Of a stretch of 64,000 nt of DNA, positions 1 to 64,000 are shown piece after piece. This stretch comes from Thermoplasmatota archaeon. Its GTDB lineage: Archaea; Thermoplasmatota; Thermoplasmata; Thermoplasmatales; GCA-001856825. The translations under genes were made by a program, and so were the position numbers. Below the pieces are notes generated by a model. The model saw only the letters and a program-made list of their open reading frames with translations. It had not been told where the DNA came from and searched no databases. Every line of letters begins with the position of its first letter. Within the stretch, counting starts at the first letter, position 1. The stretch spans positions 1 through 64,000 of the forward strand of contig JAMCUN010000032.1 in the NCBI GenBank assembly GCA_023381415.1, read 5' to 3'.

Positions 1-429
1 AGGTCCTTATGCCTGAAAAGGGGGTATGCGCTTGTTGAGCTCGGAGGGGACATAGGAGTCATAGCAAATGGTGCGGGCCTTACGATGGCAACGCTTGATG
101 GCCTGACACTTATGGGGCTCAAGCCGAAGAACTTCCTTGACCTCGGTGGCAGCGACGATGTAGAAAAGGTTGTGGGAGCGTTCCAGATACTGAAGGAGGC
201 CAGTATAAGGGCGATACTGATAAACATATTCGGTGGAGTGACGCACTGCGATACTGTAGCAAATGGAATTGCAGAGGCAAAGAAGAGGGTGGGGATACAC
301 GTGCCCATAGTCGTGAGGTTGTCTGGTGTCAACGAGGATCTGGGAAGGAAGATATTGAAGGAGAACGGGATAGAATCCTATTCCGACATGATGGATGCAA
401 TCAAGGAAATCGTTAAGGTGGTGAAATAA
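1..429 (+). CDS. sucC: Succinyl-CoA synthetase beta subunit, C-terminal part (5' truncated by window edge)
   Basis: The beta subunit of the ADP- or GDP-forming succinyl-CoA synthetase of the citric acid cycle. The frame is open from base 1, so the gene begins outside the window. The visible part carries the family stretch ELGGDIGVIANGAGLTMATL and the phosphate-handling segment INIFGGVTHCDTVANGI. It ends in a lysine-rich tail. Only 2 bases separate its stop from the start of the alpha subunit, so the two are one operon. Identity is firm; nucleotide specificity cannot be told from this fragment. Confidence 0.93.
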   Translation, partial: RSLCLKRGYALVELGGDIGVIANGAGLTMATLDGLTLMGLKPKNFLDLGGSDDVEKVVGAFQILKEASIRAILINIFGGVTHCDTVANGIAEAKKRVGIHVPIVVRLSGVNEDLGRKILKENGIESYSDMMDAIKEIVKVVK

Positions 430-431
430 AG

Positions 432-1298
432 ATGAGCATACTTGTGAACGAGGATACAAGGATCCTTGTCCAGGGGATAACAGGGCATCAGGGATCGTTC
501 AATGCTGTCCAGATGCAGAAGTTCGGATCGAAAGTAGTGGCAGGCACGTCCCCAGGGAAGGGAGGAACGGAGGTGAGCGGCATAAAGGTGTTCAACACTG
601 TGAATGAAGCCATGACGGAAGAGCCGAATGCAACTTTCATCTCCGTGGCAGCCCCTTACGTTTTAGACGCAGCGAAGGAGGCTCTCTACAATGGGATTGA
701 AATGATATACATCCTTACGGAGAAGGTTCCCTACCAGGACACTATGAAGATAGTAGACCTTGCAAAGAAGATGGGAAAGAGGGTTCTTGGACCTAACGGT
801 CCAGGAGTGACCTCTCCCTTCAGCTGCAAACTTGGGATAATGCCAAACCAGATTTTTAAAAAGGGAAATGTGGGAGTGATATCGAGGAGCGGGACGCTGA
901 CATATGAGATAGTCAACCAGATAACCACAAACGGTCTAGGAGAGAGCACGGTGATCGGTCTTGGGGGGGACCCGGTGACAGGGATGAACTATATCGATGC
1001 GCTGAAGGAATTTAAGGATGATGACCAGACCATGGCGGTCGCAATGGTAGGGGAGATTGGGGGAACTGCTGAGGAAGAGGCAGCGGAATATATAAAGAAC
1101 AGCTTCAACAAGCCAGTTGTGAGTTATATAACAGGTAGGAGTGCCCCACCGGGGAAGAGGATGGGTCATGCTGGTGCAATAATATCGAGGGGGAAGGGTA
1201 CAGCTGAATCAAAGGTCAAGGCGCTTGAAGAGGCGGGCGTGAAGGTTGCATCCTATCCGTACGAGATTCCTTCCCTCCTGAAGGAGGTGTTGAAATGA
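432..1298 (+). CDS. sucD: Succinyl-CoA synthetase alpha subunit
   Basis: Partner of the preceding beta subunit; forms succinyl-CoA from succinate, CoA and NTP, or the reverse. The 288 residues match the usual length. The N-terminal CoA-binding fold contains LVQGITGHQGSFNAVQMQKFG, and the C-terminal half has GEIGGTAEEEAAEYI followed by the active-site histidine region GRSAPPGKRMGHAGAII. The stop overlaps the next gene's start (ATGA), indicating translational coupling. Confidence 0.95.
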   Translation: MSILVNEDTRILVQGITGHQGSFNAVQMQKFGSKVVAGTSPGKGGTEVSGIKVFNTVNEAMTEEPNATFISVAAPYVLDAAKEALYNGIEMIYILTEKVPYQDTMKIVDLAKKMGKRVLGPNGPGVTSPFSCKLGIMPNQIFKKGNVGVISRSGTLTYEIVNQITTNGLGESTVIGLGGDPVTGMNYIDALKEFKDDDQTMAVAMVGEIGGTAEEEAAEYIKNSFNKPVVSYITGRSAPPGKRMGHAGAIISRGKGTAESKVKALEEAGVKVASYPYEIPSLLKEVLK

Positions 1299-2209
1299 AG
1301 AGAGACCTGATCTCTGTTCTGGACATGAAGGACGACTTCGAAAAGTTCGTGGATGAAGGTATCAGGCTGAAGAAGAGCTTCAAGGCTGGAAGAAAGGATT
1401 CCTCAATGGGCAGGAAGACGCTTGCGATGATATTCGAGAAGGCATCGACCCGGACAAGAGTCAGCTTTGAGACTGCAATGACCCAGATGGGAGGGCACGC
1501 CATATACCTGTCCCCGAGGGATATGCAGATGGGCAGGGGTGAAACGATTGCAGATACTGGAAGGGTTCTTTCCAGGATGGTAGATGCCATACTCTACAGG
1601 GCATTCGAGCATGAGAATGTTATGGAACTGGCCAAATATTCGTCCGTCCCCGTGATAAACGGGCTCGACAACCTCGAACATCCAACGCAGATAGTGGCCG
1701 ATTACATGACCATAAAAGAGAAGAAGGGAAAACTGAAGGGGCTGAAGATCGCATACGTTGGTGATGGGAACAATACAGCAAACTCCCTCATGCTTGCTGC
1801 CGGACTGGTCGGAGCAGATTTCTGGATAGCAACCCCTAAAGGGTATGAACCTCAGGAATACTTCGTGAGGGAATCAAAGAAGCTGGCAAGGAAGCACAAC
1901 TCTGAAATAGAGGTTACGAACAACTTCAAGGAGGCAGTAGCGGCGGCGGACGTAGTCTATACGGACGTGTGGGTATCCATGGGAGAGGAGGGGGAGAAGG
2001 AGAAGAAGGAAAAGGCATTCAAGAGCTTCCAGGTAAACGAGAAAATGGTATCCCTTGCGAAGGAGGACTACATATTCATGCACTGCCTTCCTGCACATCG
2101 CGGTCTTGAGGTAACAAACTCAGTTGCCGACTCAAAGAACAGCGTTATATTCGACGAGGCGGAAAACAGGCTGCACGCTGAGAAAATAATACTGAAGAAA
2201 CTGTTATAG
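1295..2209 (+). CDS. argF: Ornithine carbamoyltransferase
   Basis: Transfers the carbamoyl group from carbamoyl phosphate to ornithine, giving citrulline in arginine synthesis. The carbamoyl-phosphate motif STRTR is at residues 51-55, followed by the typical FETAMTQMGGHA. The ornithine-side motif HCLPAHRG lies near residue 265. Length (304 aa) is normal. It overlaps sucD by 4 bases, an unusual pairing of a TCA gene with an arginine gene. No other arg genes are visible. Confidence 0.95.
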   Translation: MKRDLISVLDMKDDFEKFVDEGIRLKKSFKAGRKDSSMGRKTLAMIFEKASTRTRVSFETAMTQMGGHAIYLSPRDMQMGRGETIADTGRVLSRMVDAILYRAFEHENVMELAKYSSVPVINGLDNLEHPTQIVADYMTIKEKKGKLKGLKIAYVGDGNNTANSLMLAAGLVGADFWIATPKGYEPQEYFVRESKKLARKHNSEIEVTNNFKEAVAAADVVYTDVWVSMGEEGEKEKKEKAFKSFQVNEKMVSLAKEDYIFMHCLPAHRGLEVTNSVADSKNSVIFDEAENRLHAEKIILKKLL

Positions 2210-2286
2210 TGAACGTCGAGGAACGTTGGGGTATCATTAGAATATTGTTCCACAACATATATAAGGGATGATAGGTTCAAAACACA

Positions 2287-2559
2287 ATGACAAATGGGAT
2301 CTACCAGAAACTCAGGAGGGAGGGGGATTACGTTCCCCGCTTCCTTATAAAGCTCTGGCAGATTAGGATAAAGGAGAAATTCGGGCTAGAAGTTGACAGC
2401 GATATAGCGGAAGTGATAGTGAAGATAGTGCACGAGAGGAGCACCTGGAAACTGTCGAGGGCGGAAAAATACATCACAGCCCTGCTGAAACTCAAGGGCG
2501 AATCAAAGGAAGAAGCGGAGAAGGACGCCAGGGAACTAGTCAGGACAGTACTCGAGTGA
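2287..2559 (+). CDS. Small charged protein of unknown function
   Basis: A 90-residue protein rich in Lys, Glu and Arg with no membrane segment or cysteine. I do not recognise its family. The C-terminal half (LSRAEKYITALLKLKGESKEEAEKDA) looks helical. A TATA-like stretch (ATATATAAGG, about 2258-2267) lies 20-30 bases before the ATG, consistent with a leaderless transcript. It stands alone between argF and the methyltransferase gene. It is a different sequence from ribosomal protein L31e. Confidence 0.7.
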   Translation: MTNGIYQKLRREGDYVPRFLIKLWQIRIKEKFGLEVDSDIAEVIVKIVHERSTWKLSRAEKYITALLKLKGESKEEAEKDARELVRTVLE

Positions 2560-2701
2560 TTTCAGGCAAAAGAGAAAGTGCTGCCAGCAGCATTTCCGCA
2601 GTAAAATTACTAGAAACCTTGTCCTTTTCTGTTGAAATCCGGACCGTTATCGATATTAGGCAACTCCGAATCCCCTGTATGGGAATTGTCTCTCAGAATG
2701 A

Positions 2702-3313
2702 ATGGGGATGAGCAAGTTGAAGCAGGTTTCCCTTGAGATAAAGCTGTCGAAGCTGTTGAAGTCAAGCAAAAGGGATGCTTCCCTTGAGCAATACGAAACA
2801 CCGGCTGACGTTGCAGCGATGGTTCTTTATAGAGCGTTCATGGATGGGTGCATTGAAGGGAAGGTGGTTGCTGACATCGGATGCGGAAATGGGATATTTG
2901 CAGTAGGGGCTGCCCTGCTTGGAGCGAAAAGGGTTTACGCCCTGGACAAAGACCCGGCTGCTATACAGGTAGCAAAGGAGAATTCTACGGCACTGGGCCT
3001 TGATATTGAGTTCATTAATTCTGATGTTTCTGAATTTAACATAGACGTTGACACGATAATAATGAATCCCCCTTTTGGGAGCCAACGAAGGAATGCAGAC
3101 ATTCCCTTTATAGAAAAAGCTTTGGAATTCTCTAAAGATTTTTATATCCTGCTTAACTATAAAGCTGGCGATTTCTTGGAAAGAATCATAGGTGGAAAAG
3201 GGGAGATTTCCTGGGAGGAAAAGGTCGACATCCCTCTTCTCCATTCCTATGATTTTCACAGGAAGGAAATGAAGATGATAGGGGTAAGGGTTGCGAAGGT
3301 GAAAGTATGGTAG
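2702..3313 (+). CDS. METTL5-like N6-adenine methyltransferase (rRNA/nucleic acid)
   Basis: A Rossmann-fold S-adenosylmethionine methyltransferase. The SAM motif [20 protein letters not shown] is at residues 56-75, the acidic ribose contact ALDKD follows near 80, and the catalytic NPPF of N6-adenine enzymes is at 122-125 ([10 protein letters not shown]). Size (203 aa) and order fit the archaeal METTL5-like family, which modifies rRNA; the substrate here is inferred. An alternative ATG at 2708 fits equally well. Its stop overlaps the start of the exosome subunit gene, placing it in an RNA-processing operon. Confidence 0.85.
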
Positions 3314-3876
3314 GACGATTAGTGCTTCCAGGGGAGTACATAGGTACTGAGGAGGAATTCATAGCCGGAAGAGGAACGTATGAGGACGACGGAAGAGTTT
3401 ACTCTTCTAATATCGGGACGGTTGAAGTCGGCTCGGATTTCAAGGTCAGGGTGAAGGGGAAGAAGGAGGATGTTGTGATCCAGCCGGGAGATGAGATAAT
3501 TGGGGTGGTTTCAGAGATAAATGAGCCACTTGTGGTTGTGGCAGGAGAATACCTCATAAAGTTTGGAAAAGTCTACGAAGTGCACACGAGAGCCTTGGTG
3601 CACGCAAGCAGGATCATGGGCCACTACCTGGACCAGTGTTCTAAGGTTGTCAAGGCCAGGGATGTTGTCAGAGGAAAGGTTGTTGGGACAAGGGGGAAGA
3701 TAGACCTGACGCTGGAGCCTCCTGATGAAGGGGTGATATATGCATACTGCTCAAGATGCAGAAAACCTCTGCAAAGAATTAATAGCGGACTATATTGTAC
3801 TTACTGTCAGAAGAACGATGCCAGAAAGGTCTCAAGAAAGTATGGGGAGCTATCGGAAGGAGTAATGAAGAAATGA
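3307..3876 (+). CDS. csl4: Exosome subunit Csl4
   Basis: RNA-binding cap subunit of the archaeal RNA exosome (3'-5' RNA decay and tailing). The N-terminal domain reads [20 protein letters not shown], followed by an S1-like barrel (residues about 60-140) and a C-terminal zinc ribbon with paired cysteines (YCSRCRKPL and YCTYCQ). Length 189 aa is typical. It overlaps the methyltransferase upstream and the small coiled-coil gene downstream, so the three appear co-translated. Confidence 0.93.
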
Positions 3877-4034
3877 AAACAGAGGGAGAAAATGGCAGGG
3901 TGAACGTCGAGAAACTCGACGTTGAGGTCAAGCATCTCAGGAAGGAAGTAGAGAACATGAAGGTCATGCTGAAAGGATTGCTCCAGGTAGTGATGGAGAA
4001 CGAAGAGGAAGACGATTACTACGAGTATACTTAG
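3873..4034 (+). CDS. Very small acidic coiled-coil protein
   Basis: A 53-residue protein starting at an ATG that overlaps the csl4 stop (ATGA). The middle (EVKHLRKEVENMKVMLKGLLQVV) has heptad spacing of a short coiled coil, and the end is strongly acidic (ENEEEDDYYEYT). The frame stays open upstream to 3795, but that stretch lies inside csl4, so the coupled start is preferred. Function unknown; position between csl4 and an Sm-like gene suggests an RNA-related adaptor (inference). Confidence 0.6.
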   Translation: MKTEGENGRVNVEKLDVEVKHLRKEVENMKVMLKGLLQVVMENEEEDDYYEYT

Positions 4035-4043
4035 GTGATCTGA

Positions 4044-4259
4044 ATGGCAGTGCCGATGGCAGTAATGCAGAGTCTTATGCAAAAGCAGATATCCCTCCTG
4101 CTGAAGGACAACACTGTCCTGGAGGGTGTCCTTGAGAGCTACGATGATTACATGAATATCGTCATTTCCAACACTGAGGAGATAACGGAAACAAACAAGA
4201 GAAAGCTTGGAACTGTGATCCTCAGGGGAAGCAACGTGGTGAGGATATCTCAAAAGTAA
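4044..4259 (+). CDS. Sm-like (LSm) archaeal protein
   Basis: A 71-residue Sm-fold protein expected to form a ring that binds U-rich RNA. The Sm1 motif is LLKDNTVLEGVLESYDDYMN and the Sm2 motif is LGTVILRGSNVVRIS. A clear ribosome site AGGTGATCTGA sits directly before the ATG and matches the archaeal anti-Shine-Dalgarno end. It closes the csl4 cluster. Confidence 0.93.
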   Translation: MAVPMAVMQSLMQKQISLLLKDNTVLEGVLESYDDYMNIVISNTEEITETNKRKLGTVILRGSNVVRISQK

Positions 4260-4348
4260 ACGTTCCATGCACATCATGGCAGAATAAAGGCAACTGCCCA
4301 CACAACTGTTCAACTGTTTTATCCTAGAAGAAAATTTACCTGCGGGTA

Positions 4349-5923
4349 ATGTCAAGAATTATAGTGGGAATAGAAAGCACTGCGCATACGGCCTCTGTAG
4401 GGCTTGTCGAAGATGGATCAATCAAGGGGTTCAGGTCGGACTCCTACCGCCCTTCAAAGGGAGGAATAAACCCCAGGGATGCTGCTGAACACCACAGGTC
4501 AGTATTTCCCGACCTTCTGGAAGAACTTCTTGGGGACAAGGGGGTAGATATTAGGGATGTGAATGGCATTGCGTTCAGTATTGGACCTGGTCTCGGCCCC
4601 GCACTGAAGACAGGAGTTGAGATGGCCAGATATCTATCCTTGAGGTACTCCAAGGACCTGATACCGGTAAATCACGGCGTTGGCCACCTGGAAATTGCAA
4701 GGAAGTTTTCCAGGTTCAAAAACCCCCTATTTCTGTATGTATCAGGAGGCAATACCCAGCTGGTAACTATAGGCGATCATAGGTACTCAGTCCTTGGTGA
4801 GACCCTTGACATAGGGGTGGGGAACTTTCTGGACAAGATAGCGAGAGACCTCGGCATTCCATTTCCAGGTGCCCCGATCCTTGAGAAGATGGCAAAGAGC
4901 GGAGGGAAGATCATGGACTGCCCTTACACCGTGAGGGGAATGGACGTATCATACTCAGGACTCTATACCTTCCTGAAACACAGGATAAAGGATGAGAGGC
5001 CTGAGGATATTGCATTCAATGCACAGGAGTATTCCTTCACTTCCCTTGCTGAAATCGTGGAGAGGGGCATGGCGCACTTCGGGCTGAAGGAATTTACGAT
5101 CACTGGAGGCGTCGCAAGGAACAGGAGGCTCCGTGACTTGCTGGCAGGTATGGCTAAGCTGAGAGGCTACAGGTACTATTTTCCGGAAGATTCCCTTCTA
5201 TCCGACAATGGGGCGATGATTGCCCTAGCGGGCTACATGAGCGACATCAGGGCATCGTTCGATGTGAGTATGGAGCAGACTGACAGGGTAGACTCCAGGG
5301 AGAGCAGCTGGATTGGAAAGAGGAAGCTGCACCCGAAAGGGATGGTCGGTGGAGAAAGCATGGTCCAGATATCAAGGTTCGAGGGAAAGGATTGTATAGT
5401 GAAGAGAAGAATGGGAGGGGATTACAGGAACAGGCAGCTTAACAGGACCATAAACAGCTCTAGGATGAAGAGGGAGGTGAGGATACTCCATTCCCTCAGA
5501 GAAAATGGAATAAATGCCCCAACGGTTCTGTACGTAAACGTGTCCGATTCATCGATGATCCTCAGCAGACTGGAGGGAAGGGTACTGAGTCAGCTAACAT
5601 CTGAAGACGACTTCGATGAAATCATAGAGGATGTTGGAAAAGTCATAGCTAGAATGCACCGGTGCGGGATAAGCCATGGTGACCTGAACCTCGGAAATGT
5701 AATGGTATCTGATCAGGTGTACCTCATAGATCCTTCGATGGGTGAACTAGATGCGGAGCTGGAGGACATTGGGGTAGACATTCACCTCATGAAGGAATCG
5801 CTAGCAACCCTCGGTAGGGGTGATTCCTTCCTGTCATTCAAAAAGGGATACAGGCAATTTCCAAGGTACAAGGAAGTAATGAAGAAGGTTGAGGAGATAG
5901 AGGCAAGGAGGAGATACACGTGA
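4349..5923 (+). CDS. Kae1-Bud32 fusion, tRNA threonylcarbamoyladenosine (t6A) synthesis
   Basis: A bifunctional KEOPS protein of 524 residues. The Kae1 part (about 1-325) has the metal-binding histidines H109 and H113 in VNHGVGHLEIAR, the glycine-rich YVSGGNTQL and the late SDNGAMIALAGY. It transfers the threonylcarbamoyl group to A37 of ANN-decoding tRNAs. The Bud32 part (about 335-524) is a small atypical kinase/ATPase with HGDLNLGN (D445) and LIDPSMG in place of a DFG motif. This fusion is known in Thermoplasma and some methanogens. The next gene starts inside its stop codon. Confidence 0.95.
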   Translation: MSRIIVGIESTAHTASVGLVEDGSIKGFRSDSYRPSKGGINPRDAAEHHRSVFPDLLEELLGDKGVDIRDVNGIAFSIGPGLGPALKTGVEMARYLSLRYSKDLIPVNHGVGHLEIARKFSRFKNPLFLYVSGGNTQLVTIGDHRYSVLGETLDIGVGNFLDKIARDLGIPFPGAPILEKMAKSGGKIMDCPYTVRGMDVSYSGLYTFLKHRIKDERPEDIAFNAQEYSFTSLAEIVERGMAHFGLKEFTITGGVARNRRLRDLLAGMAKLRGYRYYFPEDSLLSDNGAMIALAGYMSDIRASFDVSMEQTDRVDSRESSWIGKRKLHPKGMVGGESMVQISRFEGKDCIVKRRMGGDYRNRQLNRTINSSRMKREVRILHSLRENGINAPTVLYVNVSDSSMILSRLEGRVLSQLTSEDDFDEIIEDVGKVIARMHRCGISHGDLNLGNVMVSDQVYLIDPSMGELDAELEDIGVDIHLMKESLATLGRGDSFLSFKKGYRQFPRYKEVMKKVEEIEARRRYT

Positions 5924-6468
5924 TCATCGTCACTTCCAACAAGGGGAAATACGCGGAATACAGGGAAATAATGGAAAGGGAAGGGATAAGCCTGGAGCTG
6001 GTCCTGATGAGCTACCCAGAGGAGCAGCTTGATACAGTGGAAGAGGTAGCCAGAAGGTCTGCGGAGTTCCTCAGAAATGTGGTCGGGGGCGATTTCTTCA
6101 TAGACGATTCTGGACTGTTCATCGAATCACTGAAAGGATTTCCGGGGGTTTACTCTTCGTACGTGAACAGGACGCTAGGTAATGAGGGGATACTGAAGCT
6201 CCTGGATGGTAAGATCGATAGGGGCGCTGAATTCAGGACTTGCATTGCCTATTACGATGGGGCCGTAAACATTTTTGTTGGAAAGACCAGAGGTGTAATT
6301 TCAACCGAAATACGCGGTAGAAACGGTTTCGGGTACGATCCAATATTCATCCCTGAAGGGGAGGGGAGAACATACGCCGAAATGTCAACGGAGGAAAAGG
6401 ACTTACTGTCTCACAGGTCGAAGGCTGCCTCCGCCTTCATAAATTTCCTTAAGAAAAAGAAGATATAG
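5920..6468 (+). CDS. rdgB: XTP/dITP pyrophosphatase (Ham1/RdgB family)
   Basis: House-cleaning enzyme that hydrolyses non-canonical purine NTPs (dITP, XTP). Family marks are the N-terminal VTSNKGKYAEY, the acidic site FFIDDSGLFIESLKGFPGVYSS, and GRNGFGYDPIFIPEG near residue 145. The start is GTG overlapping the Kae1-Bud32 stop (GTGA). Kae1/Bud32 followed by RdgB is a known archaeal arrangement, though I rely only on the overlap here. Length 182 aa is normal. Confidence 0.93.
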   Translation: MIIVTSNKGKYAEYREIMEREGISLELVLMSYPEEQLDTVEEVARRSAEFLRNVVGGDFFIDDSGLFIESLKGFPGVYSSYVNRTLGNEGILKLLDGKIDRGAEFRTCIAYYDGAVNIFVGKTRGVISTEIRGRNGFGYDPIFIPEGEGRTYAEMSTEEKDLLSHRSKAASAFINFLKKKKI

Positions 6469-6487
6469 GCATTCAAAATCCAGGGGA

Positions 6488-6868
6488 ATGGAACGGGGAA
6501 AGTACAAGGAGTTCAAGATTCCAATTTCACTGGTAATGATCGCTATCACCCTATTCCTTTTCATTGTGACTGTCGCGGATCTTTTCTACGGGCTGAACTC
6601 TCTTCCTTTAAACCTACAGACCTTCATTACGGACATAGGATACTGGCGGGATTATGTCTTCATCCTTTCCCTCGTGGGTTTGCTCTACTTCATTTACCTG
6701 TTCCTGACGACCGTGGTTCAGAGAAGGAAGTTCGAGGAGCTTATATATACTGACAGCAAGGCGACGTTTGTAAAGAACGCAAGGGAGCTAGACATCATAT
6801 CCCTGAAGCTTGGGCCTACGTACAGGAAAAGATACGAGGAGAAGAAGAGCCAGCTGAAGGTTAAATGA
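6488..6868 (+). CDS. Small two-helix membrane protein, unknown function
   Basis: A 126-residue protein with two hydrophobic segments (about 12-34 and 56-78) and a basic, charged C-terminal tail predicted to be cytoplasmic (ending YRKRYEEKKSQLKVK). I do not recognise a family. It follows rdgB by 19 bases, so it may be the last gene of the Kae1-Bud32/rdgB unit. The next gene is convergent. Confidence 0.65.
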   Translation: MERGKYKEFKIPISLVMIAITLFLFIVTVADLFYGLNSLPLNLQTFITDIGYWRDYVFILSLVGLLYFIYLFLTTVVQRRKFEELIYTDSKATFVKNARELDIISLKLGPTYRKRYEEKKSQLKVK

Positions 6869-6901
6869 TCGAATAAAATAACAGGTGAACTCGGAGCAGT
6901 A

Positions 6902-7714
6902 TCATCGTTCTAGCACTTTCTTGACAAACTCGGGGAGCTTGAATGAGGACTCGTAGATATCAGAGTTGACGTATCTTCCGGTAAAATCGCGCCTCTTTTC
7001 TATCTTGCCGTTGGAGGCCATGACGTATGACCACATTCCAGATGGGTAGGAAGGAACAAAGGACAGGTAGGGCTTGACCGTGCGGAAGTGGCCGCTCAAT
7101 CCTTTGAATGCCTTCTTCATGAAGTCGGGATTCATAAATGGAGAACCGCTCTGAGTGGCGATTATTCCCATATCCTCCAGCAGCTTCCTAGCTTTCAGGT
7201 AAAACACATCAGAGAAAAGGGAAGCTGCGAACCCTATTGGGTCAGTTGAATCAACAAGTATAACATCATAGCTCATGTCTGCGTCCACGAATTCGAATGC
7301 ATCCATGTTATGAACCTTGAGACGTCTGTCACTGAATGAAACGGCAAGGTTGGGGAGGTAAGCCTTTGAGGCAGCAATAACTTCCTCATCTATCTCTACC
7401 AGATCTACAGACTCTACAGGGTATTTTAATACCTCTCTCGCAACTCCGCCGTCCCCCCCTCCGATTATCAGTACTTTCCTTGGGTCCGGATGTGACATCA
7501 TGGCCGGATGGGCCAGCATTTCCTGGTACATGTATTCGTCCTTCTCTGTGATCATGAAACAACCGTCAAGTATCATCACCCTCCCAAAGAATTCCGTATC
7601 AAAGATGTCTATCTTTTGATACTTAGTTTCCTTCGAATAGAGGTGGGATTTCACCCTGACACCGAACTTGACATCCTCGTTCTGGAGTTCTGAGAACCAG
7701 AAGTCTATCTTCAT
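6902..7714 (-). CDS. speE: Spermidine synthase-like aminopropyltransferase
   Basis: Transfers an aminopropyl group from decarboxylated SAM to a polyamine or to agmatine. Motifs: LIIGGGDGGVAREVLKY (SAM-binding loop, about 82-98), VDLVEIDEEVI (acidic contact), and the active-site DVILVDSTDPIG with the catalytic Asp. The N-terminal small beta domain includes ILDGCFMITEKDEYMYQEML. Length 270 aa is usual. Archaeal members may prefer agmatine or longer amines; substrate cannot be settled from sequence alone. Confidence 0.9.
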   Translation of the reverse strand: MKIDFWFSELQNEDVKFGVRVKSHLYSKETKYQKIDIFDTEFFGRVMILDGCFMITEKDEYMYQEMLAHPAMMSHPDPRKVLIIGGGDGGVAREVLKYPVESVDLVEIDEEVIAASKAYLPNLAVSFSDRRLKVHNMDAFEFVDADMSYDVILVDSTDPIGFAASLFSDVFYLKARKLLEDMGIIATQSGSPFMNPDFMKKAFKGLSGHFRTVKPYLSFVPSYPSGMWSYVMASNGKIEKRRDFTGRYVNSDIYESSFKLPEFVKKVLER

Positions 7715-7849
7715 GACTCTTCATAATGAAGAACAAAATAACTTTTGTGAATTTTGAGGCTTCCAGCCGAAGCGAAGAATATTAACTGCGATTAATTAAC
7801 AAGCTTTATGAATTAAAATGCGATATCCCCGCGCATTATAGGTGAAACG

Positions 7850-9127
7850 ATGATGCAACAATCTAAGAGTGATAAGAAACCAGAAGAACTCGACCCCTTT
7901 AAAATTGCACAAAAACAGCTGGATGAAGCGGCAAAAATAATGAAACTGGACCCCCAGGCACACGCCATTCTGAGAGAGCCGATGAGCATGGTACAGGTCC
8001 AGATACCTGTGAAGATGGATGATGGATCTACAAAAGTCTTTACGGGATTCAGAGTTCATTACAATTTTGCGAGAGGACCTACCAAGGGAGGAATCAGATT
8101 CCACCCACAGGAAAGCCTTTCCACGGTGAAGGCTCTAGCTGCCTGGATGACCTGGAAGGTATCCCTTGCAGACATTCCCTACGGTGGCGCAAAGGGAGGA
8201 ATCATCTGCGATCCAAAGACCCTTAGCCAGGGAGAACTGGAGAGGCTCTCAAGAGGATACGTAAGAGCAATAGGGGAATACATCGGCCCCGACATTGACA
8301 TACCAGCCCCAGACGTCTATACGACACCGCAGATAATGGCCTGGATGATGGATGAGTACTCAGTTATGGAGGGCTATAACGTACCGGGAGTCATAACCGG
8401 CAAGCCACTAGAGGTCGGAGGCTCACTTGGAAGAGGAGATGCCACGGCAAGGGGAGGCATGTACATCCTCAGAGAGGCTGCCAAACACCTTCACGTTGAC
8501 CTGGGGAAGGCAACAGTTGCGATACAGGGATTCGGTAATGCAGGAGAGTTCGCGCACAAGCTGGTCACTGAAATGTTCCACTCAAAGGTGGTCGCGGTAT
8601 CGGACAGTAAGGGGGGAATTTATAACCCTGACGGACTCGATTTTGTCGCAGTAAAGGCACACAAGATGAAGACTGGAAGCGTGGTTGGATTCAAGGGAGC
8701 AAAGGAGATATCAAACGCTGAGCTGCTCGAACTGAAGGTGGATGTCCTAATACCTTCCGCACTCGAGAACCAGATAACAGGGAAGAATGCTGGAAATGTA
8801 AAGGCAAAGATAGTCCTGGAGCTTGCAAACGGGCCAACGACACCAGAGGCGGACGAAATACTCGCAAAGAACAAGGTGTTTGACATACCCGACTTCCTTG
8901 CGAACTCCGGCGGGGTCATAGTTTCCTACTTCGAGTGGGTCCAGAACATTAACGGATTCTACTGGGACATTGACGAAGTCTACAGCAAGCTAGACAGGAA
9001 AGTCTCCAAGAGCTTCTGGGAAACGACAGAGACGATGACGAAATACAACACAACTCCCAGAATGGCAGCCTACATACTTGCAGTAGACAGGGTAGCAAAG
9101 GCAATGAAGGTTAGGGGCTGGTACTGA
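7850..9127 (+). CDS. gdhA: Glutamate dehydrogenase
   Basis: Interconverts glutamate and 2-oxoglutarate plus ammonium using NAD(P). The catalytic region reads [11 protein letters not shown] and [13 protein letters not shown] with the active-site lysine, and the Rossmann domain carries [13 protein letters not shown]. Length 425 aa fits the archaeal hexameric enzyme. A ribosome site AGGTGAAACG precedes tandem ATG codons; the first is used here. An ammonium transporter lies 12 kb away. Confidence 0.95.
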
Positions 9128-9139
9128 GCCCCCTGCCGA

Positions 9140-9180
9140 AATATTCCTTTTATTTTTTTATTCCCTTATTTTGCCCTGCT
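9140..9180 (+). terminator. T-rich transcription terminator after gdhA
   Basis: Just after the gdhA stop the sequence runs TTCCTTTTATTTTTTTATTCC, with several T tracts and no stable hairpin. Oligo-T tracts are the usual archaeal termination signal. Confidence 0.6.
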
Positions 9181-9257
9181 CCATTTGGAGCCATCATTGC
9201 TGTAAGGAGTAGATAAGCCCAGTCCATCACTCCAAATTTTCATACGGAAAGGTTCTC

Positions 9258-9734
9258 CTATCCGAGATTTTTTGACATGACAAGATTTGTGACCTTGTAG
9301 CCTGACGCATTGTAAATGTGGATCGCAACCTCGTTGTGACCGAACACCTGTAACGATATCTTCTTCTGACCCAATCCTAGCAGTATGCGATCCAGTTCCT
9401 TTAGTGCCTCCTTGCCGAACCCCTTTCCCCTCTCCTCCTCATATATCAGGAAATCCCATATCCACGCACCATCTATCTCGTCTCCTGCTCCACTATTGCC
9501 AAACCAGATCATGCCTACTTTACGACCAGTTGCCACATCCCTTATGGTAAATAGATGGTGCCCCTCCGTTTCAACTCCTTTTGGAAGCAGGCTGGCATAT
9601 TCCTTCTCTGATCTTTCAACCGCGTCTTCTTCCCTCCAGTTTCCAGATTTGACTTTCTCGCTGGCATAGTTCCTTATGGCAACATTCAGGTACTCCTTTA
9701 ATTCCACCTGGTTCATCTGGATTAGTTCTATCAT
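9258..9734 (-). CDS. GNAT-family N-acetyltransferase
   Basis: An acetyl-CoA-dependent acetyltransferase of unknown substrate. The core shows DFLIYEEERGKGFGKEALKELDRIL (the RGxGxG acetyl-CoA loop) and the late SLQVFGHNEVAIHIYNASGYK, typical of GNAT motif B. The open frame extends to 9773, but the ATG at 9734 is preceded by a purine-rich GGGTGGGGGA site and starts the usual first strand (MIELIQMNQ), so it is preferred. It diverges from the polymerase cluster. Confidence 0.85.
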   Translation of the reverse strand: MIELIQMNQVELKEYLNVAIRNYASEKVKSGNWREEDAVERSEKEYASLLPKGVETEGHHLFTIRDVATGRKVGMIWFGNSGAGDEIDGAWIWDFLIYEEERGKGFGKEALKELDRILLGLGQKKISLQVFGHNEVAIHIYNASGYKVTNLVMSKNLG

Positions 9735-9848
9735 TCCCCCACCCAGGCGCATGTCCTTTATGAGTTTTTGCAACGAATCATTTTTTCAATTTTTTCATTT
9801 TCTGTTCAGGGCTATAAAGTTAAAATACAGACAGACCGATTTTTACAT

Positions 9849-10319
9849 ATGTTCAGAGCTAACCCAAGGCATTCATATCTCATGGAAATGGAGGAGTTCA
9901 ATTCAATCCTCCTGGAGGATTTCGTAAATAGTTATGGAAAGACCCTGCTGCTGCTTGGGGATGGTGTTTTTGTCGATGCACATTACCTAAAGAGGAAACT
10001 TGGAAATCAATTGTACATACAGAGAATTCTTAATATGTACCAGTTCCAAAAGACCATAGTTGAAGATTTTTACTATGACGATTTCTCTATCTTCATCGTA
10101 GTGAGGCTTTCCGAATTGAAGGAATGGAAGGAAGACGTGCTCCTCAACATATATGATGCACTAGAAGAGATATCTAGACGCACGGAAACGCCAAGCATAG
10201 TATATTTGGTGACGGACGAAGAGTTCAGGCCATATTGGATAGACAACGTATTCCACAGGAAGATATTCGAGGTCGTTAAGAGATGGGAAGAAACACCCCT
10301 AGCCTCAGAATGGAAATAG
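9849..10319 (+). CDS. Unknown protein, first gene of the PolB2 cluster
   Basis: A 156-residue protein rich in aromatic and acidic residues with no recognised domain. The frame is open from 9768, but a TATA-like CTATAAAG at 9812-9819 sits about 30 bases before the ATG at 9849, suggesting a leaderless start there; ATG 9882 is a further option. It overlaps the next small gene, which overlaps the polymerase gene, so all are probably co-transcribed. A role linked to the polymerase is inference from position only. Confidence 0.6.
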   Translation: MFRANPRHSYLMEMEEFNSILLEDFVNSYGKTLLLLGDGVFVDAHYLKRKLGNQLYIQRILNMYQFQKTIVEDFYYDDFSIFIVVRLSELKEWKEDVLLNIYDALEEISRRTETPSIVYLVTDEEFRPYWIDNVFHRKIFEVVKRWEETPLASEWK

Positions 10320-10501
10320 AAGGGATAACAGAGGAGATAAGGAAAGCAGAAAGATTGATGAGCAATCGTGACAGGGAGATAGCGGAAGACTTCATAAGGA
10401 AGATAAAGCTTCACATTCCGGAGGGCTCTATAACTAGCCTGGACCCATATTTCTCCTTCCTCCTCTTCGTTCTTATCGAAATGAAAAAAGAACTCAGATG
10501 A
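10283..10501 (+). CDS. Small protein of unknown function between PolB2 genes
   Basis: A 72-residue protein (63 if the ATG at 10310 is used). The ATG at 10283 has a GAGGT ribosome site 8 bases upstream, which decides for it weakly. It contains a charged helix (EGITEEIRKAERLMSNRDREIAEDF) and a short hydrophobic patch (FSFLLFVLIEM). The stop overlaps the polymerase start (ATGA). No family recognised. Confidence 0.55.
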   Translation: MGRNTPSLRMEIEGITEEIRKAERLMSNRDREIAEDFIRKIKLHIPEGSITSLDPYFSFLLFVLIEMKKELR

Positions 10502-12480
10502 TCGTTGATGCATGGAGTGGAAGGTCTCTTTATACAATAGACGAAAACAGGAATGTCAAGAAATGGAGTTACGATCACACAGTATACGTGGCAGGGGACA
10601 GATTGGAGAGACTTACGGACGAAATAGACTCGGTATCCTGGATAAAATGGGGATTGGAAGAGCGTGAGGACATTTTTTCAAGGAAAAAAGTGGTAAGTGT
10701 AACAATACCGCCGAATAAGATGGGGGAGCTGATACTTGCAATAGAGAAGATAGGGAATTACAGGGATTTCAAGATCTATAATGCGGACATAAACATCGTA
10801 CAGTCGTTCATGGTCAAGAACAGACTGCACTTTTTCGGAGATGAAACGGGAAAGGATTTCGAGATACCTGACTTCAACGTATTGGAGATAAAATTCATAG
10901 ATTCATTGGAGGAGATGGAGATCAATGGCGAACTTTTCACCAACCTACCCTCTTCGTTCGACTACTTTTTCTCCAACATGAAGGATGCCAACATTATTGT
11001 ATCAGAAGGAGGTGACAGGCACTTTCCTGAGTTCTTTGCGACAGCCAGGAGGCAGGGGTACGAAGCAAGGACGTACAGAAGCAGGGAAAGGACGTACACT
11101 TCCTACGGGAGGATCAGCCACAGGGCCAGCGGATTCAACATCTATGGGATACCTCACGTAGACAGGAATACATCGTTCATATTAAGCGAAGGGGGGCTGG
11201 AAGGATTGGAGACAATATCCAAGATCACCTCTCTCCCGCTCTTTCACGCAGCGCGAATCACTCCCGGAACCGCAGTTTCATCCTACGAGGTGAAAAAATC
11301 GCTTGAGAGGGGCATAATGATACCTCTTTACAAGGATGATCACGAGATGATGAAGGGCATGGATACGTTCATAAGCGCTGACAGGGGCGGCCTCTATCTC
11401 CAGCCCATACCAGGCATATACGAAAAAATTCACGAAATTGACTTCAGTTCTATGTATCCTTCAATAATAGTGAACTACAACCTTTCGCCGGAAACTATCA
11501 ACGTTAGATGCAAGAAATACATGAAGATAGATGACCTCGGATACGAGATATGCCTGGACAGGAGAGGGATATTATCCGATTTCCTGTCCGATCTTCTGGA
11601 CCTCAGGCTCTACTACAAGAGCAGGAAAGCGTCAGATGAAAGGTTCGGGAGAAGGGACGCTGTCCTCAAGTGGCTACTGCTGACATCATTCGGATATACG
11701 GGCTACAAGAATGCCAAGTTCGGCAGAATAGAGGTCCACGAATCGATAACCTGCCTTGGAAGGAAGATACTAACGGAAAGCGTCAGGATTGCTGAGGAGG
11801 AAGGATTCCGGCCCATACATGGTATTGTTGACTCGCTCTGGCTTCAGGGGAATGGAGACATAAGGAGGGTTATGGAAAGGGTAGAGGATATGAGCAGGCT
11901 GAAGATATCGCTGGAAGGTTTCTATAAGTGGATTGTCTTCCTCCCAGCCAGAGACGGAAGTGGAGCACTTAACAGGTACTTCGGACTGATGAGCAACGGA
12001 AAGTTCAAGGTGAGGGGGATTGAGTTGCGCCGAACAGATTTCCCGAAAATTTGCAAGGATATGCAGGAGGACATACTGAGGATATACTCCGCCGTATCAA
12101 GGATAGAGGATTTCACTGCATATTACAAGGATGTAAGGAGCATATACGACTCTTACGTAGACAGGTTGGTAAGAGGAGACGTCGGCGATTCTGATCTGAA
12201 GCTTTCAATAGTAGCGACACGAAGGCCAGAGAACTACAAGGTCGACGGCATAAGGAAGAGAGCCATAGAAAAGGCAGGTGACGCTGGACCGGGGGACAAA
12301 GTATCAATGTTCGTTGTAGACGAGAGGAGCGGCATCGTGGACATTGAAAACCTGGAGAACAGGTACGACAAGGATTACTACCTTAGGAAATTGAAGATGT
12401 CCTGGGAAAGCATATCTTATCCGTACAGGCATCAATCTATAATAAGACAAAAGAGTATAGAGGAGTATGATACAGATTGA
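10498..12480 (+). CDS. Family B DNA polymerase, PolB2-like with altered catalytic motif
   Basis: A 660-residue polymerase of family B. Motif A is intact at D315 (EIDFSSMYPSIIVNYNLSPET). Motif B is LKWLLLTSFGYTGYKN starting near K391, lacking the usual Asn-Ser-x-Tyr-Gly. Motif C reads HGIVDSLW (441-448): the first Asp of the standard YGDTDS is Ile443, while D445 remains. The N-terminal half is short and I cannot find the DIE/DYD exonuclease motifs. These are hallmarks of the archaeal PolB2 group, once thought inactive and later linked to lesion bypass in Sulfolobus. It is unlikely to be the main replicase. Confidence 0.85.
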   Translation: MIVDAWSGRSLYTIDENRNVKKWSYDHTVYVAGDRLERLTDEIDSVSWIKWGLEEREDIFSRKKVVSVTIPPNKMGELILAIEKIGNYRDFKIYNADINIVQSFMVKNRLHFFGDETGKDFEIPDFNVLEIKFIDSLEEMEINGELFTNLPSSFDYFFSNMKDANIIVSEGGDRHFPEFFATARRQGYEARTYRSRERTYTSYGRISHRASGFNIYGIPHVDRNTSFILSEGGLEGLETISKITSLPLFHAARITPGTAVSSYEVKKSLERGIMIPLYKDDHEMMKGMDTFISADRGGLYLQPIPGIYEKIHEIDFSSMYPSIIVNYNLSPETINVRCKKYMKIDDLGYEICLDRRGILSDFLSDLLDLRLYYKSRKASDERFGRRDAVLKWLLLTSFGYTGYKNAKFGRIEVHESITCLGRKILTESVRIAEEEGFRPIHGIVDSLWLQGNGDIRRVMERVEDMSRLKISLEGFYKWIVFLPARDGSGALNRYFGLMSNGKFKVRGIELRRTDFPKICKDMQEDILRIYSAVSRIEDFTAYYKDVRSIYDSYVDRLVRGDVGDSDLKLSIVATRRPENYKVDGIRKRAIEKAGDAGPGDKVSMFVVDERSGIVDIENLENRYDKDYYLRKLKMSWESISYPYRHQSIIRQKSIEEYDTD

Positions 12481-12754
12481 AAACCTGTCATTAGATGGGG
12501 AGACATATACAGGCATAAAAATCGATACCAAACCTGCCCCGATAGTGGTCATAAACGGAAGGAAAGGTTTCCTTATGTGTGGTTACCTGAACATGGAGGC
12601 AGCGGACAAGACAGGGGCAATAGCCGTTTCCATATCCGGGGTGAACTCATTTGATGACCTCCTTAACAAGGAAGTTGGGAAGATAAGCGTTAAGGCGAGG
12701 CAGGAGGGCGTCAAGGAAGGTATGACAGGGAAGGAAGCCCTGAAGTTCCTATAG
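12467..12754 (+). CDS. DUF1805 family protein
   Basis: A 95-residue protein with the family core GFLMCGYLNMEAADKTG and the end VKEGMTGKEALKFL. Function of DUF1805 is not established. It starts 14 bases inside the polymerase gene, so it is probably co-expressed with it. The cysteine in LMCGYL is conserved in the family as I know it. Confidence 0.8.
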   Translation: MIQIENLSLDGETYTGIKIDTKPAPIVVINGRKGFLMCGYLNMEAADKTGAIAVSISGVNSFDDLLNKEVGKISVKARQEGVKEGMTGKEALKFL

Positions 12755-12823
12755 GGTGGAAGTACGCGCCACCTGCACGAACTCAGGAAATAGATGGATT
12801 GATACGTGACTTCCCCTACGCAC

Positions 12824-13762
12824 TCACTCGTGCAACACCTGACTGATAACCCTTAGAGGATTTTGCCACATTACCTGATCTGCACGATCACCGAGCTTCT
12901 CTGCGAGATCCTTTACCTTGGATATACTTTCGAATCCTCTGGGTGTGTCGTCTATACCCAGGAAGTCTGTTCCCAGGGCCACATGATCCCATCCAAAATT
13001 ATCCCCAACATACAGCATGTGCTTTACCATGTCATCTATGGAAGGCTCCTTTCCCAGGGTAGACATGATACCCGTGATACCAACCACCCCACCTGTCTTC
13101 ACAATCGCACCTATCGATTCGTCATCAAGATTTCTAACGTGGTTGAAAACACCCTTTGCATTTCCGTGAGATGAAATCACGGGCTTCCTGGACAAGCTGC
13201 ATGTGTCGATGATTGTATTCCTGCTTGCGTGGGCAACGTCAACGATCATGTTATTAGAATTCGCTATTTCTATCAGCTCCACTCCGGATCCTGTAAGGCC
13301 ATAGTCCTTCCTTGACATCGCAGCTGCAGCAAATTTTGTGTCATAATTCCAGGTCAGCCCTACCGCCCTCAGGCCCAAGTCGTGAAGCAAATACAGATCG
13401 AATGGATCCCTGAGGCAGTCGGTCCCTTCCAAACTGAGGAGGAGCTTGGTCCCCTGCTTCATTATATCGGAATGATTCTTAACGATAGAAACCAGGCCCT
13501 TTCTTTCAAGGTATTTGTAAAACTTAAGCTGCTCCATCAGGTCATCCCACAGCGGAACTGTTGACCTTGCAGGATGGCCATACTGCTTTGAGAGTTCCTC
13601 CGCCCTGTCATTCACGACCGAGATGTGCGGAAAGCATACCCCAAATATGACTGCGTCCTCGAATCTGCTAATTTCCCTTAAGTTGGATTGCTCAGTCGAA
13701 GAAATTATGTCAGCTCGCTGTGACGTAACACCCATGTCTTCATGCAAGTCGATTAACTTCAC
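12824..13762 (-). CDS. Membrane dipeptidase (peptidase family M19)
   Basis: A zinc dipeptidase of the amidohydrolase fold. The first metal pair is in LIDLHEDMG (H-x-D), later ligands are in LSLEGTD and DVAHASRNT, and the C-terminal part has VALGTDFLGIDD and QNPLRVISQVL. The usual SHS motif reads SSHGNAKGV here, a mild variant. At 312 aa it is slightly shorter than bacterial members and lacks a signal peptide, so it is probably cytoplasmic. It is convergent with the polymerase cluster. Confidence 0.88.
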   Translation of the reverse strand: MKLIDLHEDMGVTSQRADIISSTEQSNLREISRFEDAVIFGVCFPHISVVNDRAEELSKQYGHPARSTVPLWDDLMEQLKFYKYLERKGLVSIVKNHSDIMKQGTKLLLSLEGTDCLRDPFDLYLLHDLGLRAVGLTWNYDTKFAAAAMSRKDYGLTGSGVELIEIANSNNMIVDVAHASRNTIIDTCSLSRKPVISSHGNAKGVFNHVRNLDDESIGAIVKTGGVVGITGIMSTLGKEPSIDDMVKHMLYVGDNFGWDHVALGTDFLGIDDTPRGFESISKVKDLAEKLGDRADQVMWQNPLRVISQVLHE

Positions 13763-13833
13763 AACTTAATAGGGAGATGGGGCTATTTAAATTTTAGAAG
13801 GGAATGGGCAATCCTCAGGGGATTAGAAGTAGA

Positions 13834-14262
13834 TCATTTGTAAAGTTCATACACCTTCAGGTAAGAACCCTTCTTCCTGCTTATGATATCAGCTTCCTCT
13901 GACTCTACTGTTGCAGATCCTACCTGTCTCCCATCAGCGTCTTCTATTATGCATGTCATCCCCTTCCTGAGGGTTCCTACAACGCTCTTTATTCCTGCAG
14001 AATATAGGTTTGCCCCGTTCTTGATTCCATTGTAGGCGCCCTGGTCTATCACAACCTTTGGAAAATTCTGGGATTTCATGATCTTCAAAGTCGGAAGCCA
14101 CCTTCCCTGAACTCTGACGAGTATAGGTATTGAACTGTCAAATATTACTGCGTGATCATTTTCCTCTATCTCCAGCGTTTTGGACTCTATTGCTATTCCA
14201 AAATTATCCAAAATTTCCTTGAATTCCTTTGTCTCTCTCTTTGACAGGAAGTGTCTTTTCAC
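13834..14262 (-). CDS. PUA-domain protein (archaeal MCT-1/Tma20-like)
   Basis: A 142-residue RNA-binding protein. The N-terminal part (KRHFLSKRETKEFKEIL) matches the pre-PUA domain, and the C-terminal PUA domain contains VVIDQGAYNGIKNGANLYSAGI and MTCIIEDADGRQVGSATV. The eukaryotic relatives act in ribosome recycling and re-initiation; the archaeal role is not settled. It stands between the dipeptidase and purA on the same strand. Confidence 0.85.
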   Translation of the reverse strand: MKRHFLSKRETKEFKEILDNFGIAIESKTLEIEENDHAVIFDSSIPILVRVQGRWLPTLKIMKSQNFPKVVIDQGAYNGIKNGANLYSAGIKSVVGTLRKGMTCIIEDADGRQVGSATVESEEADIISRKKGSYLKVYELYK

Positions 14263-14347
14263 TGAATTAATAATAGCGTTTTCTCTATAAACATTACGCC
14301 ACCACCCTGTGGCTAAGTTAATGATGGATTCATTGATATGGATATGC

Positions 14348-15559
14348 TCAGACTACTATCTCCCCTTTCGTTTCTATGTCGTCCCTCCTCTCTCCCACCC
14401 CCACCAGAACTATCGGGATCTTCAAATCGTCCTCTAAGAATTCGATGTAATCTTTCAATCGGCTACTGTCTGTGTCCCATCCCTCGAAAGATTCATAATT
14501 CACCCTGTCAGGAACGATTGCAGGATCGAATTCCCTCACCTCAGATCCATTTTCCTCGTAAGACACTGCGACCTTGATTGTACGCATCTTCCCAAGAACA
14601 TCAACCTTTGTAAGTGCAAGGTAGTCAAGGGAGTTCAATCTGACTGCCTTTCTCAACATCGGAAGGTCCAGGTAACCAACACGTCTTGGCCTCCCAGTTG
14701 TGGTACCAAATTCGTGACCGAGTTCCCTAAGCCTATCTGCTTCTGGACCCGTCATCTCTGTAGGAAATACGCCTTCGCCCACCCTCGTTGTATATGCCTT
14801 GGCAACGCCAAGGAACTTCGAAAAGTACTTCGGTGAAAGGCCAGTTCCTACCGTCACTCCTGCCGAAGTGGTGTGAGATGAGGTAACAAAGGGGTAAGTG
14901 CCAGCGTCCAGATCTATGAATGTCCCATTTGCCGTCTCGAATAAGGCTCGTTTCCCACTGTTCAGCTCTTCCTCCAGGTAGGCTCTCGTATCGCATACGT
15001 ACGGTTCAATTTCTTTATAGTCTGCCATCATAGCATCAGTATAACCCTCCTCCATCGGAATCTGGTAGATTCTGCTCAGCAGGGAAAGCCTCTTCCTCAG
15101 AACATCTGGATCGGAGAAGTCCATTGTCCTGATACCGTATCTCCCTGATTTTGACTCATAGGCGGGTCCGATGCCCTTCATAGTGGTCCCTATTTTCCCC
15201 TCCCCCCTCAGTTGCTCCAGATAACCGTCACGTTTAAAGTGCAAGTTGGTGACAACATGAGCCAGGTTAGAGACCTTTAGGTCAAAGTTCGACCTGAACG
15301 TTCGCAGGAACTTGATCTCTTCTATCAGTCGGCTCAAGTTTATTACTATACCCTGAGCAATTACAACTGTTCTTGCCCTCAAAAAGCCTGCAGGAACAAG
15401 GTGGTATTTCAAAGTTCTATCCCCAACGACTACAGTGTGACCTGCGTTCTCTCCCCCGTTGAACCTGACATTTATATCAAAATCCTTTGAAAGATGATCT
15501 ATGATCTTGCCTTTCCCTTCGTCGCCAAATTGGCAGCCAACTAAAGTCAGGGTATCCAT
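14348..15559 (-). CDS. purA: Adenylosuccinate synthetase
   Basis: Joins IMP and aspartate with GTP to make adenylosuccinate on the way to AMP. The P-loop-like GCQFGDEGKGKIID is at the extreme N-terminus, followed by FNGGENAGHTVVV, TMKGIGPAYESK and the GTP-binding TKVDVL. The frame is open to 15616, but the ATG at 15559 (MDTLTLVGCQFGDEGKG) gives the normal family start and is preceded by an AAAAGGTTCAG site. Confidence 0.93.
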   Translation of the reverse strand: MDTLTLVGCQFGDEGKGKIIDHLSKDFDINVRFNGGENAGHTVVVGDRTLKYHLVPAGFLRARTVVIAQGIVINLSRLIEEIKFLRTFRSNFDLKVSNLAHVVTNLHFKRDGYLEQLRGEGKIGTTMKGIGPAYESKSGRYGIRTMDFSDPDVLRKRLSLLSRIYQIPMEEGYTDAMMADYKEIEPYVCDTRAYLEEELNSGKRALFETANGTFIDLDAGTYPFVTSSHTTSAGVTVGTGLSPKYFSKFLGVAKAYTTRVGEGVFPTEMTGPEADRLRELGHEFGTTTGRPRRVGYLDLPMLRKAVRLNSLDYLALTKVDVLGKMRTIKVAVSYEENGSEVREFDPAIVPDRVNYESFEGWDTDSSRLKDYIEFLEDDLKIPIVLVGVGERRDDIETKGEIVV

Positions 15560-15823
15560 CTGAACCTTTTGACTATATGGATGAACAGATAATAACTTTT
15601 CATCTGTTATTCTCATAACCTGAGGGAAAGGTGGAGTTTTGCGAATTTTTGGACGTTGCCTTGCTAATGAAAGTTATTCCAGTTCAAAATCAGACTCCCT
15701 GCAGCACTCTCCCGACTCCCGGTCAGTTCCCTCCCTCCTTGCTCCTGTAGTCGGGGAAACTTCAAGCTGTGTAAATGTCAGAGAATCAAATATTATTATA
15801 CACTCGATTCAATTCATGCGGCA

Positions 15824-17350
15824 ATGACTTTAATGGGTAAGCTACGAGGATTTGGTGTGGCACTTAGGTATTTTCCAAGGGCAAGATATTTGCGTTATTA
15901 TCAGAAAACCCTGGAAAATACTGGAAAGCCACCCGACAGAACTCGGAGCATCAGGGAGGCAACAAAGCTAAGGGACAGCATGATAAAATCTGGCCCACTC
16001 TTCATTAAGTTAGGTCAACTGCTTTCGTCTAGGAGAGATGTCATTCCGGAGGAATTCGTTGAAGTCTTGACAGACCTGCAGGACTCCGTTCCAATGCCCC
16101 CTATTGAGCCGGTGAAGGAATTGATAGAAGAGGAGGTCGGCAAGATAGAAGAAGTATTTGAGGAGTTTGATGAATCTGGGGTCTCAGGGGCAAGCCTGGG
16201 ACTGGTTTACAAGGCAAGATACAAGGGGAACGTGGTTGCGGTCAAGGTTAACCGACCGAAGATTCAAGAAACAATTAGGAAGGATAGGGACAAAGTCCTG
16301 GCGTTCGTTGGATTGCTTGAGAGGTATACGGGAAAGACGTTTTCACTGTCCACATTCGCTGAACAGTTCCTATCCAGCCTAGAACTTGAACTTGATTATA
16401 GGCGTGAAGCAGAATCAATTCAGATCATAGGGGAGAAGATAAAAGAGCTGGACCTTGAGATGGATGTCATCGTTCCTAAGGTTTTCAAGGAGATTTCTAC
16501 ATCAAGGGTTCTAGTGATGGAGTATCTTGATTTTATCAAGATCACCGACACAGAGGAATTGAGGAGAAACGGCGCGAATCCAGCCAGGTTGGCTAAAGTG
16601 ATTGACGAACTGTTCCTAAGGCTTGCCCTCAGGGAGGGCAGGTTCCATGCAGACCCCCATCCTGGTAACCTTGGATGGAGCAGGAGTAAGAAGATCGTAC
16701 TGTTGGACTACGGTATGACTTCGGAACTGGCCGAGCAGATGAGAGACAAATTGCTGATGGGATATTATTACCTGTCAACACTCGATGCATCCCATCTGTT
16801 AAGTGTTCTTGTTGATATTGACCTCGTGGACCCCTTAGCTGACAGGAGATTCATGGAAGAAGCCTTGTCGACAATATTCAAGGACCTTGAAGGAAAGGAA
16901 ATCAACAAGATGGAATATCAGGAACTTGTGCACAGGGCAAACACGGTCTTATTCAGATTTCCTTTCCGTCTGCCGTACAACCTTGCCCTCTTCGCCCGCA
17001 TGTCCGTTATCCTTGACGGAGTATGCAAGTCGCTAGATCCAAACTTCAATTTCGTAGATGTTGTAGCGGAAATAATGAAAGAGGAGAAGGCAACCTACAA
17101 GATACTCAAAAGCCGTCTGTTCGAACTACCGAAGAGGATACAGAAGATAATAAACGATTATCTCACCCTACCCGACCTTGTGAAGAATATCACAAGGGGT
17201 CAGCCCCGTAAGAGGGAAAGGAGCTATCAAAACGCGATCATAGCATCCGGGTTTCTCGTATCAGGCGCAATACTTGTAACTACAACAATCTATGCGGTTA
17301 TACTCTTTGCCGGAGGCGCACTTTTCGCAGCTCTTTCTTTCAGGACTTAA
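15824..17350 (+). CDS. ABC1/UbiB-family atypical protein kinase
   Basis: An atypical kinase/ATPase of the UbiB/ADCK type. It has the KxGQ signature (FIKLGQLLSSRRDVIP), the alanine-containing nucleotide loop (SGASLGLVYKARYKGNVVAVKV), the catalytic HADPHPGN and the metal-binding LLDYGM. Two hydrophobic segments close the protein (about 465-505), so it is membrane-anchored. Relatives support quinone or lipid metabolism, which fits an organism using quinone-linked Qmo. A TATA-like TTATTATA about 28 bases before the ATG suggests a leaderless start. Confidence 0.92.
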   Translation: MTLMGKLRGFGVALRYFPRARYLRYYQKTLENTGKPPDRTRSIREATKLRDSMIKSGPLFIKLGQLLSSRRDVIPEEFVEVLTDLQDSVPMPPIEPVKELIEEEVGKIEEVFEEFDESGVSGASLGLVYKARYKGNVVAVKVNRPKIQETIRKDRDKVLAFVGLLERYTGKTFSLSTFAEQFLSSLELELDYRREAESIQIIGEKIKELDLEMDVIVPKVFKEISTSRVLVMEYLDFIKITDTEELRRNGANPARLAKVIDELFLRLALREGRFHADPHPGNLGWSRSKKIVLLDYGMTSELAEQMRDKLLMGYYYLSTLDASHLLSVLVDIDLVDPLADRRFMEEALSTIFKDLEGKEINKMEYQELVHRANTVLFRFPFRLPYNLALFARMSVILDGVCKSLDPNFNFVDVVAEIMKEEKATYKILKSRLFELPKRIQKIINDYLTLPDLVKNITRGQPRKRERSYQNAIIASGFLVSGAILVTTTIYAVILFAGGALFAALSFRT

Positions 17351-17712
17351 CTGATTGGTACTGTTTTTACTTCCTTCCTCTTCACGGTGATCTCCAGGAC
17401 GCCGTTCTCCATAGTCGCCTTTACTGAATCCGATTCGAACTCTGTGCTAATCCTGATGAATTTCGAGAACTCTTCCACTCTCTCCTCGTAAATTATCTTG
17501 CCAGCAATTCCTTTCTCCCTCTTTCCAGAAACCTTTAGACCATTCTTGGTACTTAGAATCCTTACGTCCTCTTTCTTGAAACCAGGGAGATCCAGATAAA
17601 TATGAATTTCTTCGCCTTCCTCAGAGATGTCAATGGGAGGGTAGAAGACCTCCGATATGGTCTTTATCCTTTGGCCTGCCTTTTTAGCTACTCCCTCGAT
17701 GCCTATTTGCAT
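17347..17712 (-). CDS. Small heat-shock protein, Hsp20 family
   Basis: An alpha-crystallin-domain chaperone of 121 residues. The domain runs from PPIDISEEGEEIHIYLDLPG to ENGVLEITVKRKEV, and the C-terminal VPIS resembles the IxI docking motif. The frame extends to 17763, where it overlaps the neighbouring mutase gene; the ATG at 17712 (MQIGIEGVAKKAGQ) is a more usual start. It ends convergently with the ABC1 kinase gene, overlapping by 4 bases. Confidence 0.9.
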   Translation of the reverse strand: MQIGIEGVAKKAGQRIKTISEVFYPPIDISEEGEEIHIYLDLPGFKKEDVRILSTKNGLKVSGKREKGIAGKIIYEERVEEFSKFIRISTEFESDSVKATMENGVLEITVKRKEVKTVPIS

Positions 17713-17759
17713 GCTTATGAAGGGACGAAGATAATATAAGATTTTTGTACTTTCTTTCC

Positions 17760-19091
17760 TCAATTAGAGCCAATGAGCTTCCTTATCTCCTTTTCCCGTC
17801 CTTCAATCCAGTCAGAGTTCATTGAGCTGATGTATATCCTTATTGCCGGTTCCGTGCCTGATTTCCGTAAAAGTATAAAATTATCCTTATCAACGAGCCT
17901 CAATCCGTCCATTTCATCCATTTTCATTCCTGCGTAGTTTTCCTTAAGCCTGGTTTTAATGAGATCGTAGTCCTGCCTGTTTTGGAGCTTGATTCTCCTT
18001 AACTTATAGTCTGGAAGTTCCTTGATAAGGTTTGAAATATCTCTACCCCTTGAGGCAACTATGTCCAACGCCAGTGCAACTGACAACCCGCCATCCCCGC
18101 CGTTGAGGTAGCGGGGAAGTATCACTTTCCCATTTTCCTCTCCACCCATTAGGCCATTTGTCTTAACCAATGTCTCTGATATTATAGGGGCACCTACAGG
18201 GGTCCTGATTACCCTGACGCCGTGTTTCTCGGCAATCCTGTCAATCAGAAAGCTTGACGCAACAGGAAATACAAGGTCTCCCTTCGTCTTTTCCAGTATA
18301 TGGTCTGCAACCAGCGCGACAAATTTATCCCCATCTATCATTGTGCCCGTTTCGTCAAGGAAAACTGCTCGATCGCCGTCTCCGTCATGCGCCACGGAAA
18401 AGTCAAATTTTGAATTCTTCGCGAACGATATAAGGTCCTTGATGTTTTCGTACGCAGGTTCTGGCTCCCTTCCAGGGAAAAGGCCATCTTCGTTGGCATT
18501 AACGCTTACATACTCCACTCCCAGTTTCTGGAGTAATCTGGGAGTTGTAACAAGAGTGGTAGAATTCGCACAGTCTACCATTACCCTGAAGTGCTTGTTC
18601 ATTATCCCCTTCTGATCCACGTTCTTGATTATCTCCTTCAGGTATGGGGTAACTGCATCCTCCTTTCTTAGGCTCCCAACCGTATTCCATGTGGCGAATT
18701 TGAACTTCTCAGACATAATCATTTCCTCGATTGCAGCCTCCTCTCCCTTTCCGGGATTAGTTCCATCTGTTGCTATGACCTTGAAGCCATTAAAATTCGG
18801 TGGGTTGTGGGACGCAGTTATCATAACCCCAGGGATTCTGTTCAATTTACAGTAGACCTGTATGGCAGGAGTAGGTATCATCCCTAGGTCTATCACATCC
18901 TTCCCTGAATTCTCAAGGCCAGCCTCAACCATGTTCCTCAGCAACCTGGAGGTAGTCCTGTTGTCGTATGCTAGTGCAATTTCATTCCCTTCATAATGGG
19001 TCCCAACTGCCATCCCAAATTTAAACCCCAGGTCGGGGTTCAGGCCCTGGTTTAGTATCCCCCTTATTCCGTTGGTTCCGAATAGAGGCAT
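17760..19091 (-). CDS. glmM: Phosphoglucosamine mutase / phosphomannomutase
   Basis: An alpha-D-phosphohexomutase. The N-terminus MPLFGTNGIRGILNQGLNP is family-typical, the phosphoserine loop is TASHNPPNFNGFK, the metal loop is DGDGDRAVF, and the sugar-binding loop GGEENG follows. The C-terminal phosphate site is LLRKSGTEPAIRIYI. Substrate could be glucosamine-, mannose- or glucose-phosphate; archaeal members are often multi-specific, so the symbol is tentative. Confidence 0.9.
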   Translation of the reverse strand: MPLFGTNGIRGILNQGLNPDLGFKFGMAVGTHYEGNEIALAYDNRTTSRLLRNMVEAGLENSGKDVIDLGMIPTPAIQVYCKLNRIPGVMITASHNPPNFNGFKVIATDGTNPGKGEEAAIEEMIMSEKFKFATWNTVGSLRKEDAVTPYLKEIIKNVDQKGIMNKHFRVMVDCANSTTLVTTPRLLQKLGVEYVSVNANEDGLFPGREPEPAYENIKDLISFAKNSKFDFSVAHDGDGDRAVFLDETGTMIDGDKFVALVADHILEKTKGDLVFPVASSFLIDRIAEKHGVRVIRTPVGAPIISETLVKTNGLMGGEENGKVILPRYLNGGDGGLSVALALDIVASRGRDISNLIKELPDYKLRRIKLQNRQDYDLIKTRLKENYAGMKMDEMDGLRLVDKDNFILLRKSGTEPAIRIYISSMNSDWIEGREKEIRKLIGSN

Positions 19092-19164
19092 TATCCCTCA
19101 TTGGAAGGTCTGTACTAATATTTTGCCGGTCCTTGGATGGGTTTATGAACCGCTTACGCGATCC

Positions 19165-20229
19165 CTAGCTTCTTACTGGTTCTATTGAAGACCCGTCAGG
19201 GATGAGGAGTTCATCGAACCTGATGGTCCTGTTCGTAAGGTTGTAATACTCCCTTATTGCATTGTCCCTTATCCTGGAAAACTCCATGGAATCTGCAAAA
19301 ACGAGAAGCGAGCCCGAATACTCACTCACATTGAATATGAAATTTCTTATTGAATACTTATCCAGAATCTTAGCAATTGTTCTCTGGAAATCTGAAATCA
19401 CCCCTAAATTGTAGCCTAGAGATTGAGAAAATTTCGAGATTGTGGAGATGAAAGACTCTATGTCGTTGCCGTAGAAATGTTCCATCGCACTGTCATAAGT
19501 TTCCGTCTCTGTAAGTAAGTGGTTTCTGATCCCAAGGTAGGGATAGGAAAGGGAAGAGGGATCTTTGCCTATCATGTTGTGCTCGTTGAATCTTCTAAAA
19601 TTCCTTTGAAAATTCAGGTAGTTCTGATTGGATGCCAAAGAATTTTCCGAGATCAGATACATGGAAAAAGGTTCAAAATCGACAGTTTCGTTCTTGTAAG
19701 ATTTTGAGGCGTGGTCGTAGAGAAGAAGATTTCCCCGCCTCCCCTGCTTTCTTGCTACTGTTTCATGTTCATAATGCTGTCCGTGGATTCTGTCCTGAAT
19801 CTCTCCGCTCATCTGTATCAGTTCGGAGGCACTGAGGGTTACATCGTTGACTGAAGAGAATGATTGAACAAGGAGGTCTACAAAAGCAGAGTAATAACCA
19901 AGTGATAACTGATATTTGAGCTGTTCATCGACTAGTATAGTCGGTGCATTCTTCCACCCTCGCTGGATGGCTATGTTTGTCATAAGCTTTATAGGGTCGT
20001 ACCAGTCATTTGAGAGCTTCGATATCTCGAATGGCAATTCTATAGAATTTATTCCCTTATATTCCACTGAACTCCCCCTTTTAACCAATGCATTTAACGA
20101 TAGTGAAACAGGGAAAGCGATAGTCTTCTTAAGGTTCGAAAAAGCTGGAAATCCGAAAAGCGTTTCAACCCCAGACTCCGAAACCTTGTAACCTCCGGAA
20201 AAAGCATTGACGGTTTCTTCGTCGAACAT
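19165..20229 (-). CDS. Protein of unknown function (possible degenerate GHMP-kinase relative)
   Basis: A 354-residue soluble protein I cannot assign. Layout faintly recalls galactokinase-type GHMP kinases: an N-terminal GFPAFSNLKKTIAFPVSLSLNA, a middle SAFVDLLVQSFSS, and a C-terminal SGSLLVFADS followed by an IREYYNLTNRTI segment. The glycine-rich ATP loop (GLGSSAS type) is not visible, so kinase activity is doubtful. It is divergent from dcd and shares a 40-base promoter gap with it. Confidence 0.6.
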   Translation of the reverse strand: MFDEETVNAFSGGYKVSESGVETLFGFPAFSNLKKTIAFPVSLSLNALVKRGSSVEYKGINSIELPFEISKLSNDWYDPIKLMTNIAIQRGWKNAPTILVDEQLKYQLSLGYYSAFVDLLVQSFSSVNDVTLSASELIQMSGEIQDRIHGQHYEHETVARKQGRRGNLLLYDHASKSYKNETVDFEPFSMYLISENSLASNQNYLNFQRNFRRFNEHNMIGKDPSSLSYPYLGIRNHLLTETETYDSAMEHFYGNDIESFISTISKFSQSLGYNLGVISDFQRTIAKILDKYSIRNFIFNVSEYSGSLLVFADSMEFSRIRDNAIREYYNLTNRTIRFDELLIPDGSSIEPVRS

Positions 20230-20269
20230 TATTTGACAAATATTTTAAACATAAAAGTTTTCTTTGTTC

Positions 20270-20695
20270 ATGATAGTTTCTGACGGGACGATCCAGGAAC
20301 TCATTCAGCAGGGTACGATATCCATAGAACCGTTTGATCCCGGTAAACTGACTCCGAATGGATACGATTTCAGCTTGACAGAGAAAGTAATCCTCCCTCC
20401 AAATCATGGCGCACAAGTGGAAACTCTTGAGTCTGTTTCACTACCGGGTTTCATTGGATCTATGATGTTTCTTCGGTCATCGTACGCCAGGAAGGGGGTT
20501 GTGGCTAGCTTCGGCTTCGTCGACGCAGGGTTCAGGGGAAAGATCAGGTTTTATCTCAAGAACCTGGGAGATGAAAGTGTCGAGATCATTAAGGAAAAAG
20601 GTGTATTTCAAATGATTTTCCTGAACATGGACAAGGAGGCAGTTAAGACCTATGAGAAGAGGTCTGGCCACTATCAGAATCAGGGAATGAAATGA
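20270..20695 (+). CDS. dcd: dCTP deaminase family protein
   Basis: Converts dCTP to dUTP (or dUMP in bifunctional forms) for thymidylate synthesis. Motifs: FLRSSYARKGVVAS with the catalytic region, GFVDAGFRGKIRFYL and the C-terminal SGHYQNQG. At 141 aa it is shorter than the 170-190 aa of many members. A start at ATG 20270 is preferred over 20264 because a TATA-like TATTTTAAA at 20241-20249 places it as a leaderless start. Confidence 0.85.
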   Translation: MIVSDGTIQELIQQGTISIEPFDPGKLTPNGYDFSLTEKVILPPNHGAQVETLESVSLPGFIGSMMFLRSSYARKGVVASFGFVDAGFRGKIRFYLKNLGDESVEIIKEKGVFQMIFLNMDKEAVKTYEKRSGHYQNQGMK

Positions 20696-20784
20696 TAAGC
20701 CTGTGGCACATTTCATTTTGCCCCAACTGTGGTCTGAAATTGACCGTCCACCTTTAGTGAATTTCCGAGTGGTCAAGTGTAAAT

Positions 20785-21576
20785 ATGCCTAACCTCAGAC
20801 TCATCAAGTATCCAGGAAGTAAGAATGCTCTTCTGCCGATAATAAGGAGGGTATTTGAAGAGTCTGGAAGGACGATCCTTGTGGATGTATTTGGGGGTTC
20901 TGGAACTGTATCGCTCAATATAACATCTGATTCAACAGTATACAATGACCTTAACAGGGAGTTGTTCAACCTCTTCAACGTCATAAAATACAGGTCGGAC
21001 CTTTTTTCCCAAATGGCAGACGAATGGACTTCAGACAAAGAGCGATTCAGAAGTTACGGGAATATGATGACATCCGGTAGGCTAGTCACGGGTAATGATG
21101 TCGAAGCAGCTTTCAGGACCTTCTATAAATTTAATGTAGGGTTTGGGGGGATGGGATCGACGTACAGAACACACAAGGAAAAATCCGCGTATTCTTCTAT
21201 ACTTAAAATTCTCTCCGGATACGCAGAAATTTCTACCAGAATATCTAGATGGACAATCGAGAATCTTGACTTCAGGGAACTAATCAGTAAGTATGACTCG
21301 GAGAATGTGTTTTTCTATCTCGATCCGCCTTATCTTGGAAAGAGCTGGTACGACATAGACTTCAACTATAGATCCCTCCGGGACCTTAAGAAGTTAACTG
21401 GCATAATGAAGGGGAGATACCTCTGTTCCTTCGATTCGAGTGATAAGGAAGCGGAGACGGTCTTTGGGAAGCCAGACTACATAGCTCAGTTCGTAAATCA
21501 GAACAGGCAAAAGGCCTCAATTCCAGTTTACCGTACTTTTTCATTGTATTACAATGGTGATGTTAGACTAGGCTGA
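20785..21576 (+). CDS. dam: Dam-type DNA adenine N6-methyltransferase (D12 class)
   Basis: Adds a methyl group to adenine in a short DNA site. The SAM loop VDVFGGSGTVSLNI is near residue 33, the adenine-methylase motif is YLDPPYLGKSWY, and LRLIKYPGSKNALLPII at the N-terminus is typical of the D12 class. The target is often GATC in this family, but that is inference. No restriction endonuclease gene is adjacent, so it looks like an orphan methylase. Length 263 aa is normal. Confidence 0.9.
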   Translation: MPNLRLIKYPGSKNALLPIIRRVFEESGRTILVDVFGGSGTVSLNITSDSTVYNDLNRELFNLFNVIKYRSDLFSQMADEWTSDKERFRSYGNMMTSGRLVTGNDVEAAFRTFYKFNVGFGGMGSTYRTHKEKSAYSSILKILSGYAEISTRISRWTIENLDFRELISKYDSENVFFYLDPPYLGKSWYDIDFNYRSLRDLKKLTGIMKGRYLCSFDSSDKEAETVFGKPDYIAQFVNQNRQKASIPVYRTFSLYYNGDVRLG

Positions 21577-21652
21577 TTGATTTGTCGTCCAAAGGAGGTC
21601 TGCTTTGCTTGCAGCCCTTTTTGGTAGACCTGTTCCTTATTCCTATTCTACT

Positions 21653-22996
21653 TCACTTCTTGCCGTCCTTGGAGGTGGGCATGGCGCCGAGAGTGCTGCC
21701 GATGCTGCTAACACTGCCTGAGTTGGATGGAATCTTTTCATATTCAGTAGTTATCCCGTTGGTGAATTTGCCTATCAGCCATAGAGATACATAGCTTAAT
21801 GAAAAGACGAACGCAGCGACCACCACTGCTGCCAGTGCCTGAACTCCCAGCTGCTTCAATGCGGCCATTCCGCCTCCGAAAATCAATCCGTTCGGAAGGT
21901 TCGCGGCTCCAGATGCTGCTGAAAACCCCGTTTGAGCAACGAAGGCGATCATCAGGAATCCGAAAAGTCCCATCAGGAGATGTGTCGGGAAAAGGCCAAT
22001 TGGATCGCTGAACCACTTTCTAGTCATCAGTCTCTCCCCGACCAGGAATAGAGGGCCACCGATGAATCCGATGATCACCGCCACTATAGGGCTGATATAG
22101 CCAGAAAGAGGGGACATAAGTATAAGACCAACTAGCAGGCCGTTTACTGCGTAAACATATCCAGGGTCCTTCCTTGTAATGAGATACCTGAACAGCATTG
22201 TAGATATGAATGCTGAAGCTGCTCCCAGAAATGTGTTAAGGCCGACAATCACAGTCTCCCCGCTGAATGCAAGAACGCTTCCGGCATTGAATCCGAACCA
22301 TCCGACCCATAAGAGAAGGATTGAAAGGGTCAACCATGCAGGACTTATAGAGGTTGGTGTCTGCGGACTATCAGACAGTCCCTTCTTCTTTTCCTCTTGC
22401 CATATTTTGAGGACGATTGCAAGACCAGCAATACCAGCTGCAGCATGAACGACCAATCCTCCCCCAAAGTCCCTTACCCCTAATTTATAAAGCCACCCTG
22501 TTGGGTTCCAGATCCAAGCGGCAGGAAGTGTCCAGATCAAAATGTAATAGACCGCAGAATAGGCAAGGAATGCGCTCATCTTCATCTTTCTGAGTGCAAC
22601 AACACCTACTATTGCCAGTGTTACTGATGCGAACGCTGTCTCATATAGAAAGTAAGTTCCTGTTGTTAATCCAGTACCGAAGTACTGCGATGTCATAGAC
22701 CACCAGGTTCCGTTGATTGCTGATGAAGCATTATAAAAGAAGCTGCTGAAGAAGAGTCCATTATAGACAGGATTTCCTATAACTCCGTGGAATGTTGGGG
22801 CGAATGCGATATCAAATCCAATAAAGGCCATTAGAAATAAGGCAGCTCCAGTAATAAGTATCGTCTTCATTATGCTGTTAGAAAAGCCTCTCCCAAGCTC
22901 CCCATATTCTAGAAATCCTATTGCAATTGTCATCAGGAAAACCAGCAATGCGGCAACAACAATCCATAGGTTGTTAATTAAGACCGTATCGGTCAA
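21653..22996 (-). CDS. amt: Ammonium transporter (Amt family)
   Basis: A polytopic membrane channel for ammonium/ammonia of 447 residues with about 11 hydrophobic segments. Family stretches include FVWMSxx-like WLTLSILLLWVGWFGFNAGS and the histidine-containing DFGGGLVVHAAAGIAGLA. The start is TTG at 22996, set by the ribosome site GGTGATCTATC just upstream. No GlnK/PII gene lies next to it, which is unusual for amt. It would feed gdhA. Confidence 0.93.
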   Translation of the reverse strand: MTDTVLINNLWIVVAALLVFLMTIAIGFLEYGELGRGFSNSIMKTILITGAALFLMAFIGFDIAFAPTFHGVIGNPVYNGLFFSSFFYNASSAINGTWWSMTSQYFGTGLTTGTYFLYETAFASVTLAIVGVVALRKMKMSAFLAYSAVYYILIWTLPAAWIWNPTGWLYKLGVRDFGGGLVVHAAAGIAGLAIVLKIWQEEKKKGLSDSPQTPTSISPAWLTLSILLLWVGWFGFNAGSVLAFSGETVIVGLNTFLGAASAFISTMLFRYLITRKDPGYVYAVNGLLVGLILMSPLSGYISPIVAVIIGFIGGPLFLVGERLMTRKWFSDPIGLFPTHLLMGLFGFLMIAFVAQTGFSAASGAANLPNGLIFGGGMAALKQLGVQALAAVVVAAFVFSLSYVSLWLIGKFTNGITTEYEKIPSNSGSVSSIGSTLGAMPTSKDGKK

Positions 22997-23269
22997 GATA
23001 GATCACCAAACTTCGATAACGAAATCGCATTCGAATAATTAAGTTCTGCTAATATTATATTATGTAATGATTTAAAATCTTTAGCAGGTTTATGATGTTA
23101 AGATAGACTTGACATCATAGCATATTAAAAAAAGCTCTTGGTCTAACAATACCACATTCTCTGAAATAGTAACTCATTCACACATTTTCTTACTGGACCC
23201 TATAATGTGTCCTTGAAATCCGGTAGATTTAGGAATCAGGTAGCTCTGCGGTATGAAAGTGCCGACATA
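22997..23269. other. Intergenic region between amt promoter and tRNA-Gly
   Basis: This 273-base stretch holds the amt promoter. On the minus strand an AT-rich run (AATATAATATT, about 23050-23062) is a likely TATA box, followed by the GGTGATC ribosome site. The rest shows no open frame of note and no obvious hairpin. Confidence 0.5.
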
Positions 23270-23342
23270 TGCAGGTGCCGGGATTTGAACCCGGGCTAAA
23301 GGCTTGGAAGGCCTTTGTGCTACCAGGCTACACAACACCTGC
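23270..23342 (-). tRNA. tRNA-Gly (UCC anticodon)
   Basis: A full cloverleaf can be drawn on the minus strand. The acceptor stem pairs GCAGGTG with CACCTGC and the discriminator is A at 23270. The D arm is GTGT/GCAC, the anticodon stem AAGGC/GCCTT encloses CTTCCAA, giving anticodon TCC at forward positions 23306-23308. The T arm is CCGGG-TTCAAAT-CCCGG. No intron and no encoded CCA. A TATA-like element (CTTTTATTA, forward 23372-23380) lies about 35 bases upstream. Confidence 0.95.
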
Positions 23343-23505
23343 AAAAGCCAGACCGTGAATTCTTGTCCTTCTAATAAAAGTTTGCAAGAATAGACAACAA
23401 TTTCAGGACCGTTAGGCTCCAAATTGTCACAATACCCATTTCATTGTTAGCTTTCAGAAAAGATAACACAGGAAAACTAAATACTCTCACCGAAATACTG
23501 GCTGC

Positions 23506-24039
23506 ATGAGAAAGAACCTTCTGATCGTTGGACTCGTACTTTTAGTAATAGGGATAGTACTTGCAGGTTTGTCAACGTACGAGGTAACTGGAGGGGCTGT
23601 CCGATCGATCAACGGAGCAGGCAACGTAATGATGGCTGGAACAAATGGCGATTTCTATTCAAACACATTGAATGTCACACCTGGTTACGAGCTGATAGTC
23701 GTTTCTAGCACCCAGTCGTACCTCATACCCTCACAGGATCTAACTACAGTGAATTCTACCAATGTCGCTAGTTATGCGATAGTGCCCACCACACATTCTT
23801 CTTCGTCGACTAACACTTATGTCTACATAGGACTGAATGGAAGTTTTGTCCTTGTGACTTTCGGAAGCACTTCCCCTTCGACAATGGACTATGCAGTTCT
23901 GAAATCTGGAGGTATCAGTCAGCTTGTAGTTTATGGATTGCTCCTGATAGTAGGAATATTGCTTGCAATTGTTGGAATCATAATAGCTATTATAGGGGCA
24001 GTGCTCAAACCCAAGAACAGGCCTATGCAGCAGATATGA
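23506..24039 (+). CDS. Membrane-anchored protein with two terminal helices, unknown
   Basis: A 177-residue protein with a hydrophobic helix at each end (about 4-26 and 138-168) and a Ser/Thr/Asn-rich loop of about 110 residues between them, which is probably outside the cell. Several N-x-S/T sites occur in the loop. The C-terminal tail is short and basic. I do not recognise a family. It lies between the tRNA and mcm and is followed by a T-rich stretch near 24053-24061. Confidence 0.65.
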   Translation: MRKNLLIVGLVLLVIGIVLAGLSTYEVTGGAVRSINGAGNVMMAGTNGDFYSNTLNVTPGYELIVVSSTQSYLIPSQDLTTVNSTNVASYAIVPTTHSSSSTNTYVYIGLNGSFVLVTFGSTSPSTMDYAVLKSGGISQLVVYGLLLIVGILLAIVGIIIAIIGAVLKPKNRPMQQI

Positions 24040-24120
24040 GTTCCCCACCAAATAATTTTTTTCATTCCCCATATTTGTCATTCCAAAAAGGATAAAATAA
24101 TGAAGACGTATCAATAGTCA

Positions 24121-26229
24121 ATGAGGGAATATTTCAGAGACGACGAGCTTAGGGCTCTGTGGAGCAGTGTTCTAGAGTCAAAGACAGCAGACATAGCCCG
24201 GATTAACTCTAAAGATTCCAAGGACAAGACTTTGTCAATAAGCTATGAGGAAATGGACAAGATTAACATGGATTTCGCTCTGAACTTCCTAAGGTACCCA
24301 GAGGAATATCTCAACCGTTTGAGGGAGGTACTGAACGGGTGGGAGGAAGGAAAAACAATCCACGACGGTCTGTTATCCGACGATTTCAAGTCAAGGAAGG
24401 ACAACAGGGTACGGATTTCGATCTCGTCAAAACTCCCAGACATCAAGAGGAATATCAGGGAACTTAGAAGCGAAGATTTGAACACTTTTCTTCAGGTAGA
24501 TGGTGTCGTAAAAAGGGTGTCTGAAGTTGTTCCCACCATAGTGAGCGCTGCCTACCGCTGCAGTTATTGTAAAGAAACTATGCTTTACCCGCAACTTGGA
24601 ACTAAGATACTTGAGCCTTTGAACTGCGAAAGGTGCGGCAAGCCTAAAGAAGAAGCCAGGTTCAAATTTGTTCCAGAGCGTTCTATATATTACGACACCC
24701 AGATCATTACCATAGAAGAGAAGCCGGAGTTCCTTAGAGGGGCTGCACAGCCAGCGAGACTTGTGATCCACCTTGAAGATGAACTCTGCGGAAAGAACAA
24801 TCCTGGAGACAGAATCACCGTGAACGGCATCCTCAAAGGAAAACAGAAGTCTCAAAATCCCCAGAGCCCGTCAAGGCAGTTCGACATCTACCTGGATGCG
24901 ATGTACGTTGAAAGGGAATCCTCTGAATACGAAGAGGTGATGCTTGACGACGAAGACATAAAGGCAATAGAAAGAGCAGCAAAGGACCCAGAAATCTATT
25001 CGAAATTGGTGGGTAGCGTTGCACCCGCAGTATTCGGGAACGAAATTGTGAAGGAGGCGGTAATTCTTCAGCTCTTCGGCGGAGAGAGGAAGGCATTCGA
25101 GGATGGGACATACATCAGGGGTGACATCCACGTCCTCCTTTTCGGTGACCCAGGCGTTGCAAAATCCCAGATTCTTACATACGCGGCAAACATATCCCCA
25201 AAGGCAGTATATACCTCCGGCAAGGGGAGCTCTGCTGCTGGGCTGACAGCTGCTGCAGTGAAGGATGAACTATCTGAGGGCAGATGGACTCTTGAGGCTG
25301 GAACCCTTGTTCTGGCGGACGGGGGCCTGGCTGCGGTTGACGAACTGGATAAGATGGACAAGGACGACAGCGGTGCAATGCACCAGGCAATGGAGCAACA
25401 GACAGTGTCAATATCAAAGGCGGGTATAAATGCAACGTTGATGTCCAGATGCGCTGTTCTTGCGGCAGCCAACCCAAAGTTCGGAAGGTACGACGAGAAT
25501 GAGCCATTCCCAAGTCAGACAGAATTCCCGGTAACTCTCCTTTCGAGGTTCGACCTGATTTTCGTGATCGTTGACAGGCCAGGGAACGTGGATAGCAAGA
25601 TGGCAGATTACATCCTCAAGGTTCACAAGGCCGGGGAAAGTATAGCGGGGGGTCATGGTGGGGAGAAAGCCCAGATATATCCTGTCTTCGAACGCGATTT
25701 CTTGAAGAAATATATAGTCTATGCGAGGAAGACCTGTTTTCCTATAATGTCATCCAAGGCAAGCGAGATGATCAAAAAGTACTACGTTGACAAGAGGGCC
25801 TCCACAGCCAAGCAAGGCACTGTTGCTATAACTCCCAGGCAACTGGAGGCACTCGTAAGACTATCAGAAGCGTCCGCCAGAGTTAGACTATCTGACAGGG
25901 TGGACGTTCAGGATGTTGAAAGGGCTGAAAACCTCATGGATTCGTTCCTGAACCAGACAACTGTTGTGAATGGGATACCTGATGTGGACGTGATCCTGTC
26001 AGGGTTCAGCTCCAAGGAGAGGAAGTCGGCTTTCTCAATAACCGACGTAATAAGGAAGCTTCAGGAGTCCAATCCTAACAGGCTTGCATTGGTCAACGAT
26101 ATAATTGAAGAGGCAAGGAGGGCAGGAATAGACGAAAAGCTCGTAGAAACCACTCTAAAGAAATTACACGACAGTGGTGATATCACGGAGCATAACAACG
26201 GAATGGCATACCGGATAGTTAAGAAGTGA
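24121..26229 (+). CDS. mcm: Replicative DNA helicase MCM
   Basis: The hexameric replicative helicase, 702 residues. The N-terminal domain has a zinc site with cysteines 147, 150, 169 and 172. The AAA+ core has Walker A GDPGVAKSQ starting at G342 (K348), Walker B LAAVDELDKM, and the arginine-finger region SRFDLIF. The C-terminal part carries a winged helix (FSITDVIRKLQE to HDSGDITEHN). No intein is seen. An unrelated gene follows after 178 bases. Confidence 0.97.
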   Translation: MREYFRDDELRALWSSVLESKTADIARINSKDSKDKTLSISYEEMDKINMDFALNFLRYPEEYLNRLREVLNGWEEGKTIHDGLLSDDFKSRKDNRVRISISSKLPDIKRNIRELRSEDLNTFLQVDGVVKRVSEVVPTIVSAAYRCSYCKETMLYPQLGTKILEPLNCERCGKPKEEARFKFVPERSIYYDTQIITIEEKPEFLRGAAQPARLVIHLEDELCGKNNPGDRITVNGILKGKQKSQNPQSPSRQFDIYLDAMYVERESSEYEEVMLDDEDIKAIERAAKDPEIYSKLVGSVAPAVFGNEIVKEAVILQLFGGERKAFEDGTYIRGDIHVLLFGDPGVAKSQILTYAANISPKAVYTSGKGSSAAGLTAAAVKDELSEGRWTLEAGTLVLADGGLAAVDELDKMDKDDSGAMHQAMEQQTVSISKAGINATLMSRCAVLAAANPKFGRYDENEPFPSQTEFPVTLLSRFDLIFVIVDRPGNVDSKMADYILKVHKAGESIAGGHGGEKAQIYPVFERDFLKKYIVYARKTCFPIMSSKASEMIKKYYVDKRASTAKQGTVAITPRQLEALVRLSEASARVRLSDRVDVQDVERAENLMDSFLNQTTVVNGIPDVDVILSGFSSKERKSAFSITDVIRKLQESNPNRLALVNDIIEEARRAGIDEKLVETTLKKLHDSGDITEHNNGMAYRIVKK

Positions 26230-26422
26230 AACTAGGCAAAGGAAAATCGAAATGAAGGAAGCAGGACCTGAAAATACACCTTGATTCGAAGGAAGGATAA
26301 TATCATCTCATCCGCATTCAACGAATGGAATCGGTTACAGAAGACTAATAATAGAAATATGTTAATTCTATCCCAACCTATCATCCTTACAAGAAGGGAA
26401 AAACGAATTGATATGGACGCAT

Positions 26423-26704
26423 ATGTTTAGGACACCAACAGATACGCTCCTAGCCGCAGCTGACGAAGAACTACTTGGGAAGGTCCTTAGGGACGGAAAG
26501 TTTAAGCTGAAGGTTTCTGAGAATTTTTACAAGGAAGTGCTGGTTGAAGACGATGCCTTGAGGGACCTTCTGTCTATCTGTTCAATTGCAAACCTCGTTG
26601 GGAAGAGAACTGTCGGACTTGCAATTGAACTCGGATTCATATCAAAGGAGAACATAATATACATCGAGGGAGTTCCGCATGCCCAGTTCACAACAATGGA
26701 ATGA
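26423..26704 (+). CDS. DUF424 family protein
   Basis: A 93-residue archaeal protein with the family pattern LLAAADEELLGKVLRDG, SENFYKEVLV and the end IIYIEGVPHAQF. Its function is unknown. The frame is open back to a TTG at 26408; the ATG at 26423 gives the typical short N-terminus. It overlaps the dihydropteroate synthase gene by 26 bases. Confidence 0.8.
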   Translation: MFRTPTDTLLAAADEELLGKVLRDGKFKLKVSENFYKEVLVEDDALRDLLSICSIANLVGKRTVGLAIELGFISKENIIYIEGVPHAQFTTME

Positions 26705-27752
26705 TGAGATTTACTTCAGATTCAACACCGAATCTGTTTCCAGGGAGTTCGGGATTCCCCTAAAGACACTCGAGGACTTTGACGCGTTTCTCGTAACTGC
26801 TGCACATCTGGATTTTCTGCCAGGGGGTGTAAGGTCAGGCAAATTCTGCATCTATCCACTTCACTTCAATGATGTAAATAACTTGATCCGGCAGTTCAGG
26901 GGAAGCCCTCTAGCTGAGAATTTCTGGAGGAAGAGAAGTTCCCTTAGAACGAGGAAGGCCACACTTGACATTAATTTCCCAGAGGCTATGGCAGTCCTTA
27001 ACCTTACGCCTGATTCATTCTATCCAGGGAGCAGGATAAAGGAAGAAGACATTGAGGAAAAGCTTGACGAAATTGGCAGATACGGGATAAGAGTAGTGGA
27101 CATAGGAGGACAGAGCACTAGGCCAGGAAGTGAGAGAATTTCGCCTCAGGAGGAAATCAGGAGGATATCAAAGGCGGTAGAAGCCTCACTCAACAGGAAG
27201 TTTATAGTGTCAATTGACTCATTCGAACCCGAAGTTCTTCGGAACTGCCTGGAGATGGGTGTCCATTTGATCAATGACGTAACAGGTCTCGAGAACGAGG
27301 AGATTGGGAGGCTTGCCAGGAAATACGATACCCCACTGGTTATCATGCACAAGAAGGGTGACTTCAAGACAATGCAGAATTCGCCTTCTTATGAAAATGT
27401 GATAAATGAAATCATTTACTTTTTCTACCAAAAAATTTCCCTAGCTGCAAGGCTGGGGATAGAGGATAACATCGTTCTAGACCCGGGAATTGGATTCGGA
27501 AAGAGAGTGGAGGATAACCTGGCCATCATAAATAATCTCAGGGATCTCAGGCTCGGCCATCCACTTCTGATCGGACTCTCAAGAAAGAACTTCATTGGAG
27601 TGATAATGAACGAACCGGTGGGTGAGAGAGGAGAGTCTTCCCTGATCCTTAACACGATTTCACTAATGAATGGTGCTGATATGATCAGAGTCCATGATGT
27701 ACGTGAAAATTCGAAATTAATAAAAATAATAAAAAAGTTAAAAGAGAATTAG
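26679..27752 (+). CDS. folP: Dihydropteroate synthase family protein with N-terminal extension
   Basis: The C-terminal 255 residues form a pterin-binding TIM barrel: MAVLNLTPDSFYPGSR, VVDIGGQSTRPGSE, FIVSIDSFEP, INDVTGL, VLDPGIGFGKRVEDN and the late IGLSRKNFIG. It would make dihydropteroate or a related pterin-arylamine product of the archaeal C1 carrier. The first 100 residues are an extra domain without recognised motifs. It is convergent with the pyrophosphatase gene. Confidence 0.88.
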   Translation: MPSSQQWNDEIYFRFNTESVSREFGIPLKTLEDFDAFLVTAAHLDFLPGGVRSGKFCIYPLHFNDVNNLIRQFRGSPLAENFWRKRSSLRTRKATLDINFPEAMAVLNLTPDSFYPGSRIKEEDIEEKLDEIGRYGIRVVDIGGQSTRPGSERISPQEEIRRISKAVEASLNRKFIVSIDSFEPEVLRNCLEMGVHLINDVTGLENEEIGRLARKYDTPLVIMHKKGDFKTMQNSPSYENVINEIIYFFYQKISLAARLGIEDNIVLDPGIGFGKRVEDNLAIINNLRDLRLGHPLLIGLSRKNFIGVIMNEPVGERGESSLILNTISLMNGADMIRVHDVRENSKLIKIIKKLKEN

Positions 27753-29830
27753 ATATGCAGCAGGTAGTGGTACATTATTATCGATACGAACAGTATCGAT
27801 ATGGTGTTAACAACCTTTATCAGTGGGTTTATTGCAGGACCTGCGGTGTCTTTCGTAGCATCACCCACAGTATCTCCAACTACTGCAGCCTTGTGGGCAT
27901 CTGATCCCTTCCCTCCGTACTTCCCCTGCTCTATGTACTTCTTTGCGTTGTCCCATGCCCCTCCCCCAACTGTCATCATTATCGCCAACGGGAATCCTGC
28001 TATTATCACTCCCATGAGGAGGCCGCTAACTGCAAGTGGTCCAAGCACGAACCCTACAACTATAGGAGTGAGCACAGCTATAAGTGCAGGGACCATGAGC
28101 TGTTTCAGTGCCTCCTTTGTGACTATGTCAACAGCCTTACCGTAATCAGGCTCATCCTCCCCTGTCAGTATCTTAGGCTTAAGCTTGAACTGTGACCTGA
28201 CTTCCTCGACAATAGCAGAAGCCGCTTTCCCCACAGCATTCATGAGATAGGAAGTAAAGAAGAACGGAAGAGATCCTCCTATTATCAGTCCTGATACCAC
28301 GATAGGGTCAGTTAGTTGAATGCTCTGGAAACCAGGTACCTTGTCTATTGAGAACTGGTATGCAGCAAATAGTGTTAGGGCTGCAAGTGCAGCACTACCT
28401 ATGGCATATCCCTTCGTCACTGCCTTGGTTGTGTTTCCGACAGCATCGAGCGGGTCAGTAACTTCATCTCTTGTCTTCTTATCGAATCCGGACATCTCTG
28501 CTATTCCACCTGCATTGTCAGTTATTGGCCCGTATGAATCTATTGAGATGATCATGCCAGTTGCAGATAGCATGCTTGCGGCAGCTATTGCTATGCCGTA
28601 GAGGCCCATGGATGAATTGCTACCGAAAGAAGTGGAGGTAATGAAGAAAGATATTACGATTCCACCAATGATCACCACAGCTGGAATGAATACAGCCTGT
28701 AACCCGTAGGAAAGTCCAGTGATAATGTTTGTTCCTGAACCCGTGACGGATGACTTTGCAATCCTTGCAACAGGGCTGAACCTTTCGGAGGTGTAGTATT
28801 CCGTCACATATACTATAACACCCATTATTACCATCCCAATTATGGCATCGAAGTATATAGCAAGGTTACCGTTCATCAGGTAGTAGTCCACAACGTAGAA
28901 TAGAACTGCTGAAAGCAAAACAGTCGCTATGAGCCCCTTGTAAAGGGCAGTCATTATTCTCTGCTTCCCACTCTTCTTTACGAAGAACGAGCCGACAATT
29001 GTAGCGAGAAGGGCCGTTCCTCCTATCGCGAGGGGAAGAATGACTATGCTTCTAGTGATGCGCGAGCTGAGGTCATTAGTGTAGATAAAATATCCAACCA
29101 GCATAGCAGAAAGCGCAGTCACAACGTATGTTTCGAACAGGTCCGCTCCCATTCCTGCGCAATCTCCAACATTGTCTCCCACATTATCCGCTATCACAGC
29201 TGGATTTCTTGGATCATCTTCAGGTATCCCAACTTCCACCTTACCCACCAGGTCAGCCCCAACATCCGCCCCCTTCGTGTATATCCCTCCACCTACCCTG
29301 GCAAAGAGGCTCACGAGAGAAGCACCGAAGATGTACCCTATCATCAGGACAGGGTTTCCGAACCACATGTAGAAGAGAACAAGTCCCAGTAAGGCGAGTG
29401 AGGCAACTATCAGACCTGTGACTGTTCCTCCCCTGAATGCTAGCTTCAATGCAGGGTTCAACCCCTTCTTCGCCTCGATCGCGCAACGAACATTTGCCCT
29501 GACAGATATGCTCATTCCTATGAGACCGGCTACTGCCGAACCTATTGCACCAACAAGGAAGCCAAGCGTAAGCTTCCATGCAACAGAGATGCCGGATTCA
29601 AAATAGAAGGCAATGAATATTACAACCGCCAGAATTGCAGCAAATATGAAGACGTTGGTGTACTGCCTCCTCATGTATGCATTAGCCCCCTGGCGGATTG
29701 AGGCCGATATCTTTTTCGGTTTCTCCTCCGTCACTGGAATCCTCAGCAGAAGGTAACTCTGAATCACTGCATACGCTACCCCTATGAGGGCAGAGACGAG
29801 TATGAAAACTTCCCAACTGAATGTGTTCAA
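27749..29830 (-). CDS. hppA: Membrane proton-translocating pyrophosphatase, K+-independent type
   Basis: Hydrolyses PPi and pumps protons. About 15-16 hydrophobic segments are present. The active site reads GGGIYTKGADVGADLVGKVE, then EDDPRNPAVIADNVGDNVGD. The segment GNTTKAVTKG carries Lys and Thr at the positions that mark the K+-independent class. The frame is open to 29872, but a TTG at 29830 has a GGAGG site 8 bases upstream and avoids overlap with adk, so it is chosen (693 aa). Directly follows adk; it would remove PPi made by sulfate adenylyltransferase while conserving its energy. Confidence 0.95.
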   Translation of the reverse strand: MNTFSWEVFILVSALIGVAYAVIQSYLLLRIPVTEEKPKKISASIRQGANAYMRRQYTNVFIFAAILAVVIFIAFYFESGISVAWKLTLGFLVGAIGSAVAGLIGMSISVRANVRCAIEAKKGLNPALKLAFRGGTVTGLIVASLALLGLVLFYMWFGNPVLMIGYIFGASLVSLFARVGGGIYTKGADVGADLVGKVEVGIPEDDPRNPAVIADNVGDNVGDCAGMGADLFETYVVTALSAMLVGYFIYTNDLSSRITRSIVILPLAIGGTALLATIVGSFFVKKSGKQRIMTALYKGLIATVLLSAVLFYVVDYYLMNGNLAIYFDAIIGMVIMGVIVYVTEYYTSERFSPVARIAKSSVTGSGTNIITGLSYGLQAVFIPAVVIIGGIVISFFITSTSFGSNSSMGLYGIAIAAASMLSATGMIISIDSYGPITDNAGGIAEMSGFDKKTRDEVTDPLDAVGNTTKAVTKGYAIGSAALAALTLFAAYQFSIDKVPGFQSIQLTDPIVVSGLIIGGSLPFFFTSYLMNAVGKAASAIVEEVRSQFKLKPKILTGEDEPDYGKAVDIVTKEALKQLMVPALIAVLTPIVVGFVLGPLAVSGLLMGVIIAGFPLAIMMTVGGGAWDNAKKYIEQGKYGGKGSDAHKAAVVGDTVGDATKDTAGPAINPLIKVVNTISILFVSIIMYHYLLHI

Positions 29831-29846
29831 AAATATCTCCTCCAGA

Positions 29847-30407
29847 TCACTTTCCTTTGCCCTGTGAGCCAATCACAGATGATATCTTCTTGGCTGCCTC
29901 GTCTGCCTTCCCCTCTTCATTCATCACGATCATAAACGGGCAACCTGCACTGCTGGAATAGGATACTGCATAATTCCTGTTAATTTCGGTGTGCATTCTT
30001 ATGCTGTCTATAGTGTCATTGTCCCTGTTTCTCCCAGCATCTTTCTTCCTTCTCTCAAAAACTTTTGTGGGATCTGCCTCTATAGAAATTAGAAGGTCAG
30101 GCTTTAGTTCCTTAAGTACGTGCGCAGGTAGTCCAGGGAGGTATCCGCACTCCGTTGCAATGGAGAAGTGGGTATCTATGATCACAGATTTGATCGTGGA
30201 AAGATATCTTGCAGCCAGCTTCTGGATTTCCTTCTGCTTCTCCACCGGTAATTTCCTCATCTCATCCCTGTCCTTCACGTATTTCTTTCTTTTAGCCTCC
30301 TTCAGCATTATGTCACCGTAGTTTTCAACCCTGAATCCTTCTTTGACAAGCCCGTCCAGTACAGTGGTTTTTCCAACCCCAGGTATTCCTCCAATTATTA
30401 CTCTCGT
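29847..30407 (-). CDS. adkA: Archaeal adenylate kinase with apparent ACG start codon
   Basis: Converts AMP plus ATP into two ADP. The first ATG in frame (30308) would cut off the P-loop. Reading upstream gives RVIIGGIPGVGKTTVLDGL, the complete archaeal AdkA N-terminus, but the codon in the initiator position (30405-30407) is ACG, and a TAA stops the frame at 30408-30410. A strong GGAGGGA ribosome site (30413-30419) lies 5 bases before the ACG. The product would be 186 residues, a usual AdkA length. Either ACG initiates or a base differs in this assembly. Placed between the small ORF and hppA; it would recycle AMP from APS reductase. Confidence 0.88.
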   Translation of the reverse strand, partial: TRVIIGGIPGVGKTTVLDGLVKEGFRVENYGDIMLKEAKRKKYVKDRDEMRKLPVEKQKEIQKLAARYLSTIKSVIIDTHFSIATECGYLPGLPAHVLKELKPDLLISIEADPTKVFERRKKDAGRNRDNDTIDSIRMHTEINRNYAVSYSSSAGCPFMIVMNEEGKADEAAKKISSVIGSQGKGK

Positions 30408-30830
30408 TTAAATCCCTCCGAATAAGTCAAAATTCAACGGAAGTCCATCCGTCGTTCTCATCATTCTTGAGGCCCGATATTGTTCTCTCTGAGACCGTGG
30501 AAGACCGCAAACGTAGCAAGGTGAATATTCAATTACCGCACTCTGTGAAGACAAAGGTCCACGAGATCTGTCAATTCTTCCGCCATCCCTGAAGTTGGTA
30601 AGATTGTGTCTATCATTCCTGACTGCTCCATATCTTGTTTCAAAGGCGGGTCTATAAAGTTCACGTCCTTCTGAATCCACTTCAGGGGTTCCCTCCTTCA
30701 TTCCAAGTATTTCTAAGACTCTTCTTTCCAAGCATCTGATGGCAAGAACGTCATCATCCTTTTGGTTCCCCTCACCGATCTCAGAGCTGTCAGCATTGGT
30801 CTCCATAGCAGGCCCATTACCAATACCCAT
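30408..30830 (-). CDS. Hypothetical protein under the sulfur-regulon palindrome
   Basis: A 140-residue open frame (132 if the ATG at 30806 is used) rich in Arg, Ser, Gly and Asp, with one CYVCG pair and no known domain. No other frame of length lies in this stretch. The regulon palindrome is 20 bases upstream, and the stop codon directly abuts the adk ACG in the same frame, so translation may be coupled. It could also be a decayed gene or a long leader; the protein itself shows little that speaks for a fold. Confidence 0.4.
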   Translation of the reverse strand: MGIGNGPAMETNADSSEIGEGNQKDDDVLAIRCLERRVLEILGMKEGTPEVDSEGRELYRPAFETRYGAVRNDRHNLTNFRDGGRIDRSRGPLSSQSAVIEYSPCYVCGLPRSQREQYRASRMMRTTDGLPLNFDLFGGI

Positions 30831-30850
30831 CTTCGATTAAGAACACCGCA

Positions 30851-30864
30851 CCTTATCCGTAAGG
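30851..30864 (-). promoter_or_regulatory. Sulfur-regulon palindrome upstream of ORF-adk-hppA
   Basis: Sequence CCTTATCCGTAAGG, a near-perfect inverted repeat. On the minus strand it is followed by a BRE/TATA-like GGTGCGGTGTTCTTAAT, pointing at the small ORF, adk and hppA. It lies after the qmoC stop, so it starts a second transcript. It shares the flank AAGGCATTTT with the apr site. Confidence 0.75.
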
Positions 30865-30911
30865 CATTTTCGGAGATTCTCAATCTTTAATGAGGGAATG
30901 TAAAAGTTCCT

Positions 30912-32030
30912 CTATACAGCTGGTCTGCGTCCTATGGAGGTCAGATAGGTCAATGCGAAGAACCTGTATGCAAGGTGCGCAAATTTTGAGTATGGGAAAT
31001 AGGCAACTAGCATGAATACTAGAATGAGATGTATCATATAGGTCCAATAGGCCAAAGAAATGCCGTCCAGGCGGAGGAGTTCCATGACGAATCCTGTGCA
31101 CACTATCAGGAGGAGGAGAATGAGGAAGAACCAGTCGAAGTAGGTATCCTCTTTGGGGACCTTGCTCGTAGTCCTGTTGATTATGGCTATAAGTAGACCT
31201 GGCAATATCAGGACTGTTCCTATGTTCCCTATGATATTCTGGGGTTCCCCAAGCAAAGCGTGGGAGAATCCGAATACGTGAATCTCTAGTGCACCTGTAA
31301 ATGTTGCAAGGAGCAGGACGCAAAACCCGTAGAATATCAGGATGTGGGCATAGTACCTATTGCGGTTAGAACCGCATACGCTGAACCAGGTATGCAGGAT
31401 GACGTCCTTGAGGGTCAATATCGCAGCAATCACAGCGTTCATTTTACCCTTCTTCTGCTTGCTCAAAGTCCTGTAATACCTGAAACATCCGTAGAGGAGC
31501 GCGAGTATCGCATATGCCCCAACTATTATTCCTGCAGTATCCAGATAATTGTAAGGAACAAGGCTTGAGAAGTAGATTGGACCGCCATTTGGGACCCTGA
31601 TTCCTGTCGCCAGGAAGAACACAATCATGAGGACGACCGGGACGAGCGCAAATAAAGCAAGGAATGCTTTCTTTGAAAATGCCCTTGATATAGCTCTCGG
31701 CCATGAGTATGTTTCTATCACCATTGAACGAAGGGCACCAAGGACGCTCCCAGGTTTTGCATTTCTCGGGCATTCCTTTGAGCAGTCTTCACAGTTATGG
31801 CACATCCAAATGTCAGGGTCTGCCATTAGCTTGTCCTTCAACCCCCACTGAGTCCAGAGCATCTCCTTCCTCGGGAAAGGGGACTCAGATGGACTGAGCG
31901 GACAGACCACGGAGCATTCCGAGCATTGCATGCACTTCTTGACGTCTCCTCCTCCCCTTCTTGTAACTTCGTTCACGAAATTCAAGTCAACTTCTATCCT
32001 CTGCCTAGAAACTGGATTGGAGGTACTCAC
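30912..32030 (-). CDS. qmoC: QmoC, membrane subunit of quinone-interacting oxidoreductase
   Basis: Iron-sulfur and heme-type membrane subunit that takes electrons from quinol to the Apr/Qmo complex. The N-terminal HdrC-like part has two cubane sites, KCMQCSECSVVCP and MCHNCEDCSKECP. The C-terminal part has about six membrane segments with histidines, as in the NarI/HdrE-like domain. The frame is open to 32081 but a GTG at 32030, one base after the qmoB stop and after a GGGGG stretch, is the more likely start (372 aa). Last gene of aprBA-qmoABC. Confidence 0.92.
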   Translation of the reverse strand: MSTSNPVSRQRIEVDLNFVNEVTRRGGGDVKKCMQCSECSVVCPLSPSESPFPRKEMLWTQWGLKDKLMADPDIWMCHNCEDCSKECPRNAKPGSVLGALRSMVIETYSWPRAISRAFSKKAFLALFALVPVVLMIVFFLATGIRVPNGGPIYFSSLVPYNYLDTAGIIVGAYAILALLYGCFRYYRTLSKQKKGKMNAVIAAILTLKDVILHTWFSVCGSNRNRYYAHILIFYGFCVLLLATFTGALEIHVFGFSHALLGEPQNIIGNIGTVLILPGLLIAIINRTTSKVPKEDTYFDWFFLILLLLIVCTGFVMELLRLDGISLAYWTYMIHLILVFMLVAYFPYSKFAHLAYRFFALTYLTSIGRRPAV

Positions 32031-32031
32031 G

Positions 32032-34242
32032 TTAAAGCCCCCTGAATGGATTTGGCCCAAACTTCCTGACAGATTCAACAAAACCGTCTATTATGTTACC
32101 AACCTTGCTCCAGTCCGAAAGCTCTATCTGCTCAATCCTGAGCCTTTCAGGCTCAAGGGCCAGATTGTCAAGTGTCTCTTTGAGGGCTTTCAACCTCTGG
32201 CTCTCAAGTTCAGAACCCCTGACGAAGTGGCACTGATAATCGCTACCGTATTTGCATCCCAGGAACAGCAATCCGTCTATTCCCTCAGAGAGAGAATCAG
32301 CTACCAGGACGCTGTTTACTGACCCGAGGCACCTGACAGGTATTATCCTGACTTCCTCGCTGTACTTCATCCTCTCCCTGGAAGCGATGTCAAGTGCTGG
32401 ATATGCATCGTTTTCACAGGCGAAGACTACGATCCTCAACTTGTCATCTTCTTCTGGAATCTTTATTGATTTTATCATGCTGTGCAGGATGTCGACAGAA
32501 TATTGCTTGAATGAAATCGCCTGGACCGGGCAGGCGCCCATGCATATTCCGCAATCCCTGCATCTAAGAGGGTTGTAGAGGGGGAAGGTCTTAGCATCCT
32601 CATCGATTGCTCCAAAGGGGCACTCCTCAGTGCATCTCCTGCACTGTGTGCATCTTTGAAGTGAGATTGTGAGATGATCCTCCTCCCCAACCTTTGGTGG
32701 CCCTATTATCAATCCCCTATCTGCAAGCTCCACTGTCTGTATTGCCTTCAGTGCGGCACCCTTTGCGTCAATTTCACACGTTGCAACATTTGAGGGGGAC
32801 CTGGCAGTCCCTGCCGCGAATATACCCGTCCTTCTGGATTCATAGGGGAAGCATACGTAGTGTGAATCCGGGAACCCATCCATGAGCGTAGGCAACTCGG
32901 GGCCCTGTCTGTACCTCAAGTTAAGTATATGTTCCCCAGAGGTGGCAGTAGCACCATCAGAGAGTTTGTAGGGATTCAGGTGTGAATACGAGAGTGGTCC
33001 ATTTTCTGGATGCTCCTCCTTCACGTTGTACATTCCGAATTCAGAAGAAATCATCCCGGTTGCAAGTACAACCTTGTCCACCCTGATATCAGTTCCAAAA
33101 TCCAGGAAACCACCGTTTAATTTGAGTTCCATACCAGGCTCACCGTCATTCCACGAAATTTCATCAACGTCTGCCTTCGCAAGGAATATCCCACTGTCTT
33201 CCTGAGCCTTCTTGTAGAATTCCTCATAAACTCCCAGGGCCCTCATGTCCTTATAGAAGATGAATACCTTTGAGTCCCTCACTCTCTCCCTTATCTGGAG
33301 TGCTTCTTTCAGAGAAGCGGCACAACAAACGCTTGAACAGTAGGGGAGGTTCTGATCGTCTCTCTGCCCGGCACACAGCACAAATGCAAATGTCTTTTGA
33401 TTCGCAAAGGAGTTTCCGTCCTTCAGGAGTTTCTCCAGTTCGAGAGTTGTAATTATGTCAGGATTCAGCCCATACTTGTACTTCTTTATCTTGCTGGCGT
33501 CATACGGTTTCCATCCTGTGGCAACTATTATGGACCCCACCCTTATGATGGCCTCAGAACTTGGGCTCTTTATCTGGACATCAAACATTCCCGGTTGACC
33601 TGATATTGATCCAATTGAACTCGACAAGAATGTTTTGATCCTGCTATCCTCCTTGAGGCGTGCAATCCTTTCATTGATAAAGGAAGATGCGTCGACCGTA
33701 TCCCTGTACGGTGACTTGACGGGAAGAATCCTTCCATATTCCGCAACCTTTCCACCTAGCTTTCCCTCCTTCTCTACCAGGAACACGTTGTAGTTTGCCT
33801 TAGCTGCCTCTAGTGCGGCGGTTATGCCCGTTATCCCCCCTCCAATTACAAGAATGTCCTTTGAAATTTCTTCGTCTATCAAGGTTGCAAGAGATTTCCG
33901 CATGACGGAATTTATCCCCATCCTCAGGTAGTCTTCCGCCATACTCTGCATCGCCTCGTTTGATTGATGCGACCAAATGATTCCTTCCCTTAGGTTCACC
34001 CTCTCCAGTATGGAATCATTTTCTACGCTGAAATTGGCCTGTTTCTCCCTTGGGGAGCAGGCCGCAATGACGACGTTTCCGTGAACATTCCTTAGTAATT
34101 CGGGGCTGTTGCACAATTCGCTGGATATTGATACCTCCCCCTTGAACTCCCTTTCGGCTATCCCCTTCAGTTTCTCGATGTCTAGCTTCTTGCCTATATC
34201 GCACCCGCTGCATATCAGGACGTTTAGCTTCATTTCGTTCAT
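32032..34242 (-). CDS. qmoB: QmoB, HdrA/MvhD-like flavoprotein of the Qmo complex
   Basis: A 736-residue soluble flavin and iron-sulfur subunit. An N-terminal partial domain (to about 135) precedes the FAD-binding ILVIGGGITGITAALEAA. Two [4Fe-4S] sites follow: CTQCRRCTEECPFGAI and CRDCGICMGACPVQAI. The last 140 residues (FACENDAYPALD, RCLGSVNSVLV, GCKYGSDYQC) are MvhD-like, as in known QmoB. It overlaps qmoA by 4 bases. An ATG at 34233 is an alternative start. Confidence 0.93.
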   Translation of the reverse strand: MNEMKLNVLICSGCDIGKKLDIEKLKGIAEREFKGEVSISSELCNSPELLRNVHGNVVIAACSPREKQANFSVENDSILERVNLREGIIWSHQSNEAMQSMAEDYLRMGINSVMRKSLATLIDEEISKDILVIGGGITGITAALEAAKANYNVFLVEKEGKLGGKVAEYGRILPVKSPYRDTVDASSFINERIARLKEDSRIKTFLSSSIGSISGQPGMFDVQIKSPSSEAIIRVGSIIVATGWKPYDASKIKKYKYGLNPDIITTLELEKLLKDGNSFANQKTFAFVLCAGQRDDQNLPYCSSVCCAASLKEALQIRERVRDSKVFIFYKDMRALGVYEEFYKKAQEDSGIFLAKADVDEISWNDGEPGMELKLNGGFLDFGTDIRVDKVVLATGMISSEFGMYNVKEEHPENGPLSYSHLNPYKLSDGATATSGEHILNLRYRQGPELPTLMDGFPDSHYVCFPYESRRTGIFAAGTARSPSNVATCEIDAKGAALKAIQTVELADRGLIIGPPKVGEEDHLTISLQRCTQCRRCTEECPFGAIDEDAKTFPLYNPLRCRDCGICMGACPVQAISFKQYSVDILHSMIKSIKIPEEDDKLRIVVFACENDAYPALDIASRERMKYSEEVRIIPVRCLGSVNSVLVADSLSEGIDGLLFLGCKYGSDYQCHFVRGSELESQRLKALKETLDNLALEPERLRIEQIELSDWSKVGNIIDGFVESVRKFGPNPFRGL

Positions 34243-35483
34243 TTCCTCACTCCCGAATTCCGCAGTAGCTGTATTGCACTCAGGGTGGCCGCTTCCGCAT
34301 CCTGATTGGACTGGCTTACATCACCAACCTTGTGTGCGACCCCACACGAGAATAGGCCATCGTCGCTTACAAATCCATTTTCATCATATGAGACCCCTTT
34401 TATGCCACTGGCCACTGAACTTGGTTCCATTCCAGTCGCAAGAACTACAAACTCGACCTCCCTTCCAACCTTGGTTCCAGAAAGGGTATCCTCGGCCTGG
34501 ACCAGAAGATTATCGTTTCCGAGCTCATCTATCTTTGACACTTTTCCCCTGATAAATTCAACGCTACGGTCTGATTCAAGCCTTTTCAGGAAATGTTCGT
34601 ATATACCGTACGCCCTGAGGTCGATATAGAATATCTGTATCTTGATTTCTGGATACAGCGTTTTCAGATAGTTGGCCTGTTTGATGGTGGCAAGGCAGCA
34701 GACCTGGGAGCAATACTTCAGGTTGTTTTCGTCCCTTGAACCTGCGCATTGCACGAAAGCGACGCTCTTTGGTTCCTTTCCATCAGATCTCCTGACAATC
34801 CTGCCGCTGAAAGGCCCGTTAGGAGACGCTATTCGTTCCATCATCAGGTTAGTCACAACGTTCTTGAACTTCCCGAACCCAAGGTAATGGATTTTTTCAG
34901 CGTCGTATTGCTTCCATCCAGTCGATATTATTACTGCCCTGGCATCAATGGTAATGTTTTTCCCCTTTTCCGTCAGATCAATTGCCCCATAGGCACAGGC
35001 TTCTACGCATTTTGAGCATTCAACCCCTTTACAATTCCTTTGGTCTATCACGTATCTGTTGGGGAATGCATACTGGTGAGGGAGGTATATTGCCTTCGTC
35101 GTGTCCATGCCGAAGTTGAAGTCGTTCTCCCTTGATACATCGCAGGCTTCTACGCATTTTCCGCAGGAGGTGCATCTATCATTTACAAATCTCGGGCTGA
35201 GGGTTATCTCCGCAGTGTAGTCTGATCCGCCTTTGGAAACATTTTTGACTTCAGCCCCCGTATATATCGTAAGGTTTCTCAGATTCTTGGCTCTCCTGAG
35301 CAGTATTTCAAGCCCACATTGAGGAGGGCAGAGCTTCGGAAAATATTTGTAGAATTGGACAACCCTCCCGCCTAGGTAGAAGTTTTTCTCCACCAGCGTG
35401 ACGTTGTACCCTATTTCCGCTGCTTCCACTGCAGCAGTGATTCCTGCTATACCTCCTCCGACTACCAGTACATCTGTGTTCAA
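34239..35483 (-). CDS. qmoA: QmoA, HdrA-like flavoprotein of the Qmo complex
   Basis: A 414-residue HdrA-type subunit thought to bind electrons near AprBA. FAD loop VLVVGGGIAGITAAVEAA is at the N-terminus, then NFYLGGRVVQF and the cysteine-containing PKLCPPQCG. Two ferredoxin-like sites follow: CTSCGKCVEACDV and CKGVECSKCVEACAYGAI. The order qmoA-qmoB-qmoC directly after aprBA is that of sulfate reducers. Confidence 0.94.
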   Translation of the reverse strand: MNTDVLVVGGGIAGITAAVEAAEIGYNVTLVEKNFYLGGRVVQFYKYFPKLCPPQCGLEILLRRAKNLRNLTIYTGAEVKNVSKGGSDYTAEITLSPRFVNDRCTSCGKCVEACDVSRENDFNFGMDTTKAIYLPHQYAFPNRYVIDQRNCKGVECSKCVEACAYGAIDLTEKGKNITIDARAVIISTGWKQYDAEKIHYLGFGKFKNVVTNLMMERIASPNGPFSGRIVRRSDGKEPKSVAFVQCAGSRDENNLKYCSQVCCLATIKQANYLKTLYPEIKIQIFYIDLRAYGIYEHFLKRLESDRSVEFIRGKVSKIDELGNDNLLVQAEDTLSGTKVGREVEFVVLATGMEPSSVASGIKGVSYDENGFVSDDGLFSCGVAHKVGDVSQSNQDAEAATLSAIQLLRNSGVRK

Positions 35484-35517
35484 GTCGCTACATCCCTAAA
35501 AAAAGAAGGGGAAAGGA

Positions 35518-37461
35518 TTAAATTGTGTAATCCGCGACCTGAACGTACGGTACCTTCTGCAGGTTCCAGGAACCCGTTGAAGGGTCCCTCCTCCCAACAG
35601 TGAAGCACTTCCACTCCTTGTCATCAAGTTTGGGATAATCTGTCCTGTAATAGTATCCAGGCCATCTGGTCTCCTTTCTGAACCTGAGGTGCTCACCGTG
35701 TGCTTCGGCAACGGTTATCCTGTGAACCATTTCCCAGCATCGCATCAGTTCGTGAAGGTTTCTGGCTGCTAGTTTTTCTGAATCCTCCCTCAGCTTCCCT
35801 ATTCTCTTCAGCCCCTCTGCAAGGTAGGCATCGCTTGTCCTGTACCATGTGGAGATACCTCCCATGTACTCATCCATGATCTTCTGCAGTCTCCAGAGGG
35901 TCTGCTTCGGGAACAGATAGTTCGGGTTTATCTCCTCAGCCGTTGTTGCATCCTTGAACTGTTCATAGGTTTCCATAGGCTTGAAAACCTTCTTCTTCAT
36001 CTCAGCTACCTTGGAATCATCTATTGTAGGTTCGAAGTTCTGTTCAACTGAGTACCTTACAGCTTCCTTGCCGGCAATTCTCCCTTCTGCAAATGAACCG
36101 CTTGAGAATTTATGGGGTGAAGCACCTGCATTATCGCCTATAGCGAAGAGCCCTTTAATTGTCGTCATCCTGTTATACTGCAGAGGGAAGAGCGTTTTGT
36201 ATTCATCAGGCATCAGATCGTCTGGCCCGCATACCCACAATCCAGCACATCCTGAATGTGAGCCCATCAGGTATGGCTCAGCAGCAGCAATTTCTGACGG
36301 AGTCTTATCAGGTTCCACGTCATTAGCTGCCCACAGCAGGGCCTGGTCAACTGTCATGTCCAAGAAGTCTTCCCATGCTTCGTCAAGAACTTTCTTCGTC
36401 TTCTTCGGGTCACCGGCTCCCAATTTTCCAATTGCCTCGTCTGTCCTCATCCAGATCGGGCCGCGTCCGTTGACCATTTCCTCTATCATCTGGTGGTTCC
36501 TCAGTGGAGTAGGGACTGGCGTGGCACTTGCGTACGGTTGGTAAGGCGCAATCGTTTCCACGTTCTCAGTGTAATCCTTCCCATATGCATTCGTTGCCTT
36601 GCTCTTGAACAGAAGGAACCACGCACCAACAGGCCCGTACCCGTCTTTGAATCTTGTCGGTATGAACCTGTGTTCCATCTGTGTTGTATGGGCACCAGCT
36701 TCTATTGCCATCGCATAGCCAGAACCGGTATTGAATACTGCATACCAGATCCTTCCCATTCCTTCGGCAGTGCTCTTGGGCCTGAAGAGGCCAGTCGCCC
36801 CCCCAGTAGCTATGATCACTGTCTTTGCCTTGAATACGTAGAATATTGGATCCCTGACACTGAACCCCACCGCACCTGCAACTCTCGTGGGGTCATTCTT
36901 GTCCATAAGCAGGTGAGTAATGAAGACCCTTTCGTACAGATTCTCTTCCCCAATTGCCTTCTTAGCCCCTTCTGCAACAATAGGCTTGTAGGACTCCCCG
37001 CTGATCATTATCTGCCACCTGCCTTCCCTCACGTACTTCCCGTTCTCGTCCTTCCACAGTGGCAGTCCCCACTTTTCGAATAAGTGGACGCTATCATCCA
37101 CATTCCTTGCATAATCAGCAACTAGGTCTTCCCTCGAGACTCCCATCATGTCCAGATTTACGTATCTGACAAACTCTTCAAGAGCAATGGGTTTATTGTT
37201 CGTGAACTGCGACCTATCAGAAAGTCCCATGTAGCAGTTTATTGCGGAGAGGCCGTGAGCGACTGCTCCACTTCTCTCAATTGCGGCCTTCTCAACCAGT
37301 ATGACTTTCTTTCCAGCAGCTTTTGCCCAGTAAGCAGCCTCGAATGCGGCACCGCATCCTGACATCCCTCCTCCAACTATCAGGACATCTGCTTCAACAG
37401 TCTTGGTCTTTATGTCAGATTCCTTGAACGTTTCCACTTTCCTGTACGACTCAACTGCCAT
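35518..37461 (-). CDS. aprA: Adenylylsulfate (APS) reductase alpha subunit
   Basis: FAD subunit that reduces APS to sulfite and AMP in the dissimilatory route. FAD loop ADVLIVGGGMSGCGAAFEAA is at about residues 24-43, then VEKAAIERSGAVAHGLSAIN, the typical AprA substrate-domain start, and HRFIPTRFKDGYGPVGAWF. Length 647 aa matches the family. It follows aprB by 3 bases, the usual order B-A. Confidence 0.97.
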   Translation of the reverse strand: MAVESYRKVETFKESDIKTKTVEADVLIVGGGMSGCGAAFEAAYWAKAAGKKVILVEKAAIERSGAVAHGLSAINCYMGLSDRSQFTNNKPIALEEFVRYVNLDMMGVSREDLVADYARNVDDSVHLFEKWGLPLWKDENGKYVREGRWQIMISGESYKPIVAEGAKKAIGEENLYERVFITHLLMDKNDPTRVAGAVGFSVRDPIFYVFKAKTVIIATGGATGLFRPKSTAEGMGRIWYAVFNTGSGYAMAIEAGAHTTQMEHRFIPTRFKDGYGPVGAWFLLFKSKATNAYGKDYTENVETIAPYQPYASATPVPTPLRNHQMIEEMVNGRGPIWMRTDEAIGKLGAGDPKKTKKVLDEAWEDFLDMTVDQALLWAANDVEPDKTPSEIAAAEPYLMGSHSGCAGLWVCGPDDLMPDEYKTLFPLQYNRMTTIKGLFAIGDNAGASPHKFSSGSFAEGRIAGKEAVRYSVEQNFEPTIDDSKVAEMKKKVFKPMETYEQFKDATTAEEINPNYLFPKQTLWRLQKIMDEYMGGISTWYRTSDAYLAEGLKRIGKLREDSEKLAARNLHELMRCWEMVHRITVAEAHGEHLRFRKETRWPGYYYRTDYPKLDDKEWKCFTVGRRDPSTGSWNLQKVPYVQVADYTI

Positions 37462-37464
37462 GCT

Positions 37465-37917
37465 TTACCTCACCTTCTTTCTAATTGTGAACCTTGCAGG
37501 GTCCTTGCATTCCCTTCCTCCTGCGTAGTCCTTTGATTTGAGTTTGTCTAGCGTTGGTGCTTCTATTCCGCCGAAAGGATCAATTGAATCCCAAGGGGTA
37601 GTCCTGATGGGGAACTTGAATCTCTGTACCTTCCCGTTCCTGAATTTTGCTGTCCACATTATGGAGTCTGTCCCTCTCTTTGGAGTAACCTTTGCACCAA
37701 GAGGAACAAAGTCCGCATATCCCCTTACTTCAATTGCATCCTTCGGGCATGTCTTAACGCACGAGTAACATTCCCAGCACTGATCTGGTTCTTGATTGTA
37801 CGCCTTCATTTTCACGCTGTCAAGAATCATTAGGTCGTTTGGGCAAATATATTGGCAAGCAGTTCTTGCAAGGGCTTTGCATCCATCACACTTGTTCGGA
37901 TCAACATAAGTCGGCAT
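37465..37917 (-). CDS. aprB: Adenylylsulfate (APS) reductase beta subunit
   Basis: Ferredoxin-like partner of AprA that passes electrons to its FAD. The two [4Fe-4S] sites are CDGCKALARTACQYICPNDL and CWECYSCVKTCPKDAI, matching known AprB. The C-terminal tail (RTTPWDSIDPFGG) is the segment that wraps AprA. At 150 aa it is of normal size. First gene of aprBA-qmoABC; the promoter carries the regulon palindrome and a leader of about 90 bases. Confidence 0.97.
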   Translation of the reverse strand: MPTYVDPNKCDGCKALARTACQYICPNDLMILDSVKMKAYNQEPDQCWECYSCVKTCPKDAIEVRGYADFVPLGAKVTPKRGTDSIMWTAKFRNGKVQRFKFPIRTTPWDSIDPFGGIEAPTLDKLKSKDYAGGRECKDPARFTIRKKVR

Positions 37918-38034
37918 TCTTAATACATCTCCGCAGCCTGACTGCCAGGTGCGCTCAAGTTATAATTCAGCCACCTCGTGATTAAACTCGAGTGTCGCCT
38001 GGGGAATCAGGTTACAACTGATTAGCTGTACACA

Positions 38035-38064
38035 ATATATGAATTTCAACCCTTACTCATAAGG
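38035..38064 (-). promoter_or_regulatory. aprB promoter: sulfur-regulon palindrome plus BRE/TATA
   Basis: The palindrome CCTTACTCATAAGG is at 38051-38064. Reading toward aprB it is followed at once by GTTGAAATTCATATATTG, with a BRE-like TGAAA and TATA-like TTCATATA (38035-38048). This is the clearest example of the shared layout palindrome-BRE-TATA. Confidence 0.8.
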
Positions 38065-38656
38065 CATTTTGGGGGTGATGCAAATTAGGGATATCGGAAA
38101 AAACTATGGAACGAGGCTGTAAAGATGAAAGTGTTTAGCAAAGATAGAGATCAGTTCATTGTGAATAGCTAGGCATTTTCCCGATCAATAACAGTTGAAA
38201 TAAGGACTGACACTATTTCCAAACTCATTTGGATTTGCCTGAGCTATTACCCGCATTCCGGCCGCGGTTAGATGGGTGTGAATCTCATTTTTGTGGGATG
38301 CATCTCATTCCGGAAGCGTTCATCTCCAGGATACTGAGGAAAGGGGGAAATGCAATGAACTGAATGATAGAAACGGCAGGTTTCGACTTTCGAGCAATAG
38401 GAAGATGAGGGTAAAGAATTGATTGTTGTATTGCAACCAACACTGAGCAAGGGAAGAGAAGATCCCCTTATTTTCTAAGGTTGTATGTGATAGACATATA
38501 AAAGGGAATGAATTGGAATGAATTCCAATATTTCTGTACCGCAAATTTTGTCTCAGTTCAGATTGAAAGGTTAAGATGGTAGGCGGGAGGGATTGTTCAC
38601 TGCTGAAGTATGCTATGAATGCAAGCCAGGCTGGAAAAGTCAGAGGTGGAAATATA

Positions 38657-38683
38657 CCTCATCCCTAAGGGTATGTTATTAAG
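38657..38683 (+). promoter_or_regulatory. sat promoter: sulfur-regulon palindrome plus TATA-like element
   Basis: CCTCATCCCTAAGG (38657-38670) keeps one full half-site and one mismatch in the other. It is followed by GTATGTTATTAAG, a likely TATA element, 60-70 bases before the sat ATG. Confidence 0.7.
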
Positions 38684-38745
38684 CCAAATTTCAGGATAAA
38701 TCAACTAGTCCTCGTAAGGGGAATTTGAGTCCTGGAGTATGATTT

Positions 38746-40017
38746 ATGATGACGAGTTATGTTGGTCACAACGGAAAAACAATAGTAGACAGGGTAGAGG
38801 CCGATGGAAGAGAAGGAAGGTTAGGCGGGATGCTTACCATTCCTGTGAGAAGAGAAATTGCCCACGAGATAATTAGCTTATCTTATGGCTTCTTCACTCC
38901 TCTCGAAGGCTTCATGAACCGAGAACAGGTGGAGAGTACGCTGAATGAGATGGAACTGCCGGATGGGACGCTCTGGAGTATTCCAATTGTTTTTGATCTT
39001 GCTCCAGAAAAGATATCCGAGTACGGACTGCGCTCTGGCGATGAGGTTCTGCTCGAATACGACGGTTCGCCGATCGCAAGGTTTTCGATGGATGATATCT
39101 TTGATTACAACACGGATGAAATGTCAGAAAAGACATACGGTACAAAAGACCTGAAGCATCCGGGAGTTAAAAGGACGCACTCATATCAAGGCAAATTTAT
39201 TGGGGGTAAAGTAACTCTGGTAAATGAGCCAAAATTCAATCCACCTTACGACAGGTTCTGGATGACGCCCAAGCAGCATATCGATGCGTTCAGAAAGAAG
39301 AAATGGAAACACATAGTTGCCCATCAGACGAGAAATGTTCCTCATACCGGCCACGAGGCGCTGATGAAACAGGCCTGGTTTGCAGCCAATGAGGATATGC
39401 CAGTTGACCAGATCAGAACAGGTATCCTGGTAAATGCAATCATAGGAGAGAAGAGGGTGGGGGATTACATCGACGAATCGATACTGCTAACACAGGATGC
39501 ACTGAGGCAGTATGGTTATTTCAGGGAGGACGTCCACATGGTCACTTTCACACTATGGGACATGAGATATGCCGGGCCGAGGGAAGCGATATTCCATGCA
39601 ATTCTCAGAACGAACCTAGGTTGCACTCACCACATGTTTGGCAGAGACCATGCAGGCGTTGGGAATTTCTACAGGCCATACGACGCACAGGACTTACTGA
39701 AGCAGTACAGGGAAAAACTGAGCATTAAACCTGTCTTCCTCATGGAAAACTGGTACTGCCCTGAGTGCGCGGAAGTGACGAATGCGTCCGTCTGCGGTCA
39801 TGAAAAGAAGGCTCAAAATTTCAGCGGAACATTGCTTAGGAGCATACTGACCGATGGTGTGAAGCCGACAAAGAAGGTCATGAGACCAGAAGTATTCGAT
39901 GTTGTGATGAAAAGTGCGTCAGATTATGGTGTTGGATCACCATTTGTCACGGAGAAGTACCTTGCATCTAGGAGGCCAATTTTCAATCTCAGAAAAATGG
40001 AGGTGCAGAAGGCATGA
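38746..40017 (+). CDS. sat: Sulfate adenylyltransferase (ATP sulfurylase)
   Basis: Activates sulfate with ATP to APS and PPi. The active-site HxxH region is VAHQTRNVPHTGHEALMK, followed by GRDHAGVGNFY. A zinc site CPECAEVTNASVCGH lies near residue 345. At 423 aa it is the homo-oligomeric dissimilatory type without an APS kinase domain. It is divergent from aprBA-qmoABC and carries its own copy of the palindrome. The ATG at 38746 is followed by a second ATG. Confidence 0.97.
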   Translation: MMTSYVGHNGKTIVDRVEADGREGRLGGMLTIPVRREIAHEIISLSYGFFTPLEGFMNREQVESTLNEMELPDGTLWSIPIVFDLAPEKISEYGLRSGDEVLLEYDGSPIARFSMDDIFDYNTDEMSEKTYGTKDLKHPGVKRTHSYQGKFIGGKVTLVNEPKFNPPYDRFWMTPKQHIDAFRKKKWKHIVAHQTRNVPHTGHEALMKQAWFAANEDMPVDQIRTGILVNAIIGEKRVGDYIDESILLTQDALRQYGYFREDVHMVTFTLWDMRYAGPREAIFHAILRTNLGCTHHMFGRDHAGVGNFYRPYDAQDLLKQYREKLSIKPVFLMENWYCPECAEVTNASVCGHEKKAQNFSGTLLRSILTDGVKPTKKVMRPEVFDVVMKSASDYGVGSPFVTEKYLASRRPIFNLRKMEVQKA

Positions 40018-40331
40018 CAGGAAAGGGAAACGTGAAAATCAATGTCTGGATCAACGAGGAACGCCTTGATGCTCTCAGGAAGGCGGGACTGGACAGGCTT
40101 GCGAAGGAAGAGTTCGCTGGAATGATGCTTCTGGAAGTCACCTGCACGGAAGAGCAGAAGGACAAGCTACTGGAACAGTACCCCACGGCCAAATACGACT
40201 CATCTACAACACATTCAATAGAGCTACTCCCGAGGGAAGTAAAGGATAAGATATTCGAAACATCCTTACAACTGCGCTCCACCGGTCCAGAGGTAATAGA
40301 AAATATGCTGTCCAGAGGTGGAGGTAAATAG
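40014..40331 (+). CDS. Small protein coupled to sat, unknown function
   Basis: A 105-residue soluble protein starting inside the sat stop codon (ATGA). It has an N-terminal strand-helix (KGNVKINVWINEERLDALRK), one cysteine (EVTCTEEQ) and a helical C-terminus. No motif is recognised. Tight coupling to sat suggests a role in sulfate activation or Sat stability, but that is inference from position only. A T-rich stretch (40375-40395) after it may terminate the unit. Confidence 0.75.
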   Translation: MTGKGNVKINVWINEERLDALRKAGLDRLAKEEFAGMMLLEVTCTEEQKDKLLEQYPTAKYDSSTTHSIELLPREVKDKIFETSLQLRSTGPEVIENMLSRGGGK

Positions 40332-40476
40332 GATTTATCGCCCGGAAGAATTGATCTGCCTTCACTTTTCTATATTTTTTCTATATGCTTTTCCTGTATA
40401 AACAATGAAAATTGTGGCCCTTTTTTCAATCCCGCTGATGAAATATCATTGACACTTTCAGGAAGGTAACATCTAC

Positions 40477-40506
40477 CCTCACCGATTAGGTCATAACTTG
40501 ATAATT
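40477..40506 (+). promoter_or_regulatory. tauE promoter: weak sulfur-regulon palindrome
   Basis: CCTCACCGATTAGG (40477-40490) is a diverged copy, followed by TCATAACTTGATAAT with a TATA-like TTGATAAT. The tauE GTG follows about 35 bases later with a GGGGG ribosome site. Confidence 0.55.
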
Positions 40507-40539
40507 CAGTTCCATTATAAGGAGTGGTAGGGGGACTCA

Positions 40540-41397
40540 GTGATCACAATACTCGAATATTTTTTGCTGGTGCTAACTATAGCTTACGCCGCAGGATTCA
40601 TAGGTGCCCTAGTGGGAATGGGGGGTGGCGTGATCATCTCTCCCGTGCTCACACTTCTGTTCGGGGTCCCCGTTGCCATAGCGGCTGGAGCCAGTCTACT
40701 GGCAGTCATCGGTACTTCCAGCGGCGCAGGATTTACGGCCTACGGCAAGAACACTCCAGCCAATTATCGAATCGGGCTGCTCCTGATGACAGTAAGCACG
40801 GTAGGTGCCATTCTTGGAGCTGTAACGACAATATTCCTTTCTAAAAGTATAAGGTCAGAATGGATAATATACATCATTTTTGGGGTTGCCATGATGGCCT
40901 GTGCTGCCGCTCTTTTCAGATCCAAAACAGAAGAAGATGCCGATCAAGCAATCAAAGACCCTCTCGCAACGAAGCTGAACCTTCACTCATCCTATTATGA
41001 AGAATCAACAAAGAAAAGGATCACGTATTACCCCAGGAACATACCATTCGGAATGGGGCTGAACTTCGTTGCGGGCATTCTGGGAGGGATGTTCGGGATC
41101 GGGGGAGGGGCATTCAACAACATCTCAATGAACGGCATAATGAAATTCCCTATGAAGGTATCTGCGGCAACAAGCAACCTCATCAATGGGGTAACAGCTG
41201 CATCGAGTTTCGGAGTATACTACCTCACTGGAAACGTATATCCGCTGATAGCAGTGCCAGCAGTAATAGGAATCATACTCGGTTCGATTTCTGGGAGACG
41301 GGTGCTATCGAAGGCAAAGACACCCGTGGTGCGTTTTGTGTTCATCGCTATCCTGGTAGCGATAGGTGTTGAAATGATTATGAAAGGGGTGGCATAG
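40540..41397 (+). CDS. TauE/SafE (DUF81) family sulfur-anion transporter
   Basis: A membrane protein of 285 residues with about eight hydrophobic segments in two repeats, each beginning with a glycine-rich turn: GALVGMGGGVIISPVL and GGMFGIGGGAFNNIS. Family members move sulfite, sulfoacetate or other anions. With sat and apr next door, transport of sulfate or export of sulfite is inferred. The start is GTG at 40540 after a GTAGGGGG site. Confidence 0.88.
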   Translation: MITILEYFLLVLTIAYAAGFIGALVGMGGGVIISPVLTLLFGVPVAIAAGASLLAVIGTSSGAGFTAYGKNTPANYRIGLLLMTVSTVGAILGAVTTIFLSKSIRSEWIIYIIFGVAMMACAAALFRSKTEEDADQAIKDPLATKLNLHSSYYEESTKKRITYYPRNIPFGMGLNFVAGILGGMFGIGGGAFNNISMNGIMKFPMKVSAATSNLINGVTAASSFGVYYLTGNVYPLIAVPAVIGIILGSISGRRVLSKAKTPVVRFVFIAILVAIGVEMIMKGVA

Positions 41398-41398
41398 G

Positions 41399-41803
41399 AT
41401 GGATCCAGCTTTACCGAGGATTATGACAAGAAAGGTATTGCGATATGGCATATACATCAGCATTGGATTTGCGGTCTTAGGGGCAATTATGATTTTCATT
41501 TCATTCAGGTGCATAAATAGCAATTTCACCCAGCTGATATCTTCAGGAGGAGTCAACGAGAATCTACTGTCAGCTTTCAGCATATCAGACAATGGAACGA
41601 GGTTGTCAGACTTCTTGGCCGGGGTAGGGATGATAGCACTTGTCGCAATTCCTATAGCCAGGATAGGATTGACAATCTGCGAATTTGCATGCGAAAGGGA
41701 AACGTTCTACACTGTAATCGCTGTCCTGGTCCTGATAGTTCTGGCAATTAGTTTCCTGGTCGTTGGTCCTATGGAAGCCGGATATGGCCTGTTCCACATT
41801 TGA
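41399..41803 (+). CDS. DUF1634 membrane protein paired with TauE
   Basis: A 134-residue protein with three hydrophobic segments (about 17-38, 72-92 and 102-122). DUF1634 genes are commonly adjacent to TauE/SafE genes. Here only one base separates it from the transporter stop, so they likely form a two-part transporter. Its function is not established. Confidence 0.75.
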   Translation: MDPALPRIMTRKVLRYGIYISIGFAVLGAIMIFISFRCINSNFTQLISSGGVNENLLSAFSISDNGTRLSDFLAGVGMIALVAIPIARIGLTICEFACERETFYTVIAVLVLIVLAISFLVVGPMEAGYGLFHI

Positions 41804-42012
41804 AAGGAGCTGAAGAGTAATTCAGTGCGGTGTAATGGGAACGGGGGTTAAGCACGAGAAGAGGGAATTTGCCGGGGAATTGAATGGGATATGTAGGAGA
41901 AAGAAGTATGCTCCGCGACATTCAGGCAGTCTCTGCAAATGATGTAGCAGTGAAAAGGGGTCAAAATGATTCCATAGTTGTCTAAGGAGAAATTTTGGCA
42001 ATTTCTAGGCCT

Positions 42013-43413
42013 TCATGCAAACTCGAAGTAGGAGGAAGATTTATCGTCGTAGAATCCCATCTGCCAGGAGTTTGGTGTATTGATCATGTAGGGGGTCATG
42101 TAGTAACTGTTAAGTGGCTCAAGGCCGGAAGGAAGGGTACCGAAAGAGACATTGGATATCGACCCGTTGAAGGAGAAGGAATTGATTCCGGATGGCGTAA
42201 ATCCTGATATCTCGAGCTGCGTGTACGCGGCGCAGAAAGGAGGTCCATCGTATTCCATACTCGCATTCCACCATCTTTCGTTACCGGTTATGTTTTCGTC
42301 AACAATCTGGAAGAGGATTGTACGTTTCTCCATCTCGTAATAAATAGTCATCTGAATTATCGATTTACAAGGGGTTTTGAATCCAGGCATGAAATAATTG
42401 TTGACATTCTCCGGATAATATTCTGCAATTGCATCCTTGCCATTTACGTGCCAGGGTGCTATAACCCCACCAGGGTCAAGATCGATCCCCAGCTGGAAAA
42501 AACCGTTGCTTGTCGGATTAGTTGCGCCCGTATAGTTCATCACATTTATCTGTATGCTGAATGTGTCGTATTGGACTGAACTCCAATTGTCTAGGACTAT
42601 ATCCGCACTTATGATGTCGAAAGGAGGAAGCAATGAAGCAAGTGACCCGGATCCTTCACCGTACCCCTCCATCACGTTGTACCCAGGGATGTTCCTACCG
42701 ATCTCATAGCTTGCGAAAATTATGTCGCTGAAATATACCGTCCCAGAAAGTGACGCCAGTTCTATTCCAGAATACGTATTCCCATAGGGTGCGCTTAAAT
42801 TAGCAAAGACGTTTGAAGTTCCGTCCACAAAGACCTGGAGCATCCAGGATGGTTCCAGAAAGGACCCAAGGTTTACGAGGTTTCCTGTTATAAGCAACCA
42901 TGTTTGCATTTCCTCCAAACCTCCTTGAAATATCCTAGCAACATGGCCGGCAAACGAACTGACGCTAACCAGGTCACCAGAAACAGAAACGGAGGCAATT
43001 ATCCTACCAGAAGAATTGGTCACTGCAAACATGCCTGCTCCAATAGCTGAGTCGACAGCGAATTGAAATGAGACAACAGGGTCATTCGGCACCACATTTC
43101 TATCAGTAGCTACCACAGTTCCAGCAGCTAAAGAAAGAGAAGCCTCTCCCATAAAAGAGGGATTTCCGGTTATAGGAGGAATTTTGGTGCCACTTTCTAA
43201 ATTCCACCCATAGTCAGCGATGTTAGTGCCTGAATTGAACAATGAAACATAATCGAAACTTGAGGAGAGAGGTGAAACAGGGACAACTGCCTGGTCGGAG
43301 CCAGATGATGAGATAGGGAGGGAGAATGGCCTTCTTAATTCTTCGCCTACTGTAGAGACTGTTACTATTACAATAATGATCGCCAATGCCTCTATTTTCT
43401 TTAAATCAGTCAC
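42013..43413 (-). CDS. Secreted or surface-anchored protein, unknown
   Basis: A 466-residue protein with an N-terminal hydrophobic segment (EALAIIIVIVTVSTV, about 8-22) that acts as signal or anchor, then a long Ser/Thr/Gly/Asn-rich beta-type region with many N-x-S/T sites. Stretches such as SIGAGMFAVTNSSGRIIASV and GTVYFSDIIFASYE recall lectin-like jelly-roll folds, but I cannot name a family. No cohesin, metal or protease motif is seen. A palindrome copy lies 140 bases upstream. Confidence 0.7.
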   Translation of the reverse strand: MTDLKKIEALAIIIVIVTVSTVGEELRRPFSLPISSSGSDQAVVPVSPLSSSFDYVSLFNSGTNIADYGWNLESGTKIPPITGNPSFMGEASLSLAAGTVVATDRNVVPNDPVVSFQFAVDSAIGAGMFAVTNSSGRIIASVSVSGDLVSVSSFAGHVARIFQGGLEEMQTWLLITGNLVNLGSFLEPSWMLQVFVDGTSNVFANLSAPYGNTYSGIELASLSGTVYFSDIIFASYEIGRNIPGYNVMEGYGEGSGSLASLLPPFDIISADIVLDNWSSVQYDTFSIQINVMNYTGATNPTSNGFFQLGIDLDPGGVIAPWHVNGKDAIAEYYPENVNNYFMPGFKTPCKSIIQMTIYYEMEKRTILFQIVDENITGNERWWNASMEYDGPPFCAAYTQLEISGFTPSGINSFSFNGSISNVSFGTLPSGLEPLNSYYMTPYMINTPNSWQMGFYDDKSSSYFEFA

Positions 43414-43553
43414 ACCGATCGCCCTTTTTTGACTGCCGGAAACACTAATGTTCCAAGCTGTTGACTAAGTTTTGTCCAAACGTATGGACAGTACGGAAAG
43501 ATGCATCTTCGAATTCACAGTTCTTAATATCGAGGGGAAAGAAAAGATGAATT

Positions 43554-43567
43554 CCATACCGGTAAGG
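43554..43567 (-). promoter_or_regulatory. Sulfur-regulon palindrome, probably for the secreted-protein gene
   Basis: CCATACCGGTAAGG; on the minus strand it reads CCTTACCGGTATGG and runs into AATTCATC, similar to the apr and dsr promoters but with a shorter gap. Orientation toward the gene starting at 43413 is inferred. Confidence 0.5.
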
Positions 43568-43903
43568 GGTAACACATGAGTTTAGTGATTCATGATTTCC
43601 ACAAGTTTCCACTTATTGGGAAGTAACTTGTACGGCCTCTGAACGAGTAACTTTGGAGGTCCCAGCCTTATCTTGTAATTTCTAGGTCATCTGTCTAATT
43701 GTTTCTTAAGAGGAATATCCATCTCTCTCCATTATTGATAATCAAGACTGGCTGCAAAGTGGAGCTCCACGACAACGATCAGACTCAGTTGGTATTGTAT
43801 GCACTTTCATTCACCATTTTCCCATGGTTACTGAGGCCTTGGACGGACATCGGAATTGGGCAAATTTCGACAATCTCTTTGATTGTTACATCAGTAGTTT
43901 TAC

Positions 43904-43932
43904 CCTTACTGATAAGGTTTGTTCCTTAATAT
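43904..43932 (+). promoter_or_regulatory. yaaH promoter: sulfur-regulon palindrome identical to the dsrC site
   Basis: CCTTACTGATAAGG at 43904-43917. The 19 bases TTACCCTTACTGATAAGGT are identical to those before dsrC. A TATA-like TTCCTTAATATG follows, then a GGGGGT ribosome site before the ATG at 43972. Confidence 0.8.
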
Positions 43933-43971
43933 GATCAATGAGATTGAACACACATCAGGGGGTATAATCAA

Positions 43972-44637
43972 ATGAGTGAAGAAGTAAAGAAAGGAGATCC
44001 AACCGCGCTTGGAATCTTTGCTTATGGATTCGGTCTCATGATACTTTCTCTGTATGCTCTCGGAGTGTACAACTGGGGAGAACATCTGACGCTGATGGCT
44101 CCAGCCCTTGTCTTCAGCGGCTTGTTCCTTCTCGTAGCTGCAAACTGGGAATACAACAACGGCAATACTTTCGGAGCTACCGCATTCGGAACATATTCAG
44201 GGTTCTTCCTGACGTTTGCTGTGCTTTCATTCGCCCTGAAACTTGGGTGGGTGACGGATGTTGAGCACGCACATCTGGTAGGAATGATGGCGCTTGCCTT
44301 TGTATTCATGACTTTCATATACTGGGTGGGCAGTTTCAAGATGACTCTGGTCCACAATCTGATGCTGTTCGTGCTCTTGATAACATTCATACTCTGGGCT
44401 CTTCCACTGCTCAGTATGACTGACGCTTCTACCACCATTCTCGGAAAGATGCCAGGAGCGGTATTTCCAGCTGGAGTTGCAGGAATCATAGACGTTGTGT
44501 TCACAACATACCTGGCAGGTGCAGTCGTCATAAACGATAGGTGGGTAAACGCAGGATCTCGGCCTCCGCTACCCTTATTCCCACTGGGAAAGAAGACGGT
44601 AAAGACCAATCAGCCAGTGACACATCCCGGAAAGTAG
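43972..44637 (+). CDS. YaaH/SatP (GPR1/FUN34) acetate/succinate transporter
   Basis: A membrane protein of 221 residues with six hydrophobic segments. The N-terminal GDPTALGIFAYGFGLMILSL matches the NPxPLGLxxFG signature region of the acetate uptake family, and the end of the first half is GLFLLVAANWEYNNGNTFG. It would bring in acetate or succinate, both possible carbon and electron sources for sulfate reduction. Expression with the dsr operon is suggested by the shared palindrome. Confidence 0.88.
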   Translation: MSEEVKKGDPTALGIFAYGFGLMILSLYALGVYNWGEHLTLMAPALVFSGLFLLVAANWEYNNGNTFGATAFGTYSGFFLTFAVLSFALKLGWVTDVEHAHLVGMMALAFVFMTFIYWVGSFKMTLVHNLMLFVLLITFILWALPLLSMTDASTTILGKMPGAVFPAGVAGIIDVVFTTYLAGAVVINDRWVNAGSRPPLPLFPLGKKTVKTNQPVTHPGK

Positions 44638-44682
44638 GCATAGACCAGGCTCAAAATGCCTGCAGCTATGCCTCTTTTTTTT
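44636..44682 (+). terminator. Hairpin plus T-run after yaaH
   Basis: An 8-bp inverted repeat AGGCATAG / CTATGCCT (44636-44643 and 44666-44673) is followed by eight T at 44675-44682. The T tract itself fits archaeal termination; the hairpin makes it look like a bacterial intrinsic terminator. Confidence 0.6.
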
Positions 44683-44796
44683 AATTCTCAATTTTTTCTC
44701 CCATTCACGTGTGACAGAAGGACGCTGTTTCTGAAGCTTAAACTCCGGATTACTTAAATGCGTTGCATTTGATGGAGCACGCAAATTTATCAGAAG

Positions 44797-45432
44797 TCAC
44801 TTGGCTAGTTTTGATGTGCTCTTATCCATGCCGTATTTGTAGGCTTTTTCATCTTTCCTATCTGATACAAGCTTCCAGAATATTTCGTCATTCAGAAGGA
44901 GGCTGAAGAACCTGGCTTTCTCCTTGGAACTCCCAAAGTTTACATCCTTTCTCAACCTTTGAATCACCGGAAGGCAGAGTGAGTACCTTACTGTCTGCTC
45001 CTTCAGCCTGTCCCTTATGAACCTTGCCAATGATGGCGATCTTCCGTCTGTGGAAACTGAGAGAGTGACCCCCCCGGAACTGAATGTCGCTGGAAAAATG
45101 AACGGACTGTCTGCTTCGTCCACGCTGTTAAAAAGTAACCCTTTCCTAGAACAGTAATCCCGGATTTCCCTGTTCATATTTCTGTCATCTGTTGCTATCA
45201 CTACTATTGAGTCCTTGTTCACAAATCCAGAAAGCTGTTCAGGATCAGTCAGCCTCATTTTGACCTTCCTTATGTCGGCGGATTCAAACTCGCTGTCAAA
45301 CTCTTCTGAAATAACTGTAACTTTCTGAAACTTGGGCTTCATGTTTTCGATTTTCTTTAAAGCAGCGGTGCCTCCTCCAATTACGACTAGATCTCTTGAG
45401 GAGACATTCAGCATGATTGGGATGAATTCCAT
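44797..45432 (-). CDS. Precorrin-2 dehydrogenase / siroheme synthase N-domain (CysG-N/Met8 type)
   Basis: Oxidises precorrin-2 to sirohydrochlorin with NAD, and in some members also inserts iron. NAD loop DLVVIGGGTAALKKIENMK is at the N-terminus, then VVIATDDRNMNREIRDYC and NSVDEADSPFIFPATFSSGGV, both family-typical. At 211 aa it is a normal stand-alone enzyme. Last gene of the dsr operon, overlapping SUMT by 25 bases; it would supply siroheme for DsrAB. Confidence 0.9.
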   Translation of the reverse strand: MEFIPIMLNVSSRDLVVIGGGTAALKKIENMKPKFQKVTVISEEFDSEFESADIRKVKMRLTDPEQLSGFVNKDSIVVIATDDRNMNREIRDYCSRKGLLFNSVDEADSPFIFPATFSSGGVTLSVSTDGRSPSLARFIRDRLKEQTVRYSLCLPVIQRLRKDVNFGSSKEKARFFSLLLNDEIFWKLVSDRKDEKAYKYGMDKSTSKLAK

Positions 45433-46373
45433 TGTTGCATCACCTTTTGCTGATACTCCAATTTCCCTATAACTTCATCCACATCTTTCAAGTCAACCGC
45501 TCCTTCCTGTGCTTTCCACGGAGTAGGGGAGACTATCTTCATGCCGACAATTGCTTCCACAACTTTTCCTATCACAATAATGCCAGGTGCAGATATCTTT
45601 TCTCTTTTTGCAACAGATGCTATGTTGGAGACTGTCCCGCAAATAATTCTCTGCCTCTTCTTTGTTCCGTCCTGAATTATGATTGTCCCCATTTCCGGGT
45701 CCATCCCCGCCTCTATCAAGTCTCTTGTAATTTCATCCAGCATCCCTATCCCCATCAGTATTACAAGAGTCCCCCCGAACCTGGCAATGTAGTTCCAGTC
45801 GTTCACTTCTTCCTTTCCAGAATCCTTCTTTCTGTGCCCAGAAATTATCATCAAGGACGAAGAATAGTCCCTGTGTGTGAGCGGGACGCATGCCGCTGTA
45901 GGTACAGATATAGCAGAGGTAAGACCCGGAACGATCTCAAACTCTATCCCTTCCTTTTTTAGAAATTCAACCTCCTCGCCTCCTCTTCCAAATATGAAGG
46001 GGTCTCCGCACTTCAGTCGGACCACATTCTTCCCTTCATTTGACAGATTCAGCATCAGTCTGTTTATTTCCCCTTGTTTTGAATCCGGCTCAACACCGTG
46101 ATCTGTCCCTACCATAACGGCTTCCCTCCCTTTTGGAATTAATTCAAGGATAGCTCTATCGACCAGTCTGTCGTATAGCACAACGTCAGCCTTCTCCAGA
46201 GTTCTAACAGCTTTAAGGGTCAGCAGTTCCGGGTCTCCAGGCCCGGCACCGACCAGGAACACCTTCCCTCTCTTCTTCTCATCCAAAGTCAGGTTGCATC
46301 CATTCCCTCTGTCCCGTCCTGCCTTCGTCTTTGAAGGGGAGACCGAACTGCTGCTATCAATTATGCGTGACAT
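45408..46373 (-). CDS. cobA: Uroporphyrinogen-III C-methyltransferase (SUMT)
   Basis: Makes precorrin-2 from uroporphyrinogen III with two SAM. Motifs: VFLVGAGPGDPELLTLKA, YDRLVD, RLKCGDPFIFGRGGEE, and VPGLTSAISVPTAACVPLTH. A 30-residue basic N-terminal extension precedes the catalytic domain; no other start is evident. It sits 9 bases after dsrK, tying siroheme supply to sulfite reductase synthesis. Confidence 0.94.
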   Translation of the reverse strand: MSRIIDSSSSVSPSKTKAGRDRGNGCNLTLDEKKRGKVFLVGAGPGDPELLTLKAVRTLEKADVVLYDRLVDRAILELIPKGREAVMVGTDHGVEPDSKQGEINRLMLNLSNEGKNVVRLKCGDPFIFGRGGEEVEFLKKEGIEFEIVPGLTSAISVPTAACVPLTHRDYSSSLMIISGHRKKDSGKEEVNDWNYIARFGGTLVILMGIGMLDEITRDLIEAGMDPEMGTIIIQDGTKKRQRIICGTVSNIASVAKREKISAPGIIVIGKVVEAIVGMKIVSPTPWKAQEGAVDLKDVDEVIGKLEYQQKVMQQWNSSQSC

Positions 46374-46382
46374 TCAATCCTC

Positions 46383-47768
46383 CTACAGCTCCATTGCATA
46401 TCCGACCAGATCCATTAGGCCGTGATTCTGCATCTTGACCTTGTGATAGTCCATGACGTATGGCATCTGCGCTTTGTCTATTGCGCACGGGGAAACCATG
46501 TGCTCCGCTCCAGTCCTCCAGGAGAAATAGACCGCGGGCCAGCCTGACCAGGCCCTGTACTCATTCCATTCCTTTTCGTCTGCGAGAAGTCCGCCACCTG
46601 CGCCGCAACAAAGAGTCTTTTCCCTGTTGTACTTCGCCTCTACAGTCTCCCTCACCACTGCCTTAAGGACGTCCCTCGGTTCGTTTACGAGGTTTCCTCC
46701 CCTGGCAAGGTTGCACGGGTCGTGATAATTGAAAAGATCATCGTTCTTGTTCCTGTCCACGTGAATCTGCTTCCTTTCTATTGCCTTAGCCGTGATCTGA
46801 TGTATGTGCCTTAGCTCGATCCCTCTCTTTGAAAGTTCGTAGCGTACATAATTGTTTGCGGTTCTCCACCCGTGTCCGCACTCCCCCCAGACTACCATTT
46901 TAACTCCTGTCTTTACAGCCTCACTCACAACCATGTCCCCGAAGTCCCTCAGATGCCTTTCACTCGCAAATGTTCCAAAGTTTGCTGCCTCCGTTGTGTT
47001 GGTTGAAATGGTCCATTCCTTCTTGAGGGTCTGAAGGACTTTGGCATAACCTTTCAGTGTGTCGTTGTTGACGAATATATCTGCGGAGGAAGGGATCATC
47101 AGCACATCAGCCTTTGGAAGATTCAAGGGAATTTCTATCTTTTTCCCCGACTCTGAGAGCATCTCATCCTCGACGAATGATACGACGTTCTTGATGAATT
47201 TCTCTTTAAGGCCCATGTTGTTCCCCGTCTTGTATACCTGTGTCATAGTTGCCGTGACGTATTCTGAAATAATCCCCATGTCTGTCAGAATGTTCCTTAT
47301 GTTCCTTGTTATCTCTGCCTGGTCTATACCGGCCGGGCAGAAAACAGAACATCTCCTGCATTCAGTGCATTGATAATAGTACGAGTACAGCTTGTTGAGA
47401 TCCACGTCTTTTGGAGTTGCGTCGTCGCAGATCTTGTAAAGTTTTCTCACCAGATTTGCCCGTCCCACTGGGCTGTTGTTGATGTCCCCGGTGGCTATGA
47501 ACATCTGGCATTTGTCTATGCATTCACCGCACCTGGTGCAGCTTTCCATGAATGTGACAAAAGCCCTGTTCTTTTTCAGATCCTTGAATCTCTCAAGGAA
47601 ATATGCCTCATCTCCTTTTTTATCTACCTTTATTCCTTCTAGCTGCTGGTCCTTTGCCCTCCTTTCAGCGGATGATACTGCCCATTCGATATCTTTCTGT
47701 TTTGACAGCCATTCTTCTGCCTTTCCACTGGGGGACTCGAGGATTATGTCTCTAATCTTTGGTTTCAT
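46383..47768 (-). CDS. dsrK: DsrK, HdrD-like catalytic subunit of DsrMK
   Basis: Cytoplasmic iron-sulfur subunit that reduces the DsrC trisulfide with membrane electrons. Two [4Fe-4S] sites are at cysteines 77/80/83/87 and 134/137/140/144. The non-cubane cluster region for disulfide chemistry has C297 (WGECGHGWR), C352 (HDPCNLARGG) and C387/C388 (LCCGAGGG). The frame opens at 47873, but the ATG at 47768 gives the normal start and overlaps dsrM by 17 bases (461 aa). Confidence 0.93.
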   Translation of the reverse strand: MKPKIRDIILESPSGKAEEWLSKQKDIEWAVSSAERRAKDQQLEGIKVDKKGDEAYFLERFKDLKKNRAFVTFMESCTRCGECIDKCQMFIATGDINNSPVGRANLVRKLYKICDDATPKDVDLNKLYSYYYQCTECRRCSVFCPAGIDQAEITRNIRNILTDMGIISEYVTATMTQVYKTGNNMGLKEKFIKNVVSFVEDEMLSESGKKIEIPLNLPKADVLMIPSSADIFVNNDTLKGYAKVLQTLKKEWTISTNTTEAANFGTFASERHLRDFGDMVVSEAVKTGVKMVVWGECGHGWRTANNYVRYELSKRGIELRHIHQITAKAIERKQIHVDRNKNDDLFNYHDPCNLARGGNLVNEPRDVLKAVVRETVEAKYNREKTLCCGAGGGLLADEKEWNEYRAWSGWPAVYFSWRTGAEHMVSPCAIDKAQMPYVMDYHKVKMQNHGLMDLVGYAMEL

Positions 47769-48510
47769 TTGCCTCACCCGGATGGAAAATGGAATACATG
47801 GTAGGGTTTGTAAGGAAGGAGTAGGGGTGCATGAATTTGCTACAGGGGAAGTATATGAGGAGAGTGCAGACAAGGAAGAAGTGTATTATGAACGGCCATT
47901 GAAAAGGTATGTTAATGGGGGAGAGGGTGAATATGGAATGGATGTATGGGGAGACTTGATTGTATGCAAATAGGGATGGGAGGGCCACCCTCATGTAAAT
48001 TCCGGATATCCCAATTGCAATTATGAGAAGAATCGAAAAGTAATCTGCAGTGCTACTTATCCTCCTGACATACTTGTCTGTGATCCTTCTGAGCAGGAGA
48101 AGGAATCCTGCTGCCACCATGATCACAGCAAGGCTGGTCCCAAGGTACGTCCCTATCATTTCCATTGTCTGCTCACTTATGCCAATAGAGGCAAAGTATG
48201 GCATCAGAACCAAGTCTGCATGAGCTGCTATGACTATCCAGAGTGACCAGTGGAACGTCATAGTGACAGTCCTGAGGTAAGGATCATCCTTCAAGCTTGA
48301 GAATAGAAATATTCTCTTTAGCATGTTTTTGAATGCACTTGCCCTGCTAGTGTTTCCAGGGAAGGTCAGGAGGTATGGGTATCCAAGGTATGTGCCGGAA
48401 GTCCCCTTAGGTAGAAATATCCACCTGGCTATGACTATTATGCTCCCGATTACGAAAATGAGACCCGCTGCGCATGCGTATGACAGTATCAACCAGGAAA
48501 AGAGTGTCAT
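47752..48510 (-). CDS. dsrM: DsrM, membrane cytochrome b-type subunit of DsrMK
   Basis: A NarI/HdrE-like membrane protein with about five hydrophobic segments and histidines in FHWSLWIVIAAHAD and FIIHFFLVCTLLIYFP that could bind heme b. It passes electrons from quinol to DsrK. At 252 aa it is shorter than many bacterial DsrM. It is followed by dsrK; no dsrJ, dsrO or dsrP gene lies in the window. Confidence 0.9.
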   Translation of the reverse strand: MTLFSWLILSYACAAGLIFVIGSIIVIARWIFLPKGTSGTYLGYPYLLTFPGNTSRASAFKNMLKRIFLFSSLKDDPYLRTVTMTFHWSLWIVIAAHADLVLMPYFASIGISEQTMEMIGTYLGTSLAVIMVAAGFLLLLRRITDKYVRRISSTADYFSILLIIAIGISGIYMRVALPSLFAYNQVSPYIHSIFTLSPINIPFQWPFIIHFFLVCTLLIYFPCSKFMHPYSFLTNPTMYSIFHPGEANETKD

Positions 48511-48545
48511 ATAGGACCACTTCTCAAGTTATCCTCGAAAGTAGC

Positions 48546-49604
48546 CTACCTAGTTCCTCCGTCCCTAAGGGTCATCATTCCTCTTACGTCCAGGTATTCC
48601 ATGCTCTGACCGTAGAACGGAAGCCCAGTCTTCTCATAGAAGCTTTCCCACCCTATCCTGTCTACCCAGTCTGCAATCCTTTCGCCTTTCCTAGCATCCT
48701 TCTTCCACGTTTCTATTATCCTTGTTACCACGGCCACAGTTTTCTTGTAATATGGAGGCTCATTTGGGAGATAAGGAACGACCACCCTTCCAAGGGTAGT
48801 TCCTACCCTAGACGGTACCGCCTTACCCCCTATTGAGATCGCATGTCCATCTGTCTTCTCCGGAGTCTCGAATATTATTCCTCCGCACGCTCCTACACAA
48901 AGTCCGCAACCTATGCATAGGTTCGCCCTTATCTCTAGCGTCCTTGATCCGTCAGGTAGTTGCTTCAGCTGAATGGCTCCAACTGGGCACGTATAAGCTG
49001 TACCCTGGAGATCACATTTCGAAACTTCTGGAGTCACTATCGGGATCTCGGTATGAATACCGCTTATGGATATATCCGTCAAGAAGCTGTTTCCACAGGA
49101 ACTGGGACACCCTGAGGATGATATCGTCAGCTTAGCAGGCAGCTCCTCTTTGTTGAAGTACTTTCCAAGGTTGTTTGCAAGGTTCTGAAGTATGGAGGGA
49201 GCATCTGTAGCTGCAAGCGCGCAGTGGAAATACCCGGCGCAGGACGTCATGTTCCAGAGGTGTCCATCCCATCCTCCAATCGGGAACCCGAGGTCCTCCA
49301 TTTCCGTCTTAAGACTTATGGCATCGTTTAGGTCCTTGGTCACGAACTCCATGTTTATTCCTCCGGTAAACCTCATGCTTGCACCTGCGTACTTCCTAGC
49401 TATAGCAGAGATTTTCCTCATTGTCTCAGTGCTGTACCTTCCATTTGGAGTTGAGGCAACTCTGACCGTGTAAATTTTGTTTCCTGATGTATCCAGATGC
49501 TCTATTATCCCCGGCTCGAGAACTTTATGAGTCTTCCATTTTCCGACGGATTCTTTAAGGTAAGGGGGAATAAAGTTCGTGTAAGGTCTTGCTGGTCCCT
49601 CCAT
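48546..49604 (-). CDS. dsrB: Dissimilatory sulfite reductase beta subunit
   Basis: Siroheme [4Fe-4S] subunit of DsrAB. The coupled cluster ligands are C122-x5-C128 (TSCAGYFHC) and C166-x3-C170 (SGCPSSC). A ferredoxin insert has C206 and C230/C233/C236/C240 (CIGCGLCVGAC). Length 352 aa is typical. It is 3 bases after dsrA. Confidence 0.97.
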   Translation of the reverse strand: MEGPARPYTNFIPPYLKESVGKWKTHKVLEPGIIEHLDTSGNKIYTVRVASTPNGRYSTETMRKISAIARKYAGASMRFTGGINMEFVTKDLNDAISLKTEMEDLGFPIGGWDGHLWNMTSCAGYFHCALAATDAPSILQNLANNLGKYFNKEELPAKLTISSSGCPSSCGNSFLTDISISGIHTEIPIVTPEVSKCDLQGTAYTCPVGAIQLKQLPDGSRTLEIRANLCIGCGLCVGACGGIIFETPEKTDGHAISIGGKAVPSRVGTTLGRVVVPYLPNEPPYYKKTVAVVTRIIETWKKDARKGERIADWVDRIGWESFYEKTGLPFYGQSMEYLDVRGMMTLRDGGTR

Positions 49605-49607
49605 TGT

Positions 49608-50795
49608 TCATTCACCTCCAACTGCTTTCTTTATCTCTTCTGGCATTCTTTCCCTCTCCTCTCCATTGACCGAATAGAAGATATTTGTCCTGAGGTCTTT
49701 CGCATTATGTGCCTGAGGTTTTGTTTTCATAAGGTCAAGGAAATTCTTCATTCCTATCCTGAACATCAGGTCGCCCATCCTCTCTTTCCTCGCCGCCTGT
49801 TCCCCGTAGATATCTACCATAGTACCTATCAAGTTCATCGCCTCTTCTATCGAGTTAACTTTGGTAAACAGTTTTCCGGAAAGGGGTCCTTTCTTGCCCC
49901 TTAGCTTTCCGCCTGCATATATCAGGTACTGCTTTTCCCTCCCCTGAGATATCGCGCCTCCGCTATTCCTCACACATATCATGCACTGAGTGCAGTCCTC
50001 CCCCTTTATGGAAATCCCGGAGCCGTGTCTTGATATTGCTCCGGTTGGGCAGCTTCTGATTATGTTGTCCAACTTTTCCGAGTCCATCTTTGAGATGAGG
50101 GATTGATTTACCTCAGGAGCTCCCTTCCAGGAACCGACAATCCCTATGTCAGCCTTCTGCGTCGCCCTGCCACAGTCAATTGGGCAGCCTGAGACCTTAA
50201 CCTTCACCTTGTGCGGGAAAGTGGGGAACTTTGCAAAATCGTTGTATTTGTCATAAAAAGAGTCCCTGAACTCGGCCGTATTCAGGTTGGAGTATTCGCA
50301 TAGTAGGCTTCCTACGCAGGTTGTCACGGCCCTGAATGCGTCACCTGTCGAGCCACACTCGAACCCTCTCTGTCTCAGTTCTGTAATGAAGTCCCTTATC
50401 TTTTCCTTCGGAATACCCGGTATCTCAACGTCCTCTCCTGTGCTGATGCCGTGAATCATTCCCACCCCGTATTTGTCGGCAAGTTCACAGAGGGTATCCA
50501 GCATATCAGATGTGAGGAAGTTGCCTGAAGGTATCAGGACCCTAACAATGTTAGCGTTCTCTCCAATATCTGGTCTGCTTGTGACCCTCATCAGTATCCC
50601 TGTCGGTGCTCCGGGGACAGAAACATACCCGCCGGTTGTGAAGAGATCTCTCTTCAGGGCCAGCGACGCTCCATAGAGGTCAACTGGATAGCGGGTCTTT
50701 TCTGCTTCCCTCACAAAATTTGGCCAGTCTCCTTTTTTGAGTTCGTTCAATATCTTTCTTCCTTGAATAACCTCTTCCGGGACTTCTGACATCAT
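49608..50795 (-). CDS. dsrA: Dissimilatory sulfite reductase alpha subunit
   Basis: Partner of DsrB in sulfite reduction. Ligands C160-x5-C166 (TTCVGSLLC) and C204-x3-C208 (SGCPIDC) bind the siroheme-cluster pair. The ferredoxin insert has C249 (SCPTGAIS) and C268/C271/C274 (DCTQCMIC). The basic start of the C-terminal part (GGKLRGKKGPLSG) and RMGDLMFRIG are family-typical. It overlaps the zinc-ribbon gene by 4 bases (ATGA). Confidence 0.97.
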   Translation of the reverse strand: MMSEVPEEVIQGRKILNELKKGDWPNFVREAEKTRYPVDLYGASLALKRDLFTTGGYVSVPGAPTGILMRVTSRPDIGENANIVRVLIPSGNFLTSDMLDTLCELADKYGVGMIHGISTGEDVEIPGIPKEKIRDFITELRQRGFECGSTGDAFRAVTTCVGSLLCEYSNLNTAEFRDSFYDKYNDFAKFPTFPHKVKVKVSGCPIDCGRATQKADIGIVGSWKGAPEVNQSLISKMDSEKLDNIIRSCPTGAISRHGSGISIKGEDCTQCMICVRNSGGAISQGREKQYLIYAGGKLRGKKGPLSGKLFTKVNSIEEAMNLIGTMVDIYGEQAARKERMGDLMFRIGMKNFLDLMKTKPQAHNAKDLRTNIFYSVNGEERERMPEEIKKAVGGE

Positions 50796-51100
50796 TTACC
50801 ACCTCTGAACTCCTGCAGTGCGTACGACGTTCCTACGGCATACCCCTTTGTTCTAAGGTATCCGATGAATTTCTCCGTTTCTGACTCGTTTGGCTTCACC
50901 CTCAAAATGGGGATTTTCTCATCAGGTTCCTGTATTTTTTCACACTTTGCTATCGTGTTTATGCAGTTTGGGCAGATTTGGTCTCTCGTTAGCAAGTACT
51001 TCATCCTCTTAGATCTAACGGGATCTGTTGCCTCCTCCTCTTTGAATATGTCTATGGAATAGCCGCATATCGGGCATATCAGGTAAATCAAGTTACACAC
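50792..51100 (-). CDS. Zinc-ribbon protein between dsrC and dsrA, unknown
   Basis: A small protein of about 102 residues. It has two cysteine pairs, ICPICGYS and ICPNCIN, that would form a zinc ribbon or rubredoxin-like site, then a C-terminal FIGYLRTKGYAVGTSYALQEF. The open frame extends to 51232, but that part lies within dsrC; the GTG at 51100 or TTG at 51091 are likely starts. I do not recognise it as DsrD, DsrN or any named Dsr protein. Its overlap with both dsrC and dsrA says it belongs to the sulfite reductase system. Confidence 0.75.
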   Translation of the reverse strand: MCNLIYLICPICGYSIDIFKEEEATDPVRSKRMKYLLTRDQICPNCINTIAKCEKIQEPDEKIPILRVKPNESETEKFIGYLRTKGYAVGTSYALQEFRGGK

Positions 51101-51440
51101 ACCCCGTGGGTTTTGGAGCGCCGGCCATCCTGCAAGCACCTTTAGCTGGTCCAGTGGGGAATAAGCTGTATATGGTTTTAAGATCAAAGCCAGTCTCCTT
51201 CGTAAGCATCCTGATTGGCGGACAACTGTCAAAATTCAAGTAATAGTTCCGAAGATAGTTAATGACCTTCCAGTGGTCGTCAGTCAGTTTTGCGACTCCT
51301 TCGTCAGCAGATATCGCATTCACGAATTCGGGGCACCAGTCAGATGGATTTAGGAGAAATCCTTCTTCATCTATTCCTATATCCTTCTCAGCCCCATCCT
51401 TGGTCTTAACGTGAACACGCCTTTCAGTAGCGTCTCCCAT
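51093..51440 (-). CDS. dsrC: DsrC, sulfur-carrier substrate of DsrAB
   Basis: A 115-residue protein carrying both redox cysteines on its C-terminal arm: ACRMAGAPKPTGCV, with cysteines 11 residues apart and one penultimate. This pair marks true DsrC, which forms the trisulfide with DsrAB and is recycled by DsrMK. The ATG at 51440 has an AGGTGATC ribosome site. A GTG at 51449 would suit a leaderless start. First gene of dsrC-dsrA-dsrB-dsrM-dsrK-siroheme operon. Confidence 0.95.
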   Translation of the reverse strand: MGDATERRVHVKTKDGAEKDIGIDEEGFLLNPSDWCPEFVNAISADEGVAKLTDDHWKVINYLRNYYLNFDSCPPIRMLTKETGFDLKTIYSLFPTGPAKGACRMAGAPKPTGCV

Positions 51441-51449
51441 ATAGATCAC

Positions 51450-51798
51450 CTATTTTCTTATCGGCTGACTCATAATGAATTTCGCACCTTATCAGTAAGG
51501 GTAACAACACGTATACGGGGTGTTCGCCAGGTCAGGATGCTAGTGGACTGAATCAAACAAATGAAGATCATCCATTATTGCAACATTAGTGGTGGATTCC
51601 TTTCAAAGTTCTGACCCTTCAAACAACCGGATTAGAAGATTGATATTCTCCGAAAGTTAATTCTGGCAAATAATACATTACCCTAATTCTTAGAGAATAA
51701 GCGACAAGAGTGTGGGAGAAACTTAGGTCTATTCTTTTAGCGTGATGAAATTCAGACAATCTGAGAATGTTTAAATTACCAGCTGACGATTTGCACCT
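51450..51798. other. 349-base divergent region between dsrC and the DsrE-like gene
   Basis: Contains the dsr promoter with its palindrome near 51487 and, at the other end, a TATA-like GTTTAAATT (about 51768-51776) for the DsrE-like gene. The middle 200 bases show no open frame or RNA structure that I can defend. Confidence 0.55.
51470..51500 (-). promoter_or_regulatory. dsr operon promoter: sulfur-regulon palindrome plus BRE/TATA
   Basis: Palindrome CCTTATCAGTAAGG at 51487-51500. Toward dsrC it continues GTGCGAAATTCATTATG, with BRE-like CGAAA and TATA-like TTCATTAT (51471-51483), 30-40 bases before the start codon. Confidence 0.8.
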
Positions 51799-52173
51799 AT
51801 GCCTGTTAACAAGGCCAGGAAGAAAAAGAAGGTCGTTTTCTTCTCGATGATTCCGCCAGGAGATTCAGCAAGACTGGAGACAATGCTCGGATATGCAAAC
51901 GCTGCGGCCCTGATGGATTACGAAGCGATGATCTTTCTGCTCTTAGATGGTGCACTGGTAAGCAAGGCGCAGGTATTCGAGAAGCTCGGACCTAAGGTGA
52001 AGGAGAGAATAAAGGAAGCTATAGAGAACGGTGTTTTGCTCAAGGTCTGTTCTTCTGCCGCTCAGAGTTTCGGAATAGACGAGACAAACATCGTGAAGGG
52101 CTTCCAGATTGAGGGAATTGCATCGTTCTATGTGTACGCCGAAGACGCATCAATTGTGCTTTCTTGGACTTAG
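51799..52173 (+). CDS. DsrE-family protein
   Basis: A 124-residue DsrE/DsrF-fold protein with a basic N-terminal tail (NKARKKKKVVFF). Stretches MLGYANAAALMDYEAMIFLLLDGALV and LLKVCSSAAQSFGI are family-typical; the Cys in VCSSA is at the usual position for persulfide carriage. The TATA-like GTTTAAATT 22-30 bases before the ATG suggests leaderless mRNA. DsrF and DsrH partners are absent, so it is not the oxidative DsrEFH complex. It could carry sulfur to or from DsrC. Confidence 0.82.
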   Translation: MPVNKARKKKKVVFFSMIPPGDSARLETMLGYANAAALMDYEAMIFLLLDGALVSKAQVFEKLGPKVKERIKEAIENGVLLKVCSSAAQSFGIDETNIVKGFQIEGIASFYVYAEDASIVLSWT

Positions 52174-52288
52174 GTAGATAGCCCATACAATAGTTTCTTC
52201 CCTTGGAAGTCCCCTGTTACCACCAAGGAATAGGGGCAACGTTACATTGAATTGAGCACTAAGGTTGTGGTAAATGGCAGCTAGACTG

Positions 52289-52894
52289 TCATGCCTGGTA
52301 AAGATAATTAGTTACAGTCTTCTTGAGCCCTCTTCTCAGAAGTTCGGAGAGGGAAGCTGGGGTTATGCCCATTACGCGAGATAGATCTGTGAGGGAGAGC
52401 CTTCCGTCAATTTCAAAATAACCTCTCCTAAGTGCTTCCTCAAGTGCCTCTTCCTCCTTTTTTGTCAATTCCTGATGAAGATATGGAGTTACGCTGATGA
52501 TTGTGTATCTTAGATGAGCACGTTCAAGTTCGTTCTTGAACAGGCGAAAATCAGCTTTTGAAGCTACAATCACCCTCACCTGTAAGCGCGACCTTCCAAT
52601 TGAATTCGTTCCAATCGGTTTCACAAAAGACATCTTTGAGAACAATTCACACACTGAGCAGCTCGAGCTTTCCACCCAGTACGTCCCTGAATTCACCCTC
52701 CTGAGCTTGAATCCCTGGAGCCTCGCGAATTCTATTGGGTCGCAGTCAGCGGTTGCCTTGACGCGATGGAGCGTGAAATCCGGCCTCATTATCAGCCTCA
52801 TGATGGAGCAATTTACACCAACAAGAGCATTTGTCACATGACAATCTTCCCTTTCTATTTCAGCAACAACCTCCAGCGCTGATTTTGAAGGCAT
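52289..52894 (-). CDS. HTH-10 (bacterio-opsin activator-like) transcription regulator
   Basis: A regulator of about 200 residues. The C-terminal HTH-10 domain runs LTKKEEEALEEALRRGYFEI, LSLTDLSRVMGITPASLSEL and RRGLKKTVTNYL. The N-terminal 140 residues are a sensor-like region with cysteines (EDCHVTNALVGVNCS and SSCSVCELF) that could bind a metal or sense redox. The frame opens at 52906; the ATG at 52894 has a GGAGAG site. Its place beside the dsr operon makes it a candidate sulfur regulator. Confidence 0.85.
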   Translation of the reverse strand: MPSKSALEVVAEIEREDCHVTNALVGVNCSIMRLIMRPDFTLHRVKATADCDPIEFARLQGFKLRRVNSGTYWVESSSCSVCELFSKMSFVKPIGTNSIGRSRLQVRVIVASKADFRLFKNELERAHLRYTIISVTPYLHQELTKKEEEALEEALRRGYFEIDGRLSLTDLSRVMGITPASLSELLRRGLKKTVTNYLYQA

Positions 52895-53123
52895 AATACT
52901 CTCCATCAGGAATTTCTTCTTTGATAAAAAATCTTTAGGACGTGGTTGCCTGTCATTCTACGATGCGAAAGAATCCGATGTCCGTGGAAGAGTCCAAACA
53001 TCGCACCTTTCTTTGACTCTGTCATCGCAGATTCATTTTCAAAGACGACTTCTTTCATATCTCTCAACCTCAATAAGTTGCGACGCCGTAGAGTAGGTCG
53101 TCATTGCTTCCAATAGGTTCATA

Positions 53124-53456
53124 TCAGTTCTTCCTTGACTTTATGATTTGGATATCGTCTGCGGTGAAGTGTCTTGGTTCGCCCGTCTGTTCGTATTTTG
53201 TGTCTCCCATTTCTGAAACCATCCTTCGTATCCACCCTTTCTCCTCCAGAGGCTTCAGATGTATCCTCTTTATCTGATGCAGATCGGTCCGGTGGCAGAA
53301 GATATCGGGGAATTCTGAAATCAACCTTTCCCTTATCTCGTATTCATCGAGAGGTCCTTCTTCCAGATAGTTCAAGATGGCCAGCTTAGTTATCCCAGGC
53401 TTGTTCTTTTTTCCTGCGCAGCCGCGTTCGCTAAATCTAAGACTGTATGAGGTCAT
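53124..53456 (-). CDS. Winged-helix transcription regulator under its own regulon palindrome
   Basis: A 110-residue DNA-binding protein. The winged helix runs ITKLAILNYLEEGPLDEYEI, then HLKPLEEKGWIRRMVSEMG with the wing DTKYEQTGE. The basic N-terminus contains one Cys (RGCAGKKNK). The palindrome at 53494-53507 and TATA-like element before it fit a leaderless start at 53456. It is the best candidate in the window for the protein that binds the palindrome, with self-control. Confidence 0.8.
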   Translation of the reverse strand: MTSYSLRFSERGCAGKKNKPGITKLAILNYLEEGPLDEYEIRERLISEFPDIFCHRTDLHQIKRIHLKPLEEKGWIRRMVSEMGDTKYEQTGEPRHFTADDIQIIKSRKN

Positions 53457-53479
53457 CGCTCCTAAATTTTAGTCTTCGG

Positions 53480-53507
53480 TTATTAATTTCATACCTTATC
53501 CATAAGG
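53480..53507 (-). promoter_or_regulatory. Regulator promoter: sulfur-regulon palindrome plus BRE/TATA
   Basis: CCTTATCCATAAGG at 53494-53507. Toward the regulator gene it continues GTATGAAATTAATAACC, with BRE-like TGAAA and a TATA-like AATTAATA (53480-53490), about 25 bases before the ATG. Confidence 0.78.
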
Positions 53508-53644
53508 TTATTGAGTCGCAATTTTTTGAAAGAGGTTAGTGATAACGTATTATATCTCTGCACTCTCGCTAAGAAATTGACGAATGTACGCCCAGCTCTC
53601 AGTTGACGTCCCCTAAGACCTCAAATTTGCAGCAGTGACTGTTT

Positions 53645-56062
53645 CTACTTCCCCTTCGAGTGCTTTGCCTCAAGATCGGATATGCGATTCTTCATTTTTG
53701 AGACCTCATCCCCCAGTGCCTTTAACTCATTTGTTGTGCCTTGACCTTTGAATTCCAGTGCCTTCCTCATTGACCTCCTTACGGAACCGACTGTCTCATT
53801 TGCCAGGTAGAGATTTATCTTAGAAATCAGCTGTTTATCCTGCGTCTCAACGATTCCTTTTACAGCGCTCAGTCTCACGGCGGAATGCTTATCCTCTAGT
53901 GACCTTACCAGGATGTCCCTCAAAGACCTATCTTTCCAGTAGTAATTTGCAATGGCAGAAACCGCAGCCGCCCTTGTCTGCCAATCGTATTCCTCTACGG
54001 CGTACTTCTTCACCAGGTCCATTGTTGATAAGTCAGCAAGTTCCCCCAGTGCCTTCAAAGCAGCTACCCTTATTACGCTATCACGCGACTCCGTTTCAAG
54101 GCCTCTGAGAATTAATCTCTTTGACTCTTCCACTCCCAAGGTCCTTGCGCATGACATAATATTTGCCCTAAGCGCAAACCCCTTCTCTTCCTCAAACATT
54201 TTCTCAAGCTTGGGGAGAAGCTCCTTGTCATTCAGGTATGAAGCTGCTGCCACTACCTCCCTCCTGACCTTGTAATCGCTGTCTTCCAGCATTTTTGCTA
54301 TTGCCTTTGAGGCGCCTCGTCCTCCTATCTTTGCCACAGATTCTGCTATCTTTCCCTTTACGTACCAAAATTTCTCAGATTCGAAGGATTCACTCAGGAA
54401 TGGAATCTCTGAAGGACCAAATTTCCCCAGGGTAATCGCTGCCCTGGACCGCTCGACGATGCTCCTTCCATTCCTGAGAATGAACCTCGAAGATTCCTTT
54501 GGCCCCTTTGTCATTATGGTTCCAGGCAATACTGATTCGGGGTCAAGTGAAAATCCCTTAAGGCGCTTCCTTTCGAATTCTAACTGTGTCTCCTCACCGT
54601 CAATATTCACCTCTAAATCCTCTACGCCGTCATCAGTGTAAAGCCTCGCAGGTATCCTAACATTGTAAACCCTCCCCTTCTGGGCAATCCGTATCAGTGC
54701 CTTTCCCCTAGCAAATGTTTCCTCAACCTCAATCTGCGGATGCCCAGGTTCGTCAAGGAACTCATGGAATACTGACTCAAGAGAAAACCCAGAGACTGCA
54801 GACAAGGCTTTCCTGAAATCATCAGTGGAAACGCCGCTCATCTTATTTACTTCTAGATACTCCTTCACACCACTCCAGAATATTTTGTCTCCAAGGTAAT
54901 GGTTAAGGTATCTCAGGAAGAGGGATGCCTTCTGGTATAGGTGCCTGTCAAATATCTCCTCCGGCTCCATGTACTTGCGTTCCACTATTGGCCTCCCGTA
55001 GTCATTTGCGAATTCGCGAAGGTAGACAGTCTTGTTGTTTTCAACGGCAACCAGAAGATCATCCTTCCCTCCGCTTCTCTCCTCATAGATCGTTGAGATA
55101 AATGTTGCGAATCCCTCGTTCAACCAGGCGTGAGACCAGTCCTTGCACGTGACGTAATCTCCAAACCATTGGTGAGCCATTTCATGGCAGATCAGAGGTT
55201 CAGAGCGATAATCGAGATGGGCAATCTCATCGTGCAGTGTCCGATCCGTGAGGGTGGTCGCACTGATGTTTTCCATCCCCCCCATGGAAAAATCTGAAAC
55301 GCATGTTTGATCATACTTAGAATAGGGATACCTTACACCAGTCTTCTTACTGATGAACTCCATGATGTCCGGGGAGTTTATGAACGTCCTCTCTGCCATT
55401 CCCTCGTATTTCGGGAGGAAGTACGAAGTAATGGGGATTCCATCCCATTCCTGCTTCAGCGATTTGAACTTGCCAGCAACAACGCTGGCCAGGTAAGCTG
55501 GGAAACGAAACTCCTCCTTGAAAACAAACGTCGAAAAGTCACCGTCTATTCTGTCAACAAGGCGACCGTTGCTTATCACCATGTAATCTGTAGGAACTGT
55601 CACTCTTATTTCGTAGGCGCTTCTCATGTTTGGATAGTCGAAGCAAGGAAACCAAGCGTGACTGTCTGTGCTCTCCCCCTGGGTCCAGAACTGGAGACCC
55701 CCTTGGTCCTCGACGAAGAATCCCCCCTTCCTCGGTACAGTTTTGTAGGTAATGGTAAGGATGTAGTCAGATGATGCCTTGAAGTCACCAAATACCACTA
55801 TCTTGTCTTCATAGGTCTTGAATTGCGCAGGAACGCCTTTGACTGATACGTTGTAGATGTCCATTTCAGTTGCGTCGATGTCGAGATGATCCTGGCCGAG
55901 GCTGTTCATCCTCAGATCGAGCTCCACCTTCCCCTCTATTGCCTTCTCTTCAAAGTTGATCTTGATGTCGATCACTGTTCTTTTCAGATCAAATTGTTTT
56001 TCCCTTTCCAGTCTCGTTTCATATCCAGAGAGAGGGAATGGGTTGAACTCCTGGTCCATCAT
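53645..56062 (-). CDS. M1-family aminopeptidase with C-terminal HEAT-like repeats and coiled coil
   Basis: A zinc aminopeptidase of 805 residues, related to tricorn-interacting factors F2/F3. The exopeptidase motif GGMEN is at 261-265 and the zinc site is HEMAH (293-297) with E316. In place of the usual long ERAP-like domain, residues about 545-775 form repeated helical pairs with R/A-rich spacing (VRREVVAAASYL, IRVAALKALGEL, TRAAAVSAIANY, VRLSAVKGIVET). The last 30 residues are a short coiled coil. No signal peptide; cytoplasmic. Confidence 0.92.
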   Translation of the reverse strand: MMDQEFNPFPLSGYETRLEREKQFDLKRTVIDIKINFEEKAIEGKVELDLRMNSLGQDHLDIDATEMDIYNVSVKGVPAQFKTYEDKIVVFGDFKASSDYILTITYKTVPRKGGFFVEDQGGLQFWTQGESTDSHAWFPCFDYPNMRSAYEIRVTVPTDYMVISNGRLVDRIDGDFSTFVFKEEFRFPAYLASVVAGKFKSLKQEWDGIPITSYFLPKYEGMAERTFINSPDIMEFISKKTGVRYPYSKYDQTCVSDFSMGGMENISATTLTDRTLHDEIAHLDYRSEPLICHEMAHQWFGDYVTCKDWSHAWLNEGFATFISTIYEERSGGKDDLLVAVENNKTVYLREFANDYGRPIVERKYMEPEEIFDRHLYQKASLFLRYLNHYLGDKIFWSGVKEYLEVNKMSGVSTDDFRKALSAVSGFSLESVFHEFLDEPGHPQIEVEETFARGKALIRIAQKGRVYNVRIPARLYTDDGVEDLEVNIDGEETQLEFERKRLKGFSLDPESVLPGTIMTKGPKESSRFILRNGRSIVERSRAAITLGKFGPSEIPFLSESFESEKFWYVKGKIAESVAKIGGRGASKAIAKMLEDSDYKVRREVVAAASYLNDKELLPKLEKMFEEEKGFALRANIMSCARTLGVEESKRLILRGLETESRDSVIRVAALKALGELADLSTMDLVKKYAVEEYDWQTRAAAVSAIANYYWKDRSLRDILVRSLEDKHSAVRLSAVKGIVETQDKQLISKINLYLANETVGSVRRSMRKALEFKGQGTTNELKALGDEVSKMKNRISDLEAKHSKGK

Positions 56063-56119
56063 AATTCCTCATTGAAGCGCATACTATATCATTTCCCCCG
56101 GACAACTGGGGGTAGGACC

Positions 56120-56941
56120 TCAGGAGGAGTTGTGAATCGAGTCTATTATTGAATCTATGACCACATCCGAATCGTTGGGAAGGGGAACTCTCTCGTATTC
56201 TATTCCCTCCTTTTCTGCGTCGTTCTTCAGCTTGTAGTCCAGATCGTACAAGACCTCAAGATGATCATATATGAACCCTATCGGTACTATTCTCATCCTG
56301 GCGTAACCATTCTCCCTTGAATATGAAATAGCATATTCAGGATAAGGAGTAAGCCAGGTCGCATGAAATGGTCCCTGGCTGTGATATATGTTTATGAACT
56401 TCCTTTCTCCTGCTATCAGTCTTGATAACTTCCGGATGGATTCAGAGTAGGGGTCCTCTCCTTCAAGCGGAATGCTGTGGGCGGAGAATGTGAGGATGGT
56501 ATCATCACTTATGCTCACCTTTTCCCTGTAGAAATCGACCATGCCTGGATTGAAGCCTAAGTCCGAAATCCTTACCATTTTCCTCCCCTTGAGGCTAGCT
56601 TCAAGTGGACCAAAATATCCATCAAAGATGAACCTGGAATAAACAGGGAAAAGTGGTACTTCGTACACATAATTTTCAGATATCTGCTTTGCCCCGTCTT
56701 TTATAGAAGGCTTGTAGTGCTTTGAGAGGAGGTACACATTGTACCCTTCCCCAGTAACCCTGTCGGCCAATTTTTCACTAATGCTCTTTACGATGCGAGT
56801 GGAAGGAGTCTCACCTCCTACAACATCTAGCTTCTGGAGGTTTTCCCTCACGAGGAAATCGGGGGGGTCCTTCCCGTGAAGGATGTCCCTAAGGTAATCC
56901 CTCATCTCTTCCCTCCTTTCTGGGAAACCGTAGTACATCAA
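56120..56941 (-). CDS. hemH: Ferrochelatase (proto- or coproporphyrin type)
   Basis: Inserts Fe2+ into a porphyrin. Family marks: the active-site histidine in LTFSAHSIPLEGEDPY and the C-terminal GFIYDHLEVLYDLDYKLK. At 273 aa it is a short form. Whether it uses protoporphyrin IX or coproporphyrin III cannot be read directly. It lies 10 bases after hemE. Confidence 0.88.
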   Translation of the reverse strand: MMYYGFPERREEMRDYLRDILHGKDPPDFLVRENLQKLDVVGGETPSTRIVKSISEKLADRVTGEGYNVYLLSKHYKPSIKDGAKQISENYVYEVPLFPVYSRFIFDGYFGPLEASLKGRKMVRISDLGFNPGMVDFYREKVSISDDTILTFSAHSIPLEGEDPYSESIRKLSRLIAGERKFINIYHSQGPFHATWLTPYPEYAISYSRENGYARMRIVPIGFIYDHLEVLYDLDYKLKNDAEKEGIEYERVPLPNDSDVVIDSIIDSIHNSS

Positions 56942-56951
56942 TACTATCGCC

Positions 56952-57923
56952 TTATCTGTCGTATGAATGCACCTCTCCTGCTATCAAAGCCAGTTTTTTC
57001 CAGTCTGCCCAAGGAGGAACGCCGTGCCCAAGGTTGAAAATGTGCCCCCTCAAACCCTTCCCCTCGTCCATTATCCTCTCCGTCTCTTTCTTCAGGTAAC
57101 TGTCGTCTGCTCCGAGTATGTGAGGGTCAAGGTTACCCTGCAATATGCAGTCCGTGCACAGTTCGCCAAATCCCCTGAGATTCATCCTCCAGTCGATGGA
57201 ATAAACGTCTGGTCTCAGAGCAATGAACTTGCGGTAAAGGTGTGAGCTTCCCTCGCTGAAGAATATGACTGGTTTTCCTAAATCCTTTATTTTTTCCATG
57301 AAATACGATTCGTTCTGTTCAAGGTGATTGGAATAGAAGGTATCAGAAACCCAGCCTAGCCAGCTGTCAAACACTTGGATAACATCCACTCCGGCTCCGG
57401 CCTGCAGTTTGGCAAAATCAACTATTTCGTCTGTCAGTTTCTTCAGGATGGTGCGGTGACCTGAGGCCAGCACTTCCTTCGTCAGGTGATATCCTGTTCC
57501 CCCCTGGTCATAGAGATAAGATAGGGTTGTGAACGGTCCTCCGACAACCCCAACGAGTGTTTTGTCTCCGTGCTCCTCCTTTATCTTTCTAATCGCATCC
57601 GCTAGAGGCTGGTAGTAGTCAACTTCCTCCCCCTTCCTCTTTGTAACTGTGATTCCGTCATCATAATTCACGACGTATCCCATCCTTGTCAAAGGCACTA
57701 GAATGTCAGTAAAAATGACTATTGCGTCTACATCCATGTACTTCAGGGGAAGCGATGATACTCTGGATATGGTGATTGGGTCCCCGAGCATATCCAAGAA
57801 AGTTCTTCCACCTTTAAGAGAATCGTAGTCCGGCAGGTACCTTCCTGCCTGCCTCATGAACCAAACCGCATTTTCCTGCAGGTTACCTCTCGCGATCTCC
57901 AGTACCCTCTTGTTTCCTTTCAC
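56952..57923 (-). CDS. hemE: Uroporphyrinogen decarboxylase
   Basis: Converts uroporphyrinogen III to coproporphyrinogen III. The N-terminal WFMRQAGRYLPDYDSL, the catalytic Asp region AIVIFTDILVPLTRMG, GGPFTTLSYL and the C-terminal FNLGHGVPPWAD are all present. Length 323 aa is normal. Most archaea lack hemE and use the siroheme route, so its presence is notable. Confidence 0.95.
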   Translation of the reverse strand: MKGNKRVLEIARGNLQENAVWFMRQAGRYLPDYDSLKGGRTFLDMLGDPITISRVSSLPLKYMDVDAIVIFTDILVPLTRMGYVVNYDDGITVTKRKGEEVDYYQPLADAIRKIKEEHGDKTLVGVVGGPFTTLSYLYDQGGTGYHLTKEVLASGHRTILKKLTDEIVDFAKLQAGAGVDVIQVFDSWLGWVSDTFYSNHLEQNESYFMEKIKDLGKPVIFFSEGSSHLYRKFIALRPDVYSIDWRMNLRGFGELCTDCILQGNLDPHILGADDSYLKKETERIMDEGKGLRGHIFNLGHGVPPWADWKKLALIAGEVHSYDR

Positions 57924-58180
57924 CTACCCTCAAGTCCTGGGAGTATTTATTATTTGAACATGCCGATGGATTCAGCTTATACTATCCAACAGAATAATGC
58001 CTGTCCACCTGGCCTCTATCTCCCGACTAAGATCGAAAATATCTCGTATTCAACTTCGAAATCAGATGCGTTTTTCTTAGACTTACATCGTGAGTGATGT
58101 TGAATTGGATGCCTAGGGAAATATCTCTGTATTTTGCTAAAAGACGACTCCCTTAAATAGAAATCATCACTTAACCGGTA
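57924..58180. promoter_or_regulatory. Divergent promoter region between hemE and the radical SAM gene
   Basis: 257 bases without a convincing open frame. A TATA-like CTTAAATA near 58152-58159 lies 22-29 bases before the GTG at 58181, which has no ribosome site, so the radical SAM mRNA is probably leaderless. No regulon palindrome is present here. Confidence 0.6.
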
Positions 58181-59311
58181 GTGAATCCCCGTCCCATTGA
58201 TTACAACTCCAAGCCGATACTCATATTCTGGGAGACTACAAAGGCTTGCGACCTGGCTTGCAAACACTGCAGGGCGTCTGCACTGCTGGAAGGGTTGCCG
58301 GACGAGATGAATATAGATGAGTCCCTCAGATTCGTAGAGCAGGTCAAAGATTTTGGCCCCCCATACCCGGTCCTCATACTCACAGGAGGCGATATCATGA
58401 AGAAGAAGGGTCTTGAGCAGATACTGAAAAGGGCAAAAGAGCTGGGGATACCTGCCTCCATGTCTCCAAGCGCGACGCCTCTTCTTAACGAGGAAGCATT
58501 TGAAATGATGAAGAAATACGGTGTCAAATCCCTGTCCCTGAGCCTGGACGGTGCATCTTCTGACACACACGACTGGTTGAGAGGGTACATAGGCACTTTT
58601 GAAAGGACAGTTGATCTGGCGAGGAGGATCATTTCAGAAGGGTTCACTCTTCAGATCAATACCACAGTGTTCAAGAAGAACGTCAACGAGCTTCCAAAGC
58701 TTCTTAAAATATTGCTGGATACCAAGGTGAAGACGTGGGAGGTTTTTTCACTCATAAAGACAGGGAGAGGAATAGACAGGGAGGACCTTGACCCTGAGGC
58801 GTATGAGGACGTTTTCAACTACATGGAGTTCGCATCCAGGTATGGAATATCCATTAGGACTGTGGAGGCTCCATTCTTCAGAAGGATACTTTTGCAGCGT
58901 GAGGCCACGCCTTACGAAGGAGGAGATCTATACAGGAGGCTTGTTGAAGACACAATCAGGCTCCTAGGCAATCCAGGAGCACGCCCAAAGGGGCACACGA
59001 GCCAGACAAGAGACGGAAAGGGTATAATATTCGTCGCTCACAACGGAGACGTAAACCCATCCGGTTTCCTTCCGATCAAGCTGGGCAACGTGAAGGAGAA
59101 GTCCATCATCGAAATATACAGAAACAACGAAACACTGATAAGGCTCAGGGATTCCAGGAATTTCAAGGGAAGGTGCGGGGCCTGCGAGTATTCTGACATA
59201 TGCGGCGGATCGAGGTCAAGGGCGTACAGCTACTATGGGGACATATTTGAGGAGGACCCGAGGTGTGTGTACGTTCCCGAGGCCATGAAAGCTTTGAATA
59301 GCGCAAAGTGA
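58181..59311 (+). CDS. Radical SAM/SPASM protein, AhbD-like, probable heme-synthesis decarboxylase
   Basis: A 376-residue radical SAM enzyme. The cluster motif C23-x3-C27-x2-C30 lies in ETTKACDLACKHCRAS. The C-terminal SPASM-type cysteines are in GRCGACEYSDICGG with a last one in EDPRC. Close in layout to AhbD (Fe-coproporphyrin III to heme) and AhbC. Leading the hem cluster and lying opposite hemE-hemH, it is the likely enzyme for propionate decarboxylation, since neither HemN, HemF nor HemQ is seen. Other radical SAM functions remain possible. Confidence 0.8.
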   Translation: MNPRPIDYNSKPILIFWETTKACDLACKHCRASALLEGLPDEMNIDESLRFVEQVKDFGPPYPVLILTGGDIMKKKGLEQILKRAKELGIPASMSPSATPLLNEEAFEMMKKYGVKSLSLSLDGASSDTHDWLRGYIGTFERTVDLARRIISEGFTLQINTTVFKKNVNELPKLLKILLDTKVKTWEVFSLIKTGRGIDREDLDPEAYEDVFNYMEFASRYGISIRTVEAPFFRRILLQREATPYEGGDLYRRLVEDTIRLLGNPGARPKGHTSQTRDGKGIIFVAHNGDVNPSGFLPIKLGNVKEKSIIEIYRNNETLIRLRDSRNFKGRCGACEYSDICGGSRSRAYSYYGDIFEEDPRCVYVPEAMKALNSAK

Positions 59312-59323
59312 TACGACCATAAC

Positions 59324-59830
59324 ATGTTCGGCATATTGCTGATCACCATCCTCTTCATCCATGTGATTTCCGCGGTCTTCCTTGTCGGGTCTTCAATATT
59401 TGTCTGGGTCATAGTGTGGCCTGCAAGTAGCTTAGCCATGCCTGACGAGAAGCAGAGGACCAGGTTCATGTCGGTTATGGGAAAGAGGTACGCCTTATGG
59501 ACGAACGTCGCGATCATTCTGCTGACCTTTACTGGATTGCTCCTTGTTTACCTTTACCGGCCGCTGTATCTGACAGATTTCTCCTATGCCATAACGACGC
59601 AGTGGGGGTACTTCCTAACGGTAAAGATCGTTGCCGTAGCGCTGATGTACGCAATACTGTACGGAAACAATCTCTGGCACGGTAAGAAATTCCCAAAACT
59701 CGCCGAAGAAGGAAAGTTCGATGAACTTAAAAGGATGAGGAGATATTCTCACATATTCTCATTCATAACAGTCGGCTTGATGGTAGTCATTATCCTGATC
59801 GCCGAAATACTTGCGGGTGTGTTCTTTTGA
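59324..59830 (+). CDS. HemJ/CopD-like four-helix membrane protein, possible porphyrinogen oxidase
   Basis: A 168-residue membrane protein with four hydrophobic segments. A histidine sits in the first (LFIHVISAVFLVGSSIF) and others fall near segment ends, as in the HemJ/CopD superfamily. HemJ oxidises protoporphyrinogen IX. Its place between the radical SAM gene and hemL, overlapping hemL by 4 bases, supports a porphyrinogen oxidase role. The sequence similarity I can see is only general. Confidence 0.7.
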   Translation: MFGILLITILFIHVISAVFLVGSSIFVWVIVWPASSLAMPDEKQRTRFMSVMGKRYALWTNVAIILLTFTGLLLVYLYRPLYLTDFSYAITTQWGYFLTVKIVAVALMYAILYGNNLWHGKKFPKLAEEGKFDELKRMRRYSHIFSFITVGLMVVIILIAEILAGVFF

Positions 59831-61020
59831 GAGGTAGCGAAGTTCTGTTCAGCAGGGCATCAAAGCTCTTCCCTAAGGGGGTCAACAGCCCGGTCCGCTA
59901 CTACCCCCCTTACCCTGTGTTCATCAAGAAGGCCAAAGGCTCTAAGATATGGGATGTTGATGGGAAGAGTTACACGGATTTCCTTCTTGCATACGGTCCG
60001 CTGATCCTAGGCCACAGTCCTGAGCGCGTTGTGAAAAAGGTTAAGGAGGCGCTTGAGGACGGAACGCTCTTCGGTGCACCGACAGAGAAGGAGGTGAAGT
60101 TCGGGGAGCTTTTTCTGAAAGGCTCGCGGCTTGACAGGATCAGGATCGTCAACACAGGTACTGAGGCTACAATGCACGCGATAAGGCTCGCCTTGCATTT
60201 CACAAAGAGGAAAAGGATACTGAAGATAAGAGGAGGTTACCACGGAACTCACCCCTACAATTTCGAGTCTGAACGGGTAGAGTCTGTGGAATTCAATTCC
60301 ATCGAAGCCATCAAGGACAAGCTTTCTGGAAGGGAATTTGCATGCCTTATAATGGAGCCTGTCATGGGAAACATTGGCGTCATAAACCCGAAGGAGGGCT
60401 ATCTAGAAGAGATCAGGGAAGTCACTGAGAAGACCGGGACGCTGCTGATCGCGGATGAGGTGATAACGGGGTTCAGAACAGGCTTCCATCCTTACTACGC
60501 TACAAAGAGAATAGAACCTGATATTGCTACGTTTGCGAAGATAATAGGTGGCGGCCTGCCGCTGGGAGTCTACGGAGGGAAGGAGGAGATAATGAGAGAG
60601 GTACGTCCGTCCGGGAATTTTCCACAGGCGGGAACGTATTCAGGCAACCCAGTATCGGTCACTGCAGGTCTCGAAACCATGAAGATACTTTATTCCAGGG
60701 ACTATTCGAAGCTGAAAAGAATGACAGAGGATGCTGTAAAATGTCTTTCAGAATCTGGGTTAACTGTAAATTCAGAGACAGGGATGCTGTCACTTTTCTT
60801 TTCCGAAAGGGAGGTTACAAATGCTTCCGAAGCGATCAAGTCCAGGAGCGACCTTTATACCGAATTTTTCAGGGCCGCACTGGGTGAAGGGATATACCTG
60901 GCCCCATCATTCGACGAAACAATATTCATCAGCTTTGTTCATGGGGATAAGGAGGTCCGGGAAAAGTTCCATGTCCTGGCAGAAGAGGCAAGAAGAATAT
61001 GGAAGAAACGCTCAAGATAG
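59827..61020 (+). CDS. hemL: Glutamate-1-semialdehyde 2,1-aminomutase
   Basis: A PLP enzyme making 5-aminolevulinate. Start LFPKGVNSPVRYYPPYPVF, then VNTGTEATMHAIRLA, the PLP aspartate region LLIADEVITGFR and the PLP lysine in FAKIIGGGLPLG. It starts with TTG at 59827 inside the stop of the gene before. At 397 aa it is slightly shorter than bacterial forms. Confidence 0.94.
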   Translation: MRGSEVLFSRASKLFPKGVNSPVRYYPPYPVFIKKAKGSKIWDVDGKSYTDFLLAYGPLILGHSPERVVKKVKEALEDGTLFGAPTEKEVKFGELFLKGSRLDRIRIVNTGTEATMHAIRLALHFTKRKRILKIRGGYHGTHPYNFESERVESVEFNSIEAIKDKLSGREFACLIMEPVMGNIGVINPKEGYLEEIREVTEKTGTLLIADEVITGFRTGFHPYYATKRIEPDIATFAKIIGGGLPLGVYGGKEEIMREVRPSGNFPQAGTYSGNPVSVTAGLETMKILYSRDYSKLKRMTEDAVKCLSESGLTVNSETGMLSLFFSEREVTNASEAIKSRSDLYTEFFRAALGEGIYLAPSFDETIFISFVHGDKEVREKFHVLAEEARRIWKKRSR

Positions 61021-61844
61021 CCACAAGAGGCTCCAGGCTTGCATTAAAGCAGTTTGAGCTCGTGGCAAGACAGCTGGAAGCTGGTGGCCTTAAAGTCCAG
61101 CCAGTTATAATCAAGCCATTAGGGGAGCGAGATACGGAAACTCCACTTTACGACATGAAGGAGCAGGGGGTCTTTGTCAGGAATCTCAACGACCAGATAC
61201 TGGAGGGGAACGTAGTTGCAGCAGTACATTCAGCAAAGGACATACCAAATGAGATAGACCAGAAACTTGAAATCAGCTATTTTTCAAGGAGAGCAGATCC
61301 AAGGGACTTTTTTATTTCTGCATCTCCTCTGGAGAAGTTCAGCGGGAGCGTGGGTTCAAGCTCAATGAGGAGGAAAAATTTCATTCACATTTTCAACAGT
61401 AACACCAGATTCGAGAGCATCAGGGGGAACATCGAAACAAGGATAGGCAAATGGGAGAGGGGGATGGTAGATTCAATTGTAGTCGCAAAGGCCGCATTAG
61501 ATAGGCTTGACCTTCACCCAAAGGGGGAGGTGATTAGTGAATCGATATGCCCGCCAGATCCGAACCAGGGGTTCATAGCAGTTGTTACAGAAAAGGGGAG
61601 CAGGCTGGGAGATACAATGAGAAGAATTCAAGAATCGGAGCCATTATGGGAAGCATCGAAGGAGAGAGACCTGATGGTAAGACTCAGGCTGGGATGCAAC
61701 CTTGCGGTGAGCATAAGGGCCGAACATCCTAAAAAAACGATTAGATTCTCTTACGCGAACGAAGCGGAAAGGTACGACTTCACCTTCAAGGAGAAAGTTG
61801 ATGAGCCAGATATAAGGAAGCTGGAGGATATAATTGGCTCATAA
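60999..61844 (+). CDS. hemC: Hydroxymethylbilane synthase (porphobilinogen deaminase)
   Basis: Joins four porphobilinogen units. Motifs: IATRGSRLALKQFELV, AAVHSAKDIPNEI and RRADPRDFFIS. The cofactor-binding cysteine is C233 in RLGCNLAVSIRAE. At 281 aa the C-terminal domain is short. It overlaps hemL by 22 bases and hemD by 11. Confidence 0.95.
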   Translation: MEETLKIATRGSRLALKQFELVARQLEAGGLKVQPVIIKPLGERDTETPLYDMKEQGVFVRNLNDQILEGNVVAAVHSAKDIPNEIDQKLEISYFSRRADPRDFFISASPLEKFSGSVGSSSMRRKNFIHIFNSNTRFESIRGNIETRIGKWERGMVDSIVVAKAALDRLDLHPKGEVISESICPPDPNQGFIAVVTEKGSRLGDTMRRIQESEPLWEASKERDLMVRLRLGCNLAVSIRAEHPKKTIRFSYANEAERYDFTFKEKVDEPDIRKLEDIIGS

Positions 61845-62484
61845 GATCGCTTACGTCGGGGCACCCCTGGGGTTTGAAATGGAAGGTGTTGTCCAGATAC
61901 CCGTCCTTCGAATAGATTACCTGGACCTATCCAAAATGAATAATATTGGAGGGGTGGTCGTATTCACGTCGAAGAGGGGAATAATTTCATTGAAGAAATC
62001 CAACGTTTCTATCAGATGTGATCGTGCTTACTGCATAGGGGAACAGACATCTCGCTACTTAAAGGAAACATACTCCATAGACTGCATAGTTCCGGCGGTA
62101 CAGACAACAGAAGGGTTAGCGGAATTGCTAATTGGCTCAGAAACTTCAGTCAACGTGGTTGCTAGCGACCAGATAGACAGGAAATTCATAGAAAGAATGG
62201 AGTCAAGAGGGATCTATGTGAAATATATAGTTTCATACAAGATATCAGAGAACAAGGCTGCAGACTACGAGCCACTCCGCGACTCAGATAAGGTGCTCTT
62301 CGGGTCATCAAAGTCATTCGAAATACTCTACAGGAACGGGGCCAGCCTACTGGACGGAAAGGAAATCTATGCAATCGGGAAACCGACTGAAGAAACGATA
62401 ATGAGGCATGGGTACGGTGTGGCAGAATCATTCGAAACGCCGAACATAAGGGCGATATTAAGTAAGCTAATCACGAAAAGATAA
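61834..62484 (+). CDS. hemD: Uroporphyrinogen-III synthase
   Basis: Closes and inverts ring D to give uroporphyrinogen III, the branch point to heme and siroheme. The family is poorly conserved; the identity rests on position between hemC and hemA, length (216 aa), and patterns VVVFTSKRGIISLKK, VPAVQTTEGLAEL and KVLFGSSKSFEILYR. The start is TTG at 61834, overlapping hemC. Confidence 0.85.
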   Translation: MAHKIAYVGAPLGFEMEGVVQIPVLRIDYLDLSKMNNIGGVVVFTSKRGIISLKKSNVSIRCDRAYCIGEQTSRYLKETYSIDCIVPAVQTTEGLAELLIGSETSVNVVASDQIDRKFIERMESRGIYVKYIVSYKISENKAADYEPLRDSDKVLFGSSKSFEILYRNGASLLDGKEIYAIGKPTEETIMRHGYGVAESFETPNIRAILSKLITKR

Positions 62485-62520
62485 TTATGTTCGCCGTGCT
62501 TCAGTGCTAGGTGCGATAAG

Positions 62521-63750
62521 TTGGAAAAAGGAGGTATATTTCTCATAAAGGTCACTTACAGCGACCTTGGTTCACTCTATTTCTCAACAATCAAGGACTT
62601 TCAGCTAGAGGAAGTATACGATTATATACGCAGGAATGAGCGGATAGAAGAGGCTCTGGTTCTTTGGACCTGCAACAGATTCGAGATTTACTTCTACCCC
62701 GGGGACAGGGAGACTGTGGACTTTCTCGAGGATTACGTAAACGGCAAATCCCTTAAGCACAGCGTCGCGCACGGAATGGATGCGATAAAGCACCTATTCC
62801 TTGTAGCTGCAGGGCTAGACTCAATGGTCATAGGGGAGAATGAGATACTGGCACAGATTAAGGAAGCCTGGGAGATTTCCAAAAGAAACAGCCTGTCCGG
62901 TCCTAACATCAACGAGATCCTGAAGAAGGCACTGGAGGTGGGGAGGAAGGCAAGGAGGGAAAATGGTAACGGACTGAGGATAAAGAGTGTTGCAGCAGAG
63001 GCAATCGAAGAGATCAGGCTTGATGAGGGCAAGAAGATTCTCGTAATCGGGGCAGGAGACCTCGGTACTCAGGTGTCCAGCATCCTCTCAAGGAATGGCT
63101 TCGCATTTTCTATCGTGAACAGATCTCCAGAGAAGGCTAAGGAGATTTCGAAGGCGTTCGGAGCTCAAATAGAGGATTTCAATAAGAAGAAGTGGAAATC
63201 GTACGACGTTATAATCGCTGCAACAAAGTCCAACAAGGTCATTCTGGAGCGGAAGGACGTTGAGAATTCCAACGTAAAGACCATTCTTGACCTGGGAGTT
63301 CCGCCGAATGTATCGGTCGACATGCCTGCGCATATAAGGCTGGTTAACATGGAAATGCTCTCCAAAAGGATAGCAACCGCAGGGCAGAAAAATAACGACT
63401 ATGCAACTAAAAGTCTGAGGACTGTCAATGAAGAGTTCGAAAGATTCTCGCGGAAACTGATGGACATTGAAAAGGAGGAACTGCTTAGAAGGATATTCGA
63501 CTATTCCAACGAGATCATAGAAGAGGAGATGAGATATTTCGAGAAGAAGCCATTCGGTAAGGAAAATGAGGCACAGATCAGGAAAGGGCTCGAGTCAACA
63601 AGGAACAAGCTTCTCGGGTTCGTTATCAATGGTATAAAGAACGCGAAGGACATAAGATCTTCAGAGACAGTAAAAAATATGGAGTTGATATTGAACGAAA
63701 ACTTTTCCAGATATGAGGCTAAGAAGATTAAGAAAGTCTCCCAGGATTAG
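62521..63750 (+). CDS. hemA: Glutamyl-tRNA reductase
   Basis: Reduces glutamyl-tRNA to glutamate-1-semialdehyde, the first step. The catalytic cysteine is C51 in LVLWTCNRFEIYF; the NADPH loop is KILVIGAGDLGTQVSSIL. The start TTG at 62521 has AGGTG 7 bases upstream. However, an AAAGGAGGT lies just inside the gene (62526-62534), so a non-ATG start a few codons later cannot be ruled out. Length about 409 aa is usual. Confidence 0.94.
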   Translation: MEKGGIFLIKVTYSDLGSLYFSTIKDFQLEEVYDYIRRNERIEEALVLWTCNRFEIYFYPGDRETVDFLEDYVNGKSLKHSVAHGMDAIKHLFLVAAGLDSMVIGENEILAQIKEAWEISKRNSLSGPNINEILKKALEVGRKARRENGNGLRIKSVAAEAIEEIRLDEGKKILVIGAGDLGTQVSSILSRNGFAFSIVNRSPEKAKEISKAFGAQIEDFNKKKWKSYDVIIAATKSNKVILERKDVENSNVKTILDLGVPPNVSVDMPAHIRLVNMEMLSKRIATAGQKNNDYATKSLRTVNEEFERFSRKLMDIEKEELLRRIFDYSNEIIEEEMRYFEKKPFGKENEAQIRKGLESTRNKLLGFVINGIKNAKDIRSSETVKNMELILNENFSRYEAKKIKKVSQD

Positions 63751-64000
63751 GGAAATATTCAGGGATACGGACATAAGGAACGACAAATTAGTCATGCCCA
63801 TGTTCGTTGATGAGAACATCTCCGATAAGGAAGAGATAAAGAACATGCCCGACATCTACAGGTTTCCCCTCCGCCTTCTTGTGGATAAGGCAAAGGAGTA
63901 TGAGGATATCGGTGTGAAATCAATCCTGTTGTTCGGGGTTCCGAAACACAAGGATGCGGGAGGTTCAGCAGCATATGACAGTCGTGGGATTGTCCAGGAG
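63713..64000 (+). CDS. hemB: Delta-aminolevulinic acid dehydratase, N-terminal part (truncated by window edge)
   Basis: The N-terminal 96 residues of porphobilinogen synthase. RLRRLRKSPRIREIFRDTD and LVMPMFVDE match the family start, and SILLFGVPKHKDAGGSAAY follows in the expected place. The ATG at 63713 lies inside hemA (38-base overlap), so the two are coupled. The rest lies beyond base 64000. Confidence 0.92.
   Translation, partial: MRLRRLRKSPRIREIFRDTDIRNDKLVMPMFVDENISDKEEIKNMPDIYRFPLRLLVDKAKEYEDIGVKSILLFGVPKHKDAGGSAAYDSRGIVQE

What the first reader, a model, noticed from the sequence alone, without database searches (positions are those of the whole stretch)
30912..51449. Complete dissimilatory sulfate reduction set in a Thermoplasmata-like genome
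sat, aprBA, qmoABC, dsrAB, dsrC and dsrMK all lie within 21 kb with intact cluster and active-site residues: both DsrC arm cysteines, the siroheme ligands of DsrA and DsrB, and the AprB ferredoxin sites. Cultured Thermoplasmatales, as far as I know, are not sulfate reducers; Archaeoglobus and some Thermoproteota are the classical archaeal cases. The set of Sat, Apr, Qmo and DsrMK without DsrEFH or DsrL points to the reductive direction. Surrounding core genes look Thermoplasmata-like, so this would be a different lineage gaining or keeping the trait.
Basis: partly seen in the sequence, partly recalled or inferred. Interest (0 to 1): 0.93.

Follow-up and report, generated by a model that had tools for sequence, protein, structure and literature searches.

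The report
Mosaic sulfate-respiration genes in Thermoplasmatales
This stretch of DNA from an uncultured archaeon, very likely of the order Thermoplasmatales, encodes every core enzyme for breathing sulfate; gene trees indicate that the sulfate-to-sulfite half was likely acquired from an Archaeoglobus-like archaeon while the sulfite-to-sulfide half is of the archaeon's own lineage type, so the organism is predicted to respire sulfate.

Summary
Confirmed: window 30912-51449 holds intact qmoCBA, aprAB, sat, dsrKM, dsrBA and dsrC, plus siroheme genes. Sequence evidence speaks against a chimera: genes tested on either side are closest to congeners, and G113, a genome of a sister family, carries the same set on one 94-kb contig. 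DsrAB falls in a Thermoplasmatota clade, not with proteobacterial (oxidative-type) rows (p-AU 8e-110).

New here: the set is a mosaic. AprA nests inside Archaeoglobus beside A. profundus and QmoAB groups with Archaeoglobaceae, whereas DsrAB and Sat are of Thermoplasmatales type. QmoB reached E 1e-60 in 2 of 117 genomes of the order. So an AprBA-QmoABC module was probably transferred onto a resident Dsr system. dsrAB in Thermoplasmatota is in print (PMC7174415, PMC12948486), and PMC11094006 conjectures sulfate reduction by Thermoplasmatales; my searches found no report of this mosaic.

Side finding: a ~99-aa four-cysteine protein between dsrC and dsrA is fused to DsrA in Rokubacteria. Reductive direction is inferred: oxidase genes and one DsrE-family gene leave a reversible pathway possible.

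The parts
30912..32081 (-). qmoC (heme-b membrane subunit with 4Fe-4S dicluster); true start probably downstream of the TTG
   Evidence: NF038018 365 bits, cut-off 300
32032..34242 (-). qmoB (HdrA-like flavoprotein with C-terminal MvhD/FlpD domain)
   Evidence: PF02662 128 bits; 62% to G113, 55% to Archaeoglobaceae L080; QmoAB tree
34239..35483 (-). qmoA (HdrA-like flavoprotein)
   Evidence: HdrA-family hits; 63% to G113, 58% to Archaeoglobaceae L080
35518..37461 (-). aprA, APS reductase alpha, Archaeoglobus-type
   Evidence: TIGR02061 1004 bits; 74% to A. profundus; nested in Archaeoglobus
37465..37917 (-). aprB, APS reductase beta, eight ferredoxin cysteines
   Evidence: TIGR02060 215 bits, PF12139
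38746..40017 (+). sat, sulfate adenylyltransferase, Thermoplasmatales-type
   Evidence: NF003166 480 bits; 75% to G180; quick tree
40014..40331 (+). DUF6955 protein, follows sat here and in relatives
   Evidence: PF22271 109 bits; beside sat in G113, G180, G142, G315 and Desulfofundulus L089
40540..41397 (+). TauE/SafE-family transporter, possible sulfur-oxyanion transporter
   Evidence: PF01925 151 bits
41399..41803 (+). DUF1634 membrane protein, beside TauE also in G142 and G315
   Evidence: PF07843
43972..44637 (+). acetate uptake transporter family; neighbour of the dsr genes in relatives
   Evidence: NF038013, PF01184; syntenic in G180, G142, G315
44797..45432 (-). precorrin-2 dehydrogenase/siroheme synthase N-terminal type
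   Evidence: TIGR01470 83 bits, cut-off 62
45408..46373 (-). uroporphyrinogen-III C-methyltransferase (siroheme)
   Evidence: TIGR01469 287 bits, cut-off 185
46383..47768 (-). dsrK, CCG-type DsrC-trisulfide reductase subunit
   Evidence: NF045796 317 bits (below 400), CCG PF02754; start codon context
47752..48510 (-). dsrM, NarI-like heme-b membrane subunit
   Evidence: NF038037 78 bits (below 300), PF02665
48546..49604 (-). dsrB, CX5C-CX3C siroheme ligands
   Evidence: TIGR02066 318 bits, 3mm5_B 1.8e-65
49608..50795 (-). dsrA, CX5C-CX3C siroheme ligands
   Evidence: TIGR02064 259 bits, 3mm5_A 3.7e-46, tree
50792..51091 (-). ~99-aa four-cysteine (CX2C...CX2C) protein, candidate DsrA accessory, TTG start
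   Evidence: present in the 6 loci held of this DsrAB clade, fused to DsrA in P0056 and Rokubacteria L160; no Pfam family
51093..51449 (-). dsrC with both C-terminal arm cysteines
   Evidence: TIGR03342 116 bits, 1ji8 and 2v4j_C alignments
51799..52173 (+). single DsrE-family protein with conserved cysteine
   Evidence: PF02635 58 bits; homologs beside dsr genes in G313, G221, G354, G333
52289..52906 (-). HTH_10 regulator candidate
   Evidence: PF04967; homologs near dsr or apr-sat genes in relatives
27749..29872 (-). membrane pyrophosphatase near qmoC (host gene that could pull Sat by removing PPi)
   Evidence: TIGR01104 773 bits; follows host kinship
29847..30308 (-). adenylate kinase-like ORF (P-loop lies upstream in frame without a standard start codon)
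   Evidence: NF003122 174 bits; frame reading

Best explanation
The 20.5-kb stretch encodes a complete Sat, AprBA, QmoABC, DsrABC and DsrMK set that is predicted to run in the reductive direction and so would give this archaeon, very likely of the order Thermoplasmatales, dissimilatory sulfate respiration. The set is a mosaic: the AprBA-QmoABC module likely came by horizontal transfer from an Archaeoglobus profundus-like donor, while DsrAB and Sat are of the Thermoplasmatales type. Predicted working: Sat turns sulfate and ATP into APS and PPi, with PPi removed by the nearby membrane pyrophosphatase; AprBA reduces APS to sulfite with electrons that QmoABC takes from menaquinol; DsrAB reduces sulfite and loads the sulfur on the two cysteines of DsrC; DsrMK would reduce the DsrC trisulfide with menaquinol and release sulfide; CobA and the CysG-type protein make siroheme. 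Shown by calls: gene content, intact frames and ligands, tree positions, host placement. Inferred: direction of transfer, direction of catalysis, electron route, quinone type.
For: Family hits and intact frames. Residues. Host: membrane pyrophosphatase left of the set 87-89% to four congeners, then 79% same family, 73% G113; M1 peptidase right of it 67-68% to four congeners, 52% same family. Same set in G113, a different family of the order, on one contig. AprA at 100% (rounded) in protein records P0072 and P0073 on 6 contigs each, longest 112 and 72 kb (these include the window's own and may be copies of one assembly), and 84-87% relatives P0075-P0078. AprA: window and G113 inside Archaeoglobus, sister to A. 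profundus (100/99), that group with the A. fulgidus group (97/96), A. veneficus group outside. Of 20 AprA rows from the 19 of 389 phylum genomes with AprA over the cut-off, only these two are there; one clade of all 20 rejected, p-AU 7e-6 (5e-68 with 11 rows); Archaeoglobus-type rows without the Thermoplasmata rows as one clade rejected, p-AU 0.012. QmoAB: window and G113 with Archaeoglobaceae L080, 100/100. DsrAB: window in a 6-row Thermoplasmatota clade (100/100), Archaeoglobaceae on the bacterial side; with seven proteobacterial rows as one clade rejected, p-AU 8e-110. Sat: with G180, G142, G315 and G113 (SH-aLRT 94), Archaeoglobus in another group (quick tree). QmoB at E 1e-60 or better in 2 of 117 genomes of the order.
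Against: No expression or activity data. The genome encodes a heme-copper oxidase subunit I and cytochrome bd-type subunits; G113 has no hit for the former but has the latter. A DsrE-family gene with its cysteine sits beside dsrC. No NiFe hydrogenase hit in 6 of 6 genomes searched, so the electron donor is unknown. The p-AU of 0.012 for nesting was run on a group chosen after seeing the tree and includes unnamed protein records; only one Archaeoglobaceae QmoAB was available, so the direction of transfer was not tested for Qmo. In the QmoAB tree the bootstrap had not settled and the window branch is long (0.58). The gene order aprB-aprA-qmoABC is also found in bacteria, so order alone does not point to Archaeoglobus. 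The MAG is 81% complete and has a second pyrophosphatase fragment, 86% to the window's, at the end of contig C31: a paralog or a stray congener contig. Absences outside the window are soft.
Confidence: 0.75

Rival explanations
1. The same set runs in the oxidative direction, or both ways, oxidising sulfide or sulfur to sulfate with oxygen, as proposed for cable bacteria that carry reductive-type DsrAB.
For: Oxidase genes in the genome; DsrE-family gene beside dsrC; reductive-type DsrAB in sulfur oxidisers with a DsrEFH type II complex, which in archaea appears with dsrMK or qmoAB genes and escapes standard models (PMC13293266, passages).
Against: DsrAB apart from the proteobacterial rows; no DsrF, DsrH or DsrL-like hit among the cluster ORFs scanned; the AprBA-QmoABC donor type is Archaeoglobus, a reducer; archaeal Dsr is described as solely reductive (PMC10591310, passages).
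Confidence: 0.15
2. The organism disproportionates sulfite or thiosulfate or reduces only sulfite, with Sat, Apr and Qmo used to make ATP from sulfite.
For: Known disproportionators carry much the same gene set (recalled); an enrichment with relatives from this phylum made sulfide from sulfite but not sulfate (PMC7174415, passages).
Against: Those sulfite-only relatives lack Sat and Apr; here an AprBA-QmoABC module of a sulfate reducer's type is present.
Confidence: 0.07
3. The pathway was inherited whole within Thermoplasmatota and lost in most members, with no transfer from Archaeoglobus.
For: DsrAB and Sat are shared by G113, G142, G180 and G315.
Against: AprA of window and G113 is apart from the other 18 Thermoplasmatota AprA rows tested (p-AU 7e-6) and nested in Archaeoglobus.
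Confidence: 0.04
4. The contig is a chimera or the sulfur genes are misbinned.
For: No read coverage was available to check; a second pyrophosphatase fragment lies in the same bin.
Against: Congener-like genes on both flanks; same set on one contig of G113; even G+C, 0.43-0.50 in 2-kb windows.
Confidence: 0.02

Closest known systems
Archaeoglobus (A. profundus, A. fulgidus) sulfate reduction
   Same: AprA and QmoAB of the same clade; gene order aprB-aprA-qmoA-qmoB-qmoC as in Archaeoglobaceae L080, an order that bacteria share
   Different: Archaeoglobaceae DsrAB rows are on the bacterial side; Sat of L080 and L081 is ~42% identical and in another group; Archaeoglobus is described with DsrD and the DsrMKJOP set (PMC10504309, passages), neither detected in this cluster
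Sulfite-reducing Diaforarchaea YNP-TEG (PMC7174415)
   Same: Same phylum-level group, DsrABC and DsrMK
   Different: They lack Sat and AprAB (passages); the window has Sat, AprBA and QmoABC
Other members of the order with close dsrAB (G142, G180, G315)
   Same: Same DsrAB clade, small ORF, DsrMK, CobA, CysG and acetate transporter neighbours, same Sat type
   Different: AprA of another type (52-54% identity) and no QmoB at E 1e-60
Vulcanisaeta moutnovskia, sulfate use by acquired Qmo (as described in PMC10504309)
   Same: An archaeal sulfite reducer that gained QmoABC laterally
   Different: There the donor is described as bacterial and the Qmo as type II (passages); here the module groups with Archaeoglobus
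Thermoplasmata of acidic springs (PMC11094006)
   Same: Thermoplasmata linked to dissimilatory sulfate reduction from metagenomes; the authors conjecture that Thermoplasmatales reduce sulfate to supply ARK-15 with sulfite
   Different: The most abundant ARK-15 MAG lacks aprAB; no Qmo or transfer is described in the passages seen
Thermoplasmatales MAG EUR_06 of an acidic pit lake (PMC9326234)
   Same: aprAB and dsrAB in a Thermoplasmatales MAG

Membership tests
Canonical Dsr-pathway sulfate reducer | Sat | tested here: met
   NF003166 480 bits
Canonical Dsr-pathway sulfate reducer | AprAB with conserved residues and clusters | tested here: met
   residue list recalled
Canonical Dsr-pathway sulfate reducer | QmoABC next to aprBA, type I | tested here: met
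   QmoC over cut-off; QmoAB with Archaeoglobaceae L080, a genus PMC10504309 puts in type I; type II references were not in the tree
Canonical Dsr-pathway sulfate reducer | DsrAB with siroheme-4Fe4S ligands | tested here: met
Canonical Dsr-pathway sulfate reducer | DsrC with two C-terminal cysteines | tested here: met
Canonical Dsr-pathway sulfate reducer | DsrMK (minimal membrane complex) | tested here: met
   scores below NCBIfam cut-offs, placed by operon and CCG domain
Canonical Dsr-pathway sulfate reducer | Sulfate-dependent sulfide production | not testable with these tools
   needs culture or isotope work
Archaeal reductive-type DsrAB | Outside the oxidative and bacterial reductive clades | tested here: met
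   which published RA-DsrAB clade (1 or 5 of PMC12948486) was not tested
Oxidative (reverse) Dsr system | Oxidative-type DsrAB | tested here: not met
   p-AU 8e-110 against a clade with seven proteobacterial rows, taken as oxidative type by their taxonomy
Oxidative (reverse) Dsr system | DsrEFH trio or DsrL | tested here: inconclusive
   only one DsrE-family gene among the cluster ORFs scanned; the divergent DsrEFH type II would escape these models; rest of genome not searched
DsrD-containing bacterial-type system | DsrD gene | tested here: not met
   no DsrD hit among the cluster ORFs scanned with Pfam; rest of genome not searched

The most novel reading that the evidence does not exclude
Thermoplasmatales sulfate respiration was built by bolting an Archaeoglobus AprBA-QmoABC electron-input module onto a resident archaeal Dsr system, and that Dsr system uses an undescribed third component: a small four-cysteine protein that is a free subunit beside DsrA here and a DsrA N-terminal domain in Rokubacteria, a candidate counterpart of the activator DsrD.
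Probability: 0.35. Interest if true: 0.78.

Novelty: new variant of a known kind. Interest (0 to 1): 0.62.

Why it matters
Work on early sulfur metabolism treats Thermoplasmatota (Diaforarchaea) as lineages that reduce sulfite but not sulfate. Here genomes of two families of one order carry the whole sulfate pathway, and the trees suggest how: the step that lets sulfate in (AprBA-QmoABC) looks transferred between archaeal lineages onto an existing Dsr system. That makes the modular model of pathway assembly directly testable within one order, where near relatives G142, G180 and G315 have the same Sat and Dsr, another AprAB and no Qmo found. It also names a candidate for sulfide production in acidic settings where Thermoplasmata abound, if the activity is shown.

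Tried and rejected
Chimera: unlikely by flanking genes and G113. Simple insertion with an empty site in congeners: not shown; in G313 the two flank genes lie about 144 kb apart on one contig, in G327, G329 and G370 on different contigs. Oxidative-type DsrAB: rejected. One clade of the ten Thermoplasmatota DsrAB rows: rejected (p-AU 4e-46); congener G313 carries the other lineage. Adenylate kinase beside qmoC as proof of a sulfate-activation operon: dropped, the ORF lacks a standard start upstream of its P-loop and no match to it lies in the 1.5 kb or less held beside the pyrophosphatase of 12 relatives. Structure of the small protein: model weak (pLDDT 69.5), fold search had nothing under E 0.001; the fused P0056 model has a confident first 60 residues (block means 77-91), but its search returned only sulfite and nitrite reductase chains under E 0.001, so no fold is claimed. 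Rows dropped or chosen before trees: one search used 55 of 92 AprA rows; one search used 32 of 92 and left out L079; one search was added to include AprA of all 19 genomes over the cut-off; one search left out L190-L192 and L213; one search left out eight Thermoproteota-phylum rows as near-duplicates or long; G341 has a DsrA that was not put in the DsrAB trees; one search used 29 of 53 QmoAB rows; one search used 45 rows chosen; L259 is a DsrA fragment.

Full report
What is there. The set from qmoC (30912) to dsrC (51449) is real and intact. NCBIfam and Pfam name QmoC, AprA, AprB, Sat, the two siroheme enzymes, DsrA, DsrB, DsrC, DsrK and DsrM; QmoA and QmoB hit HdrA-family models and, for QmoB, an MvhD-type C-terminus, and are named by position and by the tree. 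The twelve frames checked end in one stop with none inside. DsrA, DsrB, DsrK and DsrM score below curated cut-offs, as divergent archaeal forms would. Cluster and active-site cysteines are in place: DsrC arm, DsrA and DsrB siroheme ligands, AprB ferredoxin sites. DsrB here has CX5C and CX3C; of the 50 DsrB rows, 25 have the first of these cysteines (Thermoplasmatota, most Thermoproteota-phylum rows, L161 and Rokubacteria) and 25 have threonine (the other bacteria, Archaeoglobaceae and two Thermoproteota-phylum rows).

Host. G000 (1.42 Mb, 81% complete, 0.23% contamination) is in the same order as G180. A G180 contig of 87,722 bases has the length of the contig that holds P0029, named Thermoplasmataceae archaeon, so the order is inferred to be Thermoplasmatales. 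The membrane pyrophosphatase left of the set is 87-89% identical to four congeners, 79% to the same family and 73% to G113; the M1 peptidase right of it is 67-68% to the four congeners, 52% to the same family and 33% or lower beyond. A second pyrophosphatase fragment (86%) ends contig C31 of the same bin. MCM and a Kae1-type protein were seen by Pfam but not treed. G113, of another family, has qmoB, qmoA, aprA, aprB, DUF6955, sat, qmoC, dsrC, the small ORF, dsrA, dsrB, dsrM and dsrK within about 15 kb of one 94-kb contig. AprA records at 100% (rounded) to the window lie on 6 and 6 contigs (P0072, P0073), the window's own included and possibly copies of one assembly. A chimera is very unlikely, though reads were not available.

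How common. In 389 Thermoplasmatota genomes drawn, AprA passes the TIGR02061 cut-off in 19 and DsrA matches at E under 1e-50 in 11; 10 have both. In the order, QmoB reached E 1e-60 in 2 of 117 genomes, G000 and G113; G142, G180, G315 and G313 have AprA and DsrA but are not among the QmoB matches. Congeners G327, G329 and G370 have neither AprA over the cut-off nor a DsrA match. The trait is thus patchy inside one genus.

Origin of the parts. DsrAB: a careful tree of 50 rows puts the window with G180, G142, G315, G101 and G113 (100/100), apart from a second Thermoplasmatota lineage (G313, G221, G354, G333), from Thermoproteota-phylum rows and from bacteria; holding the window clade with seven proteobacterial rows, taken as the oxidative type, is rejected (p-AU 8e-110), as is one clade of the ten Thermoplasmatota rows (4e-46). 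Sat: the window groups with G180, G142, G315 (98) and G113 (94), and Archaeoglobaceae Sat is in another group (quick tree, SH-aLRT only). AprA: the window, G113 and P0075-P0078 form a clade sister to A. profundus, L080 and P0080 (100/99), inside Archaeoglobus with the A. fulgidus group next (97/96) and the A. veneficus group outside. With 20 AprA rows from the 19 genomes over the cut-off, the other 18 rows (17 measured there, 49-54% identical to the window) stand in a separate clade with a Thaumarchaeota row; one clade of all 20 is rejected (p-AU 7e-6; 5e-68 with 11 rows). Archaeoglobus-type rows without the Thermoplasmata rows are rejected at 0.012, a test chosen after the tree was seen. QmoAB: window and G113 with Archaeoglobaceae L080 at 100/100 (bootstrap not fully settled). 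L080 has the same order aprB-aprA-qmoA-qmoB-qmoC, but so do bacterial loci. The simplest account is transfer of an AprBA-QmoABC block from an A. profundus-like lineage.

How it would work. Sat, AprBA with QmoABC, DsrAB with DsrC, and DsrMK form the textbook chain from sulfate to sulfide; the membrane pyrophosphatase 1 kb from qmoC could pull the Sat reaction. Only gene content and phylogeny are shown; direction, electron route and energy yield are inferred. No NiFe hydrogenase was found in 6 of 6 genomes searched. The genome has a heme-copper oxidase subunit I and cytochrome bd-type subunits; G113, 96% complete, has hits only for the latter. So the organism is probably facultative, and an oxidative or reversible use stays open at about 15%.

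The small four-cysteine protein. Between dsrC and dsrA lies a ~99-aa protein with CX2C...CX2C and a block KR..YL.TRDQ.CPNC that is invariant in 14 aligned free proteins (three predicted proteins start late and lack the first cysteine). It is present in the six loci held of this DsrAB clade; a profile of it matches the N-terminus of DsrA in P0056 (E 2e-21, itself a row of the profile) and in both Rokubacteria DsrA copies of L160 (1e-13 and 8e-13), which were not in the profile; it was not found beside Thermoproteota-phylum or G313-type DsrA among the loci held. It has no Pfam family (best sub-threshold hit Zn_ribbon_3). In the tree Rokubacteria sits at the base of the bacterial side, next to the window clade across the midpoint root. 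Fusion plus fixed neighbourhood suggest a DsrA accessory; function is untested.

DsrE-family gene. The gene at 51799-52173 keeps one cysteine in the five aligned copies (C84) and has homologs beside the other type of dsr cluster in G313, G221, G354 and G333.

Literature. Seen as search listings and passages only: PMC7174415 (Diaforarchaea reduce sulfite, lack Sat and Apr), PMC12948486 (archaeal-type DsrAB clades in Thermoplasmatota), PMC10591310 (Thermoplasmatota among four archaeal phyla with the Dsr pathway), PMC10504309 (modular assembly, two Qmo types, Archaeoglobus DsrAB replaced), PMC11094006 (most abundant ARK-15 MAG lacks aprAB; Thermoplasmata linked to sulfate reduction in acidic springs, with a conjecture that Thermoplasmatales reduce sulfate), PMC9326234 (a Thermoplasmatales MAG with aprAB and dsrAB), PMC13293266 (DsrEFH type II); also PMC9287336 and PMC8357290, which added nothing on this point. 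Searches in an open-access library showed no report of an Archaeoglobus-type AprBA-QmoABC block in Thermoplasmatota or of the DsrA-linked small protein; closed papers, preprints and supplements were not seen.

Noticed in passing
window 50792-51091 (-); L160 32-1474 and 2533-3975; P0056: Conserved ~99-aa four-cysteine protein between dsrC and dsrA, fused to the DsrA N-terminus in Rokubacteria and in P0056; no Pfam family.
   Followed up: partly
window 51799-52173 (+); L070 14482-14844; L072 9532-9882; L073 10018-10386; L077 606-950: A lone DsrE-family gene with a conserved cysteine lies beside both types of Thermoplasmatota dsr cluster.
   Followed up: partly
window 27749-30308 (-): Membrane pyrophosphatase and an adenylate kinase-like ORF lie next to qmoC on the same strand; both by-products (PPi, AMP) of sulfate activation could be handled there. 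The kinase has its P-loop in frame but no standard start codon before it.
   Followed up: partly
window 40014-40331 (+): DUF6955 protein follows sat here, in four relatives and in Desulfofundulus (L089): a candidate Sat partner of unknown function.
   Followed up: no
L063, L065, L071 (also L067, L074-L076, L078): Other Thermoplasmatota carry a second AprAB type with no obvious electron partner beside it in the three loci read (L065, L063, L071); what reduces it is unknown.
   Followed up: partly
G313 (L070, L071): A congener of the window genome carries the other DsrAB lineage and the other AprAB type, so sulfur genes turn over within one genus.
   Followed up: partly
window 52289-52906 (-): HTH_10 regulator with homologs near dsr genes or apr-sat genes in G142, G180, G315, G221 and G054: a candidate shared regulator.
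   Followed up: no
window 56120-63750: Heme biosynthesis genes (hemH, hemE, hemL, hemA) lie right of the sulfur genes; hemE and hemH also adjoin the M1 peptidase in three of four congeners and in G386.
   Followed up: no
G000 contig C31, 2-622 (L233): A second membrane pyrophosphatase fragment, 86% to the window's, at a contig end of the same bin: paralog or stray contig of a congener.
   Followed up: no
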